From positions 2,416,380 to 2,480,379 of the forward strand of contig OX638318.1 of assembly GCA_951812585.1 (NCBI GenBank): DNA of 64,000 nt. Reading direction: 5' to 3'. Both the position numbers and the translations under genes were made by a program. Numbering within the stretch: the first letter of the stretch is position 1; each line of letters opens with the position of its first letter. The notes under the pieces were generated by a model. It made no database searches, was not told where the DNA came from, and saw only the letters and a list, made by a program, of their open reading frames with translations. This DNA is from Rhodothermales bacterium. GTDB taxonomy: Bacteria > Bacteroidota > Rhodothermia > Rhodothermales > Bin80. Below, piece after piece: positions 1-64,000 of this stretch.

Positions 1-66
1 GCCGCATGCAACCAACTGCCTACATTAACGCTATAATGGATTCAAAGATTAGCAAGGCCGCATGCA
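1..66 (+). promoter_or_regulatory. Leader of the first rhomboid gene with a 10-bp direct repeat
   Basis: The decamer GCCGCATGCA occurs at 1-10 and again at 57-66, where it contains the start codon of the rhomboid gene at 62. Between them is a TATAAT at 32-37, but I see no matching -35 element. The repeat may be an operator or chance; the region upstream of the window is not available. Confidence 0.25.
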
Positions 67-685
67 GCAATACCGGTTCACCCGATCCTTCTACGCGTTC
101 CCGCCCGTTGTAAAGAATCTCCTCATCATAAACGGTCTCGTGTTCATGGCGCAGATCGCCATGGGCAACTATCTGGTTGGCCTGTTCGGTTTGATGCCGC
201 TCGGCTACGGGTTCTTTCCATGGCAGCTGGTCACCTATGCGTTCCTGCACGGCGGACTGACCCACCTGTTCTTCAATATGTTCGCCTTGTGGATGTTTGG
301 TGCTCAGATAGAGAATACGTGGGGATCACCCAGGTTTATGTTCTTCTACTTCTTCTGCGTGGTCGGGGCCGCCCTCACGCAGCTGCTGTCGAACCCTGGG
401 GCACCGACGATTGGGGCCTCCGGCGGGGTCTTCGGGATTCTCGCGGCTTTCGGAATGCTGTTCCCGGAGCAGCGCATCATGCTGTTGTTTCCCCCGATCC
501 CGATCAAGGCCAAGTTCTTCGTGATCGGCTATGGGGTGCTGGAGCTGTTCTTTGCGACGTCCGGCGGCCAGCCAGGCGTGGCGAACCTGGCGCATCTTGG
601 CGGCATGGTGGTGGGCATCGTTCTGATCCTGTACTGGCGCGGGTCCCTGCCCATCAGGCCGGGGCGGCGCACACCCTACTCATAG
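62..685 (+). CDS. Rhomboid family intramembrane serine protease
   Basis: A 207-residue polytopic membrane protein of the rhomboid family, which cleaves transmembrane segments within the bilayer. The catalytic dyad is visible: Ser120 in GASGG and His178 in the NLAHLGG helix. The supporting H68LFFN72 motif of TM2 is also present. The length is that of a minimal six-helix bacterial rhomboid with no cytosolic domain. A second rhomboid follows 38 bp downstream, a tandem arrangement I recall from Bacteroidota-type genomes. Substrates cannot be told from sequence. The start at 62 lies inside a repeated decamer; no strong Shine-Dalgarno is seen, which is usual in this group. Confidence 0.93.
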   Translation: MQQYRFTRSFYAFPPVVKNLLIINGLVFMAQIAMGNYLVGLFGLMPLGYGFFPWQLVTYAFLHGGLTHLFFNMFALWMFGAQIENTWGSPRFMFFYFFCVVGAALTQLLSNPGAPTIGASGGVFGILAAFGMLFPEQRIMLLFPPIPIKAKFFVIGYGVLELFFATSGGQPGVANLAHLGGMVVGIVLILYWRGSLPIRPGRRTPYS

Positions 686-723
686 CCGGCGCACGCCTGC
701 GCATCAGCTGCCTGTAGGTTCTC

Positions 724-1614
724 GTGCAGCAGTACAAGATCTGGTACTTCACCCGGCCCCGAGCGCTCCGGAAGCTGCTCGCGATCAACGTGTGCATCTA
801 TCTGCTGTGGGTCGTGGCACTGGCCCACATTGGCGGTGCCCATGCGTTCATCACTGAGCATCTCGCGCTGCGTACCGCATGGCCCGGGCTCCTCTATGCG
901 CCCTGGCAGCTGGTCACCTATAGCTTCCTCCACCTCGGGACCGGCTTTGGGGGCCTGATTCACATCGGCTTCAACATGCTGTGGCTGTACTGGATTGGCC
1001 ATGACGTAGAGGAACAGTACGGATCACACGCGCTGGTGACGCTGTACCTTTTTGCGGCGGCGGGTGGGGCCCTGCTCAGCGCGCTGTTCTATAATCTCGT
1101 CGGCGCGGAAGATGTCCTGGTACACGGCGCTTCGGGGTCGGTCCTGGGCATCATCACTGCTCTGGCGGTCTGGCAGCCGTACTACCGCATCCGCTTGTGG
1201 CTGATCGGTTCGCACCGCCTCATCTACCTGGTGATCGGGTTTCTTGTGCTGGATATTCTGCTCTCGTTCGGGAGCGGGGTTGCCGTCAGTGCGCATCTGG
1301 GCGGTGCGCTGATCGGCTTTCTTTTTGTCCGGCTGCAGCAGGCCGGCATAGACCTTTCCAACTGGGCCCGGGGCCTATTCGAGCCGCGCCCGCATGCAGC
1401 GCCGCGCGCCCGCGTGAGGCCCCGCTTGCTGGACCGCCTGGAGCATATGCTCGACAGGCGCCGGGCCGATCCGCCCCGGGGCGAAGAACCCGCCGGCATG
1501 TCGGTATCTGAGGAAGAACTAGATCGGATACTCGACAAGATCAATGACACAGGACTGGATTCACTGTCGCCGAAGGAACGTGCCGCGCTCGAGTCGTTCA
1601 GCCGCAGCCGATAG
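724..1614 (+). CDS. Rhomboid family protease with C-terminal cytosolic extension
   Basis: A 296-residue second rhomboid paralogue. The dyad is Ser137 (HGASGS) and His191 (SAHLGG), and the TM2 motif is H80IGFN84. Residues 205-296 form an Arg-rich linker and a short acidic helix ending in a KINDTGLDSLSPKER-like segment. That tail resembles the small C-terminal domain seen on many Bacteroidota rhomboids. The start is GTG at 724, 38 bp after the preceding stop, so both are probably co-transcribed. Function is inferred from family; no substrate is indicated. Confidence 0.92.
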   Translation: MQQYKIWYFTRPRALRKLLAINVCIYLLWVVALAHIGGAHAFITEHLALRTAWPGLLYAPWQLVTYSFLHLGTGFGGLIHIGFNMLWLYWIGHDVEEQYGSHALVTLYLFAAAGGALLSALFYNLVGAEDVLVHGASGSVLGIITALAVWQPYYRIRLWLIGSHRLIYLVIGFLVLDILLSFGSGVAVSAHLGGALIGFLFVRLQQAGIDLSNWARGLFEPRPHAAPRARVRPRLLDRLEHMLDRRRADPPRGEEPAGMSVSEEELDRILDKINDTGLDSLSPKERAALESFSRSR

Positions 1615-1636
1615 CACGCTGCACTGGTCGACCACG

Positions 1637-3001
1637 GTGCTGTGTGCGGGCATGGCGCTGCTGTTCGCCTTTTGGGCCTGCGCTCCAGCAGTCCGCCCGC
1701 CCAACATCGTGCTCATCATCGGGGACGACCATAGCTATCCGTATTTCGGATTTACGGGGTCGGCCCATGTGCACACGCCGCATATGGATTCGCTCGCGGC
1801 GGGCGGCGCCGTATTTCACCTCGGGCATACCACCAGCAATCATTGCCGCCCAGCGCTGCAGACGCTGATGACGGGGCTGGTGCCCGTGCAATACGATGCC
1901 ATGGCTGCAAAGCTGCATGCCGAGGTGGCGGCAGCATCGGCGGACTATCAGGCGGCGTCACCAGCGGCGCGGCAGCGGTGGGATCGGCAGTTCTTTGGAC
2001 AGGTCATGCGCGAATTCACCACGCTCCTCGCGCTCCTGGCCCAGCACGGCTACGCCAGCTTTCAAGGCGGTAAGTGGTGGGAGCAGTCCTACGAAAACGG
2101 TGCCTTCACCGAAGGCATGTCCATGGGCTGGGCGCAGGACCAGGTGGGTCAGCCCGGCCGGTTCCAGGCGTTTATGGGCGGCGAGGGCCTGGCCCTGACG
2201 CGCGAAACCCAAGCCCCTGTATACGATTTCATCGACCGCCATGCGGGTGCGCCGTTCTTTGTCTGGTACGCGCCTTTGCTGCCCCACACGCCGTTCGATG
2301 CGCCAGAAAAGTACACACGCCGATACGCCGGCACCAGCCTGTCGGAAACGGCCAAGGCCTACTATGCCAACTGCACCTTGTTTGATGATGGCGTGGGCGC
2401 GCTGGTCCGCTACATTGAGCAGAAGGGGCTTGTAGATCAGACGCTGTTCATCTACGTCAGCGACAATGGCTGGGAGCAGGAGCCCTTTGTTGAGTATGCG
2501 GACGATCCAGAGTTGGCGTCCAATGGCGGGCGCAAAGGGAAGAAGTCGCTGCACGATCTGGCATTCAGAACGCCCATTGTCTTGTACTGGCCAGGCAGGC
2601 TCGCGCCCGCCCGCTTCGATGACGTGCTGGTCAACACCGCAGACATCATGCCCACCATACTCGACTATGCGGGAGCACTCATACCTGCGGGACTGCCGGG
2701 GCGGTCGCTTCGGCCGGTTATCGACGGAGACACGGCGTCGCTTCGAGATGTCCTGGTGAGGCGCGTCACAGGGCTGCGCTCAGATGATGATGTGATGGGG
2801 CGGCAAGCCGAAGGGTTCTATGCGCGCACGCCCGCGTGGCACTTCATCTGGTACAAGGACGATGGACTCGTTGCGCTGTATGACATGGTTCGCGATCCTG
2901 AGGGCGACGAAGATGTTGCCGCGAGCCACCCGGAAAAGGTCGAGGCCTTCATGGAAGAGATTGACCGCTGGCTGAGCAATGTGCTTTCTGCTGTGGAGTA
3001 G
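1637..3001 (+). CDS. Sulfatase-like hydrolase with an altered formylglycine motif
   Basis: An alkaline-phosphatase-fold sulfatase of about 454 residues. Metal-site motifs are clear: PPNIVLIIGDD near the N-terminus, a P-H-T-PFDAPEKY segment, and YVSDNGWEQEPF followed by a Gly-Lys-rich loop. The position normally reading C-x-P-x-R is here H-C-R-P-A-L-Q-T-L-M-T-G (Cys codon at 1844), so the Arg is replaced by Leu. An in-frame ATG at 1544 would overlap the rhomboid by 71 bp, so I prefer GTG 1637 (ATG 1652 is also possible), which leaves a short hydrophobic leader and an export Cys. It could be a sulfatase, a phosphodiesterase-type relative or an inactive paralogue. It converges on ispG with a 12-bp gap. 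Confidence 0.85.
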   Translation: MLCAGMALLFAFWACAPAVRPPNIVLIIGDDHSYPYFGFTGSAHVHTPHMDSLAAGGAVFHLGHTTSNHCRPALQTLMTGLVPVQYDAMAAKLHAEVAAASADYQAASPAARQRWDRQFFGQVMREFTTLLALLAQHGYASFQGGKWWEQSYENGAFTEGMSMGWAQDQVGQPGRFQAFMGGEGLALTRETQAPVYDFIDRHAGAPFFVWYAPLLPHTPFDAPEKYTRRYAGTSLSETAKAYYANCTLFDDGVGALVRYIEQKGLVDQTLFIYVSDNGWEQEPFVEYADDPELASNGGRKGKKSLHDLAFRTPIVLYWPGRLAPARFDDVLVNTADIMPTILDYAGALIPAGLPGRSLRPVIDGDTASLRDVLVRRVTGLRSDDDVMGRQAEGFYARTPAWHFIWYKDDGLVALYDMVRDPEGDEDVAASHPEKVEAFMEEIDRWLSNVLSAVE

Positions 3002-3013
3002 CCGCCTGGCCGA

Positions 3014-4117
3014 TCAGCGTGCTGTCTCTTGTGGAGCGGCCTGTTCTTCCGATTCGTCCCACTCCTCAATCGCCGTCAGCACTGCCTGCACGATGTCCTT
3101 CTCCGGGACAGTGCCGGTGACCTTGCCGCGTTTGAAAAGGTGCGCGCGCCCGCGCCCCAGTGAGATGCCCAGATCGGCACCCTGCGCCTCTCCAGGCCCA
3201 TTGACTGCGCATCCCATCAAGGCTACCGTAAGATCCTTGTCGAACTTCCGCTCCTTGACGGCGGCTTCGACCTCGGCCACGATGGTGAACAGGTCCCCCG
3301 TCAAGCGTCCGCATGTGGGACACGCAATGATGTTGACGCCAGGGCGGCCGAGTCGCAAGGATTTCAGGATGGCATGTCCGACCTCAACCTCCTGGACGCT
3401 GGGCGCGGCCAGAGAAACGCGAATCGTGTCGCCGATGCCATCCGCCAGGAGGGTGCCGAGGCCAATGGCACTTTTGATCGTGCCCGCGGTGGCTGAGCCT
3501 GATTCCGTCACGCCCAGATGTAAAGGGTAATCCGTGTGCGCGGCGATCAGGCGATAGGACTGGATCATGTAGAACACGTCGGAGTGCTTCACAGAGATCA
3601 CAAGGTCTTCAAAGCCGTAGCGCGTACAGATCTCCACATGGCGCAGGGCACTTTCCAGGAGCGCTTCCGGCTGCGGATACCCGTATTTATCGAGGATGTC
3701 GCGCTCGAGTGACCCTGAGTTGACGCCGATCCGGATGGGTGTACCGGCCTCCTTGGCGGCTAGTAGCACGGCGCGTTCCCATTCCTGCTTGCCTATGTTG
3801 CCGGGGTTGATGCGCACCTTGGCCACGCCCGCTTCGATGGCCTTGAGCGCATAAGTGTAATTGAAGTGAATGTCGGCAACGATGGGGACCGGAGATCCCT
3901 GCACGATGTCAGGCAATGCCGCCGCATCTTCCGGGCGGGGCACCGCCACGCGGACGATGTCGGCACCGGCTTCTGCCAGCCCGGCAATCTCTGCCAGGCA
4001 TGTCGCTACGTCGTGTGTCTTCGACACCGTCATGGACTGCACAGAGATAGGGGCGCCGCCTCCAATCTGGACGGGGCCGACCTGAACAGCGCGCGAGGAT
4101 CTACGAGGGCGTTGCAT
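3014..4117 (-). CDS. ispG: 4-hydroxy-3-methylbut-2-enyl diphosphate synthase, short form
   Basis: The penultimate enzyme of the MEP isoprenoid pathway, converting MEcPP to HMBPP with a [4Fe-4S] cluster. Visible are the TIM-barrel start with GGGAPISVQSMT, the barrel segments IRIGVNSGSLE and VISVKHSD, and the C-terminal cluster ligands in ACPTCGR and MGCAVNGPGEA. The start was chosen at 4117 (MQRPRRSSRAVQ), giving 367 residues; the 54 codons upstream are low-complexity and unlike the family. This is the short two-domain type rather than the long insert-containing type that I recall as common in Bacteroidetes and Chlorobi. Confidence 0.95.
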   Translation of the reverse strand: MQRPRRSSRAVQVGPVQIGGGAPISVQSMTVSKTHDVATCLAEIAGLAEAGADIVRVAVPRPEDAAALPDIVQGSPVPIVADIHFNYTYALKAIEAGVAKVRINPGNIGKQEWERAVLLAAKEAGTPIRIGVNSGSLERDILDKYGYPQPEALLESALRHVEICTRYGFEDLVISVKHSDVFYMIQSYRLIAAHTDYPLHLGVTESGSATAGTIKSAIGLGTLLADGIGDTIRVSLAAPSVQEVEVGHAILKSLRLGRPGVNIIACPTCGRLTGDLFTIVAEVEAAVKERKFDKDLTVALMGCAVNGPGEAQGADLGISLGRGRAHLFKRGKVTGTVPEKDIVQAVLTAIEEWDESEEQAAPQETAR

Positions 4118-4433
4118 AGAGCGTTTGGATTTCTGGTGTGCTAATGCCTGATTCGAAGCTGCGTTCCCAAGCCAGCCTGGCTGCCGGGCTCGAGCTTTGC
4201 AATTTACGCTTCCCGGCGCTTTGGCATGCGCTGATCCTGGCTCTGTGCGTGCTCCGGCCGCCCCTGCCAATGGGACCACGCGACCCGCAGACAGGATTCA
4301 CGCAGGGGTAACAAGGATTCGGGCATCACGAGGGTGGCTGCGCGCACTGGAGCTGGCCGGTGCAATCGCTTATCTTGCACAAACCGCGTGGCTAAGGACA
4401 CGCGAGTAATGCGCTGCAAGTGAACTACGCGGT
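4118..4433. other. Divergent intergenic region between ispG and the PPIase gene
   Basis: These 316 bp must hold promoters for both directions. Short open frames occur, for example 54 codons from 4143 on +, but none resembles a protein family. I see no convincing -33/-7 pair and no strong hairpin. Confidence 0.5.
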
Positions 4434-6035
4434 ATGAGGCGCGTGCACAAGGCTGCTTTTGTCGTGGTCGGGCTGATTATGCTGGCCCTGCTTCTTGGTC
4501 GCAGGGCGGCGGAGCGGCCACGCGCCGTGGCTTACGCGGCTGGAGAAGCAGTAACGACGGAGGCATTCAAACGCGCCTATGCTTCCTATCTGCTTGCGAG
4601 CGGCGTGCCCGATGAGCTGCGCCTCCGACACGCGTTCTTGGAAGACATGATCGGCGCAAGACTTATGATCCGCGAAGCATATGCGGAAGGCATAGCCCAG
4701 ACACCTGCCTATGCAGCGCGCCAAGCGGTTGTGGCGCGAAAGCTCCTGATAGAAGCCTACGTTCAGCAGACCGTCCTGGATACCGTTACGGCATCCGAGG
4801 CAGAAGTGCGCGAAGCGTTTGCCCGGTCCCAGACGCAAGTCACCGCGCGGCATCTCTATGCGCGCACCCGAAAACGCGCTGACGCGCTGCGCGCTCGCCT
4901 CCAAGATGGCGAGACGTTCAAGTCGCTCGCGCAAGAGGTATTTACGGACTCGCTGCTTCGGTCGAGCGGCGGGCTTCTGCCTCCGTTTACGTTCGATGAG
5001 ATGGATGCCGCCTTTGAAGATGCGGCCTTCACCCTGCCCCTGGGGACGGTGTCAGAGCCCGTGAAGACGGCCCAGGGGTATTCGATCTTGTGGGTGGAAT
5101 CGCGCTTCACAAAGCCGATCATCACAGAGCAGGAGTTTTTGGCGAAGCGGCCGCGATTTGAGATGTACGTGCTGGGCAAAAAGCATACGCAGGCGAAGAG
5201 CGCACTGGTTGAACAGATTGCGGCCGAAAGCAGGGTCTCGCTCTTGGAGCCAGGCGCCGAGGTGCTGCTTGGCCAGATCAGCGGCACGCGCATAGCGGAG
5301 AGCGGTGACCCGACGTTTTTGTCAATGCCACTGCTGAAGTACGCAGCCGTACAGTGGACTGTGGAGGACTTCAGAGACCGGGCCCGTTACGCCAGTGATC
5401 GGCAGCGCGCCGCGGTCCGAACGCGTGAGGACCTGCGCGCCTTTGCACAAGGGCTGGTGGTCAACGAGCAAATGGCGTTGCGGGCGGCGCAGCTGGGCCT
5501 GGGCGACACCAAGGACTATGCCTCGTCCCTGGCGCACGCCATGGATGCATTTGTCCTTGAGCAGGCGCGGGCTGCTGTTGATGTGGCTGCTGCAGTGCAC
5601 GAGGATTCCATGCGCGCATACTACGACCGGGCCGCGCCCGGAGAATTTATGCATGCGGCCGCGGTTGCCCTGGCGGTGAGAACGTTCGACACGGAAGCGG
5701 CTGCCCGGGCCCATCTGCATGTGGAGGCGTTCGCAAATGCCGGCAAGGATTTCTATACTAGGCGCGAACTAGGACCGTGGGGTGATGCCGCCTTCAGTGC
5801 AAAAGAGGGTGCGATACTGGGACCGTACAAGAGGGCTGAGGGATTTCTGGTGCTCCAAGTGGGAAAGCAACGCGCCGTGGTGCCCAAGTCGTACGAAGAA
5901 AGCAGAGACGAGATAAGGGCCATGCTGCACAGCCAAGCAGTGCGGCGCGCGCGACGAGTGGCGTACGCAGACCTGAAGCGCCGGCACAAGATCACGGTGG
6001 ACATCGCGCAGCTTTCAGAGCTGTCGCTCCAGTAG
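4434..6035 (+). CDS. Parvulin-type peptidyl-prolyl isomerase, membrane-anchored
   Basis: A 533-residue SurA/PrsA/PpiC-like periplasmic foldase. It has an N-terminal signal anchor (residues 7-22), a helical chaperone segment (about 35-130) and a parvulin domain at about 137-223, with the typical GETFKSLAQEVFTDSLLRSSGG-type and LPLGTVSEPVKTAQGYSIL-type elements. The C-terminal half is a second helical/PPIase-like region with GPYKRAEGFLVLQVG near 465. The next gene, a TonB-dependent receptor, starts on the base after this stop, so the two are surely coupled. That supports a role in outer-membrane protein folding. Catalytic competence of the second domain is uncertain. Confidence 0.88.
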   Translation: MRRVHKAAFVVVGLIMLALLLGRRAAERPRAVAYAAGEAVTTEAFKRAYASYLLASGVPDELRLRHAFLEDMIGARLMIREAYAEGIAQTPAYAARQAVVARKLLIEAYVQQTVLDTVTASEAEVREAFARSQTQVTARHLYARTRKRADALRARLQDGETFKSLAQEVFTDSLLRSSGGLLPPFTFDEMDAAFEDAAFTLPLGTVSEPVKTAQGYSILWVESRFTKPIITEQEFLAKRPRFEMYVLGKKHTQAKSALVEQIAAESRVSLLEPGAEVLLGQISGTRIAESGDPTFLSMPLLKYAAVQWTVEDFRDRARYASDRQRAAVRTREDLRAFAQGLVVNEQMALRAAQLGLGDTKDYASSLAHAMDAFVLEQARAAVDVAAAVHEDSMRAYYDRAAPGEFMHAAAVALAVRTFDTEAAARAHLHVEAFANAGKDFYTRRELGPWGDAAFSAKEGAILGPYKRAEGFLVLQVGKQRAVVPKSYEESRDEIRAMLHSQAVRRARRVAYADLKRRHKITVDIAQLSELSLQ

Positions 6036-8891
6036 ATGAAACTCCCGGGACGATTGAGGCGACGGCTCGGATTGCTGCCCTTGCTGTTGATCCTTTGGGT
6101 GCCGGCCACGGCGGCCCAGACGACAGGCAAGATCAACGGACGCATTGTGGACGCGGAATCTGGAGAACCGCTGCCCGGGGTCAATGTGCTGATTGAAGGC
6201 ATCGTGCAAGGCACCAGCAGCGATGTCGACGGATACTATGTGATCGTAGGCGTACGGCCTGGCACCTATACGCTGCGGGCTTCCTACGTCGGCTATGCTA
6301 CCGAGCGACAGGAAGGAATACGGATAAGCGTAGATCTGACGACAACCGTGGATTTCACGCTGCGCGAAGCGGTGTTCGAAGGGGAGGAAGTCATCGTTAC
6401 CGCGGAAGCGATCCGCGTGCGCAAGGATCTGACCAGCAGCGAGGCGCGCGTAACGGCAGAAACCATTGATCGCCTGCCGGTGCAGGAACTCGGGCAGATC
6501 CTCAGTGTGCAGGCCGGGGTCACCGAGCGCGGGGGCTTTCACATACGCGGGGGCCGAAGCAGCGAGGTCGTCGTGATGGTGGATGGCGTGCCGGTCACAG
6601 ACACGTATGATGGCTCTACGGCCTTGCAGCTCGAGAACGACGGCATTGAGGAGCTGCAAGTGATTTCGGGGACGTTCAATGCAGAGTACGGCAATGCAAT
6701 GAGCGGCGTGATCAACGTCGTGACGAAGGAAGGCCGGAACGACCGATTCGGCGGCGCGGTGGAAGCCTACGCCGGCTCCTATGTCATCGGCGGGCAGGGC
6801 GGAAGCGCCTTGCTGCTAGGCACAAATGTGGACGACTACACCTCGGCGGAAGGTTTTCCGTACGACCAGGCCGACATATACTCTTACCTGCCTGTGTCTC
6901 CGTCGCACTATGCAAACCTCAACGCCTTGGCGGAAGGACCGCTGGTGAAGGATCGGATCACGTTTTTCGGCAACGTGCGCTATTTCGAGAACAGCGGCTG
7001 GCTCTACGGTGCCCGCATATACAACACCGACGGGACCTTCGGCGATTCAACGCTGGTGCCGATGAACACCTGGGCCAAACTCAGCTGGCAGGGCAACCTG
7101 CGCATGCAGCTAAGCAGCAACAAGTTCCTCAACTTTATCGGCTTGGGATCAACCAGCGAGGGGAGCGCCAGCAGCTACCAGAACTTTCGCTGGAACCCGA
7201 ATGGTACGGCAACGGCGTACGACGACGGCATTGATCTGAAGCTGAAGTTTACGCACCTGGTCAGCGCCAGGACCTTTTACGCCATCAACGTCGCCACCTT
7301 CACCAAGGACGTGAGGCGCTACCGGTTTGCTTCGGTGTCAGACCCGCTCTACAACGATTTTGCGCTCAACCCGCCCGATTCCGTGGAGGTTGAGCCGGGC
7401 GTCTGGCGACAGGTGGAACTGAGCGGCAGCCGATTCGCACGCGGCGGCATGGACATGAATCGCTTCCAGCGGCAAACGCGCAGCTACTTTCTCAAAGGCG
7501 ATGTTACAAGTCAGCTGGCGCGGTATCACCTCGTCAAGGCGGGCTTCGAAGCACGGCTGGATCAGCTAAGCTTCGAGGAATACAACATCGTGCCCGCGAT
7601 CAACGAGAACGGCCAGGTGGTGGAGCCGTTCGCGCCGTCGGTGCCGCCGTTTCAATCCTTCCAGTTCCGCAGCTTCGACGGCGTCGAGCCGTTTACCTTC
7701 AGCGCGTATCTGCAGGACAAGATTGAGTACGACCACTTCATTGTGAATGCGGGTGTACGCCTGGACTACTTCGATGCGCGGGCGCACGTCCCTGCGGATC
7801 CTGCCGATCCAAACATCTACAACCCCTTCAAGAAGGTGAACCTTTTCCGTGATACCAACGGGGATGGCATCATCACGGAAGAAGAAGAGATGGACGACAA
7901 CCGCCTCACGGTGCAGGATCGGGAGGCCTACTGGTGGACCACAACCACGCCCAAGCTGCAGGTTTCTCCGCGCCTGGGCGTGGCGTATCCGATCACGGAG
8001 GAAGGCGTGATACATTTTTCGTGGGGGCATTTTCTGCAGATTCCGACGCTGAATCGACTCTTCGACAACTTTGGATACAAGATTCCGCGCCAGTCTGGGC
8101 AGCACGGCCCCTTCGGCAATCCTGACCTTGATGCCCAGCGCACAGTCATGTACGAGATCGGCATCAAGCAGGCGATCCGAAGCGTCGTCGTGGATCTGAC
8201 GGCCTACAACCGGGACGTGCGCAGCTGGGTCTCCACCTCCCGGCTTATTGAGACCGAACTGCCGGGTGTCACCTATGTGGTGTATGCGAACAGGGACTAT
8301 GCAAACACGCGGGGCGCAACCCTTTCGCTGCGGCGGGATTATGCGGATGGCTACGGCTTTGACATGAGCTACACCTTCCAGGTAGTGGATGGCTCCAACT
8401 CCAATCCCGACGAGGAATTCTTCGCCGCAGCCAACCAGCAGGAGCCGCGGCTTGCGCTGCTGCCTCTGGCTTGGGATCAGCGCCACAAGGTTGCCGGTGC
8501 GCTCTTTGTGGGGGGCAAAAACTGGGGCGGGTCGGCCCTTATGGTTTGGGGCACGGGCTTTCCCTATACACCGAGCTTTGAGGAAGCCGCACTCGTAGGA
8601 TCGGACGTGCAGCCTGAGTTTCCCACCCATGCGCGGCGGCAGCCGTCGACGCTACAGGTTGATGTAGATCTCTTCAGAGAGTTTAACCTGGGCCGTGTGC
8701 GTCCGCGCGTATTCGTGCACATCTTTAACGTTCTGGATGCGCGCAATGCGCTGGCCGTATACGGCGATACCGGACGTCCCGATGTGACCTTTTCCGCGCC
8801 GTTGGTATCAGCGGACACGGGCTACTTCAGCCGTCCCAACTTTTTTTCTGAGCCCCGCCGTGTGCACGCAGGCATACGGGTACAGTTCTAG
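6036..8891 (+). CDS. TonB-dependent receptor with carboxypeptidase-regulatory domain
   Basis: A 951-residue outer-membrane receptor. A signal peptide (1-27) is followed by a carboxypeptidase-regulatory-like beta-sandwich (about 33-115; GRIVDAESGEPLPGVNV), a plug (about 130-235; HIRGGRSSEVVVMVDGVPV, YGNAMSGVINVVT) and a 22-strand barrel ending in an aromatic residue (VQF). It is translationally coupled to the PPIase upstream and lies 6 bp before the giant secreted protein downstream. The plug is of the CarboxypepD_reg type, not SusC. The ligand is unknown; the neighbouring T9SS cargo suggests uptake of oligomers released by secreted enzymes. Confidence 0.92.
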   Translation: MKLPGRLRRRLGLLPLLLILWVPATAAQTTGKINGRIVDAESGEPLPGVNVLIEGIVQGTSSDVDGYYVIVGVRPGTYTLRASYVGYATERQEGIRISVDLTTTVDFTLREAVFEGEEVIVTAEAIRVRKDLTSSEARVTAETIDRLPVQELGQILSVQAGVTERGGFHIRGGRSSEVVVMVDGVPVTDTYDGSTALQLENDGIEELQVISGTFNAEYGNAMSGVINVVTKEGRNDRFGGAVEAYAGSYVIGGQGGSALLLGTNVDDYTSAEGFPYDQADIYSYLPVSPSHYANLNALAEGPLVKDRITFFGNVRYFENSGWLYGARIYNTDGTFGDSTLVPMNTWAKLSWQGNLRMQLSSNKFLNFIGLGSTSEGSASSYQNFRWNPNGTATAYDDGIDLKLKFTHLVSARTFYAINVATFTKDVRRYRFASVSDPLYNDFALNPPDSVEVEPGVWRQVELSGSRFARGGMDMNRFQRQTRSYFLKGDVTSQLARYHLVKAGFEARLDQLSFEEYNIVPAINENGQVVEPFAPSVPPFQSFQFRSFDGVEPFTFSAYLQDKIEYDHFIVNAGVRLDYFDARAHVPADPADPNIYNPFKKVNLFRDTNGDGIITEEEEMDDNRLTVQDREAYWWTTTTPKLQVSPRLGVAYPITEEGVIHFSWGHFLQIPTLNRLFDNFGYKIPRQSGQHGPFGNPDLDAQRTVMYEIGIKQAIRSVVVDLTAYNRDVRSWVSTSRLIETELPGVTYVVYANRDYANTRGATLSLRRDYADGYGFDMSYTFQVVDGSNSNPDEEFFAAANQQEPRLALLPLAWDQRHKVAGALFVGGKNWGGSALMVWGTGFPYTPSFEEAALVGSDVQPEFPTHARRQPSTLQVDVDLFREFNLGRVRPRVFVHIFNVLDARNALAVYGDTGRPDVTFSAPLVSADTGYFSRPNFFSEPRRVHAGIRVQF

Positions 8892-8897
8892 GATAAG

Positions 8898-11800
8898 GTG
8901 CGCATACTAACAGCAGCCCTGCTATTGTGCCTGACCGTGCCGGTGCGTGGTCAGGGCGTCATTGATCGCAACCATGTGCCCAGCACCGAGCGTGTGGATC
9001 CGCTAGAGCGCAGGCGGGACGATATCGATGGCAATAACATTCGGGCCACTATCACCAACTGGACACAGACTGCCAATTCAAACAGCCCCGCAGATTTCAA
9101 CTACGAGTGGCCCAAGAACACCAATCGCCGCTATGTGGCGCTTACGCAGCTTTGGGTGGGCGCAGAGACGAAGGCCAACATTGGCTCGGATGCGGGAGAG
9201 ACGCTCTGGATTCTTGATGTCGCCGACTTTCGCGGCAACAACACAGGGGGCAGCGCCTCTTGGACCTTTGAACCGGTGGGCGGCTATGCCAATCCGGGAG
9301 GCAGTGCGTTCGGCATTGCGCAAAGCGACGAACCAGAAAGTTGGCCGCCATTCTGGCCCGACAAGACCGGCGATGTCGCAGACCCGGGTTGGTCAGGATC
9401 CTGGAACGGATTCTTCGGCAAAGACATCTACAACGCCGACCAGGAGTTTTTCTTCAAGGCCGGGGATGACCAGTATGACCGCAACCGGGCCGTCTATCAG
9501 CCGGATGCGACGGACCCGTCGCGGCACGGTCTAGGGCTGATCATCGAAACGCGCATCATGGCCTGGACGCAGATCCTGATTGACGACGTGGTGTTTTTGA
9601 TCTATGGCGTCAAAAACGATGGCACCGTAGACCTGCAAAAGGCCAGCATGGCCGTCTGGTTGGCGGACTGTGTGGCAGGCGACTGCGGCGACGATGTAAT
9701 CTTTTTTGACCTGCTGGAAGATGTGGCCCTGATGACGGATGAGGATGGCATCGGGGACCAGAACTTCGGCTCGGATCCGGCGGGCACGGTAGCGATTGCC
9801 TTCCTGGAAACGCCCGGCAATGCCACGGATCGCATCGACAACGATGGCGACGGCACGGTGTCGGAGGAATGTCCAAAGAACAATGGCGAGTGCAACAGCC
9901 CCGTGATGACGGAGGCGTTCATCGATGGAGAGCAGCCTGCCAACGGGGTGGATGACAATGGTAACGGGCTGATTGACGAGACGCTGGCGCATGTGCCCTT
10001 CGGAGAGCAGGAAGGGGTCGGCTATGCGGATTACCTGGACAACGACCGTGACGGTGAACGCGATGCGCCCGTGGTGACGGCCGCTATGGTAGCCGCAGCG
10101 AGCAGCGACCTGTGGCGGCGGTGGCCGCCGAATCCGGAAAGTGACCCCGTGCAGCAGCCGGACGGGCAGCCACTCGTACACCTTCTTTCCGTTGATGCGG
10201 CCACCGAGGGACTGCCGTTTCGTGACTTTATTGACAACGATGACTCGTACCTGCAGGGCACATCGGCCTATCCGTATCTCTCGGAACCGGGTTCTCCAAC
10301 GGTTACGCAGGAGATGGTGGAGGCTGCCAGCCAGGACCCTTACGGCCGCGTAGCCGTGCCGGGCACCCGCATCCTGCTGTACGCCGTGGGCCCGGAGGAC
10401 CTCGGCAAAGCCTATGCGGATGGCATCGACAACGATATGGACGGGGCCATCGACGAAGGCATCGATGAGGGCACGGACGAGATGATTGACGAGAGCCGTG
10501 CGGATGGCATCGACAATGACAACGACTGGAACCCGCTCCAGAACGATACGGGCCTGGACGGGGTGGGACTCACTGGAGATCCGGGCGACCAGGACGGCGT
10601 GCCCACCTCTGGAGCGGGTACGGACTTTCCCGGCGAGAAGAACATCGACGTTACCGATGTGTCGGAGTCTGACCAGATCGGTATCACCAACGTGCGCCTC
10701 TTTGGGGCCTTTACGCTGAGTGTCGGATCGGCATCGGACCGGTTTCTGTTTTTCAACCATCTCTATCCGGGCATCTTTGATACCGAGCGGCCCGACCCGG
10801 GCGACAATGACCTGACCGTCTCGAGCGGACTCTTTCCGCTCAAGGCTGGACAGACCGAGCGCATCTCACTTTCGGTGCAGATGGGTATCGGGGAGGAGGA
10901 GGCACTGGCCGCCCGCGACAACGCGCTGGACGCGTACGCGGAGGATTACCAGTTCGCCCAGGCACCCATCACGCCGTACGTTACGGCAGTGCCCGGAGAT
11001 GGCCGTGTAACGTTGTATTGGGACTCCGACGCTGAAGAATCCAACGACGAGTTTCTGCGCAGCCTCGGGCTGGAATCGCGGGACTTTGAAGGCTATCGCG
11101 TCTATCGGGCGACGGATCCAGCGTTCCTGGATGCGCTTGTCATCACTGATGGCCGTGGCAACCTGACGTTCAGAAAGCCGATTGCGCAGTTTGACCTGAT
11201 TGACGGGATCGGTGGATTTCACCCGGTCGCGGTCAATGGTGTTCGCTTCTACCTGGGCGATGACCGCGTCAGCGAAGGCGAAGGGAGCGACGGGCTGGCC
11301 CATGTATTTGTGGATTCCACGGTTACGAACGGGATTCAGTATTTCTATGCGGTGACGGCATACGACTTTGGCGCCGCGTCCGCAAACATTTCCCCCACTG
11401 AAACGTCGGTGCGCATTCGTCGCCGGGCGGACGGGACCATTGAAACGGGTCGCAACGTGGTGGCGATCACACCTGCGCCCGCGGTCAGCGGATACACGGA
11501 AGCAACACTGGAAAACGTGGACCAGTTTCTGCCGCGCGTTACGGGCAACACGACGAGCCGCATCGGCTTTGAGGTCGTCGATCCTACCGCCATACGTGAT
11601 CTGAATCGGTATCGCGTGACGTTTGAGGACACACTCATCGTCGGGGGCCGCGTGGCATCCGACACGATCACTACAAAGACGTTCTCACTGCACGATGCAA
11701 CCGCAGGGATGGCGCTGATAGCCCAGTCTACGGCGTTCAAGCCTGGGCGGGAGTTTCCCGTGCTGGATCGGTTTGGCAACGCGCTCGGCTTCAAGCTGCT

Positions 11801-12725
11801 GTTTTTTCCAGAGACGTTTGTGCGCCCGCACCGCGGGCAGACGGTCTGGAACGACACCACGGTGTACCCCATTGCCCTGGACCCCTACAACTCGCCCGGA
11901 TATGTACGCGGCGTTCGCAACCCGGCGGACTATCGCGTTGAGGTAGTAGGAGATGCTGAAGGACAGTCCATTGCGCTGCAGGTGTCCTTTTTTACTACGC
12001 TGCCATCCCGTCCGACAAACGTCAAGGTGTATCGCGTCGAGCCGGATGCCGAGGGCGGCACGCGCGATGTGGAGGTAGACTATGCCTTTTGGGACATTAC
12101 CGGCGCCGACCATGTCAGCGCTACGTCTACTGTGCCTGCGCGGTTCAGCACGGATCGGGAGATCAAGGAAACCGATCTCATCATCATCCACGAGCCCAGG
12201 GTTGGCGACCCGAATGGCCAGGCGGTAATCACTTGGCGAATCGGATTGAATTTCGCCTACGAAGGCCAGGTCAATCCGGAGGCGGGCGATGTGGCGACGA
12301 TCGTCACGCGCAAGCCCTTCCTGGACACGGATGTGTTTGAGTTTGCCACGTATGCGCCGCGGGTGGAGGTCACAAACCCGGATTCCCTCCTGGATCGCAT
12401 CCGCGTGGTACCCAACCCCTACATCGCGACGAATCAGTTTGAGGCGCAAAACGCCTTTTCTACAGGACGCGGTCCCCGGGCGATCAAGTTCATCAACCTG
12501 CCAGCCGAGTGCACGCTGCGCATCTTTACGGTTAACGGTCGGCTGGTCCGGACGCTGCATCTGAATGAAGGCGGCAACCTGAGCGCGTTGGACATGCTCA
12601 ACGGCACGCTGACCTGGGACCTTCTGAGCAGCGATAATCTGACGGTTTCCTACGGGGTATACCTGTACCATGTGGAGGCCCCTGGTCTTGGCGAAAAGAC
12701 TGGAACTTTCGCAATCATCAAGTAG
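8898..12725 (+). CDS. Giant secreted protein with Asp-rich loop repeats and a C-terminal sorting-like domain
   Basis: A 1275-residue protein with a signal peptide (residues 1-19, ending VRGQG) and a GTG start. Residues about 310-545 carry at least five Asp/Asn-rich loops of the form DNDGDG, DDNGNGLIDE, DNDRDGE, DNDMDGAIDE and DNDNDW, which look like calcium-binding loops. Around 690-735 lies a fibronectin-III-like segment (VTLYWD ... GYRVYRA). The C-terminus (about 1155-1275) has RVVPNPY, then LRIFTVNGRLVRTL and GVYLYHV, ending FAIIK, which matches the shape of a type IX sorting domain. It is sandwiched between a receptor and a PorV-like gene, consistent with surface export. No enzymatic motif is recognised. 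Confidence 0.8.
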   Translation: MRILTAALLLCLTVPVRGQGVIDRNHVPSTERVDPLERRRDDIDGNNIRATITNWTQTANSNSPADFNYEWPKNTNRRYVALTQLWVGAETKANIGSDAGETLWILDVADFRGNNTGGSASWTFEPVGGYANPGGSAFGIAQSDEPESWPPFWPDKTGDVADPGWSGSWNGFFGKDIYNADQEFFFKAGDDQYDRNRAVYQPDATDPSRHGLGLIIETRIMAWTQILIDDVVFLIYGVKNDGTVDLQKASMAVWLADCVAGDCGDDVIFFDLLEDVALMTDEDGIGDQNFGSDPAGTVAIAFLETPGNATDRIDNDGDGTVSEECPKNNGECNSPVMTEAFIDGEQPANGVDDNGNGLIDETLAHVPFGEQEGVGYADYLDNDRDGERDAPVVTAAMVAAASSDLWRRWPPNPESDPVQQPDGQPLVHLLSVDAATEGLPFRDFIDNDDSYLQGTSAYPYLSEPGSPTVTQEMVEAASQDPYGRVAVPGTRILLYAVGPEDLGKAYADGIDNDMDGAIDEGIDEGTDEMIDESRADGIDNDNDWNPLQNDTGLDGVGLTGDPGDQDGVPTSGAGTDFPGEKNIDVTDVSESDQIGITNVRLFGAFTLSVGSASDRFLFFNHLYPGIFDTERPDPGDNDLTVSSGLFPLKAGQTERISLSVQMGIGEEEALAARDNALDAYAEDYQFAQAPITPYVTAVPGDGRVTLYWDSDAEESNDEFLRSLGLESRDFEGYRVYRATDPAFLDALVITDGRGNLTFRKPIAQFDLIDGIGGFHPVAVNGVRFYLGDDRVSEGEGSDGLAHVFVDSTVTNGIQYFYAVTAYDFGAASANISPTETSVRIRRRADGTIETGRNVVAITPAPAVSGYTEATLENVDQFLPRVTGNTTSRIGFEVVDPTAIRDLNRYRVTFEDTLIVGGRVASDTITTKTFSLHDATAGMALIAQSTAFKPGREFPVLDRFGNALGFKLLFFPETFVRPHRGQTVWNDTTVYPIALDPYNSPGYVRGVRNPADYRVEVVGDAEGQSIALQVSFFTTLPSRPTNVKVYRVEPDAEGGTRDVEVDYAFWDITGADHVSATSTVPARFSTDREIKETDLIIIHEPRVGDPNGQAVITWRIGLNFAYEGQVNPEAGDVATIVTRKPFLDTDVFEFATYAPRVEVTNPDSLLDRIRVVPNPYIATNQFEAQNAFSTGRGPRAIKFINLPAECTLRIFTVNGRLVRTLHLNEGGNLSALDMLNGTLTWDLLSSDNLTVSYGVYLYHVEAPGLGEKTGTFAIIK

Positions 12726-12729
12726 CTGC

Positions 12730-13809
12730 ATGGCAGTGCTGAGATCCCATACGGTGCTGCGAGCGCTGTGCTTGAGGCCGCGCGCATTGTGCTTGATGCT
12801 GGTTGTGAGCCTAGCGGCAGGTACGGACGCGCTAGGCCAGTTTGCAGCAGAGACGCGGGAGGTTACGCGCGGCGGAACCACTGCGGCAGAGTTTCTCAGC
12901 ATTCCCGTCGGAGCCCGCGCAACGGCAATGGGAAGCGCGTTTTCGGCCAGTGTCAACGATGCAACGGCGATCTACTGGAACCCAGCGGGGCTGGGACAGA
13001 TTGCGCAGGTTACCCTGACAGCAGAGCACACGGACTGGCTCGCGGCGATCACGTTCAACTACGTTGCGGTGGCCGTTCCTACGCGCTGGGGCACGCTGGG
13101 CGCGGCGGTCACGGGGTTCAGGACGCCTGAAATGCGTGTGACCACCGTGCTGGACCAGAATGGAACGGGCGAAAAGTTCAATGCCGCCAGTTATGCTATG
13201 GCGCTGGCCTATGGTGCGAAGCTCACGGATCGCTTCAGCTTTGGGCTGACGGCGAAGGTCATCTCGGAGCGAATCTGGCATTCCACGGCGACGGGTCTTG
13301 CGATGGATGCAGGCACTGTTTTCGAGACGCCGTTCTGGGGCATGCGGCTAGGGGCTTCCATCGCCAACTTTGGAACCAAGATGCGCATAACCGGCGATGA
13401 CCTTATCGTGGTCGCAGACATTGATCCTACGGTGCGTGGCAACAACGAAAGCAATCGTGCGGAGCTCAAGACGGATGCTTTTGATCTGCCGCTGACCATG
13501 CGTATCGGACTGGCGGGCGAGGTAATGGAAACCGAACGGAGCCGGTTCACGCTGGCCATGGATGTGCAGAGCCCCAACAACAGCGGCCAGTATGTCAATG
13601 TCGGCGCGGAAATTGGCCTGCTCGGGGATTTGCTCATGATTCGGGGCGGATTCAGTGAGCTCTTTCTTCCAAACAGCGTCCGCTCCTGGTCGCTCGGCGG
13701 CGGACTTCGCTACGACTTCTATTCCGTCGGCTTTGCGGCGGACTATGCCTACGAGAGCCAGGAGTACTTCAACGGCGTGAGCCGACTGACCCTGGCAGCA
13801 CAGTTCTAG
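12730..13809 (+). CDS. PorV/PorQ-family outer-membrane protein
   Basis: About 359 residues. After a signal peptide, AAEFLSIPVGARATAMGSAF and NDATAIYWNPAGLGQI are the hallmark N-terminal sequences of the PorV/PorQ family, a FadL-like barrel. In known systems PorV shuttles type IX secretion substrates from the translocon to the attachment complex. ATG 12730 was chosen, 4 bp after the stop of the preceding gene; the longer frame from 12670 would overlap that gene. The following gene encodes a sorting-domain protein, which supports a secretion role. The protein ends in an aromatic barrel residue (AAQF). Confidence 0.85.
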   Translation: MAVLRSHTVLRALCLRPRALCLMLVVSLAAGTDALGQFAAETREVTRGGTTAAEFLSIPVGARATAMGSAFSASVNDATAIYWNPAGLGQIAQVTLTAEHTDWLAAITFNYVAVAVPTRWGTLGAAVTGFRTPEMRVTTVLDQNGTGEKFNAASYAMALAYGAKLTDRFSFGLTAKVISERIWHSTATGLAMDAGTVFETPFWGMRLGASIANFGTKMRITGDDLIVVADIDPTVRGNNESNRAELKTDAFDLPLTMRIGLAGEVMETERSRFTLAMDVQSPNNSGQYVNVGAEIGLLGDLLMIRGGFSELFLPNSVRSWSLGGGLRYDFYSVGFAADYAYESQEYFNGVSRLTLAAQF

Positions 13810-13988
13810 CGGGTCCGACAGGATTTTCGCAGGCACTGTGACCGCGTCACAGGGCGGTATGCACGCGGCAGGTCTGCTTTTTCAGCCCAGCCGGTTCGCA
13901 GCCGCTTGTGCCAGGGGTGAAAGGCACGCAAAAATGAGCCGTACGCCCGCTGCTGCACATCTGATTATTCGCCCCGCAATTAAGGCTA

Positions 13989-14018
13989 TTGGCGAATGCG
14001 ATAGGTTTTCTTACTTTG
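13989..14018 (+). promoter_or_regulatory. Bacteroidota-type promoter (TTG-N19-TTACTTTG)
   Basis: TTG at 13989-13991 and TTACTTTG at 14011-14018 are separated by 19 bp. This is close to the TTG-N17-23-TAnnTTTG pattern of the main sigma factor in this lineage. The A of the -7 box is T here. The next start codon is 62 bp downstream at 14080. The 270-bp intergenic region otherwise holds no convincing gene. Confidence 0.45.
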
Positions 14019-14079
14019 CGCCCTTGGCATCGCGCCTTGGCGGTACGCCAGCAGCAAACTGACAGACTTCTTAGAGAGC

Positions 14080-16143
14080 ATGAAACTCATCTTCAACACA
14101 GGCGCATTGGCGCTGATGGTCCTTCTGGTGGGCGATGCGTACGCACAGCGTAGCGTCACACTGACCCTCAATGCCTCTACCATACCCGACACCACCAGTG
14201 TCATGTCGCTGTTCGAGGTGCGTGGCAACCTCAACGGGAACGCACCCGACACACTGGTCGATGGCAACATCATAGACTGGGGTGATCTGAGCACGCTGGA
14301 ACCCGACAACATAGGAGGGGACTATTGGCAAATCACATTTCAGATTGAGGAGGACGATACGCTCACGTTCAAGTTTTTCTCGCAGCAGGCACAAGACAAC
14401 GGCGTCAACGGGTGGGAGGCAGACCCCAATCCTATGCTTTATCCAGCAGCGAATGACACGGTGCTAGGGCTGCATTACTTCGAGTCACAGTCCATGCTGC
14501 ATGGGTTCCAGGGTGACCGGGGCGCATGGGATCAGACACAGATCTTTGAGTCCAAACAGGATTCGGTGGCCGTCTGGTTCCGCGTGGCAATGTTCGGATC
14601 CGAAGCCGATATCGATGGCTATGATCCGTTGCTGGGTGAAGATGATCAGGCCATTGGCGTACGCGGTGCGCCGCTGGTGGATGCAATGGACACCCTACTG
14701 GTTGGCCCGCTGGATTGGGGTGACTCGTTCGAACTGCGCCGAGAAACGGATGAGTCGACAGCCATAGCGTTCAACATATACTCGTGGGTCGCCTATTACC
14801 CTGCAGCACTTGCGGGACAGGAGCAGCAGTACAAGTTTGTGCAGCACCACCTGGCCACTGACAGCAGCATTGTCGTTGCCTGGGAAGAGGGCAATCTGAC
14901 GGACAACCGCAGTTTTACTGTGCCGGTACGCGACACAACGCTGCAGTGGGTGTACTATGGTGACACAGCTCCCACGCCTGGGGTCCCCGTGCTTTCCAAC
15001 ATCGTTTTCGGGGTAAACCTGGAGGTGTTCGAGGATATCGGATTGTTTGATCCTGCACGACAGGATACGTTATGGGTGTTCGGAGACTTCAATGCGTGGC
15101 AAAACTGCCGCGTCAATACGCCGGATCTCTGTCGCATGGAGAAGGAGCCAGGTGGCACCAAGTACGGGGCCGCTGTACCGATAGAACGAATCGCCGACGT
15201 CAAGTTGGGGTACAAGTATTTTCTTGACTTCAACAACGACGCATTCGAAAACGAATTCGGAGTTCCTCCGCCCAGCGGCTGGGAAGAGGGACACCGTACG
15301 GGCATCAATCGGCACTTCATCTTCGAAGGGGCAAGCCAGCAGGTGCTGCCGCTGGCGTACTACAACGATGTGACACCGAACAACCTCATGCCGGCGGGTG
15401 CCAGCACCACCATCAAGTTTGCGGTGGACATGGTGGACGCGTTCAACAACATGGCGCAACCCTTCGACCCGGCGGGCGGCGATACGGTATCAATCCGTCT
15501 TGGAGACCCAGTCTGGGCTCACACGCAGGGTATTGACGGCACGGACCACGATATACCGCTCTTGGATCGGGTGGTACTGACAGATGACGACGCCGACGGA
15601 GTTTATGTCGGCGACTGGACGATTACCGGTCCCTCCTACAACATCCTGACGTTCAAATATCTGTACGGCAGAGACGGGACCTACTTCAGCGAACCAGGCA
15701 GCGACACGAATCAGGAAGGAAGAAACAGGGCGCACTTCATCAGGAAGAATCCTGACGGCAGCTATCCCATGGAGTATGTCCTGGACACGCTGGTCTTCAA
15801 GACCGGTCCGGGGCCGCTCGATCACGAGCTCAATCCTGACATCTACACAGGGATTGAAGAAATCAGTGCGGAAGTCCCGAGTTCTATCTGGCTTGGGCCC
15901 AACTATCCCAACCCGTTCAACCCGGTGACCACTTTCGAGTACGCCATCAGTCAGCAGGCGCATGTCAGGATTCGCATCTACGACGCGCTGGGTCGGCTGG
16001 TGACTACGCTCGTGGACGGGGTGCAGCAGGCCGCCACTTACGCGGTTACATTCGACGCCTCGCGATACGCCACCGGCGTGTATTTCTACCGGTTGGAAAC
16101 GCCTGGGCAGGTGCTCACCGAGCGCATGCTTCTGATCAAGTAG
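14080..16143 (+). CDS. T9SS-sorted multi-beta-sandwich protein (possible starch-binding modules)
   Basis: A 687-residue exported protein with a signal peptide ending DAYAQ. The body holds four similar segments, each starting with a VTLTLNAS, VWFRVAMFG, IVFGVNLEVF or IKFAVDMVDAF strand and carrying GDFNAW- or LGDPVW-like turns. These resemble the carbohydrate-binding sandwiches found on amylase-type proteins. The tail from about residue 605 is a canonical type A sorting domain: PNYPNPFNPVTTFEY, RIRIYDALGRLV, ATGVYFYRLE and a terminal LIK. The GH13 enzyme 5 kb downstream makes glucan binding plausible. No catalytic residues are recognised. Confidence 0.8.
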   Translation: MKLIFNTGALALMVLLVGDAYAQRSVTLTLNASTIPDTTSVMSLFEVRGNLNGNAPDTLVDGNIIDWGDLSTLEPDNIGGDYWQITFQIEEDDTLTFKFFSQQAQDNGVNGWEADPNPMLYPAANDTVLGLHYFESQSMLHGFQGDRGAWDQTQIFESKQDSVAVWFRVAMFGSEADIDGYDPLLGEDDQAIGVRGAPLVDAMDTLLVGPLDWGDSFELRRETDESTAIAFNIYSWVAYYPAALAGQEQQYKFVQHHLATDSSIVVAWEEGNLTDNRSFTVPVRDTTLQWVYYGDTAPTPGVPVLSNIVFGVNLEVFEDIGLFDPARQDTLWVFGDFNAWQNCRVNTPDLCRMEKEPGGTKYGAAVPIERIADVKLGYKYFLDFNNDAFENEFGVPPPSGWEEGHRTGINRHFIFEGASQQVLPLAYYNDVTPNNLMPAGASTTIKFAVDMVDAFNNMAQPFDPAGGDTVSIRLGDPVWAHTQGIDGTDHDIPLLDRVVLTDDDADGVYVGDWTITGPSYNILTFKYLYGRDGTYFSEPGSDTNQEGRNRAHFIRKNPDGSYPMEYVLDTLVFKTGPGPLDHELNPDIYTGIEEISAEVPSSIWLGPNYPNPFNPVTTFEYAISQQAHVRIRIYDALGRLVTTLVDGVQQAATYAVTFDASRYATGVYFYRLETPGQVLTERMLLIK

Positions 16144-16171
16144 ACGCGGCCTTCACCGCAGCAAATCCGGA

Positions 16172-16189
16172 GCCAGCAGGGATGCTGGC
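16172..16189 (+). terminator. Possible terminator hairpin after the sorting-domain protein
   Basis: GCCAGCA (16172-16178) and TGCTGGC (16183-16189) form a perfect 7-bp stem with a GGGA loop, 28 bp after the stop codon. The following CCCGTGTCGTTTT is only weakly T-rich, so termination is possible but not certain. Confidence 0.4.
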
Positions 16190-16319
16190 CCCGTGTCGTT
16201 TTGGGGCATGACGGTTGCAGCGCGAATGACGTCAGTGCGGGCGACAGTACCTCTTGCTTCGATGGCAAGGGTCGTACGGGTCGCCAGTACAACCGTAGCC
16301 CCGGTTTACCATGCCGGTT

Positions 16320-16510
16320 TCTCCAGTCATTGAAGTTCAGCTGAAGTCCACTACGGAGAAAGCACATTGGTGGCAAATGGCTTGTGTCTTCGGAAGAAGA
16401 CGGCAAAAACGTGTTGGCCACTCACGTAGTCAGGCGCAATTCTACCAGTTCATGCCGCTCGGATCACCGCTACCACCAATGGTTTATGCGTCGTTTTGCA
16501 AGAGGCTCCA
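16320..16510 (+). pseudogene. Decayed coding repeat, copy A
   Basis: This segment matches, in inverted orientation, the segment at 57733-57900. The alignment spans about 170 bp at visibly high identity. In the frame reading CVFGRRRQKRVGHSRSQ the differences between copies fall mainly at third positions or are conservative (R/K, V/I, F/L), so it once encoded protein. Copy A has one extra base near 16469 relative to copy B, shifting the frame before YHQWFMR. The parent protein family is not recognised; an insertion element or other dispersed gene is likely. Confidence 0.55.
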
Positions 16511-17357
16511 TAGTGTGTAGGGATTTGATGACGGATTGGCAAGACTGGACTATCTCACCGGCCCCGCCAGATGAATCCCGTTCGGATCACACTACTAATG
16601 TACAGCCGTGCCTCGCTTTTTGTTGGCACAGCGGGCTGCTCGGCGTCAGCTATGAGTAGCCGGCCGCGAGCGCGGCAGGCCCTTTTCACAAGTTGCAATC
16701 CACACAAAATCAAGCTCCGCATGGCCCGCCTGAAGGCCGAAATACTATAAAGTTCAGATGAAGAGCCTGACGCCTTCGACTGAATGAGCGTGAACCCGGC
16801 TCATAAGGCGGATGGCGCTCAGGTCGCTGAACCTGCAAGTCCAACCGCTGGCTTCGGCACGGTGCTACGTTGGACCACCAGGACGAATCGTGTTCCAATG
16901 TAGGGGAATTATATCATGAGGGCTATCATCTTACAAGGAGACCTTCCAGGTCCCGACAGGGCACGTACGTGAATCCCTGGGGGAGGCCTTTCGACGCTAT
17001 TAACCTCTCCGGACCCGGTCGTGACCGGGCTGAACCACCTTCAAAAAGGGTATTCAGGGGGTGCTGCAAGAACTATCATTGAGGGCTGGTGAGCAGGCTT
17101 TTGTGCCGTGCAACGACGTAGTGCCAAACCCTATGGCATTGAGCGTGCCCGAATAGTGATAAAACGAGCATATTCCGACCCGAAACTCGACCGCGCAAGT
17201 AGCACACTTAGCCCGAGGTCGCGTCACGGTGGCTTGGCGCAGCTGGAGATAACACGGGCTTTATTGCAGCCCGTGGAACCCGCGAAGTATGGGGTTGTTC
17301 GACGTTTAAACTATAAGACCCTGGTAGCTGTCACCATCAAGCATACTGCTTCCACTC

Positions 17358-20300
17358 ATGAATTTGTCCTCGGGTTCTTGCGCTACTAAGCTCTTCATTT
17401 CTGTTGCCGTTGCGCTTTTGATAGCGATGGCTCCCCAAGACCTTGTTGCCCAAGGCTCCCCTAACGTGTCTGTGGACGACGAGTACCTGCCGGGGCACCT
17501 GTGGGTGCGCTTCGTTGATGACGCTTTGCCGGTCACAGGAGGCGGCAGGACGGGCTATGCGGTGTTTGATCAATCGGCCGCCGCGTATGGGGTGTTCTCT
17601 GTAGAAAAAGGGTTTCCCTTCGTTGATGCTATGGCGCGTAACCGCAGACTTCTGGAGCATGCGGATGCCTTGCGTAGTGTCTATATCGTGCGTTACCGGG
17701 GACAGTATGCTGCCGGCATAGTAGCGGCAGAGCTCGCACGGGACCCTGCGGTGATCTATGCCGAACCGTACTACATCCGCCGCACGGTTGGGATGTTGCC
17801 TCCACCGGGCGTCGGAGCGTTGCCAGATGTCCCGAACGACCCCCTGTTCAAAGATGAAACATTCATGGCCAGGATGCGGATGACGGACGCTTGGGATGTG
17901 GTGAAGGGAGAAAGCGGAGATGTGGTAATCGCCATTGTCGATTCTGGGCCGCTTTGGCGGCATGAGGATCTGATCGACAATGTGTGGACGAATCCGGGAG
18001 AGGTTGCAGACAATGGCATTGACGACGACAACAACGGATTTGTGGATGATGTCCATGGCTGGAATTTCACCGATGATAAGCCCGATCCTACAGGTGCAGA
18101 CATTCAGGAACAGTGGCATGGCACACAGATGACGGGGGCCGCAGCCGCCGTGGCCGACAACGAGAAGGGCAGCGCCGGGACGAGTTGGAATGCGAGATTC
18201 ATGCCCATCAGCATCAGTTGTACAGGGATCCCAGGCAGTCTCTGCTATGCCTCGCAGGGCGTTGTATACGCGGCCATGAACGGCGCCGATATCATCAATG
18301 CCAGCTGGGGCGGCACCAGACCTGCGGCCACAGACTCGATAATCCTGCGGGTCCTAAGGGAAGAAGGAATCCTGATGGTGGCCTCGGCGGGCAATGCTGG
18401 GGTGAACATTGACGAAAAACCGTTCTACCCGGCAGCCTACCTTGAGACGCTTTCCGTAGGAGGCACTGCGTCTCATGCTGATGTGAATTTGTTGAATTTC
18501 GGCAGCACGGTGGATGTGTTCGCGGCTGCGCAAGGTGTTTATTCCACGTTTCCTCCTCCCTATCATTACCATACTACCGGCGGCACGTCGGGGGCCGCGG
18601 CACTGGTGTCCGGCATAGCTGCACTCGTCAAAACAATTCATCCGACATACACAGGTGACCAGATTCGCGAACAGCTTCGCTCGACGGCGGACAACATCGA
18701 CTCTGAGAACGCTCCGGAATTGCATGGACTGCTTGGACGCGGCCGGGTCAATGCCTATCGTGCGGTCACCGAGAGCGGATTTCCCGCAGTCCGGCTGACG
18801 GATTGGAATTGGATTGATTCGGGTGGCGACAGCAAAGACCTTCGCAGCTCAGAAACCATGACGATTACAGCGGAATTCACCAATTATCTTGCGGATGCCG
18901 AAGGGTTGACGCTCGAATTGGTCTCGGACAGTCCGCATATCACAGTCTCATCGGGTCCAGAGACTGTGGGTACCTTGGCGACCAACGAAAGCCACACGGC
19001 TACGTTCACTGCGGCCGTGGCGGACGACGCTCCTTACCGGACCCCAGTCGTGCTGAGGATTCGTGCGATATCTGGAACGTATGTGGACGAGTTGGCCGGG
19101 GCGTTGCCTTTTACCCTTAACCCAGCCCGGATAGCAAGCTTGAACAGTAATCCATGGACCATTTTAACTGTTACTAGCGAAGGCAACATCGGCTTCGTTG
19201 ATAACTGGCGTGATCCGCTGTCGATTCTGGGGCGTGGATGGTTAGCAAGAAGTGCAACCGATGGGCAGAAACCCATTCTTGTACAGGGTGGCCTGATCTT
19301 AGCCACAGGTCCTGGGAGTGTATCCGACTGCATGCCGCGTACAGGCACCTTTCTCGGTGGCTATAGGCCGCAAAATATTGATTTCCTTGAGAAGCCGGGC
19401 ACCGCTTTGTCGGTGGATTTCGGTGCAGTGACAGCTCGCGAGGCCAGAGTTGAGCTCACCGACCAGGGAGCAGACAATCCTATCGGCATCGAGATACTTC
19501 AGCGGACATACTTGGACGTTAATCCCGCAGCACCTTTTGACGGGTACGGCGATGTCATAGTACTCAGGTATACTCTCACCAATACCACCAACAGGACCAT
19601 TACAGATCTGCATGTCGGCATTTGGTCCGACTTTATCTTTCAGTCAGCAACGGATAGTGTGACCTTTGACGAGGGCAGGGGTATCGGGATTTTCATAGAC
19701 CATTTCGATAGTTCTGTCCAATTGGCAGGAACGAAAGTGTTAACAGCCGATGCCCCACTTCACCACGCAGCATTTGAGGGCTATGTTGATCGTAGATACG
19801 CTCTTGCGGATGCGGACCATTGGGCGATGCTCAGCGGAGGGATTCAGCCTCTGCCAGACCCCGGTGACAGCGGGATGCAAATGATAGGAGCAGGACCCTA
19901 CACGATCTTGCCTGGATCAAAGACCGAAGTAGCCTTCGCCCTAGTTACGGGCGTCAATCGGGAAAAGCTCTTCGAGCATGCCGACAGGGCGCAGACTCTG
20001 TGGGATGACGTGATAAGCACAGTTGATCAACCGGCACATGTGCAACTGATCCAAAATACTCTGGCGGATCCGGTTGACGTATATGTGAACGGCGCCCGTA
20101 TCCTCGATGATTGGGCAACGCAAATGGCGACGGGATTCAGGCAGTTTGACGCTGGCCCTCTGTTGATGGAGATAGTGCCTGCAGGAGACCCGGACAATGC
20201 GAATCCACTGGTCGCGGAGTCATTCGTTTTTGACATGAGTGAGTCGTACAACATTATTATCAACGGCAGTGGCGGCGCAGTCAGCCTGCTCGCTGTGGAC

Positions 20301-20969
20301 GATGTGCGTCGGCAGGCGGACGACGACGGCATGGCAGATTTCTATGTTGTTCACGGCGCCCAAGATCTCGACGCGGTGGACCTGCGACTATTGAACATGC
20401 ACGACAACGACGGTTGGCAAGTGCTGGCCGAAGACTTCAGCTTCAACACTGCGACATCCTACACGTCTATCGTGCCGGGCGTATACAACATTGAGGTAGC
20501 TGTCGACGGCAGCCAGGTTGGCGTGTACCAGTTCGACTTGCGGGAAGCCGCCGGGAAGTCCTTTATGCTTGGTTTGAGGGGTAGCGGCACGTCGGCGGCC
20601 GAAGGGGTCACGCTCATAGGCGTGCGCACTGACGGATCCGCATTTTATCCTATGGATGTCACGGATCATGAGGAAGACCCGGGTCTTCCGCTAGCATTCG
20701 CGCTTAGGGGTAACTACCCGAATCCATTTGCATCGTCTACGCGCATTTTATTTGATCTGCCGGCTCCGGCACGCGTTTCAGTGAAAGTCATTGACATGCT
20801 GGGTCGCACGGTAATGAGGCTGCCGCCCGTTGAAAGGGAGGCGGGGTCGTTGCGAAAGGTAGACCTTGACGCATCGCACTTGGCCTCGGGAACGTACATG
20901 TACAGCTTCGTCGCAGAGATGGCCACAAACACGGTGGTAGATAGCGACCGGATGGTGGTCGTCAAGTAA
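17358..20969 (+). CDS. Subtilisin-like (S8) serine protease with T9SS sorting domain
   Basis: A 1203-residue secreted protease. A signal peptide ends near LVAQG (residue 33). A prodomain-like region (about 38-140) is followed by the S8 catalytic domain (about 170-475). Its triad is Asp195 in AIVDSG, His254 in WHGTQM and Ser411 in GGTSGAAA, with oxyanion Asn346 in ASAGNAG. A Ca-loop-like NGIDDDNNGFVDD lies at 219-231. A long beta-rich middle precedes a C-terminal type IX sorting domain (about 1112-1203; NYPNPFASSTRI, DMLGRTVMRL, ASGTYMYSF, MVVVK). It is probably released or attached at the cell surface to degrade proteins. It follows the gene-poor region and appears to be its own unit. Confidence 0.93.
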   Translation: MNLSSGSCATKLFISVAVALLIAMAPQDLVAQGSPNVSVDDEYLPGHLWVRFVDDALPVTGGGRTGYAVFDQSAAAYGVFSVEKGFPFVDAMARNRRLLEHADALRSVYIVRYRGQYAAGIVAAELARDPAVIYAEPYYIRRTVGMLPPPGVGALPDVPNDPLFKDETFMARMRMTDAWDVVKGESGDVVIAIVDSGPLWRHEDLIDNVWTNPGEVADNGIDDDNNGFVDDVHGWNFTDDKPDPTGADIQEQWHGTQMTGAAAAVADNEKGSAGTSWNARFMPISISCTGIPGSLCYASQGVVYAAMNGADIINASWGGTRPAATDSIILRVLREEGILMVASAGNAGVNIDEKPFYPAAYLETLSVGGTASHADVNLLNFGSTVDVFAAAQGVYSTFPPPYHYHTTGGTSGAAALVSGIAALVKTIHPTYTGDQIREQLRSTADNIDSENAPELHGLLGRGRVNAYRAVTESGFPAVRLTDWNWIDSGGDSKDLRSSETMTITAEFTNYLADAEGLTLELVSDSPHITVSSGPETVGTLATNESHTATFTAAVADDAPYRTPVVLRIRAISGTYVDELAGALPFTLNPARIASLNSNPWTILTVTSEGNIGFVDNWRDPLSILGRGWLARSATDGQKPILVQGGLILATGPGSVSDCMPRTGTFLGGYRPQNIDFLEKPGTALSVDFGAVTAREARVELTDQGADNPIGIEILQRTYLDVNPAAPFDGYGDVIVLRYTLTNTTNRTITDLHVGIWSDFIFQSATDSVTFDEGRGIGIFIDHFDSSVQLAGTKVLTADAPLHHAAFEGYVDRRYALADADHWAMLSGGIQPLPDPGDSGMQMIGAGPYTILPGSKTEVAFALVTGVNREKLFEHADRAQTLWDDVISTVDQPAHVQLIQNTLADPVDVYVNGARILDDWATQMATGFRQFDAGPLLMEIVPAGDPDNANPLVAESFVFDMSESYNIIINGSGGAVSLLAVDDVRRQADDDGMADFYVVHGAQDLDAVDLRLLNMHDNDGWQVLAEDFSFNTATSYTSIVPGVYNIEVAVDGSQVGVYQFDLREAAGKSFMLGLRGSGTSAAEGVTLIGVRTDGSAFYPMDVTDHEEDPGLPLAFALRGNYPNPFASSTRILFDLPAPARVSVKVIDMLGRTVMRLPPVEREAGSLRKVDLDASHLASGTYMYSFVAEMATNTVVDSDRMVVVK

Positions 20970-21301
20970 CGCGAATTCTCGTTCGCAGTGAAAAGAAGCA
21001 CAATGCCACCTATTCACCGGTCCGACCGAAGCGCAATGTATAGACTGTTGCCTGACAGCCGGAAGCTTGACTAAACGGCGTAAGCGCATGCAGGATAAGT
21101 GGGACAACACGCTAGCGGCAAATCTGCGCTACGCCGGGTTAGCGATACTGGAAGTACGCTGCAGTTTTTGAAGGGCGGGAAGCAGGAGACACCGGAGGCC
21201 AAGCCCGCTGCCCAAGTCGGAGCACGGTTCAGTTAAATATATAATATATAATCGCCTTAATTTGGGACACGATTTCCTTGCAAGCTGCTGACTGCACAAA
21301 G
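20970..21301. other. Intergenic region before the GH13 gene
   Basis: These 332 bp carry no recognisable gene. A short GCGAA/TTCGC hairpin sits right after the protease stop. The 3' part contains an unusually AT-rich run (21231-21260) that probably belongs to the promoter of the downstream gene. Confidence 0.5.
21231..21264 (+). promoter_or_regulatory. AT-rich promoter region of the GH13 gene
   Basis: An AT-only run of about 20 bp (AAATATATAATATATAAT) is followed by TTAATTTG at 21257-21264, one base away from a TAnnTTTG -7 box. In a GC-rich window such a run stands out. The -33 TTG is not visible. The start codon lies 37 bp downstream at 21302. Confidence 0.4.
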
Positions 21302-24205
21302 ATGGTCGACGCCGGAGCTTACTGCCAGGCGGCGCGTCGTTTGGTTTGTACCCTAATGCTCTTTTGCCTGGCAGCGGCTGTGCTGGCCCAGGATATGAAT
21401 GTCACCTTTCGCTGGATCCCGCCGGACGGTTCTCCGGTGGTACGGGCCTTCTTGCCCGGCGAGTTCAACGGTTGGGGCCCCAACAGCAACGGGTTCATTG
21501 CGCCGGGGGCTGCTTCGCAGATGGACTACGACTCAACATGGGCCCAGTGGCTCTACACCACGACGCTGCAGGCGGGGCAGACATACCAGTACAAGGTGCA
21601 TCTGCACTTCAATGCCACAGGCAGCCAAAACAGCTGGATCAGCGATCCGCTGAATGATCGCACCAATCCGAACGAGTACAACAATTCGGTTGTCACCATC
21701 GAGGATCCGATGGTGTTTCAGATGGCCAGGCAGCAAAACGCAGCGGGAGAGATTGTCGCGCTCTCAGCCGGCGTGTTCGGCTCGCATGCGATTACGGCAC
21801 TGCGGTTTGCGATAGATGGCATGGAGCAGGATGGCATGCCGCACTTCAAAGACGGGATCTTTCACTATGCGCTGCCGGCTCCCGCGCCGTGCGGCATGCA
21901 CTTTGCGCTGACAGCCACCGACTCAATGGGCACGGTGGTGCAAGCCGAGGTGGGGCGCATGGTCCCGACCATCGTGGATGCTAAACGTCCGGCAGGGCTG
22001 GAAGACGGGGTCACGTATCATGCGAGCGACCCTACGCAGGCCACGCTGTCCTTGTTTGCGCCCGGCAAGTGCTATGTCCATGTCATTGGAGACTTCAACA
22101 GCTGGCAGATTGATGATGCCTATCTGATGCAGCGCGATGCCGCCTCGCCCGACAGTGTGCACTGGTGGATTGAGCTGGAGAACCTGTCCGTGGGCGCCGA
22201 AATAGCATACCAGTATGTGGTGGACGGCACGCTGCGCATCGCTGATCTCTTTGCAGAAAAGATTCTGCACCCTTTGGACGACCGCCACATATTGCGCCGC
22301 ACTTACCCGAATCTCAAACCCTATCCAGACGGCTTGACCGACGGCGTCGTGTCGGTGATGGAAACGGCCCGCACACCCTACGCGTGGACGACCCCGGCTT
22401 TTGAGCCGCCCAAGCAGAGCGAACTGGTTATCTACGAACTTCTGGTACGCGATTTCCTTGCGGCACACGATTATGCTACGCTGACCGACACGCTGAATTA
22501 CCTGCAACGCCTAGGGATCAATGCCATTGAACTCATGCCGGTGGCTGAGTTCGGCGGTAATGTAAACTGGGGCTACCAGCCGAACTTCTACTTTGCGCCG
22601 GACAAGTACTACGGACCGGCGAACGATCTCAAACGGTTCGTCGACGCGGCACACGAGCGTGGCATCGCGGTAATCCTTGATGTGGTGTACAATCATGTGG
22701 ATCAGCCATCGCCCCTGGTGCTCCTGTACGGAGCTTCCGACAGCAACCGCTGGCTTAATATTCCGCCGCGGCACGCGTACAATGTGTTCTATGACCTGAA
22801 TCACGAGGATTCGTACACGCAGTATTGGCTGGATCGCGCGAATGCGTATTGGACGACTGAATTCAAGATTGACGGGTTCCGGTTTGATTTGTCCAAGGGC
22901 ATGACGCAGCGCAATACCGGATCGGATTTTGGCGCGTGGGCTTCCTATGATGCGTCGCGAATCAGGCTGCTGTCGCGCATGGCGGAACGCTTATGGGCGA
23001 TCAATCCGCATGCTTATGTGATTCTGGAGCACTTTGCTGTAAGTAGCGAAGAGCAGGCGCTGGCACGCTACGGCACCGAGCGTGGTCTGCCGGGGATGAT
23101 GCTCTGGAATAAGGTGTCCTATGCGTACGGCGAAGCCGTCATGGGCTACCACGATGACGGAGGGTCAGACTTCGCGAGAACATACTTCGGAGAGGGCGGA
23201 GGCGGCTGGGCATGGCCGCACACCATCACCTACATGGAAAGCCATGATGAGCAGTGGATGATGTACAAGATGCGCCGGTATGGGGCGTGCGAGGAGTCGC
23301 CCACGGGGGGCGCGGCCTGCAACCCCAATTTGCCGGGCAGCGCACTGAAGTACAATGTGCGCCGCCTGCCCGTGGCGCTGGATCGACTCAAGATGGCGGG
23401 CGCATTCTTCTTTCTGGTTCCGGGTCCGCGGATGATGTGGCAGTTCGGAGAACTTGGATACGGATTTGGCGAGCGCGGCGAAGAGTGCTTGCGCGGCGAT
23501 GACTGCCCGACCTTTGCGCCTGCTCGCACCGCGCCGAAACCGATTCGCTGGGATTACTACGACGATGTGCTGCGCGCCAAGCTCTACGGGGCCTGGTCGG
23601 CGCTTATCAACCTGCGGCAGCGGCATGAGGTCTTTCGCAGTCCGGAAACTGAGGTGACGCTGGATGTGGCGCATGCAGTCAAGCGTATTCACCTGTCGCA
23701 TCCGACTATGGAAGTTGAAATCACGGGCAACTTTGGGGTCAGACCGGCCCCGAACGCATCGCGAATTTCAACGCCGCCGCGCTTCTGGTATGACTTTTTC
23801 ACCGGCGACTCGCTGGATGTCACAGGCAACCGACCAGCCGTGCTGCAGCCCGGGGAGTTTCACATCTATTCGTCGGTACGGCTGGAAACGCCGCCGCAGG
23901 ACCTCGTCACCGTTGATGCCGAAACAAGTGAAAGTGCACCGGAGCATCTCATCCTGGAGGCCATTTATCCCAATCCCTTTGCCGGGCATGCCATGATAGC
24001 GTATACGCTGCCACGCGCGACCCACGTTCGACTGGAGGTCTTTGATATCCTGGGGCGCCGTGTGGCTTTGATCACTGATGGCTACCGGCGTATGGGCCGC
24101 CATGTTGCGCAGTTTGACGCTGCACAACTGCCTTCGGGTCTGTACATCTGCCGCTTGCTGACGGATGGCGAAACCCATACGCAGTCAATGCTGCATACGC
24201 GGTAG
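21302..24205 (+). CDS. Secreted GH13 alpha-amylase-family enzyme with T9SS sorting domain
   Basis: About 967 residues. The leader is followed by two N-terminal glycogen-binding-like sandwiches (FLPGEFNGWGPNSNG; later HVIGDFNSWQIDDAYL). The GH13 barrel has LDVVYNHV, nucleophile Asp529 (GFRFDLSKG), acid/base Glu576 (VILEHFA) and Asp649 (ESHDEQ). The domain order resembles branching-enzyme or debranching-type GH13 enzymes. The tail from about residue 885 is a type IX sorting domain (IYPNPFAGHAMIAY, VFDILGRRVAL, SGLYICRL). ATG 21302 is preferred over TTG 21278. Exact specificity (amylase, pullulanase or branching type) cannot be set from sequence alone. The next gene starts 8 bp later. Confidence 0.9.
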   Translation: MVDAGAYCQAARRLVCTLMLFCLAAAVLAQDMNVTFRWIPPDGSPVVRAFLPGEFNGWGPNSNGFIAPGAASQMDYDSTWAQWLYTTTLQAGQTYQYKVHLHFNATGSQNSWISDPLNDRTNPNEYNNSVVTIEDPMVFQMARQQNAAGEIVALSAGVFGSHAITALRFAIDGMEQDGMPHFKDGIFHYALPAPAPCGMHFALTATDSMGTVVQAEVGRMVPTIVDAKRPAGLEDGVTYHASDPTQATLSLFAPGKCYVHVIGDFNSWQIDDAYLMQRDAASPDSVHWWIELENLSVGAEIAYQYVVDGTLRIADLFAEKILHPLDDRHILRRTYPNLKPYPDGLTDGVVSVMETARTPYAWTTPAFEPPKQSELVIYELLVRDFLAAHDYATLTDTLNYLQRLGINAIELMPVAEFGGNVNWGYQPNFYFAPDKYYGPANDLKRFVDAAHERGIAVILDVVYNHVDQPSPLVLLYGASDSNRWLNIPPRHAYNVFYDLNHEDSYTQYWLDRANAYWTTEFKIDGFRFDLSKGMTQRNTGSDFGAWASYDASRIRLLSRMAERLWAINPHAYVILEHFAVSSEEQALARYGTERGLPGMMLWNKVSYAYGEAVMGYHDDGGSDFARTYFGEGGGGWAWPHTITYMESHDEQWMMYKMRRYGACEESPTGGAACNPNLPGSALKYNVRRLPVALDRLKMAGAFFFLVPGPRMMWQFGELGYGFGERGEECLRGDDCPTFAPARTAPKPIRWDYYDDVLRAKLYGAWSALINLRQRHEVFRSPETEVTLDVAHAVKRIHLSHPTMEVEITGNFGVRPAPNASRISTPPRFWYDFFTGDSLDVTGNRPAVLQPGEFHIYSSVRLETPPQDLVTVDAETSESAPEHLILEAIYPNPFAGHAMIAYTLPRATHVRLEVFDILGRRVALITDGYRRMGRHVAQFDAAQLPSGLYICRLLTDGETHTQSMLHTR

Positions 24206-24213
24206 CGCGGGTC

Positions 24214-26190
24214 ATGGAGGGTAAGCAGCGACCATCGCTTTCACCAGGCAAGCGTGTGCTTTTTATTGCGCTGATGTGGCTGTTGCCGCCCGGGTTCTTC
24301 GGCGCTTTGGAGGGCGGCTTGCGCCTCGCCGGGTACGGCGAAGCCTTGCCGATCTTTGTACCGGTGCGCGCGGCACCCGAGTACAGGATACTGAACAGGG
24401 AGATGGCTCGGCGCTATTTCTCGAACCTCCGTCGCGTACCAACAGGGATGCACGATGCCTTTATGGCCACAAAGGACAGCACCACGATTCGCGTCTTTGT
24501 TCAAGGAGGTTCCAGCGCTGCCGGGTATCCCTATTACTATGGGGGCAGCTTCAGCCGCATGCTGGAGCAGCGCTTGGCGCAGACCTATCCGCACCGGCGG
24601 ATTGAGGTTGTCAACATGGCCGTAGCCGCAGTCAACACGTATACGCTGCGGGATCAGGTGTCTGCCATCATGGCAGAGGATCCTGACGCCATTCTGATCT
24701 ACGCGGGGCACAACGAATTCTATGGCGCCCTAGGGGCCGGATCGGCGGAGTCGTTGGGCAGACAGCCATGGATGGTCAATCTGTACCTGCGCCTGCGGCC
24801 CTTGCGCACCGTGCAGCTCTTGCGCAATCTGCTGGGCACGGCCGCGGCGGTGGGCGCAGCCGAAGCCGAAGAAGCGCCGGAGGCCACCCTGATGGAGCGC
24901 ATGGTTCGGGATCAGACCATCCGGTACGGCTCGTCGCTCTATCGTGCAGGATTGCGACAGTTCAGGGTCAACCTCCGCGCAATTCTTACGCGGTACGAGG
25001 CGGCTGGCGTGCCCGTTTTCATAGGAACGCTGGCAAGCAATGAGCGTGCGCATGCGCCCTTTGCTAGCGTCCATGCACCGGACACCGACGAAATTGCTTG
25101 GCGGGCCGACTACGAATCGGCGCTTCGACTGGCTGCGGACCGTTCCATACGCGCCGGCGTGGCGGCTATGCGGGCGGTCATTGCAGCAGACAGCAGCGTT
25201 GCGCTCGGATTCTTTGCGCTCGGCGCAATGCTCGATGCCTTGGGCCAGTATGAAGAAGCGCGCGCGGCCTATCTCACGGCGAAGGATCACGACAATCTGC
25301 GATTTCGCGCTTCTGAGGATGTGAATGCCATCATTCGCGCGGAGGCGGTACGCGCGGGTGCCATTGTGGTGGAGACGCAGGCGCATCTGGCGGCCGCGGC
25401 TGAGGATGGCATCATCGGGTCCGATCTGATGCTGGAGCATCTGCATCCCAATCTGGAAGGATACTTCGTTCTGGCAGACGCGTACTATGAGGCTTTGTAC
25501 GCCTACGAAGTGGTTGAAGGCGCGCAGTATGTGCCCAGACCTGTCGCGCGCCGGGAGGTGCTGTATACGGCGGTGGACTCGCTGTTTGGGGAGCTGCGCG
25601 TCCGGCAGTTGATGAGCTCGTGGCCCTTCAAGCCGCTGGGATCGGTGCCGCCGCCCATGGACACAATCCAGGCCCGCACGCCAGAAGAAGGGCTTGCGCT
25701 TGCATATTTTCAACGCCGCATGGGTTGGTATGCCGCTACCGACAGCCTGCGCATGCTGTACGAATCGCGCGGCGACTTGCACAAAGCACTTCGTGCAGCC
25801 TTGGCACTGATTCAGCAGTATCCGTATCTGCCGCGGCCATACTCTCTGGCCGCCGATATCATGCTGCGGCAGCGGAGGTTTTCTGAGGCGCTGGTGTACT
25901 ACCAAGCGGCGGAAGAGCTGGAGCCAACGGCGCAGGTACAGTACATGATGGGTATGGTGCATGTGGCCACGGGCCGGCTGGCCCGTGCGCAGTCGCACCT
26001 GGAGCAAGCCGCCACAATGGATCCGCAAAACAGCGCCTACCTACTTCAACTTGCGCAGGTGTACCTTGCAAGCGGTCAGGTGGGCCAGGCGCGGTCGGCG
26101 GCCGCGCAGCTGCTGGCGGTGGCGCCGAACCATCCGCAGGGACGAAGACTCTTGCAGCTGATGACACCGGGCAGCACTGCGGTGGAGTAG
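24214..26190 (+). CDS. SGNH-hydrolase-like membrane protein with C-terminal TPR repeats
   Basis: A 658-residue protein. One N-terminal membrane segment (about 13-32) is followed by an SGNH/GDSL-type domain: block I QGGSSAAG with the probable nucleophile Ser100, block III AGHNEF with Asn167, and block V E408-H-L-H411-PN. Residues about 515-655 are tetratricopeptide repeats (SGDL-like ESRGDLHKALRAAL, RFSEALVYYQAAEEL, GRLARAQSHLEQAATMD). A further TPR-like unit sits at 325-360. The architecture suggests an esterase or acetyl-transfer step on a surface glycan within a larger assembly. It lies 8 bp after the GH13 gene, so it is probably co-transcribed. Confidence 0.82.
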   Translation: MEGKQRPSLSPGKRVLFIALMWLLPPGFFGALEGGLRLAGYGEALPIFVPVRAAPEYRILNREMARRYFSNLRRVPTGMHDAFMATKDSTTIRVFVQGGSSAAGYPYYYGGSFSRMLEQRLAQTYPHRRIEVVNMAVAAVNTYTLRDQVSAIMAEDPDAILIYAGHNEFYGALGAGSAESLGRQPWMVNLYLRLRPLRTVQLLRNLLGTAAAVGAAEAEEAPEATLMERMVRDQTIRYGSSLYRAGLRQFRVNLRAILTRYEAAGVPVFIGTLASNERAHAPFASVHAPDTDEIAWRADYESALRLAADRSIRAGVAAMRAVIAADSSVALGFFALGAMLDALGQYEEARAAYLTAKDHDNLRFRASEDVNAIIRAEAVRAGAIVVETQAHLAAAAEDGIIGSDLMLEHLHPNLEGYFVLADAYYEALYAYEVVEGAQYVPRPVARREVLYTAVDSLFGELRVRQLMSSWPFKPLGSVPPPMDTIQARTPEEGLALAYFQRRMGWYAATDSLRMLYESRGDLHKALRAALALIQQYPYLPRPYSLAADIMLRQRRFSEALVYYQAAEELEPTAQVQYMMGMVHVATGRLARAQSHLEQAATMDPQNSAYLLQLAQVYLASGQVGQARSAAAQLLAVAPNHPQGRRLLQLMTPGSTAVE

Positions 26191-26248
26191 GCGCAACAGC
26201 AACAGGGGCGCAGCGCAGGCACCTAAACGAACGCTGAAAGGGCGCGAC

Positions 26249-27349
26249 ATGCAGGCGGTCAGATACACGCAGTGGGATCCGGAGCGTCATGGACGGGCCA
26301 TGACGGACTTCGAACGGCTGCTTGACATTTTTCAGCAGCTCCTGCAGTACACTGCGGGAGACGCAGCCGAAGCGCTTCGCTGGCTCACAGAGCTTGACAA
26401 GGCGCATGGGCTGACCAGTGATGACTTCGGCATCGGCGATTTTATTGAAGAGCTCAAGAAGCAGGGTTACCTCAAGGAAGATGCCGCAGGCACCGTCGCG
26501 ATCACGGCGCGGACCGAGCGGGCCCTACGCCAACGTTCGCTTCAGGAGATCTTCCGGCAACTGCGCAAGAGCGGACGTGGGGCCCACCAGACACCCTATG
26601 CGGGTGCAGGCGACGAACGCCTTCCAGAAACGCGCGCCTGGCGCTTCGGGGATGATCCGCACCGGTTGGACATTACGGGTACGCTGTCAAACTCGTACCG
26701 CCGAGGGGGCATCAGGAACTGGACGCTTACTGAGGAAGACTACCGGATTTACGAGACAGACCACGCGACGCATCAGGCCACAGTACTCATGATTGATCTG
26801 TCGCATTCCATGGTCCTCTACGGCGAGGATCGCATCACACCGGCGCGCAAGACGGCCATGGCGCTGGCAGAGCTTATCCTGAGTCGGTACCGCCATGACA
26901 CGCTCGACATCGTCGCTTTTGGCAATGACGCCTGGGAGGTATCCATCAAGGACCTGCCGTACCTGAAGGTAGGGCCGTTCTACACTAACACGCGGGCGGG
27001 CCTGCAGCGCGCACGCGACATCCTGCGCAGGCGGCGCAACCGGAACCGGCAGATCTTCATGATCACCGATGGCAAGCCCAGCTGTCACAAAGAGCACGGG
27101 CGCATGTATCGCAATGCCTTCGGGCTTGACCGGAAAATTGTCAATAAGGTGCTGGATGAGGCGGTCCTATGCCGACGGGAGGGCATCACCATTACGACCT
27201 TTATGATTGCACGCGATCCGTACTTGCAGCGTTTTGTCCGCGATCTCACCGAAGCCAACCAGGGGCGCGCCTACTATGCCAGCCTGGAGCGACTCGGCGA
27301 GTTCATCTTTGAGGATTTTGTGCGCAACAGGCGCAAGCATTTGCGCTAA
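26249..27349 (+). CDS. VWA-domain protein
   Basis: A 366-residue cytosolic protein. The N-terminus VRYTQWDPERHG and the central LQEIFRQLRKSGRGAHQT are typical of a VWA family. The VWA domain (about 175-355) has an intact MIDAS: D-L-S-H-S followed by the Thr-Asp of MITDGKPS. Relatives usually act with an AAA+ MoxR- or Mg-chelatase-like ATPase. No such ATPase is in this window, so the partner must be elsewhere. The start at 26249 is supported by the conserved N-terminal motif. The exact role is not known. Confidence 0.85.
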   Translation: MQAVRYTQWDPERHGRAMTDFERLLDIFQQLLQYTAGDAAEALRWLTELDKAHGLTSDDFGIGDFIEELKKQGYLKEDAAGTVAITARTERALRQRSLQEIFRQLRKSGRGAHQTPYAGAGDERLPETRAWRFGDDPHRLDITGTLSNSYRRGGIRNWTLTEEDYRIYETDHATHQATVLMIDLSHSMVLYGEDRITPARKTAMALAELILSRYRHDTLDIVAFGNDAWEVSIKDLPYLKVGPFYTNTRAGLQRARDILRRRRNRNRQIFMITDGKPSCHKEHGRMYRNAFGLDRKIVNKVLDEAVLCRREGITITTFMIARDPYLQRFVRDLTEANQGRAYYASLERLGEFIFEDFVRNRRKHLR

Positions 27350-27415
27350 GCCGCCTTACGCGGCATGATGGCACCAAGAGCGGTGCTGTTTCTAACGCTT
27401 GCCTAATAAAAGGTC

Positions 27416-28225
27416 ATGGCACTGCCTTTTCGCCCCTACAAGCGCTTTGGGCAGCATTTCCTGATTGATTCGAATTGCGCAGCTAAAATTGTCGCAGCGC
27501 TATCGGCTCCCGCGCAATCGCCTGTGGTAGAGATTGGTCCCGGTACAGGAGCACTCACAGGCTTGTTGCTGCAAAGATTTGCCGACGTGACGGCTGTGGA
27601 GATTGACAAACGTGCGGCGGCCTACCTGGTGCGCCTGCATCCGCGGCTGAACCTGCTCTGCGCGGATGTCCTGGAGCTGGATTGGACCGCACTGGCGAAG
27701 GCAAGGGGAAGCGGGCTGTTTGTCATCGGCAACCTGCCATACAACCTGACCAGTCCTATACTCTTCGCGCTCTTGCGGGCGCGCCATGTGCTCCGGCAGG
27801 CTGTCGTGATGATGCAGCGAGAAGTCGCGGCGCGCGTGGTGGCGCAGCCGGGCAGCAAGACCTATGGCATCCCTAGCGTGCTCACGCAGCTGTATGCGTC
27901 GACTTCGCTGCTGTTTAAGGTTTCGCGGAATGTCTTTGTACCCAGACCAGATGTTGAAAGTGCGGTCGTCCGGCTGGATTTCGACCGACCGGACCCGGAA
28001 GATGTGGATACTATATTGCTGCAATCGATTGTTCGCGCCGCCTTTGGTCAGCGGCGCAAGATGCTGCGCAACAGCCTGCACCGGTGGACCCAGGAGCAGG
28101 GTATCCTACTGCCTGTGCATTGGGCCAGCGCACGTGCGGAAGATTTGGCGCCGTCGGCCTTCGTGGCGCTCTGTCGCCATATTCAGGCCGGGGCAGAAGG
28201 CCCGACCACACATGTACGCCAGTGA
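27416..28225 (+). CDS. rsmA: 16S rRNA (adenine1518-N6/adenine1519-N6)-dimethyltransferase
   Basis: RsmA/KsgA dimethylates two adjacent adenines in the 3' hairpin of 16S rRNA late in small-subunit assembly, using SAM. Diagnostic motifs are KRFGQHFLID at the N-terminus, the SAM loop VVEIGPGTGALTG (about 39-51) and the catalytic GNLPYNLTSPI (about 104-114). The C-terminal helical domain is complete, and 269 residues is the normal length. The next gene, mgtE, starts 12 bp downstream, so the pair is probably an operon. Confidence 0.97.
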   Translation: MALPFRPYKRFGQHFLIDSNCAAKIVAALSAPAQSPVVEIGPGTGALTGLLLQRFADVTAVEIDKRAAAYLVRLHPRLNLLCADVLELDWTALAKARGSGLFVIGNLPYNLTSPILFALLRARHVLRQAVVMMQREVAARVVAQPGSKTYGIPSVLTQLYASTSLLFKVSRNVFVPRPDVESAVVRLDFDRPDPEDVDTILLQSIVRAAFGQRRKMLRNSLHRWTQEQGILLPVHWASARAEDLAPSAFVALCRHIQAGAEGPTTHVRQ

Positions 28226-28237
28226 ATTCCATGTGCC

Positions 28238-29644
28238 ATGAGTGATCATCATTCGGCAGCGCTGCCCGTAGCGATTGAAGGTGCTTTTCTTGAGGCGCTG
28301 ATGAGCCTATTGGATGCCGACGACCTAGCGGCAGCCATGGCGCATGTGTCGGGACTGCACCATGCCGACCTGGCACGCGTCATCAGCAACCTGCCGCGCG
28401 CGGATGCAGAGGTGCTCTTTGTAGGGCTGCCTGCGCCGCTGGCGGCCTCGGTGCTCGCCGAACTGGACGATGCGCTGTGTGAAGACCTGCTGGAAGGCGT
28501 GGGGCCGGATCGCCTTACGCGCCTGCTCAACGTGCTGGACTCGGACGATGCGGCCGATGTGATGGCCCGGGTGCCGAAACGGATGGTGCCCCTGGTGCTG
28601 CCACAACTCGAGGACGCCGAAGCGGTGGAAGGCCTGCTCGAGTACGACGAGGAGACGGCCGGCGGCATCATGGCGAAGGAAATGGTCGCCGTGCCGCCAA
28701 CCTGGACTGTGGCGCAAGCCACCGAAGAGGTGCGGCGCAACAGGGAAACCGTGGAAGAGCTGTATGTGATCTTCGTGGTAGACGATGCCCGGCACCTGCA
28801 AGGGTTTGTATCCATCAAGCAGCTGTTGCTCTCGCCCGCAGATGCGCGTATTGGTGATGTGATGAATCCGGGCGTCCGCTTTGTGACGACAGACATCGAC
28901 CAGGAGCAGGTCGCAGCCATCATGAGGCGCTATGACCTTATCTCGCTGGCCGTGGTGGACGACGCGCACCGCCTGGTGGGCCGTGTCACCATCGACGACG
29001 CCGTGGATGTGATCATTGAGGAGGCAGAAGAGGACTACCAGCGGCTCAGCGGCATCACGGGAGACGAAGAGCCGACCGACACCGTCGGACGCATTACCCG
29101 TGGTCGCCTTCCATGGCTGATGCTTGGCATGGTAGGTGCGGCCATTGCAGGTAGCGTCATCGGCTACTTTGAGGGTTCGATTCAGCAGGTTTCTATACTG
29201 GCGGCTTTCATTCCCGTGGTGATGGCGATGGCGGGCAATGCAGGCATTCAAAGTTCGGCAATCATAGTGCAGGCACTGGCATCGGATAACGTATGGTCGT
29301 CCAGCATCCTGCGTCGCCTGGGCAGAGAGGTTGTGGTCGCAACCATCAATGGGGTGGCCTTGGCGCTTGTGCTCGGGGCCATCGTCGTGGCCGTGTTTGC
29401 GATGGATCTCTTCCCGTGGACGGAGGAGGCGCAACCCCTGCGCTTGGCGTTCACCGCGGGTCTGTCCCTCTTTGTGGTGATACTTTTGGCTGCAGCAATC
29501 GGTACGATGATTCCGCTGCTGCTGGACCGTTGCGGGATCGATCCGGCCCTGGCTACAGGCCCATTCATCACCACCAGCAACGACATCATCGGGCTGCTGG
29601 TGTTTTTTTTACTGGCGTCGACGTTGTACTTGCCCTATGTATAG
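28238..29644 (+). CDS. mgtE: Magnesium transporter MgtE
   Basis: A 468-residue homodimeric Mg2+ channel. The N-terminal superhelical domain (about 10-130) has the ADVMARVPK-like repeats. Two CBS domains (about 138-260) include FVSIKQLLLSPADARIGDVMNP and RLVGRVTIDDAVDVI. The five-helix membrane domain (about 285-468) has PVVMAMAGNAGIQSSAI, which contains the family's conserved pore segment, and ITTSNDIIGLLVFF near the end. All parts are present and the length is standard. It follows rsmA closely. Regulation is probably by cytosolic Mg2+ binding between the N and CBS domains, as known for the family. Confidence 0.96.
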   Translation: MSDHHSAALPVAIEGAFLEALMSLLDADDLAAAMAHVSGLHHADLARVISNLPRADAEVLFVGLPAPLAASVLAELDDALCEDLLEGVGPDRLTRLLNVLDSDDAADVMARVPKRMVPLVLPQLEDAEAVEGLLEYDEETAGGIMAKEMVAVPPTWTVAQATEEVRRNRETVEELYVIFVVDDARHLQGFVSIKQLLLSPADARIGDVMNPGVRFVTTDIDQEQVAAIMRRYDLISLAVVDDAHRLVGRVTIDDAVDVIIEEAEEDYQRLSGITGDEEPTDTVGRITRGRLPWLMLGMVGAAIAGSVIGYFEGSIQQVSILAAFIPVVMAMAGNAGIQSSAIIVQALASDNVWSSSILRRLGREVVVATINGVALALVLGAIVVAVFAMDLFPWTEEAQPLRLAFTAGLSLFVVILLAAAIGTMIPLLLDRCGIDPALATGPFITTSNDIIGLLVFFLLASTLYLPYV

Positions 29645-29721
29645 GACGCCTCGAGATCTTATCGTTAGGGCTTGCCCCGACCCGCGGCTGGCCGCATCCC
29701 GCGCGTCCTGGCACAGTTACT

Positions 29722-29767
29722 GCATGATCGCCACCCTTGTCGCGATCATGCTGCGTAAAAGTTACGC
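29722..29767. terminator. Hairpins between convergent mgtE and ccmE
   Basis: GCATGATCGC (29722-29731) and GCGATCATGC (29742-29751) form a perfect 10-bp stem. A second small hairpin, GCGTAA-AAG-TTACGC, follows at 29753-29767. They lie between two convergent genes, where a bidirectional terminator is expected. No T-tract is present, so it may instead act as a 3'-end stabiliser or protein site. The rest of the 225-bp gap shows nothing else. Confidence 0.45.
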
Positions 29768-29869
29768 GCGCCCAACTGGGCAGATGGGTGGCGCTGCGTG
29801 CCTGGCGGGCCGCAGCACGCGACCACAGTGGACAGCTGCGCTGCGGCGAGCCCTCGCAGACGCTAGCGA

Positions 29870-30268
29870 CTAGGGCTGGCTGGGTTCAGCCGCTTGCAAG
29901 GCCCGCTCGTCATTGTACTTCGAGGGACACTTCATCAGGATGTGCTCCGCCACAAAGACATCGTCCTCAAGATGTCCTTCCACGACCAGCTTTTCGGCGT
30001 CCTCAAAGCTGGCAGGCTTCGTGTTCGCGTAGCGCACGAGGCGAATGGCACCCAGGTCGTCCTCCATAAAGAAGGAGAAGAGGTTTTCCACAGGGTCGTA
30101 GTGGGCCTGGTCTTTCAGCACCCAAGTACCAACGACATGCGCGCGTGCCCCCGATGCTTCCGCTTCGGCGAAGTCCATATAGGCTCCTACCTGTTTCCCA
30201 AAGCTGAACAGTAGCAGGGAAGAGAAGCCCGCTATCGCTATGAGTCCGATGATGGTTTTCAGTTTCAT
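29870..30268 (-). CDS. ccmE: Cytochrome c maturation protein CcmE, CXXXY type
   Basis: The periplasmic haem chaperone of cytochrome c maturation System I. It has 132 residues, with one N-terminal membrane anchor (about 5-24) and an OB-fold (about 38-112; VVEGHLEDDVFVAEHILMKC). The haem-binding position, His in the classical HxxxY motif, is Cys114 here, giving C114PSKY118. This CXXXY variant is a known natural type, described for sulfate reducers and archaea with a reduced Ccm set. It is the last gene of the ccmB-C-D-E block. Confidence 0.93.
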   Translation of the reverse strand: MKLKTIIGLIAIAGFSSLLLFSFGKQVGAYMDFAEAEASGARAHVVGTWVLKDQAHYDPVENLFSFFMEDDLGAIRLVRYANTKPASFEDAEKLVVEGHLEDDVFVAEHILMKCPSKYNDERALQAAEPSQP

Positions 30269-30272
30269 GGCA

Positions 30273-30479
30273 TCAGGAGTTGTCTGTTCCGCCTTGCCCC
30301 GACTTCGCTATGGCCGATTCCAGGCGGGTCAGCTTGCGATCCAAAGCGAAGACATAGGCAACAAAGCCCGCCCAGATGATCAGCACCACGGCCAGGACCA
30401 CAAAAAGCTTGTCTTGGGACAGCATGACCTGATCCAATGTTTCCTGGACCAGCGCACCAGTAGTCAATGCAAGCACCAT
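30273..30479 (-). CDS. ccmD: CcmD-like small membrane protein
   Basis: 68 residues with one transmembrane helix (KLFVVLAVVLIIWAGFVAYV) followed by a charged KLTRLES helix. CcmD is the small accessory subunit that helps release holo-CcmE from the CcmABC complex. Its identity rests on size, topology and position between ccmC and ccmE, since CcmD sequences are poorly conserved. ATG 30479 was chosen, 2 bp after the ccmC stop; the frame can be extended upstream but would overlap ccmC. Confidence 0.75.
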   Translation of the reverse strand: MVLALTTGALVQETLDQVMLSQDKLFVVLAVVLIIWAGFVAYVFALDRKLTRLESAIAKSGQGGTDNS

Positions 30480-30480
30480 A

Positions 30481-31206
30481 TTACATCTCTGGTTGGGTTC
30501 GGCTGGCCCACCGTGCTGCAAGACGCGCGGCGCGCACCCGCTGGTGGTACAACAGCCAACCTATGCCGATGAATCCAATCACGGCGGGATAGAATACGAG
30601 GCGCATCACAGGATGCGTGATTTCGCTGAAGGCAGGATTGCCTTCAGCGCCTGGGTGCAGGCTCTCCATCTGGCGAGGCAGCACGTAGAGCAAAAACGGC
30701 ACGGTGGCAAAAGCGAACACGTTGTAAACAGCCGAGATGCGTGCGCGTTTCACGGGATCATCCAGCGCACTTCGGAGTGCGAAGTAGGCCGCGTAGATGA
30801 GTACCTGCACCAGGGCCATCGATTGCTTGGGATCGAAGTTCCACCAGATGTTTGTGCCCTCGTACCAGGTGTAGTGCGCCCAGAAGCTGCCGGTAGCCAG
30901 TCCAAGCAGGCCAAAAACGACCGCTGCCTGCGCAGCGGCGCGCGCCCGGATATCGCGCAGGGGGCTGCCCGTCTGCAGGCAGCGCAGCGAATGCCAGGCG
31001 GACAGTGCCGTGAGCGCCATCATGGTGAACCACATCGGCACATGGAAATAGAGGTTCCGCGCCGTGTGTTCCAGAATGCTGATGCGCGGGATATTGACCG
31101 CATACCCGCCAAAGGAAAACCCGGCAAGCAGCACAGCCGTCATCCAGAGGACGATCACCAACCGGATGCGTGCATAGTGAACTTCTGCAAAGGAATGTTG
31201 CATCAT
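30481..31206 (-). CDS. ccmC: Haem exporter/cytochrome c maturation protein CcmC
   Basis: A 241-residue membrane protein with six helices and the haem-handling tryptophan-rich segment in the form TNIWWNFDPKQS (about 118-129), plus conserved His residues in NLYFHVPMWF and SEITHPVMR. CcmC presents haem to CcmE. It is translated head-to-tail with ccmD and ccmE on the - strand. CcsA/ResC-type proteins are relatives, but the size and the neighbours favour CcmC. Confidence 0.9.
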   Translation of the reverse strand: MMQHSFAEVHYARIRLVIVLWMTAVLLAGFSFGGYAVNIPRISILEHTARNLYFHVPMWFTMMALTALSAWHSLRCLQTGSPLRDIRARAAAQAAVVFGLLGLATGSFWAHYTWYEGTNIWWNFDPKQSMALVQVLIYAAYFALRSALDDPVKRARISAVYNVFAFATVPFLLYVLPRQMESLHPGAEGNPAFSEITHPVMRLVFYPAVIGFIGIGWLLYHQRVRAARLAARWASRTQPEM

Positions 31207-31525
31207 GCGTGCCCGCGAAGTGTTGTGTTCATGGCAATAAGTTTGGCTGGTGCTGCGCCGCGGTCACGCTCACATGGCGGTATGTGAAGGGGCGGGACAC
31301 CAGGCCCTATAGCGGTCTGCATTGGCTTTTGCAGCAAGTCCACTGTCTTTTGCAAGTTCAAGGCGCGCCCGTGCGCGCGCATAGCGCGCATAGCAGGCGG
31401 CGCATATCCCCATCCCCAGAGAGGGGTAACGAACACGCTCCGAACACAGGGATAGATATAGGTTATGGGGATCAACTTCTCTTGCACATCAACGGCTACG
31501 GTCCTGTGGTATGGTATATGATTCC
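31207..31525. other. Intergenic region between ccmB and ccmC
   Basis: An unusual 319-bp break inside the ccm block. It contains an inverted octamer, ATCCCCAT at 31406-31413 and ATGGGGAT at 31465-31472, and a short GCGCGCATA tandem repeat near 31376. A 94-codon frame (31203-31487, -) fills most of it, but it has no family resemblance and overlaps the ccmC start. A promoter for ccmCDE is likely here, though none is clear. Confidence 0.45.
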
Positions 31526-32221
31526 TTAATCAAGCCACACGTAGTCGAAAAGCAAGACGGAGGCGGCGATCACGACGCCGGCAAAGCCCGTCATGGCAAG
31601 CAGCGCACTGGCCGCCGCGGTCCAGGCTCCGGCTGCATTGCCTGCAAAGCTCAGGTGTGTGGCTTCCACGGCGGCCAATAGCAGCGGCATCAGGAGCGGA
31701 AAAAGCAGCATGGGCAACAGGGGGCCGCTGCGCGCCGTGCGGGCGATGATGGCGGCAAGAAGCGTGGTCGTCCCCGATAGCCCCACCGTGCCTAGTATCA
31801 GCGTTGCAGCCAACAGGCCTACATGCAGTACTTCTACGCTAAGCAGTACCAAAAAAGCCGTCACCAGCACGATGTTGACTGCGAAGACTGTAACAAGACT
31901 GAACGCCAGCTTGCCCGCATACACCATGCTTCCCGCCGTGTTCAGGCGAAGGAGCAGCGCAGTGCCCCAGTCTTCTTCAGCCACAAAGGCGCGTCCCAGC
32001 CCCAACCCGGCTGCAAACAGGATGACAATCCACAACAGCCCGGCCTGTACACGTGCGTCCGCACGGTCGGCTCCCGCTGCCAGCACAACCACCAGCAGGG
32101 CGCTGAGCACAAAGACCAGCAGGGCGTTAAGCACATAGCGGCTTCGCAGCTCAAGCCGCAGATCCTTGCACAGCACGGCCCAGGCACCGCGGAGCCAGTG
32201 CTTCATCACCGGAGGCTTCAT
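31526..32221 (-). CDS. ccmB: Haem exporter protein CcmB
   Basis: A 231-residue membrane component of the CcmAB ABC complex, which drives release of holo-CcmE. It has six hydrophobic segments; FVAEEDWGTALLLRL and GLSGTTTLLAAIIAR are typical CcmB elements. A cytosolic N-terminus AWAVLCKDLRLELRSRY precedes TM1. An alternative start five codons in (32206) is possible. It follows murB by 7 bp on the - strand. The ATPase partner ccmA is not in the window. Confidence 0.9.
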   Translation of the reverse strand: MKPPVMKHWLRGAWAVLCKDLRLELRSRYVLNALLVFVLSALLVVVLAAGADRADARVQAGLLWIVILFAAGLGLGRAFVAEEDWGTALLLRLNTAGSMVYAGKLAFSLVTVFAVNIVLVTAFLVLLSVEVLHVGLLAATLILGTVGLSGTTTLLAAIIARTARSGPLLPMLLFPLLMPLLLAAVEATHLSFAGNAAGAWTAAASALLAMTGFAGVVIAASVLLFDYVWLD

Positions 32222-32228
32222 GGGCGGA

Positions 32229-33284
32229 TCAGACCTGACGACTCCGCATCCTGGCTAGCTCCTCGGCTGTAACGAGGCCAGGAGGACGCGGCAAAAATAC
32301 CGGCTTGGCCGGGTTTGGGGGTGCGAAATCGCCAACAAAGTCGATCTCGGTTTCCAGCGCGTATCCCGTGCGATCATGCACGACCGCCTGCACGTAGGCA
32401 ATCAGCGCCTGCAAATCGGCCGCACGGCCGCCGCCGGTGTTGACCATGATGTTGGCATGGCGGTGCGTGATCACCATGCCGCCAATGCTGGCACCCTTAA
32501 GGCCGCACTCGTCGATGAGGCGTCCCGCGCCGATGCCGTGAATCTTCTTAAAGATGGATCCCACGCTAGGCTCCGAGTCCAGCGGAGGATGCCGCAGCGC
32601 CCGCCACTCAAGGTTGGCTTTCATGATCTCGCGCATGCGCTCAGGATGGCCCGGACTGAGTTGAAATGTAGCCGACAGCACGATATCGTCGCAGTCGTGC
32701 AGAATCGAGTAATCGTATCCAAAATCAAAGTACGCAGCGCCGACGGTTTGCAGCCGGCCTGACTCGGTCAGTACGTCTGCGGACAGGAGCACTTCCTCGA
32801 TGAACATCGTGCGCTCCCGCTTGGGCGGTGGCGCCAGAAAATGCAGGTTCTGCCAGAGTGCGCCCCCAACGGTGGAAGGAATGCCGACGTAGTGCTCCAG
32901 GCCGGAGAGCCCATGGTCGACTGCGAGCAGGATCACGTCCGGATACATAATGGCCCCGCTGGCGGCGCGGATGCGATAATTCGCGCGGTCGATGTCGATC
33001 TGCGTCGCAGCGTTGCGAATCACCAGCCCGCGGAATCCCCGGTCTCCAACGACCACATTGGCGCCGCAGCCCAACAGAAAATGAGGCACCTCCATGTTGC
33101 GCGCGGTGCGGATGGCATGCGCCAACTCATCCGCGGTGCAGGCTTCATAGAAGAGGTCTGCAGATCCGCCGACCTTGAGCGTGGTGAACGGGGCAAGCGG
33201 CACGTCGCACTGCACACGGCCACTGCCGAGTGCTGCTTCAAGTCTGTATGCAAGGCTTCTACGGACACGCATGGCGCGAATCAA
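32229..33284 (-). CDS. murB: UDP-N-acetylmuramate dehydrogenase
   Basis: The FAD-dependent reductase that forms UDP-MurNAc for peptidoglycan. The FAD fold shows APFTTLKVGGSADLF, LLGCGANVVVGDRGFRGLVI and GLSGLEHYVGIPSTVGGALWQN. The C-terminal catalytic part has PSVGSIFKKI with the proton-donor Ser, GRLIDECGLKG and THRHANIMVNTG. The 351 residues are slightly longer than usual owing to a C-terminal extension. The start is either MIRAMRV at 33284 or the internal MRV. It heads the murB-ccmB segment and diverges from the SPFH gene. Confidence 0.95.
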   Translation of the reverse strand: MIRAMRVRRSLAYRLEAALGSGRVQCDVPLAPFTTLKVGGSADLFYEACTADELAHAIRTARNMEVPHFLLGCGANVVVGDRGFRGLVIRNAATQIDIDRANYRIRAASGAIMYPDVILLAVDHGLSGLEHYVGIPSTVGGALWQNLHFLAPPPKRERTMFIEEVLLSADVLTESGRLQTVGAAYFDFGYDYSILHDCDDIVLSATFQLSPGHPERMREIMKANLEWRALRHPPLDSEPSVGSIFKKIHGIGAGRLIDECGLKGASIGGMVITHRHANIMVNTGGGRAADLQALIAYVQAVVHDRTGYALETEIDFVGDFAPPNPAKPVFLPRPPGLVTAEELARMRSRQV

Positions 33285-33352
33285 ATGGCGGTGCCAGGCT
33301 TACAACAGGCTGTCGGTCATACTTACCTACCATATCCACTGTGGAAAGCATT

Positions 33353-34186
33353 ATGAACAAACGTTACCCCAACATTGCACGCTTGGCCACAAGATCAGCG
33401 ATCGGCATCGGTGCCTTCCTGGTTTTGTGTGCGATGGCGGCTGGTTGCATGACCACTACCATTACTTCTGGCGAAGCAGGTGTGCGATACAGCCCCTTCG
33501 GCGGCACGGACCTGGACAGAATCTATGGCGAAGGCCTCAATTTACACGCTCCCTGGGTAGATGTCATAAAGTACGATGTGCGCGTACAGGAGCATCTGGA
33601 AAGCAACGAAGCACTGTCTTCCAACGGATTGTCCATCGGCTCCGATGTTTCCATCCGGTGGCGTCCGGATGGTGAGACCTTGCCCAGATTGCATCAGACG
33701 TACGGCGTTGATTACTACCGCAAGCTCATACAGCCAGAGCTGCGTGCTTCGGTCCGGGAAGTCATTGGCCAGTTTACACCCGAAGAGTTGTACTCGACCA
33801 AGCGAACGCAGCTGCAGGACAGCATCTTTTCCCGGGTGGGTCGCAGCGTTGAGGATGATTTTGTGGTGATCGAAGCCATCCTGATACGCGATGTGCGGCT
33901 ACCCGAGCAGATCAAGGTTGCCATTGAGGAGAAGCTGAAGGAAGAGCAGGAAGCCGAGCGCTACGAATTCACGATACAAAAGGAGCACCTGGAAGCGGAG
34001 CGCAAGCGCATTGAAGCAGAAGGCGAAGCGGCCTACCAGCAGATCATTACGGCCAGCCTAACCTCGCAGTTTCTGCGTTTCAAGGGGATTGAGGCTACGC
34101 AGCAGCTTGCAAATTCTCCAAACAGCAAGACCGTGATCGTTGGCAGCGGCCAAGATGGGCTGCCGTTGATCCTCGGCGGCCAGTAG
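33353..34186 (+). CDS. SPFH/Band 7 (prohibitin-like) lipoprotein
   Basis: About 277 residues. The N-terminus MNKRYPN is followed by a hydrophobic segment ending AMAAGC, a lipobox-like site. A Band 7 domain (about 35-190) has EAGVRYSPFGG, GLNLHAPWVDVIKYDVR, and ELRASVREVIGQFTPEELYS. A Glu/Lys/Arg-rich coiled coil (about 195-245) precedes ATQQLANSPNSKTVIVGSG, the typical prohibitin-like end. Such proteins oligomerise as membrane scaffolds. ATG 33353 was chosen; the longer frame overlaps murB. No NfeD partner is beside it, unlike many SPFH genes. Confidence 0.88.
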   Translation: MNKRYPNIARLATRSAIGIGAFLVLCAMAAGCMTTTITSGEAGVRYSPFGGTDLDRIYGEGLNLHAPWVDVIKYDVRVQEHLESNEALSSNGLSIGSDVSIRWRPDGETLPRLHQTYGVDYYRKLIQPELRASVREVIGQFTPEELYSTKRTQLQDSIFSRVGRSVEDDFVVIEAILIRDVRLPEQIKVAIEEKLKEEQEAERYEFTIQKEHLEAERKRIEAEGEAAYQQIITASLTSQFLRFKGIEATQQLANSPNSKTVIVGSGQDGLPLILGGQ

Positions 34187-34327
34187 GCTGCGGTCCATCC
34201 GCGCGCCGGTGCACCTGTGGGCCAAGGACGGGTGCAGCCGGCAATAAGGCCCATGGATGCGATGGCAGCGCAGCGCGTCGCTGAGCCCTTCGGTAGCCTG
34301 GGGACCTTAGAAACAATCTGGACGACC

Positions 34328-37192
34328 ATGACGAACTTCGTGATTGCGATGCGCAGGCATGTTCTGGCGTGCCTTGCTGCGGTCCTGATGTGTGCATCGG
34401 CGAACGGGCAGCGCGTTGTCACCGGTACGGTCACGGATGCTAGCACGGGGGAGGCGCTTCCCGGCGTCACCGTGGTGATTCAAGGCACCAGCACAGGCAC
34501 TATCACAACGTCGGATGGTCGCTTCAGTCTGGACCTCCCGTCAGATGATGCCGTCATTGTGTTCAGCTTCGTCGGCTACCGTTCGCAAACTGTGAAGCCG
34601 GAGCTGGGGACTGAAATCCTGGCCATTCTTCTCAAAGAGAGTTTTCACGGATTGGATGAGCTTGTTGTGGTCGGTACGCGGCGGCTGGCGCGACTCGTGA
34701 GGGACTCCGCCGTGCCGATCGATGTCTTGGCACCGCGAGACTTTACGGACGCAGCAGTGACCGATATGGACGATGTGCTGCGTACGAACGTGCCGGCATA
34801 CAACGTCCGGCGGAGCGGCGGGGATGAGGCCTCGCTGGTGCGCCCGGCGTCGCTGCGCGGATTGCCCACCGACAACATCATCGTGCTGTTCAATGGCAAG
34901 CGGCGCCACCGGTCCAGCTCTATCGCCCTCAAAGGCAGCGCGCTCAATCATGGCTCCCAAGGCCCAGACCTGAACATGATTCCGAGCATTGCGGTCAAGC
35001 AGGTGGAAATCCTGCGCGATGGTGCGTCAGCACAGTACGGGGCGGACGCGGTGGCCGGTGTCATTAACATGCAGCTGCGAGATTCCGCCCATGGCGTTCT
35101 CGTCAAGGTGCAAGGTGGACAGTATACGCAGGGCGATGGAAGGTACGGGCAGATCGCTGCCAACGTAGGATTGCACCTGACGCAGCGCGGCTATCTGAAC
35201 CTCAGTCTGGAAGGCAAGGATGTCGAACCAACGGTCCGCAGCACGCAGCGCGAAGACGCGGCCCTACTCGCCACGCTCGGATATCCGGTAGCGGATCCCG
35301 CGCAGATCTGGGGCGCACCGGAGATTCGCAGGGCGCTGATGGGATTTGCCAACGCGGGGCTTTTGATCGGCAATACCACGAAAATGTACGCCTTTGGAGG
35401 ATTCGGGCAGCGTACGGTGGAGGTAGGGTTCTTCTTCCGGTCTCCCGGGACCTCCACAGCGCGCTCCGGCGTGTTTCGCATTGGCAGTGGTGCCACGGCA
35501 ACGCGGGCGGTGCTGGACCTCAACCCGGACGACGATATCGCCTGCCGAGACCTGGACGATCTTCCGGCCTTGTCGGCGGACAATGCCGCGGTTCAGCGCT
35601 TTGTAGCAGACTATCGGGGGCAGTGCTTCCTGTTTAATGAGATGTTTCCGGGCGGTTTCACGCCGCGCTTCGGAAGTGATATGCAGGACTGGAGCATGGT
35701 GGCGGGGTTGAAGGGTGGCCCAGCGCGCGGCCTGCAGTGGGATGTCTCCATCGGTATCGGCAGGAGCGCCCAGGACTACTATCTCAACAATACCGTCAAT
35801 GCGTCGTACGGGCCGGATACGGCGACCTCGTTCAGGCCGCGCGGGTACCTGCAGCAGGAAGTCGAGGCTTCCGCAGACATGAGCTACCCCATCCATGTGG
35901 ACGCTCTGGCATCGCCGCTGAACGTGGCATGGGGCGTTACCTGGCGCAGCGAATTGTTCGAAAGCACGCCGGGCGATCTGGAATCCTATAACCCCGGCCC
36001 GTATGCGGTGCAGGGCTTCAGTGTAGGCTCTAACGGCTACCAGGGTCTTAATCCAGCCTTTGCAGGACGGTGGACGCGGCCTAACGCGGCCTTGTATATG
36101 GATATAGAAGCCGATGTGACGCCGCGGTGGGTTGTTGATGTCGCCGGGCGCTACGAGAACTATTACGACAATTTCGGGAGCACGCTCACGGGCAAGACGG
36201 CCGCGCTGTTTAGGGCCACGGACCGGATAGTATTTCGCGGAACCATAAGCACCGGTTTTCGTGCGCCGACACCGGGCCAGGCCAACCTCAACGTGTTTCA
36301 GACGACGGGATACTCGTCAACGAGGGGGCTTATCGAAGTCGGCCATCTGCCGCCCACGGAGCCGATCTCCATGGCCCTGGGGGGCCGGGAGCTGTCAGAA
36401 GAGCGTGCGCGCAACGTATCGATCGGCACTGTGCTGGAGCTGAGCGATGAGGCGACGTTCACCTTTGACTACTACGACATCGCATTCAGGAATCGCATTG
36501 CGGTTACAGGAGACATTTCGCTCACCCCCGAGATGGTCGATATCATGAACGAGGCCAACCTTCTGGGCGGTGTGCAGAACCTCGTGCGGATCCGGTTCTA
36601 CACCAACGACTTCGATACGCGGACTCGTGGAACGGACCTGGTGCTTTCCTGGCAGCGGGATTGGCAGACGGGGCAGACTTCCAGCGCCAGCCTGGCGTGG
36701 AACTGGACGCAGCAGCAGCTTACGGACTACGCACGGCCCCGCCAGATAACGGAATTTTTGGGCACCCCCCTCCAGCAGCCTACCACCGTCAGTCTGCTGA
36801 CACCTGCGCGGCGGGTTGAGATGGAGACGCTCAACCCCAAGTACCGCATGATTCTAACGGGCCGGCACCAGTTTCGGTCGATTCACACATTGGTGCGCCT
36901 GAACTACTACTCAAGCTTTCAGAGCTGTCCACGCGGCAGTGTGACCTGCATGACGGACGACGGACAGAGCGCCATAAAGACGTTCGATGCTGCGTTGATC
37001 ACCGCAATGGAGCTTGGCTACGCCATCGGTAGGGACTACCGCGTCGCGATTGGGGTCACCAATCTGCTCGATACGGTGCCGCTGGCCATTGTTGAAGAAA
37101 CGCGCAGTCTCGGGCTGCTCCACCCGCGGGCGCTTCCCTGGGATTCCAACGGCAGGTCTCTCTACGTCCGATTCACCACCAGCCTGCTCTAG
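34328..37192 (+). CDS. TonB-dependent receptor
   Basis: About 954 residues. A signal peptide ends SANGQ. A carboxypeptidase-regulatory sandwich (about 28-105; GTVTDASTGEALPGVTVVIQG, FSFVGYRSQTV) precedes a plug (about 120-235; SLRGLPTDNIIVLFNGKRRHR, YGADAVAGVINMQL) and a long barrel ending in SLL. The plug wording NIIVLFNGKRRHRSS is characteristic of receptors annotated for siderophore- or vitamin-type ligands rather than SusC. ATG 34328 was chosen because the preceding 37 codons are not signal-like. No SusD partner is adjacent. The ligand is unknown. Confidence 0.9.
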   Translation: MTNFVIAMRRHVLACLAAVLMCASANGQRVVTGTVTDASTGEALPGVTVVIQGTSTGTITTSDGRFSLDLPSDDAVIVFSFVGYRSQTVKPELGTEILAILLKESFHGLDELVVVGTRRLARLVRDSAVPIDVLAPRDFTDAAVTDMDDVLRTNVPAYNVRRSGGDEASLVRPASLRGLPTDNIIVLFNGKRRHRSSSIALKGSALNHGSQGPDLNMIPSIAVKQVEILRDGASAQYGADAVAGVINMQLRDSAHGVLVKVQGGQYTQGDGRYGQIAANVGLHLTQRGYLNLSLEGKDVEPTVRSTQREDAALLATLGYPVADPAQIWGAPEIRRALMGFANAGLLIGNTTKMYAFGGFGQRTVEVGFFFRSPGTSTARSGVFRIGSGATATRAVLDLNPDDDIACRDLDDLPALSADNAAVQRFVADYRGQCFLFNEMFPGGFTPRFGSDMQDWSMVAGLKGGPARGLQWDVSIGIGRSAQDYYLNNTVNASYGPDTATSFRPRGYLQQEVEASADMSYPIHVDALASPLNVAWGVTWRSELFESTPGDLESYNPGPYAVQGFSVGSNGYQGLNPAFAGRWTRPNAALYMDIEADVTPRWVVDVAGRYENYYDNFGSTLTGKTAALFRATDRIVFRGTISTGFRAPTPGQANLNVFQTTGYSSTRGLIEVGHLPPTEPISMALGGRELSEERARNVSIGTVLELSDEATFTFDYYDIAFRNRIAVTGDISLTPEMVDIMNEANLLGGVQNLVRIRFYTNDFDTRTRGTDLVLSWQRDWQTGQTSSASLAWNWTQQQLTDYARPRQITEFLGTPLQQPTTVSLLTPARRVEMETLNPKYRMILTGRHQFRSIHTLVRLNYYSSFQSCPRGSVTCMTDDGQSAIKTFDAALITAMELGYAIGRDYRVAIGVTNLLDTVPLAIVEETRSLGLLHPRALPWDSNGRSLYVRFTTSLL

Positions 37193-37556
37193 CCGGCGCG
37201 CGTGCGGTGGCTCCGTGCCTGGCGCAGAACGATGCGCGTCTTATCGTAATTCGTATGTGCGGTTTGGTTAAGACCGTGCGAAAACGTTGCTGAAGGCCAT
37301 AGAAGGCCGCATAGCCCGACTAAAACACACGGATGTATGCCCGCTTAGTGCTTAAGTTTGGCGGCAGGAGACCCCTTAGGTAGCATGCACGCGATAGTGG
37401 TATCAAGAAGGAGCATGCAAGGTAGTATGCACTGTGGCATGGATGGGCTTTGCGCTTGGGAAGCTAAATTGTGCAGCGGCCATCTTTCCTGGATTGGCTG
37501 CGTCTGGGCCTGTCTGTCGTCCGGTGCGGCATAACGTTTCACTCACCAAAAGACAC
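37193..37556. other. Regulatory region upstream of susC
   Basis: 364 bp without a supported gene. The direct repeat AGGTAG[C/T]ATGCAC occurs at 37378-37390 and 37420-37432, and a further GCATGC lies between at 37413-37418. These motifs are listed separately. No clear -33/-7 promoter is visible. Confidence 0.5.
37378..37432 (+). promoter_or_regulatory. Repeated GCATGC-type motifs before susC
   Basis: AGGTAGCATGCAC (37378-37390) and AGGTAGTATGCAC (37420-37432) are 42 bp apart, about four helical turns. A palindromic GCATGC lies between (37413-37418). Spacing and palindromy would suit a dimeric regulator bound on one DNA face. The susC start is 125 bp further on. The regulator is not identified; no sensor or anti-sigma gene lies beside this locus. 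Confidence 0.35.
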
Positions 37557-40500
37557 ATGAAAACGAAGATTTCGCTGGCACTCTGGTGCCTGTTCTTACT
37601 TCCCGGCCTTGCCTTGGCTCAGGGCACGACCATCTCTGGGAGTGTGGTCAACGAAGAAGGCGAGGCACTGATCGGTGCCAACGTCATCATTCATGGCCTG
37701 CTGCTGGGGGCGTCAACCGATGTTGACGGCAACTACTCTTTTCCGGTGCCGTCAGCCAACACGGGTGAGACGGTAGAGCTTTCCGTCAAGTACATCGGCT
37801 ATAGCCCGCAGGTGGTGACCATTACACTGGCCGAAGGGCTTATGACTCAGGACTTTGTGATGAGCCTGGACAGGCTCAACCTTGACGAAGTTGTGGTCAC
37901 GGGCGTATCCGAAGAAACGCCCCGCAAGAAGCTGGCCTTCACCGTTTCGGAAGTCGGCCAGGATGAGCTGACGATAGCGGCGGGCGCGAGCCCAATTGCC
38001 AACCTGCAGGGCAAGGTGGCCGGAGTGCAGGTGCAGGCGGCCAGCGGCGGGCCGGGCGATGCCATCTCGGTGCGGCTGCGGGGCTCCACCAGCCTGACTG
38101 GGGGCAGCGCGCCGCTTTACATTGTCGATGGCGTCGTGCTGGGCGCAAACCAGGTGGACATCGATGCGCTGGACATCGAGAATATGGAGATCGTCAAAGG
38201 GGCCGCAGCGTCTTCATTCTACGGCTCGCGTGCACACAACGGCGTCATCAACATCACGACGCAGCGGGGAAGCAACATTCCGCTTAATCAAACGCGCGTG
38301 GTGGTCCGCAACGAGTACGGCGTCAACAACCTCAGCAAGAACCTGGTCACGAACCGGTCACACAACTATGCGACAGACGCGGCTGGCAATTTTCTCAATG
38401 TAGACGGCGAAAAGAACGAATGCGCGACATGCCTGGCGAATGGCTACGGACCTGGAGCAGCACTGGCCAGAAACACCCATGGCGAGTCTTTCTACGACAC
38501 GCCATACCAGGGTGAGCTGTATGACGCCTTCTCAACGTTCTTTACGCCCGGAGATACCTACATCAACTATGTGGGCATCAGCCAGAACAGCACCAAAACC
38601 AACTTCCTGGCTTCGTTCACCAACACGGCAGAGCAGGGTGCCATCAAAGGGCTCCAAGGGCTTAACCGCAAGAGCTTCCGGGTAAACCTCGATCACAGGG
38701 TGCGCCAGAACCTGACCTTTTCGGCATCGGGTTTCTATGCGCAGTCCAGCAATGATGCGCTGAGATCGGATCTGGCGTCCGATGTGGCGGTAAATCCGTT
38801 CTTCGGGCTCATGTTTACGAATCCGCTGGTGAACCTGGAAGCGAGAAACGAAGCGGGTGAACTGATCGTTCAGGCCGATCCGCTCGCAGTCGAGGAGAAT
38901 CCCATTTACACCATCGAAAACGCAGACATTGCCCAGGAACGTTCGCGCATTCTGGGCAACTTCCGGGTGCAATTCAGCCCGCTTTCGTGGATGGATATTC
39001 AGAGCAACTTCGCCTATGATCGCTCTGACCGGGATGAAAAGGAATTCTATGACATCGGCTTCGCCACCATTGATGCTTCCTCGCTGAACGACGGACGGGT
39101 TGAGCGGCGCAACGCCACCAGCGAGGCCCTTAATGCGGATGCAACAATCTCGGCGCGCAAGACGTTCGGCCCATTCACAACGCGCGGACAGTTCAAGGCG
39201 CAGGTTGAGGACTTCCAGGCATTCACTGAGTTTGTCATCGGCACCGACCTGACCACGAAAGGTATCTCTGACCTCTCCAACGTTGAGACAGAAGGCGAGA
39301 AGCTCATCGGCAACGGTGCAAGCACCGTGCGGTCGGAAGGCTACTACGCAACGTTCGGAGCGGATTACATGGATCGCTATATCGTAGACCTTTTCGGGCG
39401 TCGAGACGGAAGCTCACTCTTTGGGGCAGAAGAGCGCTGGCAGACTTACTACCGCGCCAGCGGCGCATGGCGGATCTCAGAGGAGGACTTCTGGAGCGTC
39501 GACAATCCGATCACTGAACTCAAACTGCGCAGCTCTATCGGCACAGCAGGCGGACGTCCAAGATTCGAGGCGCAGTATGAGACGCTGACACTCAACAACG
39601 GTCAGCTCAGCAAGTCGACGCTGGGCAACAGATTCCTGAAGCCGGAATTGCAGACCGAGATTGAGGTCGGGATGGATATCGGTATTCAAAACCGCATATT
39701 CCTGGAGCTCGTCTACGCGCAAACCACGGTGAAAGACCAACTCCTGCAAGTGCCGCGAGCCGGCTACTACGGCTTTGGATCGCAGTGGCAAAATGCTGGC
39801 GATCTGGCCACAAATACCATCGAAGCAACGGTGTCCGGCGCGCTTATTGATCGTTCGGACCTGTTCATGGATTTCAGTCTGACCTTTGATCGTACCCGTC
39901 AGGAGATCACCGCCTTCCACTCGAATCCGTATCTGGGCGGCCCGCTCGGGCTTTTCTTCATCCGGGACAATGAGCGGCTGGGTACCATGTACGGCAATCT
40001 CTTCATCACCGATACGTCGCAGCTGCCGACAGGAACCGATGCGAGTTACTTTGATCTGAACGATGACGGCTATCTGGTCCCCGTAGGACAGGGTAATTCC
40101 TATACCAGTGGCACCGGTGCCGATGGCATGGTGGGCACTGACGACGATCTGTGGGGCACGCTGGTCGACGTAGACGGGACCAGTTACCGTTGGGGCATTC
40201 CGATCAAGTACTACGATGAAGCAGAGGAAACGGCCATCGTGGAGATCGCCAATGCAGTGCCGAACTTCAGCCTGGGCCTGAACACCACCATGAGTTACAA
40301 GGGCATCAGCGTTTACATGCTGTGGGGCGCGCAGGTCGGCGGCGATGTGTACAACTTCACCAAGCAGTGGAGCTACCGCGATGGCCGCGCCTCGGATCAG
40401 GATCAGGGCGGCAAGGCCGAGGGCGACAAGAAGTCGATCACCTATTACGAGGTGCTCTACGATGCCACGGCGCGCAACAGCCACTTCGTTGAGGATGCCA

Positions 40501-40757
40501 CATACATCAAGCTTCGGGAGTTGTCGGTCGGGTACACGTTCAATCGTCGGCAGCTGCAGCGCGTGTTCGGCAATTCGCTCCACTCGATCGGCATCAGCCT
40601 GATCGGCCGCAATCTGCTGACGTTTGCTGATTACACGGGCTTCGATCCTGAGGTGGGCAGCACGGCTGAATTCGGCGACGCCACGCTCGGTCGCGTGGAC
40701 AACTTCAATTACCCGTCGTATCGCACGTATCGCGCAAAGCTGGAAATCCAGTTTTAG
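37557..40757 (+). CDS. susC: SusC/RagA-family TonB-linked outer-membrane transporter
   Basis: About 1066 residues. A signal peptide ends GLALAQ. A carboxypeptidase-regulatory domain (about 22-110; ISGSVVNEEGEALIGANVI) is followed by the SusC-type plug, with the family signatures RLRGSTSLTGGSAPLYIVDGVV, EIVKGAAASSFYGSRA and NGVINITT. The barrel ends in LEIQF. SusC forms a pedal-bin importer with the lipoprotein SusD encoded 42 bp downstream. ATG 37557 was chosen because the 41 codons before it do not form a leader. The substrate is not shown by the sequence. The symbol is a family label, not an orthologue claim. Confidence 0.95.
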   Translation: MKTKISLALWCLFLLPGLALAQGTTISGSVVNEEGEALIGANVIIHGLLLGASTDVDGNYSFPVPSANTGETVELSVKYIGYSPQVVTITLAEGLMTQDFVMSLDRLNLDEVVVTGVSEETPRKKLAFTVSEVGQDELTIAAGASPIANLQGKVAGVQVQAASGGPGDAISVRLRGSTSLTGGSAPLYIVDGVVLGANQVDIDALDIENMEIVKGAAASSFYGSRAHNGVINITTQRGSNIPLNQTRVVVRNEYGVNNLSKNLVTNRSHNYATDAAGNFLNVDGEKNECATCLANGYGPGAALARNTHGESFYDTPYQGELYDAFSTFFTPGDTYINYVGISQNSTKTNFLASFTNTAEQGAIKGLQGLNRKSFRVNLDHRVRQNLTFSASGFYAQSSNDALRSDLASDVAVNPFFGLMFTNPLVNLEARNEAGELIVQADPLAVEENPIYTIENADIAQERSRILGNFRVQFSPLSWMDIQSNFAYDRSDRDEKEFYDIGFATIDASSLNDGRVERRNATSEALNADATISARKTFGPFTTRGQFKAQVEDFQAFTEFVIGTDLTTKGISDLSNVETEGEKLIGNGASTVRSEGYYATFGADYMDRYIVDLFGRRDGSSLFGAEERWQTYYRASGAWRISEEDFWSVDNPITELKLRSSIGTAGGRPRFEAQYETLTLNNGQLSKSTLGNRFLKPELQTEIEVGMDIGIQNRIFLELVYAQTTVKDQLLQVPRAGYYGFGSQWQNAGDLATNTIEATVSGALIDRSDLFMDFSLTFDRTRQEITAFHSNPYLGGPLGLFFIRDNERLGTMYGNLFITDTSQLPTGTDASYFDLNDDGYLVPVGQGNSYTSGTGADGMVGTDDDLWGTLVDVDGTSYRWGIPIKYYDEAEETAIVEIANAVPNFSLGLNTTMSYKGISVYMLWGAQVGGDVYNFTKQWSYRDGRASDQDQGGKAEGDKKSITYYEVLYDATARNSHFVEDATYIKLRELSVGYTFNRRQLQRVFGNSLHSIGISLIGRNLLTFADYTGFDPEVGSTAEFGDATLGRVDNFNYPSYRTYRAKLEIQF

Positions 40758-40799
40758 CACGCCAGTCCATCAATACCCTAAACGCACACGGTGCTTATC

Positions 40800-42413
40800 A
40801 TGAAACAATCGATTTTGTCCGGGCTAGCGTGCTTACTACTGTTAGCGGGCTGCCAGGACCTTGCTGTTGAAAACCCCAACAATCCCGATCGCGCGGTTGC
40901 CTTTCAGCAGCCAGGCGACGTAGTCAACCTGATCAGCGGGACCTTCCAGGACTATTGGCTGGGCATTCAGAACTGCAGCCGCGGGGCGATGTTCTACTCC
41001 ACCATAGCCGACGAGAACTCTTCCTCATGGGCCAACTGGGGCATGCGCGACATGTCTTCAGAGCCGCGTATCGCGTGGGACAACAGCCCCACCTACAACC
41101 GTCGGGGCTCCACGCAGAATCCGTGGTTTGATGCGTACCGCGGCATTTCCAATGCCAACGATGCGCTCCAGGCAATCGCACGCGCAGAAGAAGAGGGGAG
41201 TGTGGACAACAATACCTTTACCCGGGATGGATACGACACCAATCTGCTGAAGGCCTTTGCGAAGATGCATCAGGGCCTGATGCACGGGACGCTAGCGCTG
41301 ATATTCGACCAGGCGTTCATCGTAGACGAAACCATTGATTTGGCTGAGGCGCAGCTGGATCTGCAGCCCTACGGTGAAGTAGCCACGCAGGCAATTCGCG
41401 TGCTGGACGAGGCCGCGGCCATTGCTTCGGCCAACAGCTTTACGATAAGCGCATCGGACGACTGGATCTGGGGACTCGATGTGGACAATCAGCGGATGGT
41501 TCGGCTGATCAACTCGTTCGTCGCCCGCATTATGGTGCAGAGTGCGCGGAGTCCCGAAGAGCGCGCCGCGGTGAACTGGCAGGAGGTGATAAACCGCGTC
41601 AACCAAGGCATTACCGAGGACTTTTCGCCGATCGGAGATGACGACGGCAACACGGAGTGGGATTGCCTGAAGTTCTATGGCCAGAACGGGACCACCTGGA
41701 GTCGCGCCGACTATCGGACGATCGGCCCCGCCGACGAGTCGGGGGGCTACGCGGCGTGGCTGGCCGCTCCGCTTATTGATCGCGTCGTATTCGACATTGA
41801 AACGGCGGATCGCCGGATCGTCGGGGATCCAGATGATGTGACCGTGGATGGCTCAGACTTTCAATACCAGGGCAACAATGGCCCCTTTCCGGCCGCACGC
41901 GGCACCTACCACTACTCGTCGCACAACCACAAGCGTTACCAGTACTACAATACCGGCAACGGGAACGGAGCCATGCCGCACATGATCATGACAGAGATGG
42001 ACATGTACAGGGCGGAAGCGCTGCTGCGGACCGGCGGCAGCACGGACGAGGTGGCCACGCTGCTCAACAAGACGCGTGTAACGCGTGGACAGCTGAACCC
42101 TGCCATGGGCAGCGATCCCAGGGGAAGCTCCACGGATGCACAGAGTCATCTGGATTCGGCCAGCCTCTGGGCCAAGCTGAAGCATGAGCGGCGCATTGAG
42201 ACGTTCCAGACCGCCGCTGGTCTGGCCTACTATGACGACCGCGGCCTGGGCGATCTGGTTCCAGGTACGCCAATTCACTTCCCCGTGCCCGGCCGGGAAC
42301 TCGAAACCCTGGGTCTGCCGAACTACACCTTCGGCGGCGTAGGCGGGACGGGCGGCGCGCCCACGGCTTATCGGGATGGAGGAGCCATAGACCTTAACCG
42401 AATTCGCCGCTAG
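40800..42413 (+). CDS. susD: SusD/RagB-family surface lipoprotein
   Basis: About 537 residues. A type II signal with lipobox LLAGC (Cys at residue 18) is followed by the helical TPR-like SusD fold: NPWFDAYRGISNANDALQAI, LLKAFAKMHQGLMHGTLALIFDQAF, MIMTEMDMYRAEALLRTGG and LKHERRIETFQTAAGLAYYDDRGLG. SusD caps the SusC barrel and captures the ligand. The start is ATG 40800, since GTG 40791 would add only three residues. A strong hairpin follows the stop and separates the SusCD pair from the next genes. Confidence 0.92.
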   Translation: MKQSILSGLACLLLLAGCQDLAVENPNNPDRAVAFQQPGDVVNLISGTFQDYWLGIQNCSRGAMFYSTIADENSSSWANWGMRDMSSEPRIAWDNSPTYNRRGSTQNPWFDAYRGISNANDALQAIARAEEEGSVDNNTFTRDGYDTNLLKAFAKMHQGLMHGTLALIFDQAFIVDETIDLAEAQLDLQPYGEVATQAIRVLDEAAAIASANSFTISASDDWIWGLDVDNQRMVRLINSFVARIMVQSARSPEERAAVNWQEVINRVNQGITEDFSPIGDDDGNTEWDCLKFYGQNGTTWSRADYRTIGPADESGGYAAWLAAPLIDRVVFDIETADRRIVGDPDDVTVDGSDFQYQGNNGPFPAARGTYHYSSHNHKRYQYYNTGNGNGAMPHMIMTEMDMYRAEALLRTGGSTDEVATLLNKTRVTRGQLNPAMGSDPRGSSTDAQSHLDSASLWAKLKHERRIETFQTAAGLAYYDDRGLGDLVPGTPIHFPVPGRELETLGLPNYTFGGVGGTGGAPTAYRDGGAIDLNRIRR

Positions 42414-42433
42414 GCCTTAGCGGCAGGCAATAA

Positions 42434-42478
42434 GCGGGCAGGAGGCCAGCGCACCCCGCGCTGGCCTCCGCAGCCCGC
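42434..42478 (+). terminator. Strong hairpin between susD and the next gene
   Basis: A perfect 12-bp stem, GGAGGCCAGCGC (42441-42452) with GCGCTGGCCTCC (42458-42469) around ACCCC, is extended by GCGGGC/GCCCGC (42434-42439 and 42473-42478) across a small internal loop. No T-tract follows. It lies 20 bp after susD and ends 12 bp before the next ATG. It may be an attenuator or an mRNA-stabilising structure that sets SusCD levels apart from the downstream genes. Confidence 0.6.
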
Positions 42479-42481
42479 ATT

Positions 42482-42486
42482 GGAGG
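42482..42486 (+). promoter_or_regulatory. Strong Shine-Dalgarno site (GGAGG)
   Basis: GGAGG at 42482-42486 lies 4 bp before ATG 42491, directly after the hairpin. Most starts in this window lack a good Shine-Dalgarno, so this one is notable and fixes the start. Confidence 0.5.
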
Positions 42487-42490
42487 CACC

Positions 42491-42994
42491 ATGCGTACTA
42501 TACCGAGTCTTTTTGTCGTCTTGGTGCTCATCCTGACTGGCTGCTCTGGATCGGGTGCGAGCGCCGACGATGCGCCGCGGGTCCGCAACACGGTCAGAGC
42601 GACGCTCGGCACGACTACGGCGGATCACGTCATCCGAGCGACCGAGGATATACTCACCATCCGCAACAGGTATCAGTTTGAACGGCGCATCGAGACCGCG
42701 GAAGATATTCGCCTGCTAACCTCGTGGTTGGAAGTTCCTGCCGCGGATGACGAGAAGGCGCTCGGATACGGGTTTGTGCGCATACGGATTACGGTAAGCG
42801 CCCGGCCGCGCGACAGAACAGCGGGAACGTATGCGGCCACACTCAACGCCGAGATCGAGGGCCGTGCCCCTACCGGTGACATCTGGACAAAGATTCCCGT
42901 AACCGACGGTAGAAACGCCTATCTGAAGGAGATCACCGACTTTCTGGAGAACGAATTCAAGGGTGGCGTGCGACCTGGGAGGGCGAACGACTAG
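42491..42994 (+). CDS. Small lipoprotein of unknown function
   Basis: 167 residues. A clear lipoprotein signal MRTIPSLFVVLVLILTGC puts the acylated Cys at residue 18. The mature part is a mixed alpha/beta segment with charged strands (GYGFVRIRITVSARPRD, ATLNAEIEGRAPTG) and a C-terminal helix KEITDFLENEF. I do not recognise the family. It sits between SusD and the FG-GAP lipoproteins, flanked by hairpins on both sides, so it could be transcribed with either part or separately. A small surface-layer accessory is possible but unproven. Confidence 0.75.
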   Translation: MRTIPSLFVVLVLILTGCSGSGASADDAPRVRNTVRATLGTTTADHVIRATEDILTIRNRYQFERRIETAEDIRLLTSWLEVPAADDEKALGYGFVRIRITVSARPRDRTAGTYAATLNAEIEGRAPTGDIWTKIPVTDGRNAYLKEITDFLENEFKGGVRPGRAND

Positions 42995-43307
42995 GCGGCA
43001 AGGCCGCAATCGGCCGTGGAATGGAGCTGGCGAATGCCGCCACACGGATTCGGCGCGGCAGCATTCGCCTTCAGTACTGTTGCCATCAAGCCGGATCAGA
43101 CGGGGCACGCAGAACGGCCCTGGTGCAAGCGCGAAGCCCTGTGCCGCTCTGACACACTGAAGCCCTCGCATTGGCTGTGACCACGGACTTGGAGCGGTGT
43201 GCTTCATTTCCTGGCACGCATCGCGCCTGAAAGTCTTGCGTGGCATGGCGCTCCTCAAGGTTCGATACTGGCACTTCATCGCATCTGGTTGGGAGCCTGA
43301 CAAGCCG
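42995..43307. other. Intergenic region before the FG-GAP gene cluster
   Basis: About 313 bp holding the hairpin at 43029-43069 and the leader of the next gene. The translated frame from 43197 would cover its 3' end if the longer start were used. No other gene is seen. Confidence 0.45.
43029..43069 (+). terminator. Hairpin before the FG-GAP lipoprotein operon
   Basis: GGCGAATG (43029-43036) pairs with CATTCGCC (43062-43069), and CCGC/GCGG extend it inward (43037-43040 with 43055-43058, three-base bulge). It lies 35 bp after the small lipoprotein gene. No T-tract follows. It is a candidate processing or termination site. Confidence 0.45.
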
Positions 43308-46300
43308 GTGCGCAGTGAGCTGGAGCGAAGCGGATGGCTGTGGATCTTGGGTCTTTGTCTGGTTTTGGCTGCGTGTTCTACGCGCTACGAACGCGTCTGG
43401 CAGGAAAAGGAAGATTACCGTGTCGCTCCCCTCGCTGCGCCTGTCGGTAGAACGGAGGGGTTCACCGCGGTCAAAGCGCGCGCGACCGGCATCGACTTTG
43501 CCAATGCGCTGGCTAGAGAATCGTGGCTTGGCAACCGGCACCTCGTCAACGGGTCGGGGGTCGCCCTGGGTGATGTGAACGGGGACGATCTGCCCGACAT
43601 CTTCCTTGCCAGGCTGGAAGGCCCCAATGCCCTGTACTTCAACCTTGGCGCGTGGCGCTTTGAAGAAGCAGCCGGCAAGGCGGGCGTGGCTGCGCCGGAT
43701 GCGGCGAACACAGGGGTCCTGATGGCGGACCTGGATGGGGATCTGGACCTGGACCTGGTGCTGACTTCCATGGGCGGCGGCACCGCCGCATTCGCCAATA
43801 ACGGCACTGGCCTTTTCGACGAGGTCACGCAGGCCGCGGGCCTGACTCAGGTGGGCGGTGCCACATCGATGGCGCTAGCCGATGTGGACGGCGACAGGGA
43901 CCTGGACCTGTATGTGGGATACTACAAGACCCGAACTGTCAAGGACTTGTATCCGCCTGCGCAGTTGGATTTCGAGCGCGTGGTGTGGCAGCAGGGCGAC
44001 ACGTTCAGCATCGTCCCTCAGTTTGAGGAGCACTACACGCTGAAGCGGCAGCACAACCGGCTGATGCGACTGGAAATCGCCGAGCCAGACCGCTTTTACC
44101 AGAATGATGGTGCGGGGGTGTTCAGTCCGATAGCCTTTACAGGCGGAGCGTTTGCGGAGGCGGACGGGCGCCTGCTCAGGGCGGCGCCGCGAGACTGGAC
44201 GCTTTCAGTCCGGCTGCAGGACCTCAACGGGGATGGCATTCCGGATCTGTATGTGTGCAACGACTTTGAGAGTCCAGACCACTTTTGGCTTGGCGATGGC
44301 GAAGGAGGGTTTCGGGCAGCGGCCGGTGTATCTGTGCGCAAGTCGAGTCAATCGACGATGTCGGTGGCCGCAGGCGACGTCAACGCAGACGGATTCACCG
44401 ACCTGTTTCTGGCCGACATGCTGAGCCGTCAGTATCAGCGGCGCCAGCGGCAATACCAGGTTATTCCGCCGGAGGTGGCCCAGGCTGGGGATATTGATAC
44501 GCGTCCGCAGGTTATGCAAAACGTACTGCTTATGGGGCGCGGCGATGGCACCTTTGCCGAGGTAGCCCACCTTGCCGGCGTGGCTGCATCCGAGTGGACA
44601 TGGAGCAGCCTCTTCATGGATGTGGACCTTGATGGATATGAAGACCTGCTGCTTACCACTGGGCACGCCTATGACGCACTAGATGGTGACGCCCAGATGC
44701 GGACGGGCATGCCCGGCGCCGACTGGCGTCGTCACCTGCTGGCTTTTCCGGACCTCAACCTGCACAACCTGGCTTTCCGCAACCGCGGAGATGGGACCTT
44801 CATGCTCATGCCTGATGGCTGGGGCTTGGGCGTGTTGCCGGATGTATCCCACGGCTTAGCCTTCGCGGACATGGATCAGGATGGCGACCTGGATGCGGTC
44901 GTTAATCGGCTCAATGCATCCGCGGGCGTCTTCCTGAACGGCGCGACCGCTTCCCGCATCGCCGTACGGCTGAAAGGAACGGCTCCCAATACGCAGGGGG
45001 TCGGGGCGCTAATTCGCGTAAGCGGTGATGGGCTTCCGCCGAGGCAGAAGGAGGTGCTGGCCGGTGGCTTGTATCTCTCGTCCAGCGAGGCGCTCTGCAC
45101 CTTTGCGGCGTTGGACGGGGCTGCTATTGAAGTGCGCTGGCGGAGCGGCCTGCGCAGCGTGATTCGCAATGCGCGGACCAATCATCTCTACGAAGTCTTT
45201 GAAAGCCATGCGTCGTCGGACACCTCGGCTAAGCCAGCACCGGCAGTCCCGCTCATGAAAGCGTTGCGCCTGGATCATTCGCATCAGGAGTCTTACTACG
45301 AGGATTTTGCCCGGCAACCGCTGCTTCCGCGTCGCCTCAGCCAGCGCGGTCCCGCGATAGCGCTTGCCGACATCGATGCCGACGGGGATGACGAGATCAT
45401 CGTCGGAAACGGTCGGGGCGGGCGCCTGACGGTGCTGGAGAATCATGCGGGCGTCTTCGCGGGTCCGCAGCCGCTGGGACCGCAGGCCAGCGGAGATCAT
45501 GCGGGCCTTGTGGTGACGCCGGGCGGTGCGATCCTGGTGGGCGTCTCCAACTACGAACGAACACCCGATACGGCGAGCGACCCCTCCTTACTCCTGCGTG
45601 CAGACAGCCGAGGAGCGATCCACCAGACAGTCATGGGTCAGGACACGCCCGGACCGCTGGTCCTGGCGGACTTTAATGGCGATCAGCGTCTGGACGTTTT
45701 TGTGGGTGGCCATTTTGTGCCGGGGCTTTATCCAGCGGCGGCATCCAGCCGTGTCTACCAGATGGAAGGCAGCCAGCTTACGTATGATGCTGCCATGAGC
45801 AAGCCGTTTGCGGGGGTCGGCCTGGTCAGCGGTGCGGCCGCGGCGGACCTGGACCTTGATGGCGACCTGGACCTGGCCTTAGCGATGGACTGGGGACCGC
45901 TGCGCGTATTCGTAAACGACGGGCGGGGGGTCTTCGAAGACCGGACCCGCGCGCTGGGGCTCTCGTCCAGTACGGGATGGTGGAACGGTGTGGCCTTCGG
46001 CGACTTTGACAGCGATGGACGCTTGGATCTGGTGGGGACGAACTGGGGACGCAATACGATGTACGGGCAATCGGCGCAGCCGCTACTGGCGTATTACGGC
46101 GATCTGGATCGCAACGGCATCATGGATGTTTTGGAAGCGCGATACGACCCGTCGCTGCAGGACTATGGCATGGTGCGTGACCTGCGGGCGTTGTCCAGTG
46201 CTGTGCCGCCACTTTTCGGGCGCCTGCGCTCTTACCGCGCGTTTTCTGAGACGAGCACAGCCGCGCTGCTCGGGGAACGCTTGAGCACGGCTTCCAAAGT

Positions 46301-46940
46301 TGAGGCCGCAACGCTGCTCAGCGCGGTGTTCCTGAACCGCGGGGACTTCTTTGAGTCGGTCCCATTGCCAAGCGAAGCGCAATGGGCACCGGCCTTTGCC
46401 GCTGTCGTAGCGGACTTTGATGGTGATGGGGCGGAAGATCTGTTCCTGAGTCAGAATTTTTTTGCCGTACCTCCCTCTACGCCGCGTATGGATGCCGGGC
46501 GCGGGCTCCTGTTGCGCGGCGATGGACACGGGGGTTTTGTACCCTCGGACGATTCAGGTATACGTGTCTACGGAGAGCAACGGGCGGCGACCGTAGGGGA
46601 TCTGGATCGTGATGGCCGTACAGATCTCGTAGTTGCCCAGAATGCTGCCTCGCTCCGGCTGTTTATGAACCAGCGGGGCAAGCCGGGCCTCCGGGTAATC
46701 CTCCGCGGGCCCATGGTGGGCGCCATGATGCGCCTGCGATATGCGGACGGCACCTCGGGGCCTGCACGGGTTGTGTCCGCTGGGTCCGGCTACTGGTCGC
46801 AGCATTCTTTCGAGCAGATTCTTGGCAAGGCCGCTCCAGTCGCCAGTGTCTGGGTGCGTTGGCCAGGCGGCGCGGAATCCGTTGTGCCGATTGCCGAAGA
46901 CCAGTCTACTGTCATCATTGCCTACGATGATGGGACATAG
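43308..46940 (+). CDS. Giant FG-GAP/ASPIC-UnbV surface lipoprotein, copy 1
   Basis: About 1210 residues from GTG 43308, which gives a clean lipoprotein leader (ERSGWLWILGLCLVLAAC). Longer starts at 43197 or 43245 would bury it. The body has many FG-GAP/VCBS propeller units with Ca-binding DxDxDG loops (DVNGDDLPD, DLDGDLDLDL, DVDGDRDLDLY, DLNGDGIPDLY). Two UnbV/ASPIC-like segments lie around 585-635 and at the C-terminus (PARVVSAGSGYWSQHS ... VWVRWPGGAESVVP). The block DFARQPLLPRRLSQRGP marks a SusC-associated VCBS family. It is probably a surface-exposed binding protein. Its stop overlaps the next gene by 14 bp. Confidence 0.85.
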   Translation: MRSELERSGWLWILGLCLVLAACSTRYERVWQEKEDYRVAPLAAPVGRTEGFTAVKARATGIDFANALARESWLGNRHLVNGSGVALGDVNGDDLPDIFLARLEGPNALYFNLGAWRFEEAAGKAGVAAPDAANTGVLMADLDGDLDLDLVLTSMGGGTAAFANNGTGLFDEVTQAAGLTQVGGATSMALADVDGDRDLDLYVGYYKTRTVKDLYPPAQLDFERVVWQQGDTFSIVPQFEEHYTLKRQHNRLMRLEIAEPDRFYQNDGAGVFSPIAFTGGAFAEADGRLLRAAPRDWTLSVRLQDLNGDGIPDLYVCNDFESPDHFWLGDGEGGFRAAAGVSVRKSSQSTMSVAAGDVNADGFTDLFLADMLSRQYQRRQRQYQVIPPEVAQAGDIDTRPQVMQNVLLMGRGDGTFAEVAHLAGVAASEWTWSSLFMDVDLDGYEDLLLTTGHAYDALDGDAQMRTGMPGADWRRHLLAFPDLNLHNLAFRNRGDGTFMLMPDGWGLGVLPDVSHGLAFADMDQDGDLDAVVNRLNASAGVFLNGATASRIAVRLKGTAPNTQGVGALIRVSGDGLPPRQKEVLAGGLYLSSSEALCTFAALDGAAIEVRWRSGLRSVIRNARTNHLYEVFESHASSDTSAKPAPAVPLMKALRLDHSHQESYYEDFARQPLLPRRLSQRGPAIALADIDADGDDEIIVGNGRGGRLTVLENHAGVFAGPQPLGPQASGDHAGLVVTPGGAILVGVSNYERTPDTASDPSLLLRADSRGAIHQTVMGQDTPGPLVLADFNGDQRLDVFVGGHFVPGLYPAAASSRVYQMEGSQLTYDAAMSKPFAGVGLVSGAAAADLDLDGDLDLALAMDWGPLRVFVNDGRGVFEDRTRALGLSSSTGWWNGVAFGDFDSDGRLDLVGTNWGRNTMYGQSAQPLLAYYGDLDRNGIMDVLEARYDPSLQDYGMVRDLRALSSAVPPLFGRLRSYRAFSETSTAALLGERLSTASKVEAATLLSAVFLNRGDFFESVPLPSEAQWAPAFAAVVADFDGDGAEDLFLSQNFFAVPPSTPRMDAGRGLLLRGDGHGGFVPSDDSGIRVYGEQRAATVGDLDRDGRTDLVVAQNAASLRLFMNQRGKPGLRVILRGPMVGAMMRLRYADGTSGPARVVSAGSGYWSQHSFEQILGKAAPVASVWVRWPGGAESVVPIAEDQSTVIIAYDDGT

Positions 46941-49900
46941 GACCGGCGCGCTTTGGATCGGTTTGGCCGGACTCTGTCTTCTGGGGGGCTGCAGCAGCCC
47001 GGCAGGTGCGTGGCAGGAGGAAGTCGGCTACCGCTGGCGCATTCTTGCGTCACCTAGAGGCGGTCCAGCAGGCTTTCGGCCTTTGTCGCCCGCGCGAACC
47101 GGAGTCGGTGCGGTGAACAACGTTTCAGCGGAGCAGATCGTTGCCAACAGGCATTTCATGCACGGATCGGGCATCGCCATAGGCGATATAGATGGAGACG
47201 ACCGGCCGGATGTGTACGTGGCGCGTCTGCACCAGTCCAATGTGCTGTATCGTAATCAGGGCAATTTGCGTTTTGCTGACATCACCGAGGCCTCGGGCGT
47301 AGCACTGGAAGGGTACCATTCTACGGGCGCGGCGCTGGTTGATCTGGACGGAGATGGCGACTTGGACCTGTTGGTAACGATGCTTTATGGCCCGGGTGCC
47401 GTGATGCTGAATGACGGGAAGGGACGCTTCAGCGATTTTACGTCGGAATCCGGGCTGGCCTCGTCCCTGGCGAGTACGACGATGACGCTGGCGGATGTGG
47501 ACGGCGACAGGGACCTGGACATATACATAGCCCGATACAAGCGCATCGCATTGAAAGACAGCCTGCCTTCCGAAGCCATCACCTGGGAAGCGGTGATGCA
47601 GGATACCACCTACGCGGTCAAGGCGCCGTTTGCCGACCACTACCGGTTCAGTGTGAACGGCACGAGGATTATGCGAACGGAACTGGCAGAGCCTGACGGG
47701 CTGTACCTCAACGACGGCACCGGCAGGTTTGCACTCGTGTCGTGGACCGGCGGCGTCTTCACGGGTGCAGACGGCACGCCGCTGAACGCGGCCCCCAAGG
47801 ATTGGGCTCTCACTGCGCGCTTCTACGACATTAACGGCGACGGGCATCCCGACCTGTATGTCTGCAACGACTTTGAAGGCCAGGATGCGCTCTGGCTCGG
47901 CGATGGGCAGGGCAATTTCCGGCTTGCGGGGGCTGACGTGCTTCGCAGCTTCAGCAACGCTACTATGTCAGTGGATTTCGCGGACATTGATCGGGACGGG
48001 CATGTGGATATGTTCATGACTGACATGCTTAGCCAGGACCATGCTCGTCGGCAGCGACAGCGCAACACGCGCATACCGATACCTATCCCTATCGGAGACT
48101 TGGACAGCCGTCCACAAGAAATGCAGAACACGCTGTTTGTCAGTCGCGGGGACGGGACATTCGCACAGATTGCGCATATGGCCGGCGTGGCGGCCTCAGA
48201 CTGGTCGTGGTCTACGAGTTTTGTGGATGTTGATCTGGACGGATTCGAGGATCTTTTGATTACTACGGGGCATGCGTTTGATATACAGGATCTGGATGCA
48301 CAGGGGCTTGAGCAGCAGCGCTTAAGCCGTGTCCAAGGGCGCTACGCTTCTCGCGCATTGCTCTTGGGCTTTCCTCCGCTCCGCCTGCCGAACGTGGCCT
48401 TTCGTAATCGTGGTGATCGTACATTCGAATCAGTTTCTGATGGATGGGGGCTGGGAAGAGGTGCGGATGTGTCCCACGGGATGGCGCTGGGCGACCTGGA
48501 CCTGGATGGGGACCTGGATGTGGTGATCAACCGGCTCAATGAGACGGTCGGCCTCTACGAGAATGTCGCTGCCGCGCCACGCCTCGCCGTGCAGCTTAGC
48601 GGTCCCCCGGGTAATTCGCACGGCGTGGGTGCCACCATCAGCGTCGATTGTCCGGGCCTGCCATCGCAAACAAAGGAGATCACTGCCGGCGGACAGTATG
48701 TGTCCGCAAGTCAGATGATGGCGGTTTTTGCGGCTTCTCTTGAACTGTGCCGGATCAGCGTAACCTGGCAGGATCGAACAAAGACTACGGTGCCCGGCGC
48801 TCTGGCCGGGCGGCTTTACGAGGTCGCGTATCCGCACGCGGCAACAGATCAGCCAGTGCCTGCTGGACCGCCCGTGCCAGTGGAAGCCCCGGCGCCCGCA
48901 AAACAGCCAGCGACCATGGACAGGCACGGGGTCACGTACCCGGGCGCAAAGGTGCGGAGCGCTTTGCCAAACGGCCCCTATGCATGGGCTCAGTCGCTTT
49001 TGTCGCACCATGAGATGCCCTACGACGACTTTGCGCGGCAGCCACTCCTGCCCCATCGCCTTAGCCAGCGCGGACCTGGCTTGGCACTCGCCGATCTTGA
49101 CGGGGATGGGGACGACGACATGCTGCTGGGCAGCGGCATGGGCAGGGGACTGACGACCTACTACAATGAGGGCGGCCTGCTGCGTCCGGGGGCCGCCGCG
49201 GCAAGCGCGACGGGAGACCTGACGGGAATCATTGTCGTGCCTGGCCGCAGTTCGCGCGTGCAGGTTATGGCGGGCGTCTCCAATTACGAGCGTACACCGC
49301 AGACGGCGGGTGACGATTCGTACATACAGGTCTTCGAGATTGCACCCTCGGGTCCACCGGTGTTAGTGCAGCGCTTGCCCTTCGGTGAAGAGGCCATAGG
49401 GCCCTTGGCTGCGGCTGATGTGGATGGCGATAGCGACCTGGACCTCTTTGCGGGCGGAAGCTTTGTGCCGGGCGCCTTTCCGGCGGCAGCCAGCAGCAGG
49501 ATCTATCGCAACACCGAGGGGACCTATGTGCGCGATGCAGATCTGAGCGTATCGTTTGAACGCATAGGCCTGGTGTCGGGTGCGGCTTTCGGCGATCTTG
49601 ATGCAGATGGCGACGCGGACCTGGTCCTGGCACTGCAGTGGGGATCGCTGAAGGTGATGATGAACGAAGCAGGGACGTTCGTTGATCAGACGGATGCGCT
49701 GGGACTGGCTGGTTACGCGGGCCGCTGGAACGGCGTGGCGCTGGGCGACTTTGATGAAGATGGTCATCTTGATATTGCGGCGACCAACTGGGGCTGGAAC
49801 ACCCGCTACGGTAGTCGTGAGAATATTCGCCTGTACTATGGCGATGTGGATGCGAACGGCATACTGGATATCTTTGAGGCATTCCAAGAGCCGACCATCG

Positions 49901-50691
49901 GTGCCTATGCACCGTCGCGGCAATTAGGGGACCTGGCGCAAGGCGTGCCCTCTCTTCTGCGCCGCTACAGCTCTCATGCCGCCTTTGCATCCTCATCGAT
50001 TGCGGAGATGTTGGCCGATGCATGGCACGAGCTGACCTTCGTGCAGGCTTCATGGCTGGGATCGACCATCTTTTTGAACCGCCAAACCCACTTCGAGTCG
50101 CGCCTGTTGCCGCAGGAAGCCCAGCATACCGTGGCTTCCGGTGTGGCTGTACTCGATGCTAATGCGGATGGGCACTTGGACCTGGTGCTGAGCCAGAACT
50201 ACTTCGCCCTGTCGCTGACCACGCCGCGCCAGGATGCGGGGCGTGGTTTGTGGCTTGCCGGCCGGGGCGATGGCAGCTTTGCAGTTTACGTCCGGGCGGG
50301 CTTTACAGCCTATGGAGAGGGGCGGGCGGTGGCTGCCGCAGACTTTGACCAGGACGGTCGCAGCGATGTGCTCATCGCACAAAACGGAGCGCCGCCACAC
50401 TACTATGTCAATCAGGCGGCGCAGGCCGGGCTGCGCGTTCGGCTGACGGGCCCTGCAGCGAACCCCTGGGCTATCGGTACCGTGGTGCGCGCAGTGCGCC
50501 ATGATGGCACCTCCGGGCCTGCGAATCTGGTGTCGGCCGGTTCGGGGTACTGGTCTCAGGATTCGCGCATCGTAGTGCTGGGCGGCCTTGATGCTATAGC
50601 CGCCGTGCATGTGCAGTGGCCGGGCGGCCTGGAGTCTGTCGTGCCCGTTCGCCGCGGCGCAAGGGAAGTGCGCGCAACCTATCCAGATTGA
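46927..50691 (+). CDS. Giant FG-GAP/ASPIC-UnbV surface lipoprotein, copy 2
   Basis: About 1254 residues and clearly paralogous to the previous gene along its whole length, with the same propeller loops, the same DFARQPLLPHRLSQRGP block and the same C-terminal GSGYWSQDS ... VQWPGGLESVVPV. A lipoprotein leader ends LCLLGGC. The start at 46927 (or ATG 46930) overlaps the preceding stop, so translation is coupled. It differs by a Pro/Ala-rich linker near 640-675 (AGPPVPVEAPAPAKQPA) that is absent from copy 1. Tandem duplication followed by divergence is the simplest origin. Confidence 0.87.
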   Translation: MMGHRTGALWIGLAGLCLLGGCSSPAGAWQEEVGYRWRILASPRGGPAGFRPLSPARTGVGAVNNVSAEQIVANRHFMHGSGIAIGDIDGDDRPDVYVARLHQSNVLYRNQGNLRFADITEASGVALEGYHSTGAALVDLDGDGDLDLLVTMLYGPGAVMLNDGKGRFSDFTSESGLASSLASTTMTLADVDGDRDLDIYIARYKRIALKDSLPSEAITWEAVMQDTTYAVKAPFADHYRFSVNGTRIMRTELAEPDGLYLNDGTGRFALVSWTGGVFTGADGTPLNAAPKDWALTARFYDINGDGHPDLYVCNDFEGQDALWLGDGQGNFRLAGADVLRSFSNATMSVDFADIDRDGHVDMFMTDMLSQDHARRQRQRNTRIPIPIPIGDLDSRPQEMQNTLFVSRGDGTFAQIAHMAGVAASDWSWSTSFVDVDLDGFEDLLITTGHAFDIQDLDAQGLEQQRLSRVQGRYASRALLLGFPPLRLPNVAFRNRGDRTFESVSDGWGLGRGADVSHGMALGDLDLDGDLDVVINRLNETVGLYENVAAAPRLAVQLSGPPGNSHGVGATISVDCPGLPSQTKEITAGGQYVSASQMMAVFAASLELCRISVTWQDRTKTTVPGALAGRLYEVAYPHAATDQPVPAGPPVPVEAPAPAKQPATMDRHGVTYPGAKVRSALPNGPYAWAQSLLSHHEMPYDDFARQPLLPHRLSQRGPGLALADLDGDGDDDMLLGSGMGRGLTTYYNEGGLLRPGAAAASATGDLTGIIVVPGRSSRVQVMAGVSNYERTPQTAGDDSYIQVFEIAPSGPPVLVQRLPFGEEAIGPLAAADVDGDSDLDLFAGGSFVPGAFPAAASSRIYRNTEGTYVRDADLSVSFERIGLVSGAAFGDLDADGDADLVLALQWGSLKVMMNEAGTFVDQTDALGLAGYAGRWNGVALGDFDEDGHLDIAATNWGWNTRYGSRENIRLYYGDVDANGILDIFEAFQEPTIGAYAPSRQLGDLAQGVPSLLRRYSSHAAFASSSIAEMLADAWHELTFVQASWLGSTIFLNRQTHFESRLLPQEAQHTVASGVAVLDANADGHLDLVLSQNYFALSLTTPRQDAGRGLWLAGRGDGSFAVYVRAGFTAYGEGRAVAAADFDQDGRSDVLIAQNGAPPHYYVNQAAQAGLRVRLTGPAANPWAIGTVVRAVRHDGTSGPANLVSAGSGYWSQDSRIVVLGGLDAIAAVHVQWPGGLESVVPVRRGAREVRATYPD

Positions 50692-50699
50692 CATCGGCC

Positions 50700-52811
50700 A
50701 TGCGTAGTGCTGTTGCCATAGCGGCCATAACGCTGTGCGTGCTCGGATGCGGCGCGAAGCGCGGGACATCGGAGATGGCGGCGGTGCTGGACGCGATAGC
50801 CGCAGAAACCGACGCGTACCCGCGCAGCAATGCCCATGCCAACCGGGCGCGCGTGCGGGCTCTCCGTGCGGTAGCGCCGCCAACGGATCCCATGCAGGCG
50901 GTCACGTATGCGAGTACGCTCGGACAGGAACTGCTGCGGGCAGGGGAAAGTGAAGCAGCGATAGCACAATTTGAATCTATTCTGGACCAGGTGGATGCGT
51001 TGCCATCGGTGTTCGACGCGGCGCACCGCCTGGGCATTCTGGATCATCTTGCACTGAGCTATCTCCGGCTTGGAGAACAGGAAAACTGCATCGCAAACCA
51101 CAACAGCGCGCGGTGCCTTTTGCCGATCACTTCGGATGGCGTTCATGCCCTTCGGCGCGGTTCCACTGCTGCCGCAGGGCTCTATGGCGCAATACTGCAG
51201 GAATCGCCGGAAGATCTGAACAGCTTGTGGCTGCTGAACCTGGCGATCATGACGCTGGGCACGTACCCTGACAGTGTTCCGGAGGCTTGGCGTGTTCCGC
51301 CAGCGGCGCTCATGGCAGAGGACGATATCGGGCGCTTTGTTGACATCGCCAAGCTTGTCGGGGTAGATGTGAGGGGGCTTTCGGGCGGCGCTGTCATGGA
51401 CGATCTCAATGGCGATGGGCACCTCGACATCATGGCTTCCTCGTGGGGGCTGCGCGATCCTTTGCGACTGTTCATAGGCACGGGCACGGGTACGTTCGAG
51501 GATCGCAGCCACGCGGCTGGTCTGGACGGACTGGTGGGCGGTCTGAACCTGATCCATGCGGACTACGACAACGACGACGATGTGGATGTTTTCGTGTTGC
51601 GGGGCGCGTGGCTTGCAGAAGGGCACCCCAACTCGCTGCTGCGCAACCGCGGTGACGGCACCTTTGATGATGTCACCATGGAGGCGGGGCTCTACAGCCT
51701 CCATCCGACACAAACCGCCACCTGGGCGGATTTCGACAATGATGGCTACTTGGATCTCTTCGTCGGCAACGAGTCCAATGTGCACGCGGGCCGACACCGG
51801 TGCGAGTATTTTCGTAACAATGGTGATGGCACCTTCGAAGAAGTGTCCGACGCCATGGGCCTGTCGGTGGTGGGCTATGTCAAGGCCGTGGTGAGCGGAG
51901 ACTATGACAACGATGGCTGGCTGGATCTGTACGTGTCCCGCTATGGAGAGCCCAACCTTTTGCTGCGCAATCTGGGCGGGGCGGGTTTTGAAGAGGTAGG
52001 GTCCAATGCAGGGGTGCGGGAGCCGCTGGACAGTTTTCCGGCTTGGTTCTGGGACTACAACAATGATGGCTGGCTGGACCTGTTTGTGTCGGGGTGGCGT
52101 GCTACGGCCGGCGATGTTGCGGCCGAATACCTTGGACGCCCGGGCCGCGATGAGCGGCCGCGTCTGTATCGAAATAATGGCGACGGAACTTTCACCGATG
52201 TGGCCCAGGATATGAGCCTCGACCATGTGATGTATTCCATGGGAAGCAACTTTGGGGACCTTGACAATGATGGATGGTTGGATTTCTATGTGGGCACGGG
52301 AGATCCGAATCTGCGTGCGCTGATGCCCAACCGGATGTTTCGCAGCGATGGCGGCCGTCGATTTCTGGAGGTCACGGCCTCAGGGGGCTTTGGCCATCTG
52401 CAAAAGGGGCACGGCGTCGCCATTGGCGACCTGGATCATGACGGAGACCAGGACATCTATGCCGTCATGGGCGGAGCTTTTGAAGGGGATGAGGCCATGA
52501 ACGTCCTCTTTGAGAACCCCGGCCACGGCAACGACTGGATTACTTTGGAGCTTGTGGGCACCATTTCCAACAGGAGTGCCATCGGTGCGCGTATTCGAGT
52601 CGATGTGATTACGGGCGATGGGACACGGTCCCTGCATCGCGTGGTGAGCTCTGGGGGCAGCTTCGGCGCTTCCAGCCTTAGGCAAGAGATCGGACTTGGC
52701 ACAGCGCATGCAATAGAGACCATCGAGGTGTACTGGCCGGCTTCCGGCTCGACACAGCGCTTGCACGGCGTGCCCAAAGGTCAGGAAATCCGCATCACTG
52801 AAGGAACCTGA
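50700..52811 (+). CDS. CRTAC1-type FG-GAP lipoprotein with N-terminal TPR-like region
   Basis: About 703 residues. A lipoprotein signal (AIAAITLCVLGC) is followed by a helical TPR-like region (about 35-200; LGQELLRAGESEAAIAQFESIL and ENCIANHNSARCLLPI). Next come FG-GAP propeller repeats with Ca loops (DLNGDGHLDIM, DYDNDDDVDVF, DFDNDGYLDLF, DYDNDGWLDLY). An ASPIC/UnbV domain closes the protein (IGARIRVDVITGDGTRSLHRVVSSGGSFG ... IEVYWPASGS). This is the usual order in bacterial CRTAC1-family proteins. It starts 8 bp after copy 2 and abuts the receptor gene. Confidence 0.9.
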   Translation: MRSAVAIAAITLCVLGCGAKRGTSEMAAVLDAIAAETDAYPRSNAHANRARVRALRAVAPPTDPMQAVTYASTLGQELLRAGESEAAIAQFESILDQVDALPSVFDAAHRLGILDHLALSYLRLGEQENCIANHNSARCLLPITSDGVHALRRGSTAAAGLYGAILQESPEDLNSLWLLNLAIMTLGTYPDSVPEAWRVPPAALMAEDDIGRFVDIAKLVGVDVRGLSGGAVMDDLNGDGHLDIMASSWGLRDPLRLFIGTGTGTFEDRSHAAGLDGLVGGLNLIHADYDNDDDVDVFVLRGAWLAEGHPNSLLRNRGDGTFDDVTMEAGLYSLHPTQTATWADFDNDGYLDLFVGNESNVHAGRHRCEYFRNNGDGTFEEVSDAMGLSVVGYVKAVVSGDYDNDGWLDLYVSRYGEPNLLLRNLGGAGFEEVGSNAGVREPLDSFPAWFWDYNNDGWLDLFVSGWRATAGDVAAEYLGRPGRDERPRLYRNNGDGTFTDVAQDMSLDHVMYSMGSNFGDLDNDGWLDFYVGTGDPNLRALMPNRMFRSDGGRRFLEVTASGGFGHLQKGHGVAIGDLDHDGDQDIYAVMGGAFEGDEAMNVLFENPGHGNDWITLELVGTISNRSAIGARIRVDVITGDGTRSLHRVVSSGGSFGASSLRQEIGLGTAHAIETIEVYWPASGSTQRLHGVPKGQEIRITEGT

Positions 52812-55472
52812 GTGTTGTACATGGTGCGTTGGGGCTTGCTGTCTGCCTTGCTGCTTTGCGTCGGTGCTGCCGGCGCACAGGCCCAGCCGTGGGTGGTGGA
52901 AGGCAGGGTGCATGATGCGGCGACGCGCAGCCCTCTGCACGGTGCTTCGGTAACGCTGGAGCAGCATGCGGCGCTAGTTGCCGGTGCTGCTACCGACAAT
53001 CTGGGCCATTACGTTATCAGAGCGCCAGCGGCGGGGGCCTACCGCTTGATTGCGCGCCATGTGGGCTACACAACACTTGCGCTGGACATAGAGATCTCGG
53101 GCGACACGCTGACGCTGGATATTGCGCTGGAGCTTACGACGGTGGGCTTGGAGGAAGTGGAGGTTAGCGCCGGACCCTTTCAGCCTCCTTCGGACGTGAG
53201 TGTCGCGATCACCAGGGTATCTGCCCGGACGATTGAAGGGCTGGCAGGTACAGGGGAAGACGTATTTCAGGCGCTTCGACTGTTCCCAGGTGTGCAGACT
53301 ACGGGCGACTACTCGACGCAGTTGTATATCCGTGGTGGCACGCCGGATCAGAATCTCATACTGATCGATGATATCGAGGTATTCAGTCCCTTCCAGCTAA
53401 GCGGCATGGGTAGCCTGCTTAATCCAGCGCTTGTGCGCAGTGTGGAGCTCTATGCGGGCACCATGCCTGCCGCCTATGGCGACCGGCTGTCGTCCGCCTT
53501 GGTGGTGGCTACGCGGGATGGCCGTTCTGATGGCGGCCTGCATGGTCGTTTCAACTCCACCATGATGACCGTCAATGCCACGCTGGAAGGTGCATCCGGC
53601 TTCTGGAACGGCAGTTGGATTGTGAGCGGACGCAAGACCTATTTTGGTTCGTTTGCAAACACCTTCGCGCAGCGCCTGGGCATCTTTAACGAGATTGCCT
53701 TCCCCAACTTTGCGGACGGACACTTCAAGCTCGTACTGCGTCCGTCTGTGCATCATGTTGTTCGGGCTACAGTCCTTGCGAGTCGAGACCAGTTGGATTG
53801 GGTCGTTGACGAGGATGCGGTGGCCGTGCAGGGTGGCTCAGAAAGTCTGTACAGGGGCGGCAAGGACATTGCTCATACGGCGGTCGGTCTGCAGTGGAGC
53901 TACGTGCCAGATCCAGGGATGAGCGCGCTCATTTACGCCAACTGGTACGAGAACAGCGGGGGCAGCATCCTTGGCGGCGATCTTCAGGCTTGGATGGCCG
54001 GACTGAAGAATTTCGACAGCCCGTTTGGTCCGCCCGATCCCGTGTTTCCAAGCGATGCAGCGGCACGGTTTACACAGTCCGAGCGCTACGCCGTACATAA
54101 GCTGTCCGTTGGTACTCGGGTGGCGCTGGTGCGCCGCGCCCATTCCATCGAAGCGGGCATGGGGATGGACCATCTCTTTACTGATCTCACGCTTGATTTT
54201 GCAGCCAACGAGTTTGGACGCACGCTTTTTGATGCCATCCAGCGAGCGGATCCGCTGTTCAGGTCGTTAGGGAGCAGCGCCCGCACGGATCGCGTGGACG
54301 GGCGCGCGCACTTCTATGGTCAGGACAAGATTGCCTTTCGGAGATTTTTTGTGCAACCCGCGTTGCGCTTTGACTATTACTCGCTGGCCAGGCGTGGATA
54401 CTGGACGCCCAGGCTCAGCCTATCTGTACCGCTTACGGTGCGCACGACGGTGCGCCTGGCGGGCGGCCGGTATGTCCAGAGTCCGGGCCTGGAGAAGGCG
54501 CTGGACCCAGACGACAACTACAACACGGCGCGGCTTGAGAGCTTGGCGGGGCTGGCCGCGGAGGAGGCACGGCATGTGGGCGTAAGTCTTGCTCACCGCG
54601 TCAAACGCCGGTGGCGCACGCGGATTCAGGTGTATCAGAAGTGGTACAGCGCACTGCTCGTCCCAGCCTATGCGGTGCAGCCCCGAGCGGTGGCGACTTA
54701 TTTCCCTATCGGGTCTACGGAATTGGGCAGAGTGAGCGTGCTAACGCCGAGCGCTTGGGTGATCGACTACCAGGAGGTGCCGGTGCTTTTGCCCGACCTC
54801 GAGAACACAGGCACGGGCAAGAGTTTCGGAGCGGAGGTGATCCTTGCGCGAGAACGCTTGCGCGCCGGTGATCGGCTCCGCGGCTGGCTTTCGTACGCCT
54901 TGGCCAAGGCTTCACGCGAAGCACGGTACGGGAGCGGTGCCTCGGCGCATCCCTTCGCGTATGATCGCAGGCACACGGTGAATGTCGTGATGGAATGGCA
55001 GATGTTCACTTCGCTCGTGGCCAGTGTGACATGGCGTTACGGATCTGGCTTTCCGTACACGCCAGCGGTGGACATGCGTGCGCTGGTAGCCTTGGTCGAA
55101 GATCCCAACGCGCCGGACGTAACGCAGGAGGTTGTGCTCGTGGATCCGGCGACGGGTTACGCCAGGCTTGTCCCTGGTTATGGGGGGCCGGACAACCTGT
55201 ACGTGGGCCGGTTACCTGCGTACCACAGGCTTGACGTGCGGCTGACCTACCAGGCGCGTTGGCAAGGACTTACGGTACGTGTCTATGCCGATGCCATCAA
55301 TGCCTACCACCGCAAGAACACGATCACCAACAAGTACTTCGTGGGCACGGATGCAGGCGACTATGCCCACTTGCCGGAGGCGCTGAGGCCTCCGCCAACG
55401 GCGACGCTATATCGGGAACCCATCTACGGTTTCCCCTTTATTCCAAGCTTTGGTTTGAGCTTAGCGTTCTAG
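52812..55472 (+). CDS. TonB-dependent receptor with carboxypeptidase-regulatory domain
   Basis: About 886 residues. GTG 52812 directly follows the preceding TGA; ATG 52821 is an alternative. A signal peptide ends GAQAQ. A regulatory sandwich (about 20-105; VEGRVHDAATRSPLHGASVTLE) is followed by a plug (about 115-230; LYIRGGTPDQNLILIDDIEVFSPFQLSG and TMPAAYGDRLSSALVV) and a barrel ending GLSLAF. It belongs to the receptor group with the PDQNLILID plug and no SusD partner. The tight packing suggests it works with the FG-GAP lipoproteins encoded just upstream. Confidence 0.92.
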   Translation: MLYMVRWGLLSALLLCVGAAGAQAQPWVVEGRVHDAATRSPLHGASVTLEQHAALVAGAATDNLGHYVIRAPAAGAYRLIARHVGYTTLALDIEISGDTLTLDIALELTTVGLEEVEVSAGPFQPPSDVSVAITRVSARTIEGLAGTGEDVFQALRLFPGVQTTGDYSTQLYIRGGTPDQNLILIDDIEVFSPFQLSGMGSLLNPALVRSVELYAGTMPAAYGDRLSSALVVATRDGRSDGGLHGRFNSTMMTVNATLEGASGFWNGSWIVSGRKTYFGSFANTFAQRLGIFNEIAFPNFADGHFKLVLRPSVHHVVRATVLASRDQLDWVVDEDAVAVQGGSESLYRGGKDIAHTAVGLQWSYVPDPGMSALIYANWYENSGGSILGGDLQAWMAGLKNFDSPFGPPDPVFPSDAAARFTQSERYAVHKLSVGTRVALVRRAHSIEAGMGMDHLFTDLTLDFAANEFGRTLFDAIQRADPLFRSLGSSARTDRVDGRAHFYGQDKIAFRRFFVQPALRFDYYSLARRGYWTPRLSLSVPLTVRTTVRLAGGRYVQSPGLEKALDPDDNYNTARLESLAGLAAEEARHVGVSLAHRVKRRWRTRIQVYQKWYSALLVPAYAVQPRAVATYFPIGSTELGRVSVLTPSAWVIDYQEVPVLLPDLENTGTGKSFGAEVILARERLRAGDRLRGWLSYALAKASREARYGSGASAHPFAYDRRHTVNVVMEWQMFTSLVASVTWRYGSGFPYTPAVDMRALVALVEDPNAPDVTQEVVLVDPATGYARLVPGYGGPDNLYVGRLPAYHRLDVRLTYQARWQGLTVRVYADAINAYHRKNTITNKYFVGTDAGDYAHLPEALRPPPTATLYREPIYGFPFIPSFGLSLAF

Positions 55473-55487
55473 CAAATCGCCCCGTCC

Positions 55488-57353
55488 ATGTCTGCTGCTG
55501 GCACCAGGCCTTTTGCCTACGCAGTCGCACCGCTTGGCGTACGACTGATGGTAGGCTTTGCTCTGACCGGCTGCGCTGTGATGCCCTGTGCCGGTCAGGA
55601 GGCTGATCATACGCTAGACGCGCTTGTGGCAGCGACGGAGCAGTATATCAACCTGATCAGCAATATTGGGAGCGGTCTTGCACTGGCTGATACGAGCGCC
55701 GTTCGCAGGCACATGGCGCAGTTGGCATTGCTATTGCCCGACGAAGTAAAGGAGCAGGTAACTGGCGGAGATCTTGATCGTATGTCCGAGGCCGCGTTAT
55801 ACAGGCCCGGCGCGGGCGCCATCCTGGCGCAGTGGTGGAGCCGTCAGGATCCGCTGCCAGCCTCGCCTGTGAATGAACGGCTGTTGGAGCATGTCCAGCG
55901 GGTACAGTATGCGGAAGCGCACTTCGCCAGCGCGAACAGGCCGACCGGACTGGATGACAGGGGCGAGGTGTATATTCGCTACGGGCGCCCGGAGCGGGAG
56001 CTGACCGTGCGATTTGATGAGCCCGAATTCACGGACAAGCTCTACAAGTTTGGCATGGTTCTGAACCAGTCGAACTTTCCGGACAACGTGTTTTGGCGCT
56101 ACGGGCATATAGATGGCACCGCGCAATTTCTCTTTCTGGAGGAGAACGGAGAATACCGTATTGCGGGCACGACGGAACTTCTTCCCCGGGCACTGCGGGC
56201 TGGCTTCACGCCGCAGATACGCGGCCAGCGGCGCGCTGAGATGGCGCTGGCGGCCATGCGCACGATCTATCGGCAGCTTGCCGCTGAGGACCCCGTCTTT
56301 TTGGAGCGCTACAGCGAAGTAGACAATTACCTTGCAGATCATGAGGCGCCCGGTCGCGTGGCTGCCCGCGTCTTGGGCGAGTCCTTTCGGAGGATCGTGC
56401 TGGATCAGGATGACGACACGGAGCTGCAGCCGGGAGGTAGTGAGCGTCCAGCCAGCGAAGTGGTCCAGAGCGTCATTACGTCATCCAAGGTCAAAGATGA
56501 TCTGATGGCCTATCAGCGCGACCTGTTGATGCCGGCGACATACACTGAGGTGCACCGAACGTTGCCGCCATTGCCGGTTGCGGTCCGGCCTGCCCGTTTT
56601 TTGGATACGGATGGATCGACGCGAACGGAGCTGTATTGGAGCACCGAGCCGGGCGCCCTGCGCAAGAAGGACCTTGACGAAGACTACGTACTGCAGGTAA
56701 CCGCAGTGCAGATGGATTCTTCCTATATGCGGCGTAGCGTGACGAACCGATTGATTCAGGTCACTGGCTTGCCCCGGGGGCGCGATGCTGTAATCCCGCC
56801 GCAGATGGACATCGTGCGCGGTGATACTGCGGCCTACCATGTGGCGCTTCAGTGGGATTTACATCGTGTGGTCAGGGATTCGCTGGGCCAGGCGGCACTC
56901 GGCAAACGACTTCGCGTCGGAGCCCGGTATGTGGATTCGCTCACGCCTCTCAACGGTAGCGGAACAGCGCTGGAAATGAGCGATCTCAAGCCCGTGATGA
57001 TTTGGTCCGCCGTAGAGATGGTTGGAGAATCGGAGCCTTACCCCTATCGACAGGTAGGGGCTGATGTGCCTCTTGGGTTATACTTCGAGATATACAACCT
57101 GCGCTATGATGAGGACGACTATACGCGTTACGGGGTGACGTATCGGATCGCCAGGCGCGCGGGCGGCGATTCCGAGCAAGCACCCACATCCGTGACCTCG
57201 ATCCATGTAGGTACACGTGCAATGCAGAATCAGGAAGTATTGCTTGATCTTACCGACTGGCAGCGTGCGGGCCCGGTTACGGTGCACGTCACCGTGTACG
57301 ACCAAACGGCGCAGCGAGGCGTGACGCGGTCAATAGATTTTGAGCTGTTCTAG
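55488..57353 (+). CDS. GWxTD-domain-type exported protein
   Basis: 621 residues. A hydrophobic leader with an export-type Cys (ALTGCAVMPCAG) suggests a secreted or lipid-anchored protein. The GWxTD domain is recognised at about 115-190 (WWSRQDPLPASPVNERLLEHVQRVQYAEAHF ... DRGEVYIRYGRPE). The naming motif itself is degenerate: the sequence reads TGLDDRG where GWxTDRG is usual. The C-terminal two thirds are beta-rich and unassigned, ending in ITRSIDFELF-like residues. It is the last large gene of the uptake operon, starting 15 bp after the receptor. The function of GWxTD proteins is not established. Confidence 0.8.
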   Translation: MSAAGTRPFAYAVAPLGVRLMVGFALTGCAVMPCAGQEADHTLDALVAATEQYINLISNIGSGLALADTSAVRRHMAQLALLLPDEVKEQVTGGDLDRMSEAALYRPGAGAILAQWWSRQDPLPASPVNERLLEHVQRVQYAEAHFASANRPTGLDDRGEVYIRYGRPERELTVRFDEPEFTDKLYKFGMVLNQSNFPDNVFWRYGHIDGTAQFLFLEENGEYRIAGTTELLPRALRAGFTPQIRGQRRAEMALAAMRTIYRQLAAEDPVFLERYSEVDNYLADHEAPGRVAARVLGESFRRIVLDQDDDTELQPGGSERPASEVVQSVITSSKVKDDLMAYQRDLLMPATYTEVHRTLPPLPVAVRPARFLDTDGSTRTELYWSTEPGALRKKDLDEDYVLQVTAVQMDSSYMRRSVTNRLIQVTGLPRGRDAVIPPQMDIVRGDTAAYHVALQWDLHRVVRDSLGQAALGKRLRVGARYVDSLTPLNGSGTALEMSDLKPVMIWSAVEMVGESEPYPYRQVGADVPLGLYFEIYNLRYDEDDYTRYGVTYRIARRAGGDSEQAPTSVTSIHVGTRAMQNQEVLLDLTDWQRAGPVTVHVTVYDQTAQRGVTRSIDFELF

Positions 57354-57355
57354 TG

Positions 57356-57712
57356 ATGTCGACACCATCAGGAGATAGAAACGATTTTTTCAGCCGCGTC
57401 TGGCAGGTTGTGGCACAGATTCCGAGGGGCAAGGTGACCACATATGGCCACATTGCGGCGCATCTGGGCGTGCGCAGCTCGGCACGCACAGTAGGCTGGG
57501 CCATGAAGGCGGCAAAGGGCACCACGCTTCCGTGTCACCGCGTCGTAAACCGTTTTGGTGCCCTTACCGGTGCGCAGAGCTTTCCGGGACCACGCGTTAT
57601 GGAAGATCTCTTGCGAAGCGAAGGCGTGGCGTTTGACGACGACGGATGTGTCGTGCTTTCGGCGCACTTGTGGATTCCAGCCAGCGACGGCGCATACCAG
57701 CCCGTGGATTAA
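57356..57712 (+). CDS. MGMT-family (alkylguanine transferase-like) single-domain protein
   Basis: 118 residues covering only the C-terminal DNA-binding/active-site domain of O6-alkylguanine transferases. The helix-turn-helix GKVTTYGHIAAHLGV and the active-site PCHRVV are intact, so the acceptor Cys is present. This distinguishes it from alkyltransferase-like ATL proteins, where that Cys is usually replaced. It may repair alkylated DNA or act as a small damage sensor. ATG 57356 starts two bases after the GWxTD stop, so it is probably translated from the end of the operon, with no obvious functional link to it. Confidence 0.88.
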   Translation: MSTPSGDRNDFFSRVWQVVAQIPRGKVTTYGHIAAHLGVRSSARTVGWAMKAAKGTTLPCHRVVNRFGALTGAQSFPGPRVMEDLLRSEGVAFDDDGCVVLSAHLWIPASDGAYQPVD

Positions 57713-58022
57713 AGGGGGACATTTTGGCGGAAGGAGTCTCTTGCAAACTACGCATAAGCCATTGGTGGTAGGGTGATCCGAGCGGCATGAATTGGTACAG
57801 TTGTGCCTGACTACGTGAGTGACCGATGCGTTTTCGCCGTCTCTTTCCGAAGACAACGGTCAATTGTCGCCAATGTGGTTTCTCCGTGGTGGGTTTCAGT
57901 TACAATCTCTGCGCTCTGCGGCATGCAGGTGCCTATTCCCTGGCCCTTACTCGACATTGGAATACGTAGCCATGCGTATGAATGGCCTTGTTCAGTGCAG
58001 CAGGCGCAGCAGTTGATCTACG
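57713..58022. other. Gene-poor stretch holding a decayed repeat
   Basis: This 310-bp interval contains copy B of the decayed coding repeat (57733-57900, - strand) and short stop-interrupted frames. Nothing else is supported. Confidence 0.5.
57733..57900 (-). pseudogene. Decayed coding repeat, copy B
   Basis: Reading on the - strand, this segment encodes VVFGKRRRKRIGHSRSQ followed by AQLYQFMPLGSPYHQWLMR without frameshift. It aligns with copy A (16320-16510, + strand). Upstream of LKPTTEKPHW there is an in-frame stop, so no full gene remains. The third-position bias of the differences shows that the ancestral sequence was coding. The family is unknown. Confidence 0.55.
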
Positions 58023-58529
58023 GTGAGCGCAAGCCCCCCGAACATCAGGTGGTATGTCGATTGTGCCCAGATCGACGATGCGAAGGAATTTGTCGAGCGG
58101 TTCATGCTGAAGCCGGCGCGCAAGCCGGCAGGACGCGAGGATCACCCCCAATACGATATAGGCTCGATTCACGAAGCCATTGTAAACGCTGTAGCTCACC
58201 GTGACTATTCGATCGCGGGATCGAAGATCCGGCTTTTTCTTTTCGCGGATCGCGTTGAGATCTACAGTCCGGGGGCATTGCCAAACACGCTCACAATTGA
58301 GACCATGGCCTATCGCGTATTCACTCGGAATCAGCTCTTGGTTCGCTTTCTGTCGCGAATGAAAGCCCGACGGACTAGGCATTCCTTCCTTGAATCACGC
58401 GGCGAAGGCGTACGGAGAATTCTCGATGCCAGCGAGGCTCACTCCGGCCGTCGCCCCGTGTACGAGCTTTTTGATGAAGAGCTCCGGCTGACAATTTGGG
58501 CCAAGCCTTCTCCCCACGAAGCTACGTAG
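58023..58529 (+). pseudogene. C-terminal fragment of an AlbA/HATPase_c_4 ATP-binding protein
   Basis: 168 residues match the C-terminal part of the putative DNA/ATP-binding proteins that start with an AlbA_2 (Schlafen-like) domain. The ATPase N-box HEAIVNAVAHRDYSI and the G-box DRVEIYSPGALP are intact, and SRGEGVRRILDA follows. The AlbA_2 part is missing and a stop lies just upstream in frame (58014), so the gene is truncated. Intact relatives often sit in defence or regulatory islands. The neighbouring DUF1156 fragment supports this. Confidence 0.7.
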
Positions 58530-58543
58530 CCACCCGCAGAAGA

Positions 58544-58716
58544 ATGAGTCCCATAGGTGGCGCCGACTACACAAGCCGCTGTCCGCGGCTGATCGAGGTG
58601 GCGCTCCCCGTCAGGGAGATATCTGCCGAGGGCGTACGCGACAAGAACATCCACCGCGCTCATATCGGTCATTTGCACATCTGGTGGGTGCGTCGATCTT
58701 TGCGCCAGTGCTTCGC
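58544..58716 (+). pseudogene. N-terminal fragment of a DUF1156 DNA-methylase-like gene
   Basis: From ATG 58544 the frame encodes RLIEVALPVREISAEGV then RDKNIH and HLHIWWVRRSL. This matches the start of DUF1156 proteins (LIEVALP ... [22 protein letters not shown] in the family consensus as I recall it). The similarity stops at about 58716, just before the end of aroA on the opposite strand, so only some 55 of several hundred residues remain. DUF1156 proteins are adenine-methylase-like enzymes of phage-defence loci. Confidence 0.6.
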
Positions 58717-58731
58717 ACCATACGCACCGGG

Positions 58732-60018
58732 TCAGCTGCGTGCCACACAGCGGTCAAGCGCCTGCCAGAAGTCTGGATAGGACACCTCTGCAACATCAGC
58801 CCGCGTGATCGTCGTCTGTCCCTGGGCTACCAGTCCAGCGACTCCAAACGCGATCGCGATGCGGTGATCAAGGAAGCTGTCGACCGTGGTGCCGACCAGC
58901 GGCGCGCCGCCCTCGATAGCAAAGCCATCGTCGAATTCCTCGATATCAGCACCCAGCGCACGCAGGTTCTGCACGACCGCATGAATGCGGTCACACTCTT
59001 TGACCCGCAGCTCTGCGGCGCCGGTGACGACGGTGCGACCGCGTGCGCACGCCGCGGCGATCGCCAGGATGGGCAGCTCATCAATAAGATTGGCAACGAT
59101 GGTGCCGCCGACTGTGATGCCCTGCAGCGCAGCGGGGTGGATTTCAAGATCGCCCACAGGTTCTCCGCCGGCGTCGGTCTGCCCCGAAATCCGAATGTCT
59201 GCACCCATGTCCCGCAAGACGGCCAATAGGGCTGTACGTGTGGGGTTAAGGCCAACGCCAGGCAAGCGTACAGTTCCCTGGCCTACGATCGTGCCCGCGA
59301 CAAGGAAGAAGGCGGCAGCAGAAAAGTCTCTTGGAAGGTTGACGCTGAAGGGCTTCACGCGTGTGGTCTGGCTCGAAGTGATGTGCCGTGCACTGCCAAC
59401 GCGTCGAATCGACAGGCCGAGCATGCGCTCTGTGTGGTCCCGGGTGGCCACAGGTTCGATGATGGTAGTCTGCCCGGAGGCATAAAGTCCAGCGAGGAGA
59501 ATGCACGACTTTACTTGGGCTGAAGCGACGGGCAGCGTATAGGTGATGCCATGCAGTGGTCGGCCAGGACGGATCTGCATAGGTGCATGCCCGCCCTGAA
59601 GCACGATTTCCGCACCCATGCTGCGAAGCGGCTCCGTAATTCGCGCCATGGGGCGCTGACTCAGCGACGCATCTCCGACCAGCGTTCCACCCAGCCTCGA
59701 GCCGGCAAGGATGCCGGACAAAAGGCGCACAGTGGTGCCGGAATTGCCGCAGTCGATGGCAGCACCTGATGTGCTAAATGCCTCGCGGCCCTGACCCCGA
59801 ATAACCACCAGGCCCGGATGCTCTTCGGCGATGTCTACGCCAAGCTGCCGCAGGCACGCCAGCGTAGAGCGGGGATCCGCGGAATCGGGAAAGTTCGCGA
59901 TGACAGAGGTACCCTCCGCAAGCGCGGCAAAAAGTGCGGCGCGGTGCGCGATAGATTTGTCGGCTGGCAGGGCCACAGTGCCGCGCAGCGCGGCGGATTC
60001 TGCAACAGTGCGCGTCAT
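58732..60018 (-). CDS. aroA: 3-phosphoshikimate 1-carboxyvinyltransferase (EPSP synthase)
   Basis: The sixth step of the shikimate pathway, condensing shikimate-3-phosphate and PEP. Motifs are PADKSIAHRAALFAAL at the N-terminus, GNSGTTVRLLSG (about 92-103), LSQRPMARIT, LIDELPILAIAAA with the catalytic Asp, and ELRVKECDRI. 428 residues is standard. The C-terminus SYPDFWQALDRC is intact, so decay in the neighbouring region has not reached it. It stands alone on the - strand. Confidence 0.97.
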   Translation of the reverse strand: MTRTVAESAALRGTVALPADKSIAHRAALFAALAEGTSVIANFPDSADPRSTLACLRQLGVDIAEEHPGLVVIRGQGREAFSTSGAAIDCGNSGTTVRLLSGILAGSRLGGTLVGDASLSQRPMARITEPLRSMGAEIVLQGGHAPMQIRPGRPLHGITYTLPVASAQVKSCILLAGLYASGQTTIIEPVATRDHTERMLGLSIRRVGSARHITSSQTTRVKPFSVNLPRDFSAAAFFLVAGTIVGQGTVRLPGVGLNPTRTALLAVLRDMGADIRISGQTDAGGEPVGDLEIHPAALQGITVGGTIVANLIDELPILAIAAACARGRTVVTGAAELRVKECDRIHAVVQNLRALGADIEEFDDGFAIEGGAPLVGTTVDSFLDHRIAIAFGVAGLVAQGQTTITRADVAEVSYPDFWQALDRCVARS

Positions 60019-60358
60019 GGGCGTAGGAAGGTGCAGTGCGCAATGATCGCAATGATAAGGTCAAGGGGCGTACCCGCAAAGCTATTCTGCTGCCAGCCGT
60101 GCGACTGGCCAGTGTCAGCCTGGAACGCGGTGTGCGTACGCCATGTTGGCGCGCCGGCTAGGCATTGCAGTGATGAGTATGCGCCAACGTGCGCCATGTG
60201 CAGCCAGGACAATATTCCCGCACTCAGCGCCGATCAGCGTCCGTGGCTCTTTCATTAGGTTGGGATGTCTGCATTTGGAACCTGCATCAAAACAGGCGGT
60301 AGTAGGAACTGGCAGTGCCTGCACTGCCTTGCTTTTTGTAACCGACACGCAAACCGCC
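60019..60358. other. Divergent intergenic region between aroA and the TatA-type gene
   Basis: 340 bp which should hold promoters for both flanking genes. Open frames on both strands (for example 60115-60360, -) show no family features. No clear promoter, hairpin or RNA gene is visible. Confidence 0.45.
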
Positions 60359-60655
60359 ATGTTCGGTCAACTAGGCCCGATGGAGCTGCTGATCATCTTT
60401 CTCATCGTACTCGTGATGTTTGGGGCCAAGCGCATACCAGAGATTGCACGAGGACTAGGCAAGGGGATACGTGAGTTCAAGAGCGCGACCACGGAGATTA
60501 CGCGCGAGCTCACCATTGAAGACAAGAAGCCGCCGGTGTTTCAGCCGCCACCGCAGCAGCCGATTCACACGCAGCAGCACGCAGCGCCGCATCAGCAGAG
60601 CGCGGTGCCGCCTGTTGGATCGTCTCCGCCAATACGCCCGTCCGATCAGCCCTAG
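60359..60655 (+). CDS. tatA: Twin-arginine translocase TatA/E-family subunit
   Basis: 98 residues. The single N-terminal helix with the TatA signature GPMELLIIFLIVLVMFGAKRIPEIARGLGKGIREF is followed by an amphipathic helix and a long Pro/Gln/His-rich tail (about 55-98; repeated PPPQQP, HTQQHAAPHQQ). TatA forms the pore of the folded-protein export system. TatB-like proteins of this lineage look alike, but the short helix and FGAKRIPEIARGLG favour TatA. ATG 60359 was chosen; the frame extends upstream without signal character. No tatC is nearby. Confidence 0.9.
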   Translation: MFGQLGPMELLIIFLIVLVMFGAKRIPEIARGLGKGIREFKSATTEITRELTIEDKKPPVFQPPPQQPIHTQQHAAPHQQSAVPPVGSSPPIRPSDQP

Positions 60656-60704
60656 ACACAGCCAGGCTCAGCCATGCGCCTGGCTCACGTTGCGGCAATA
60701 GCAC

Positions 60705-62156
60705 ATGCGTTGGGCGACCTTTGGCTCCACGCGCGCAGCGCTGGCGCGTGGGGAAACTACTTGCGAGGCAGTCACCACCACATTCTTGCGCGCCATCGCG
60801 CGTAAGCGTCACCTCAACATTTACACGTACGTAGACGCCGAAGGCGCACTACGTACGGCGCGGGAGCAAGATCGACAGCTTGCCACGGGCGAAGCGCCGC
60901 CGCTGGCAGGGCTGGTGCTTGCCGTCAAGGATGTCCTCTGTATCCGCAATTGGCCTGTGACATGCGCCTCACGCATGCTGGATGGCTTCAATGCTGTCTA
61001 TGACGCGACGGCTGTCGCCCGTCTAAGGAGACAAGGTGCCATCCTTATCGGCAGGACCAATTGCGACGAGTTCGCCATGGGCTCGTCCAACGAAAATTCC
61101 TGCTACGGACCGGTTCTCAACCCGCGTAATGAAATCTATGCACCCGGCGGATCGTCGGGAGGGTCGGCGGCGGCCGTGGCCGCCGGCCTGTGTCATGCGG
61201 CGCTGGGGACCGATACGGGTGGATCCATTCGGCAGCCCGCGGCCTTGTGCGGCGTCGTAGGCCTTAAGCCTACGTATGGGCGCGTGAGTCGCTACGGACT
61301 GGTTGCATTCGCATCGTCCTTTGACTGCATTGGTCCGCTGACGAACTCCGTCGAAGATGCGGCGCTGATTTTAGCCGCGATGGCGGGCGTCGATGAACGC
61401 GATGCTACAAGCGCACCGGTGCCTGTTGCACCTGAGCCCGTTGGCCTGACGGATGCGGCAAGATGCGCAGGGGCAGCGCTGCGCGTAGGCGTGCCGAAGG
61501 AGTTCTTTGGTGAAGGCCTGGACAGCACCATTCGCTGCAGCATTGAAGCCATCCTGCACCGCTTGCGCGCCGCAGGAGCGGTGGTCAAAGATGTGGCGAT
61601 GCCGCACACGCGTTACGGCATCGCCACATACTACATTCTGGCTACCGCCGAAGCGTCCAGCAATCTGGGACGCTACGACGGTCTTCGGTACGGATACCGG
61701 CCCGCACCGGATGGGCGCAAGCGGATAGATTTGCATGCGTTGTACGCACAAGCACGCTCTGAAGGATTTGGCAAGGAGGTCAAGCGCCGGATCATGCTCG
61801 GCACGTATGTGCTTTCCTCAGGCTACTACGACGCATACTATGCCAAGGCGCAACGCGTCCGGGCGCTGATTCGCGAGGACTTTGACAAGGCGTTCCAGGA
61901 GGTAGATGCGCTCGTGACACCGGTGACGCCGGTACCAGGCATAAAACTCGGCAGCATGATCAACAGCCCGCTGAAGATGTATCTGAGCGACATCTATACT
62001 GTGACCGCCAACCTGGCGGGCGTGCCGGGGCTGGTGATTCCAATAGGTGCGCACGCCTCGGGCTTACCTATCGGGCTTCAGCTCCTCGGACGACCCTTCG
62101 ACGAGACACACCTGTTTCGGCTCGGAGAATTGATGATGCAGCTCGCAAAGGATTAG
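60705..62156 (+). CDS. gatA: Asp-tRNA(Asn)/Glu-tRNA(Gln) amidotransferase subunit A
   Basis: Amidase subunit of GatCAB, which makes Gln-tRNA(Gln) and/or Asn-tRNA(Asn) by transamidation. The amidase triad is visible: Lys75 (AVKDVL), cis-Ser150 in PGGSSGGSAAAVA and Ser174 in TDTGGSIRQPA. 483 residues is the usual length, and the C-terminus QLLGRPFDETHLFRLGE is complete. gatB and gatC are not in this window. It starts 49 bp after the TatA-type gene and may share its transcript. Confidence 0.97.
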   Translation: MRWATFGSTRAALARGETTCEAVTTTFLRAIARKRHLNIYTYVDAEGALRTAREQDRQLATGEAPPLAGLVLAVKDVLCIRNWPVTCASRMLDGFNAVYDATAVARLRRQGAILIGRTNCDEFAMGSSNENSCYGPVLNPRNEIYAPGGSSGGSAAAVAAGLCHAALGTDTGGSIRQPAALCGVVGLKPTYGRVSRYGLVAFASSFDCIGPLTNSVEDAALILAAMAGVDERDATSAPVPVAPEPVGLTDAARCAGAALRVGVPKEFFGEGLDSTIRCSIEAILHRLRAAGAVVKDVAMPHTRYGIATYYILATAEASSNLGRYDGLRYGYRPAPDGRKRIDLHALYAQARSEGFGKEVKRRIMLGTYVLSSGYYDAYYAKAQRVRALIREDFDKAFQEVDALVTPVTPVPGIKLGSMINSPLKMYLSDIYTVTANLAGVPGLVIPIGAHASGLPIGLQLLGRPFDETHLFRLGELMMQLAKD

Positions 62157-62369
62157 CGGCCCATCCGGTATATTGCCGCGCTCATGTACCGCACAAAGAA
62201 AGGAATTACGCAGCCGAGTTGCCAGGATCACATGGCAAATACATGCTGGCTTTGGTTCAATCTGTTACCGTGGCTTACAATCGCCTGAAGCTGGTCTGTT
62301 GTCTACCTTGCGACGCCATGGGCCTGACTTAGTGCACGAATCGATCACTGAACAAGTCTACGCTGTCTG

Positions 62370-62968
62370 ATGCGTCTTTCGTGGAACGAGATTCGCAGCC
62401 GTGCAGCCCGCTTCGCCAAGGAGTGGCAGAGCGCAGCCTACGAAAAGGGCGAAACGCAGAGCTTCTACAACGACTTCTTCGCGGTCTTCGGTGTCCAGAG
62501 GCGAACCGTCGCGCGATACGAGCAACATGTTAAGAAGCTCGACAGCAGCTCTGGTTATATGGATCTGTTCTGGCCTGGCATGCTGATGATTGAGCAGAAA
62601 AGCGCCGGGCGCAATCTCAGTCGCGCCCATGACCAGGCCGGAGAGTACTTCGACGCACTGAAGCCACACGAGCGTCCCCGCTACATCTTGTTGAGCGACT
62701 TCCAGACGTTCGAGCTGCGCGATCTCGGCGAACGTGCAGCTCATCCAAGGCTACGCTGGCTGATCTCTACGATCCAGACCTCATGCCGCCCGGTCTGCGC
62801 CAGGCACATCGAGCCCTCGACCGCGCCGTGGATCGACTGTATCGACGCAGGCGTTTTGACTCCGAGCGTGAGCGGTTGGAACACCTGTTCGACCGATACG
62901 AGAAAATGCGCGAGCCCATGTTGGTAGAAGTGAGGCGTAAGCCGAGGCGAGGGCGGCAACGCAGATGA
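62370..62968 (+). pseudogene. Type IIL (MmeI-like) restriction-methylase, internally deleted
   Basis: Codons from 62370 encode the N-terminal nuclease part: FAKEWQSAAYEKGETQSFYNDFF, FGVQRRTVARYE, DLFWPGMLMIEQKSAGR, AHDQAGEYFDAL and YILLSDFQTFELRDL (to about 62735). From about 62753, in a different frame, the extreme C-terminus follows: TLADLYDPDLMPPGLRQAH, ALDRAVDRLYRRRRF, SERERLEHLFDRYEK, ending at the stop at 62968. The middle part, with the methyltransferase and target-recognition domains (some 700 residues in typical 900-residue members), is absent. The gene must be inactive. The nuclease residues before the junction look preserved. Confidence 0.8.
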
Positions 62969-63079
62969 CTATGCTGGGATATACATGGCTTGGTATATGC
63001 GTCGGATGGCTCACCCATGAGTCGTAGGCGTGTCAACGCTGGTACGTAATCTCTCCAAATAACCTGAACAAACACTGCT

Positions 63080-63949
63080 ATGAGCATCCTGGTAGGCAAT
63101 GACACACGCCTGGTCGTGCAAGGCTTTACGGGCAAGGAAGGCACCTTCCACGCAGAGCAGATGATTGCCTTCGGTACGTGCGTGGTCGGCGGCGTGACGC
63201 CGGGAAAAGGGGAGCAAGCGCATCTGGAGCGCCCCGTGTTCAACACAGTCGAAGAGGCGGTTCAGAAGGAGGGCGCCAACACTTCCGTCGTATTCGTGCC
63301 ACCCGCCTTCGCGGCCGATGCAGTCATGGAAGCCGCCGCCGCCGGCATCGCGCTCGTTGTATGCATCACCGAGGGTATTCCTGTGCAGGATATGATTAAG
63401 GCCTATCGCTTTGTCAACCGTACGGGTACCAGACTGGTTGGCCCCAATTGTCCAGGCGTTCTGACACCCAATCAGGCGAAGGTAGGCATCATGCCGGCGA
63501 TGATCTTTGCCGAGGGGAGCATCGGCGTGATTTCGCGGTCGGGAACGCTGACCTATGAAGCGGTGGACCAGCTTACACGGCAGGGATACGGGCAAAGCAC
63601 GGCTATCGGGATTGGGGGTGACCCTATCATAGGAACCCGATTCGTTGATGCGCTGAAGCTCTTTGAAGCCGATGCAGGAACGGAGGCTGTCGTTCTTATC
63701 GGGGAGATCGGCGGCACGGACGAAGAAGATGCCGCCCAGTACATCAAAGCACACATGACGAAACCCGTTATAAGCTTTATTGCTGGGGCCACGGCACCGC
63801 CCGGACGGCGGATGGGCCATGCGGGGGCCATCATTGCGGGCGGCAAAGGAACAGCAGCCGACAAGTTTGCTGCGCTGGAGTCCGCGGGCGTCCATGTAGT
63901 GCGCAATCCGGCCTGGATTGGGCGCACCGTCAGGGAAGCGGGCTTGTAG
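63080..63949 (+). CDS. sucD: Succinyl-CoA synthetase subunit alpha
   Basis: Alpha subunit of the TCA-cycle ligase that makes succinate and ATP/GTP from succinyl-CoA. The CoA-binding N-terminus has [21 protein letters not shown] and [28 protein letters not shown] and [11 protein letters not shown] follow, and the phosphorylated His247 lies in MGHAGAII. 289 residues is standard. sucB/C partners are not adjacent, which is common outside Proteobacteria. The upstream 111 bp holds no clear promoter. Confidence 0.97.
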
Positions 63950-63968
63950 CGACTGAGACCCGCAAGGC

Positions 63969-64000
63969 GTGGAGATCAAAGAGATTCACTTCGTTAAGAG
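63969..64000 (+). CDS. Start of a gene, possibly EngB/YihA GTPase (partial)
   Basis: A frame from GTG 63969 reads VEIKEIHFVK to the window edge, 19 bp after sucD. It resembles the usual start of the ribosome-biogenesis GTPase EngB (YihA), which has a short strand ending in FVKS. Ten codons are too few to be sure. Confidence 0.35.
   Translation, partial: MEIKEIHFVK

Follow-up and report, generated by a model that had tools for sequence, protein, structure and literature searches.

What does a SusC-SusD transporter pair import when the genes that follow it encode giant propeller lipoproteins and no recognisable hydrolase? The locus lies in a window of 64,000 nucleotides (the whole stretch of DNA analysed, from contig OX638318.1 of a Rhodothermales bacterium), and an earlier sequence-only reading had described it as a SusCD locus "fused" to an operon of FG-GAP/UnbV lipoproteins, a second receptor and a GWxTD protein, which would capture an already processed or unusual polymer. 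All genes named in that reading were found, in the order given. All lie on the + strand and, SusD apart, the family matches are strong. The genes are adjacent and no gene fusion exists. Of the receptors, TBDR2 had been listed correctly, but TBDR0, just upstream, had been missed.

Gene content and predicted folds

34217..37192 (start approximate), + strand: TBDR0, upstream TonB-dependent receptor, accessory (CarbopepD_reg, Plug, barrel); Pfam, orthologues L018 and L146
37557..40757, + strand: SusC/RagA-family TonB-dependent transporter; TIGR04056, RagA as nearest solved sequence
40800..42413, + strand: SusD-like lid lipoprotein; PF14322 just below cut-off, AlphaFold2 model, lipobox LAGC
42491..42994, + strand: smLP, small conserved lipoprotein; lipobox LTGC, orthologues in 8 further loci
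43308..46940, + strand: VCBS1, giant lipoprotein with two predicted FG-GAP/VCBS beta-propellers, UnbV/ASPIC after each; PF13517, PF07593, AlphaFold2 model
46921..50691, + strand: VCBS2, giant VCBS1 paralogue (probable first Met 46927); PF13517, PF07593, 48% identity to VCBS1
50700..52811, + strand: CRTAC, CRTAC1-type lipoprotein, one propeller and UnbV, plus ~200 additional N-terminal residues; PF13517, PF07593, lipobox VLGC
52812..55472, + strand: TBDR2, second TonB-dependent receptor, accessory; Plug, CarboxypepD_reg
55488..57353, + strand: GWxTD-domain protein, long form, with signal peptide; TIGR04514, signal sites of orthologues, SusC-SusD neighbourhood
57353..57712, + strand: MGMT, 6-O-methylguanine methyltransferase-like (alkyltransferase-like) gene; PF01035 (89 bits), 1-bp overlap with GWxTD

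SusD is encoded immediately 3' of SusC (42 bp apart), followed by spacings of 77 bp (SusD-smLP) and 313 bp (smLP-VCBS1). The sequence-only reading had genes overlapping or at most 15 bp apart from 43308 on, which agrees with the measured spacing: VCBS1 and VCBS2 overlap by ~20 bp, the next three spacings are 8, 0 and 15 bp, and GWxTD and MGMT overlap by 1 bp. The start of this tight run thus stands, but its extent had been underestimated, since MGMT continues it. Because of the 313-bp gap ahead of 43308, a single transcript from SusC to GWxTD is putative; VCBS1 directly follows smLP in several sister genomes. Promoter and terminator scans gave no more matches than in shuffled sequence, and neither Rfam matches nor tRNA were found.

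SusC matches TIGR04056 over its full length (positions 2-981 of 981) with 512.9 bits (cut-off 368.25), scores 44.8 bits against the SusC/RagA signature TIGR04057 (cut-off 46.2), and only 41 bits against the B12 receptor model (cut-off 599.7). Its nearest solved sequence is RagA (1.1e-52), with other SusC homologues close behind. SusD scores 26.4 bits with PF14322 (cut-off 27, E 1e-5). Its AlphaFold2 model is of moderate confidence (pLDDT 59, pTM 0.69); in Foldseek all 50 PDB matches listed are SusD-family proteins or SusCD/utilisome structures (best E 5.7e-7), and the gene product is predicted to take the SusD fold. Sequence searches of solved structures with the SusD, smLP and GWxTD profiles gave no useful match, and no Pfam family scored above cut-off in smLP.

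Lipoboxes are present in SusD, smLP, VCBS1, VCBS2 and CRTAC. The last three carry PF13517 and PF07593 (UnbV) above cut-off, with FG-GAP_3 scores among these proteins of up to 241 bits and two UnbV places in VCBS1. The AlphaFold2 model of VCBS1 (pLDDT 89, pTM 0.90) superposes on murine CRTAC1 (9etn) with Z 36.5 and an rmsd of 2.5 over 454 residues, and shows a pair of propellers with the CRTAC1/integrin-class fold. The count of one propeller per giant and three in all is thereby revised to two per giant and, including CRTAC, five. VCBS1 and VCBS2 are 48% identical, in both halves.

Conservation of the block and linkage to SusC-SusD

The gene-order comparison that the sequence-only reading had proposed found the block conserved beyond this genome. 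The order SusC-SusD-smLP-VCBS1-VCBS2-CRTAC-GWxTD recurs, beside EPSP synthase, across the genome's own family (f1) and in a second family (f5). It is near-universal in f1, at a fixed chromosomal place, while its distribution in the order is patchy (29/114 genomes); in G006, G013 and G010 the block is split, with both halves remaining within the same genome. The MGMT-like neighbour is also found in L021, L025, L029, L180, L186 and L189, and housekeeping neighbours are the only flanking gene families that recur widely in sister genomes. TBDR2 lies inside the block solely in the genome's own genus (g1) and genus g5, CRTAC is followed directly by GWxTD in at least nine sister loci, and TBDR0 is likewise restricted to g1 and g5. 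The idea that two import barrels belong together as part of the design was dropped on account of the restricted second receptor.

In a tree of the giants, the VCBS1 and VCBS2 proteins of f1 form one clade each and the two giants of f5 group with each other; a single origin for all tandem giants was therefore rejected. CRTAC orthologues were found in Bacteroidota and Gemmatimonadota. Verrucomicrobiota possess giants of 40-47% identity with no SusC found nearby, which implies that propeller proteins of this kind can function in the absence of SusCD, a point against the importer reading proposed below.

VCBS proteins do commonly stand next to SusCD in Bacteroidota, as the sequence-only reading had stated for this phylum; Flavivirga, Dyadobacter and Pontibacter are examples of genera with SusC-SusD-VCBS. 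Among 43 Bacteroidota loci, sampled by VCBS alone, 30 have the VCBS gene directly downstream of SusC-SusD (the middle gene being confirmed as SusD by Pfam); in the controls, an opposite-strand SusC is upstream in 1/43 and one is downstream in 2/36.

The GWxTD protein scores 44.9 bits with TIGR04514 (curated cut-off 28) and is a long form of ~620 aa. The signal of its orthologues ends at AHAQ/AFAQ-type sites and a conserved Cys is absent, and the protein is probably periplasmic. Long GWxTD proteins are encoded within 6 kb of a SusC in 17/26 cases (0.7 expected), and SusC-SusD-GWxTD occurs in seven families (f3, f5, f8, f9, f12, f14 and f16). That GWxTD stands beside SusC-SusD was the least expected result of the analysis. 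The neighbourhood counts, set against controls and expectation, led us to reject chance adjacency for VCBS and GWxTD alike. Most Bacteroidota VCBS loci are without GWxTD, which implies that VCBS and GWxTD are separate additions to SusCD and likewise counts against a single importer design.

In the open-licence literature searched, neither a mention nor a published function of the GWxTD domain was found, and no relevant paper, including one PUL survey, linked VCBS, FG-GAP or UnbV with SusC/SusD. The partnership of SusC-SusD with GWxTD appears undescribed so far, the types of part themselves being known.

Proposed importer and alternative readings

We propose, with a probability of about 0.6, that the block encodes a conserved, vertically inherited, TonB-powered SusCD importer of the pedal-bin type, with surface propeller lipoproteins that would capture the substrate and a periplasmic GWxTD partner. 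SusC would be the barrel and SusD the hinged lid. The giants and CRTAC would be held on the cell surface by N-terminal lipid anchors and stiffened by calcium loops, and could, probably in a complex with SusCD, act as modules for capture, binding a substrate that is large or multivalent and passing it on to the transporter, by analogy with the surface glycan-binding proteins of utilisomes and with the BtuG propeller that serves BtuB. smLP may be an additional outer-membrane accessory. GWxTD, exported without a lipid anchor, would most likely receive the substrate from SusC in the periplasm or dock below SusC, and cleavage would be left to enzymes encoded elsewhere. More tentatively, and with somewhat less than even confidence, we suggest that long GWxTD proteins belong, as a periplasmic component so far overlooked, to a large class of SusCD importers. 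On this view the block is an ancestral machine of SusC, SusD and GWxTD that gained the giant VCBS propellers; if true, it would represent a type of importer whose own locus supplies no dedicated hydrolases for the uptake of its substrate.

The sequence-only reading had noted that the block contains no hydrolase, and indeed no hydrolase family was found among its genes. Neither CAZymes nor a PUL-type regulator occur among the genes of the block or those immediately flanking it; the locus has the SusCD pair of a PUL and lacks CAZymes. Oligopeptides fit such a hydrolase-free block as well as the already processed or unusual polymer suggested earlier. SusCD could resemble RagAB and import oligopeptides, or material rich in peptides, that secreted proteases release, with the propellers holding protein or glycoprotein debris. 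The missing CAZymes, the closeness of SusC to RagA and a T9SS-tailed subtilase 16 kb upstream are in line with this; however, RagA closeness leaves the substrate unfixed when other SusC homologues are nearly as close, the protease is outside the conserved block, and GH127, GH3, GH43, GH1 or a fucosidase adjoins several Bacteroidota VCBS loci. We consider this reading unlikely.

SusD-type lids bind glycans in most cases, and this, together with the glycoside hydrolases beside some Bacteroidota SusCD-VCBS loci, would suit an ordinary polysaccharide utilisation locus with its glycosidases elsewhere, such as the T9SS-tailed amylase at 21278-24205. We find it rather improbable: CAZymes and regulator are lacking as described above, only housekeeping families recur in the flanks, and a constant chromosomal position together with occurrence throughout nearly all of f1 points to a core function. 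The neighbours of Bacteroidota VCBS loci are mixed (besides the glycosidases named, PAP2/vanadium-haloperoxidase-like proteins and a multihaem cytochrome) and those of Verrucomicrobiota show no common theme, and inference of the substrate from neighbours was dropped.

FG-GAP/CRTAC1-class propellers are also known as enzymes and adhesins, which weighs against the proposed capture role. The giants might be enzymes of lyase or dehydratase type and not binders alone, so that the block would hold its own depolymerase. The C-terminal propeller matches aldos-2-ulose dehydratase (4a7k; Z 29.4, 345 residues, rmsd 3.1) and conserved residues are present outside the calcium loops, but identity to 4a7k is 13%, and integrins and LGI1, which are non-enzymes, give a similar Z, so that the fold alone is uninformative on an enzyme role; we give this reading little credence. 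Very little is left for surface adhesion or matrix retention by calcium-dependent adhesins, with SusCD merely co-regulated: the integrin-like fold and the Verrucomicrobiota homologues without SusC would agree, but the conserved order and the strong directional linkage to SusC-SusD across many families argue against it. Lastly, an outer-membrane biogenesis machine built of SusCD-like parts, importing no nutrient, would match the core-genome position and near-universality in f1, but is hardly credible for a block that holds no biogenesis gene and is patchy in the order.

Significance and comparison with known systems

What is understood of SusCD importers comes chiefly from loci of gut Bacteroides, in which glycosidases are present. 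A conserved core-genome SusCD without glycosidases, and with giant double propellers and GWxTD, would widen the range of importer substrates and architectures, and the GWxTD domain would gain a testable role. The SusCD-VCBS pairing being widespread in Bacteroidota, knowledge of binding by one member would inform many genomes.

In the SusCD utilisomes of Bacteroides (levan, dextran), a SusC barrel, a SusD lid and extra lipoproteins are encoded together (PMC7618045). The block similarly encodes barrel, putative lid and added lipoproteins, which may form a comparable complex, but instead of a glycoside hydrolase or a known surface glycan-binding protein family it has the giant VCBS/UnbV propellers, CRTAC and GWxTD. 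RagAB of Porphyromonas is an oligopeptide importer, and the block resembles it in having a SusC/SusD pair without CAZymes and RagA as the closest solved SusC. It differs in its propeller and GWxTD partners, which RagAB is not known to have.

In BtuB-BtuG of Bacteroides a surface beta-propeller lipoprotein is the capture lid of a TonB-dependent transporter (PMC10404256). BtuG, a single seven-bladed propeller, is itself the sole lid of a BtuB barrel, whereas the block has a SusC/RagA barrel and a separate SusD as putative lid, and its propellers are extra and much larger. With the CRTAC1/VCBS-UnbV proteins of the VCBS superfamily (PMC8023676), VCBS1 shares FG-GAP repeats, calcium loops, UnbV and, in the model, the CRTAC1 fold; unlike CRTAC1, it is a bacterial lipoprotein, linked to SusCD, with two predicted propellers per chain. 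The GWxTD protein belongs with the TIGR04514 family by its score above the curated cut-off, and stands apart from it by its long form and its linkage to SusC-SusD.

Gene order in the window

The genome that carries the window (G000) is a single contig of 3.2 Mb. The genes that the sequence-only reading had named, and their order, were confirmed in the window; the list also gives TBDR0 and the MGMT-like gene, which that reading had not named:

34217-37192, + strand, TonB-dependent receptor upstream of SusC (TBDR0)
37557-40757, + strand, SusC
40800-42413, + strand, SusD
42491-42994, + strand, small lipoprotein (smLP)
43308-46940, + strand, VCBS1, giant FG-GAP/UnbV lipoprotein
46921-50691, + strand, VCBS2, giant FG-GAP/UnbV lipoprotein
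50700-52811, + strand, CRTAC, CRTAC1-type lipoprotein
52812-55472, + strand, second TonB-dependent receptor (TBDR2)
55488-57353, + strand, GWxTD, long GWxTD-domain protein
57353-57712, + strand, MGMT-like, alkyltransferase-like gene

From SusC to the MGMT-like gene, the intergenic spacings are, in order, 42, 77, 313, about -20, 8, 0, 15 and -1 bp. The genes from VCBS1 onward form a single tightly packed run; smLP and VCBS1 are separated by 313 bp, so that co-transcription of the two halves is no more than likely. In sister genomes (e.g. L017, L026, L028) VCBS1 lies directly 3' of smLP.

Along its whole length SusC matches TIGR04056 (512.9 bits); RagA is its nearest solved sequence. SusD is divergent (26.4 bits against a cut-off of 27); the PDB matches listed for its AlphaFold2 model (pLDDT 59, pTM 0.69) are exclusively SusD-family or SusCD/utilisome structures. 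Only three SusC genes in G000 exceed the cut-off (see also G000:C1:2693940-2701836 and 1588689-1591619), and two of these three have a long GWxTD gene and a VCBS gene close by.

Elsewhere in the window, 6036-13809 encodes, in this order, a TonB receptor, a large protein of 1275 aa with no Pfam family and a PorV/UPF0164-like protein; two further genomes (L036 12446-19437; L013 1648-9888) likewise have a receptor and a related PorV-like gene close to VCBS loci. Three consecutive T9SS-tailed proteins (weak CBM20 match, subtilase, alpha-amylase/CBM48) occupy 14080-24205.

Conservation of the block

The block is conserved beyond the genome of the window, a point on which the sequence-only reading had staked itself in advance: the order SusC-SusD-smLP-VCBS1-VCBS2-CRTAC-[TBDR2]-GWxTD is present in the window's family (f1) and, without TBDR2, in family f5 (L032). 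That reading's regulated import unit is likely, but its two import barrels are not supported as a design, TBDR2 being found only in genera g1 and g5 and missing from the block in G007, G009, G011, G012, G014 and G015. Three genomes, G006 (L026), G013 (L036 and L020) and G010 (L037 and L029), have the block split between VCBS1 and VCBS2, each keeping both halves. The block's flanks are conserved as well, with Band_7, MurB-C and cytochrome-c assembly genes on the upstream side in part of f1 and, in both f1 and f5, EPSP synthase on the downstream side. Of the 16 f1 genomes searched, window genome included, 14 have a SusD orthologue (E 1e-40 or better), as do 29 of the 114 genomes of the order. 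By this pattern, the block appears to be a vertically inherited core locus.

The MGMT-like gene is immediately 3' of GWxTD in several f1 genomes; directly after GWxTD, an MGMT-like gene also recurs in several families (window 57353-57712, L021, L025, L029, L180, L186, L189), an odd yet recurrent neighbour of a transport locus.

Propeller lipoproteins within and beyond the order

SusD, smLP, VCBS1, VCBS2 and CRTAC carry lipoboxes. VCBS1 and VCBS2 are each a tandem of two propellers, the halves of one chain being ~25% alike and corresponding halves of the two proteins 48% identical; the block thus holds five propellers, counting CRTAC, instead of the three formerly counted. The fold of the VCBS1 model (pLDDT 89, pTM 0.90) is that of CRTAC1 (Z 36.5, rmsd 2.5 and 454 residues against 9etn), with a resemblance to integrin propellers at Z about 26. 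The structure matches of the model include an enzyme, 4a7k; propellers of this class can be enzymes themselves. In the tree, VCBS1 and VCBS2 of f1 form two fully supported clades while the f5 pair clusters with itself, and thus tandem doubling beside SusCD occurred more than once.

In named genomes, a VCBS alignment scan found relatives in many Bacteroidota (~1,100 residues) and in Verrucomicrobiota and one Gemmatimonadota MAG (~1,200 residues). Same-strand SusC then SusD stand immediately upstream of VCBS in 30 of the 43 Bacteroidota loci with sufficient upstream DNA (controls: opposite strand 1/43, downstream 2/36), and in none of 14 loci of other phyla. Pfam confirmed as SusD 22 of 24 sampled SusD-position proteins, a sample that included those of the window and of the Gemmatimonadota MAG (L049), where SusC, SusD, VCBS and CRTAC are consecutive. 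CRTAC orthologues occur within SusCD-VCBS loci of Flavobacterium (L075) and a Bacteroides MAG (L079). The genes 3' of VCBS are variable in Bacteroidota SusCD-VCBS loci (L072, L082, L094, L105); six of the neighbours scanned are PAP2/vanadium-haloperoxidase-like, and L072 has a multihaem cytochrome and L105 a GH1. The Verrucomicrobiota giants (L047-L055) are double-propeller proteins with 40-47% identity to VCBS1; no SusC was found nearby, so in that phylum they must act independently of SusCD.

GWxTD and the proposed working of the block

The window GWxTD passes TIGR04514, a domain of which no mention was found in the open-licence literature searched. The signal peptides of its orthologues end in AHAQ or AFAQ and show no conserved cysteine, pointing to a soluble periplasmic protein; an LTGC in the window copy could be taken for a lipobox, hence this assignment is not certain. 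SusC-SusD followed by a long GWxTD with no VCBS between, SusD identity having been checked, occurs in f3, f5, f8, f9, f12, f14 and the class-level family f16 (L142, L143, L179, L180, L181, L184, L186, L187, L189, L191, L194-L196). Alternatively, SusC-SusD stands opposite a divergently oriented pair of GWxTD and VCBS (L044 in the window genome, L190, L192, L198). Seven families or more share this linkage, in more than one gene order. Within 6 kb of SusC lie 17 of 26 long GWxTD genes (0.7 expected), and within 16 kb 22 (1.6 expected), in 14 related genomes picked for long GWxTD, the 26 genes not being 26 independent events.

We propose that SusC and SusD most likely form a TonB-powered pedal-bin importer, as described for SusCD (PMC7618045; PMC7782687), with the propeller lipoproteins as candidates for surface capture and GWxTD as a candidate for the periplasmic side. 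A Pfam family search of the block genes revealed no recognisable hydrolase, which bears out the earlier claim; this absence fails to discriminate between processed glycan, peptides and other oligomers as substrate. The propeller lid BtuG illustrates that this fold is able to work on a TonB-dependent barrel (PMC10404256), and we propose that the propellers of the block take the place held in utilisomes by surface glycan-binding proteins.
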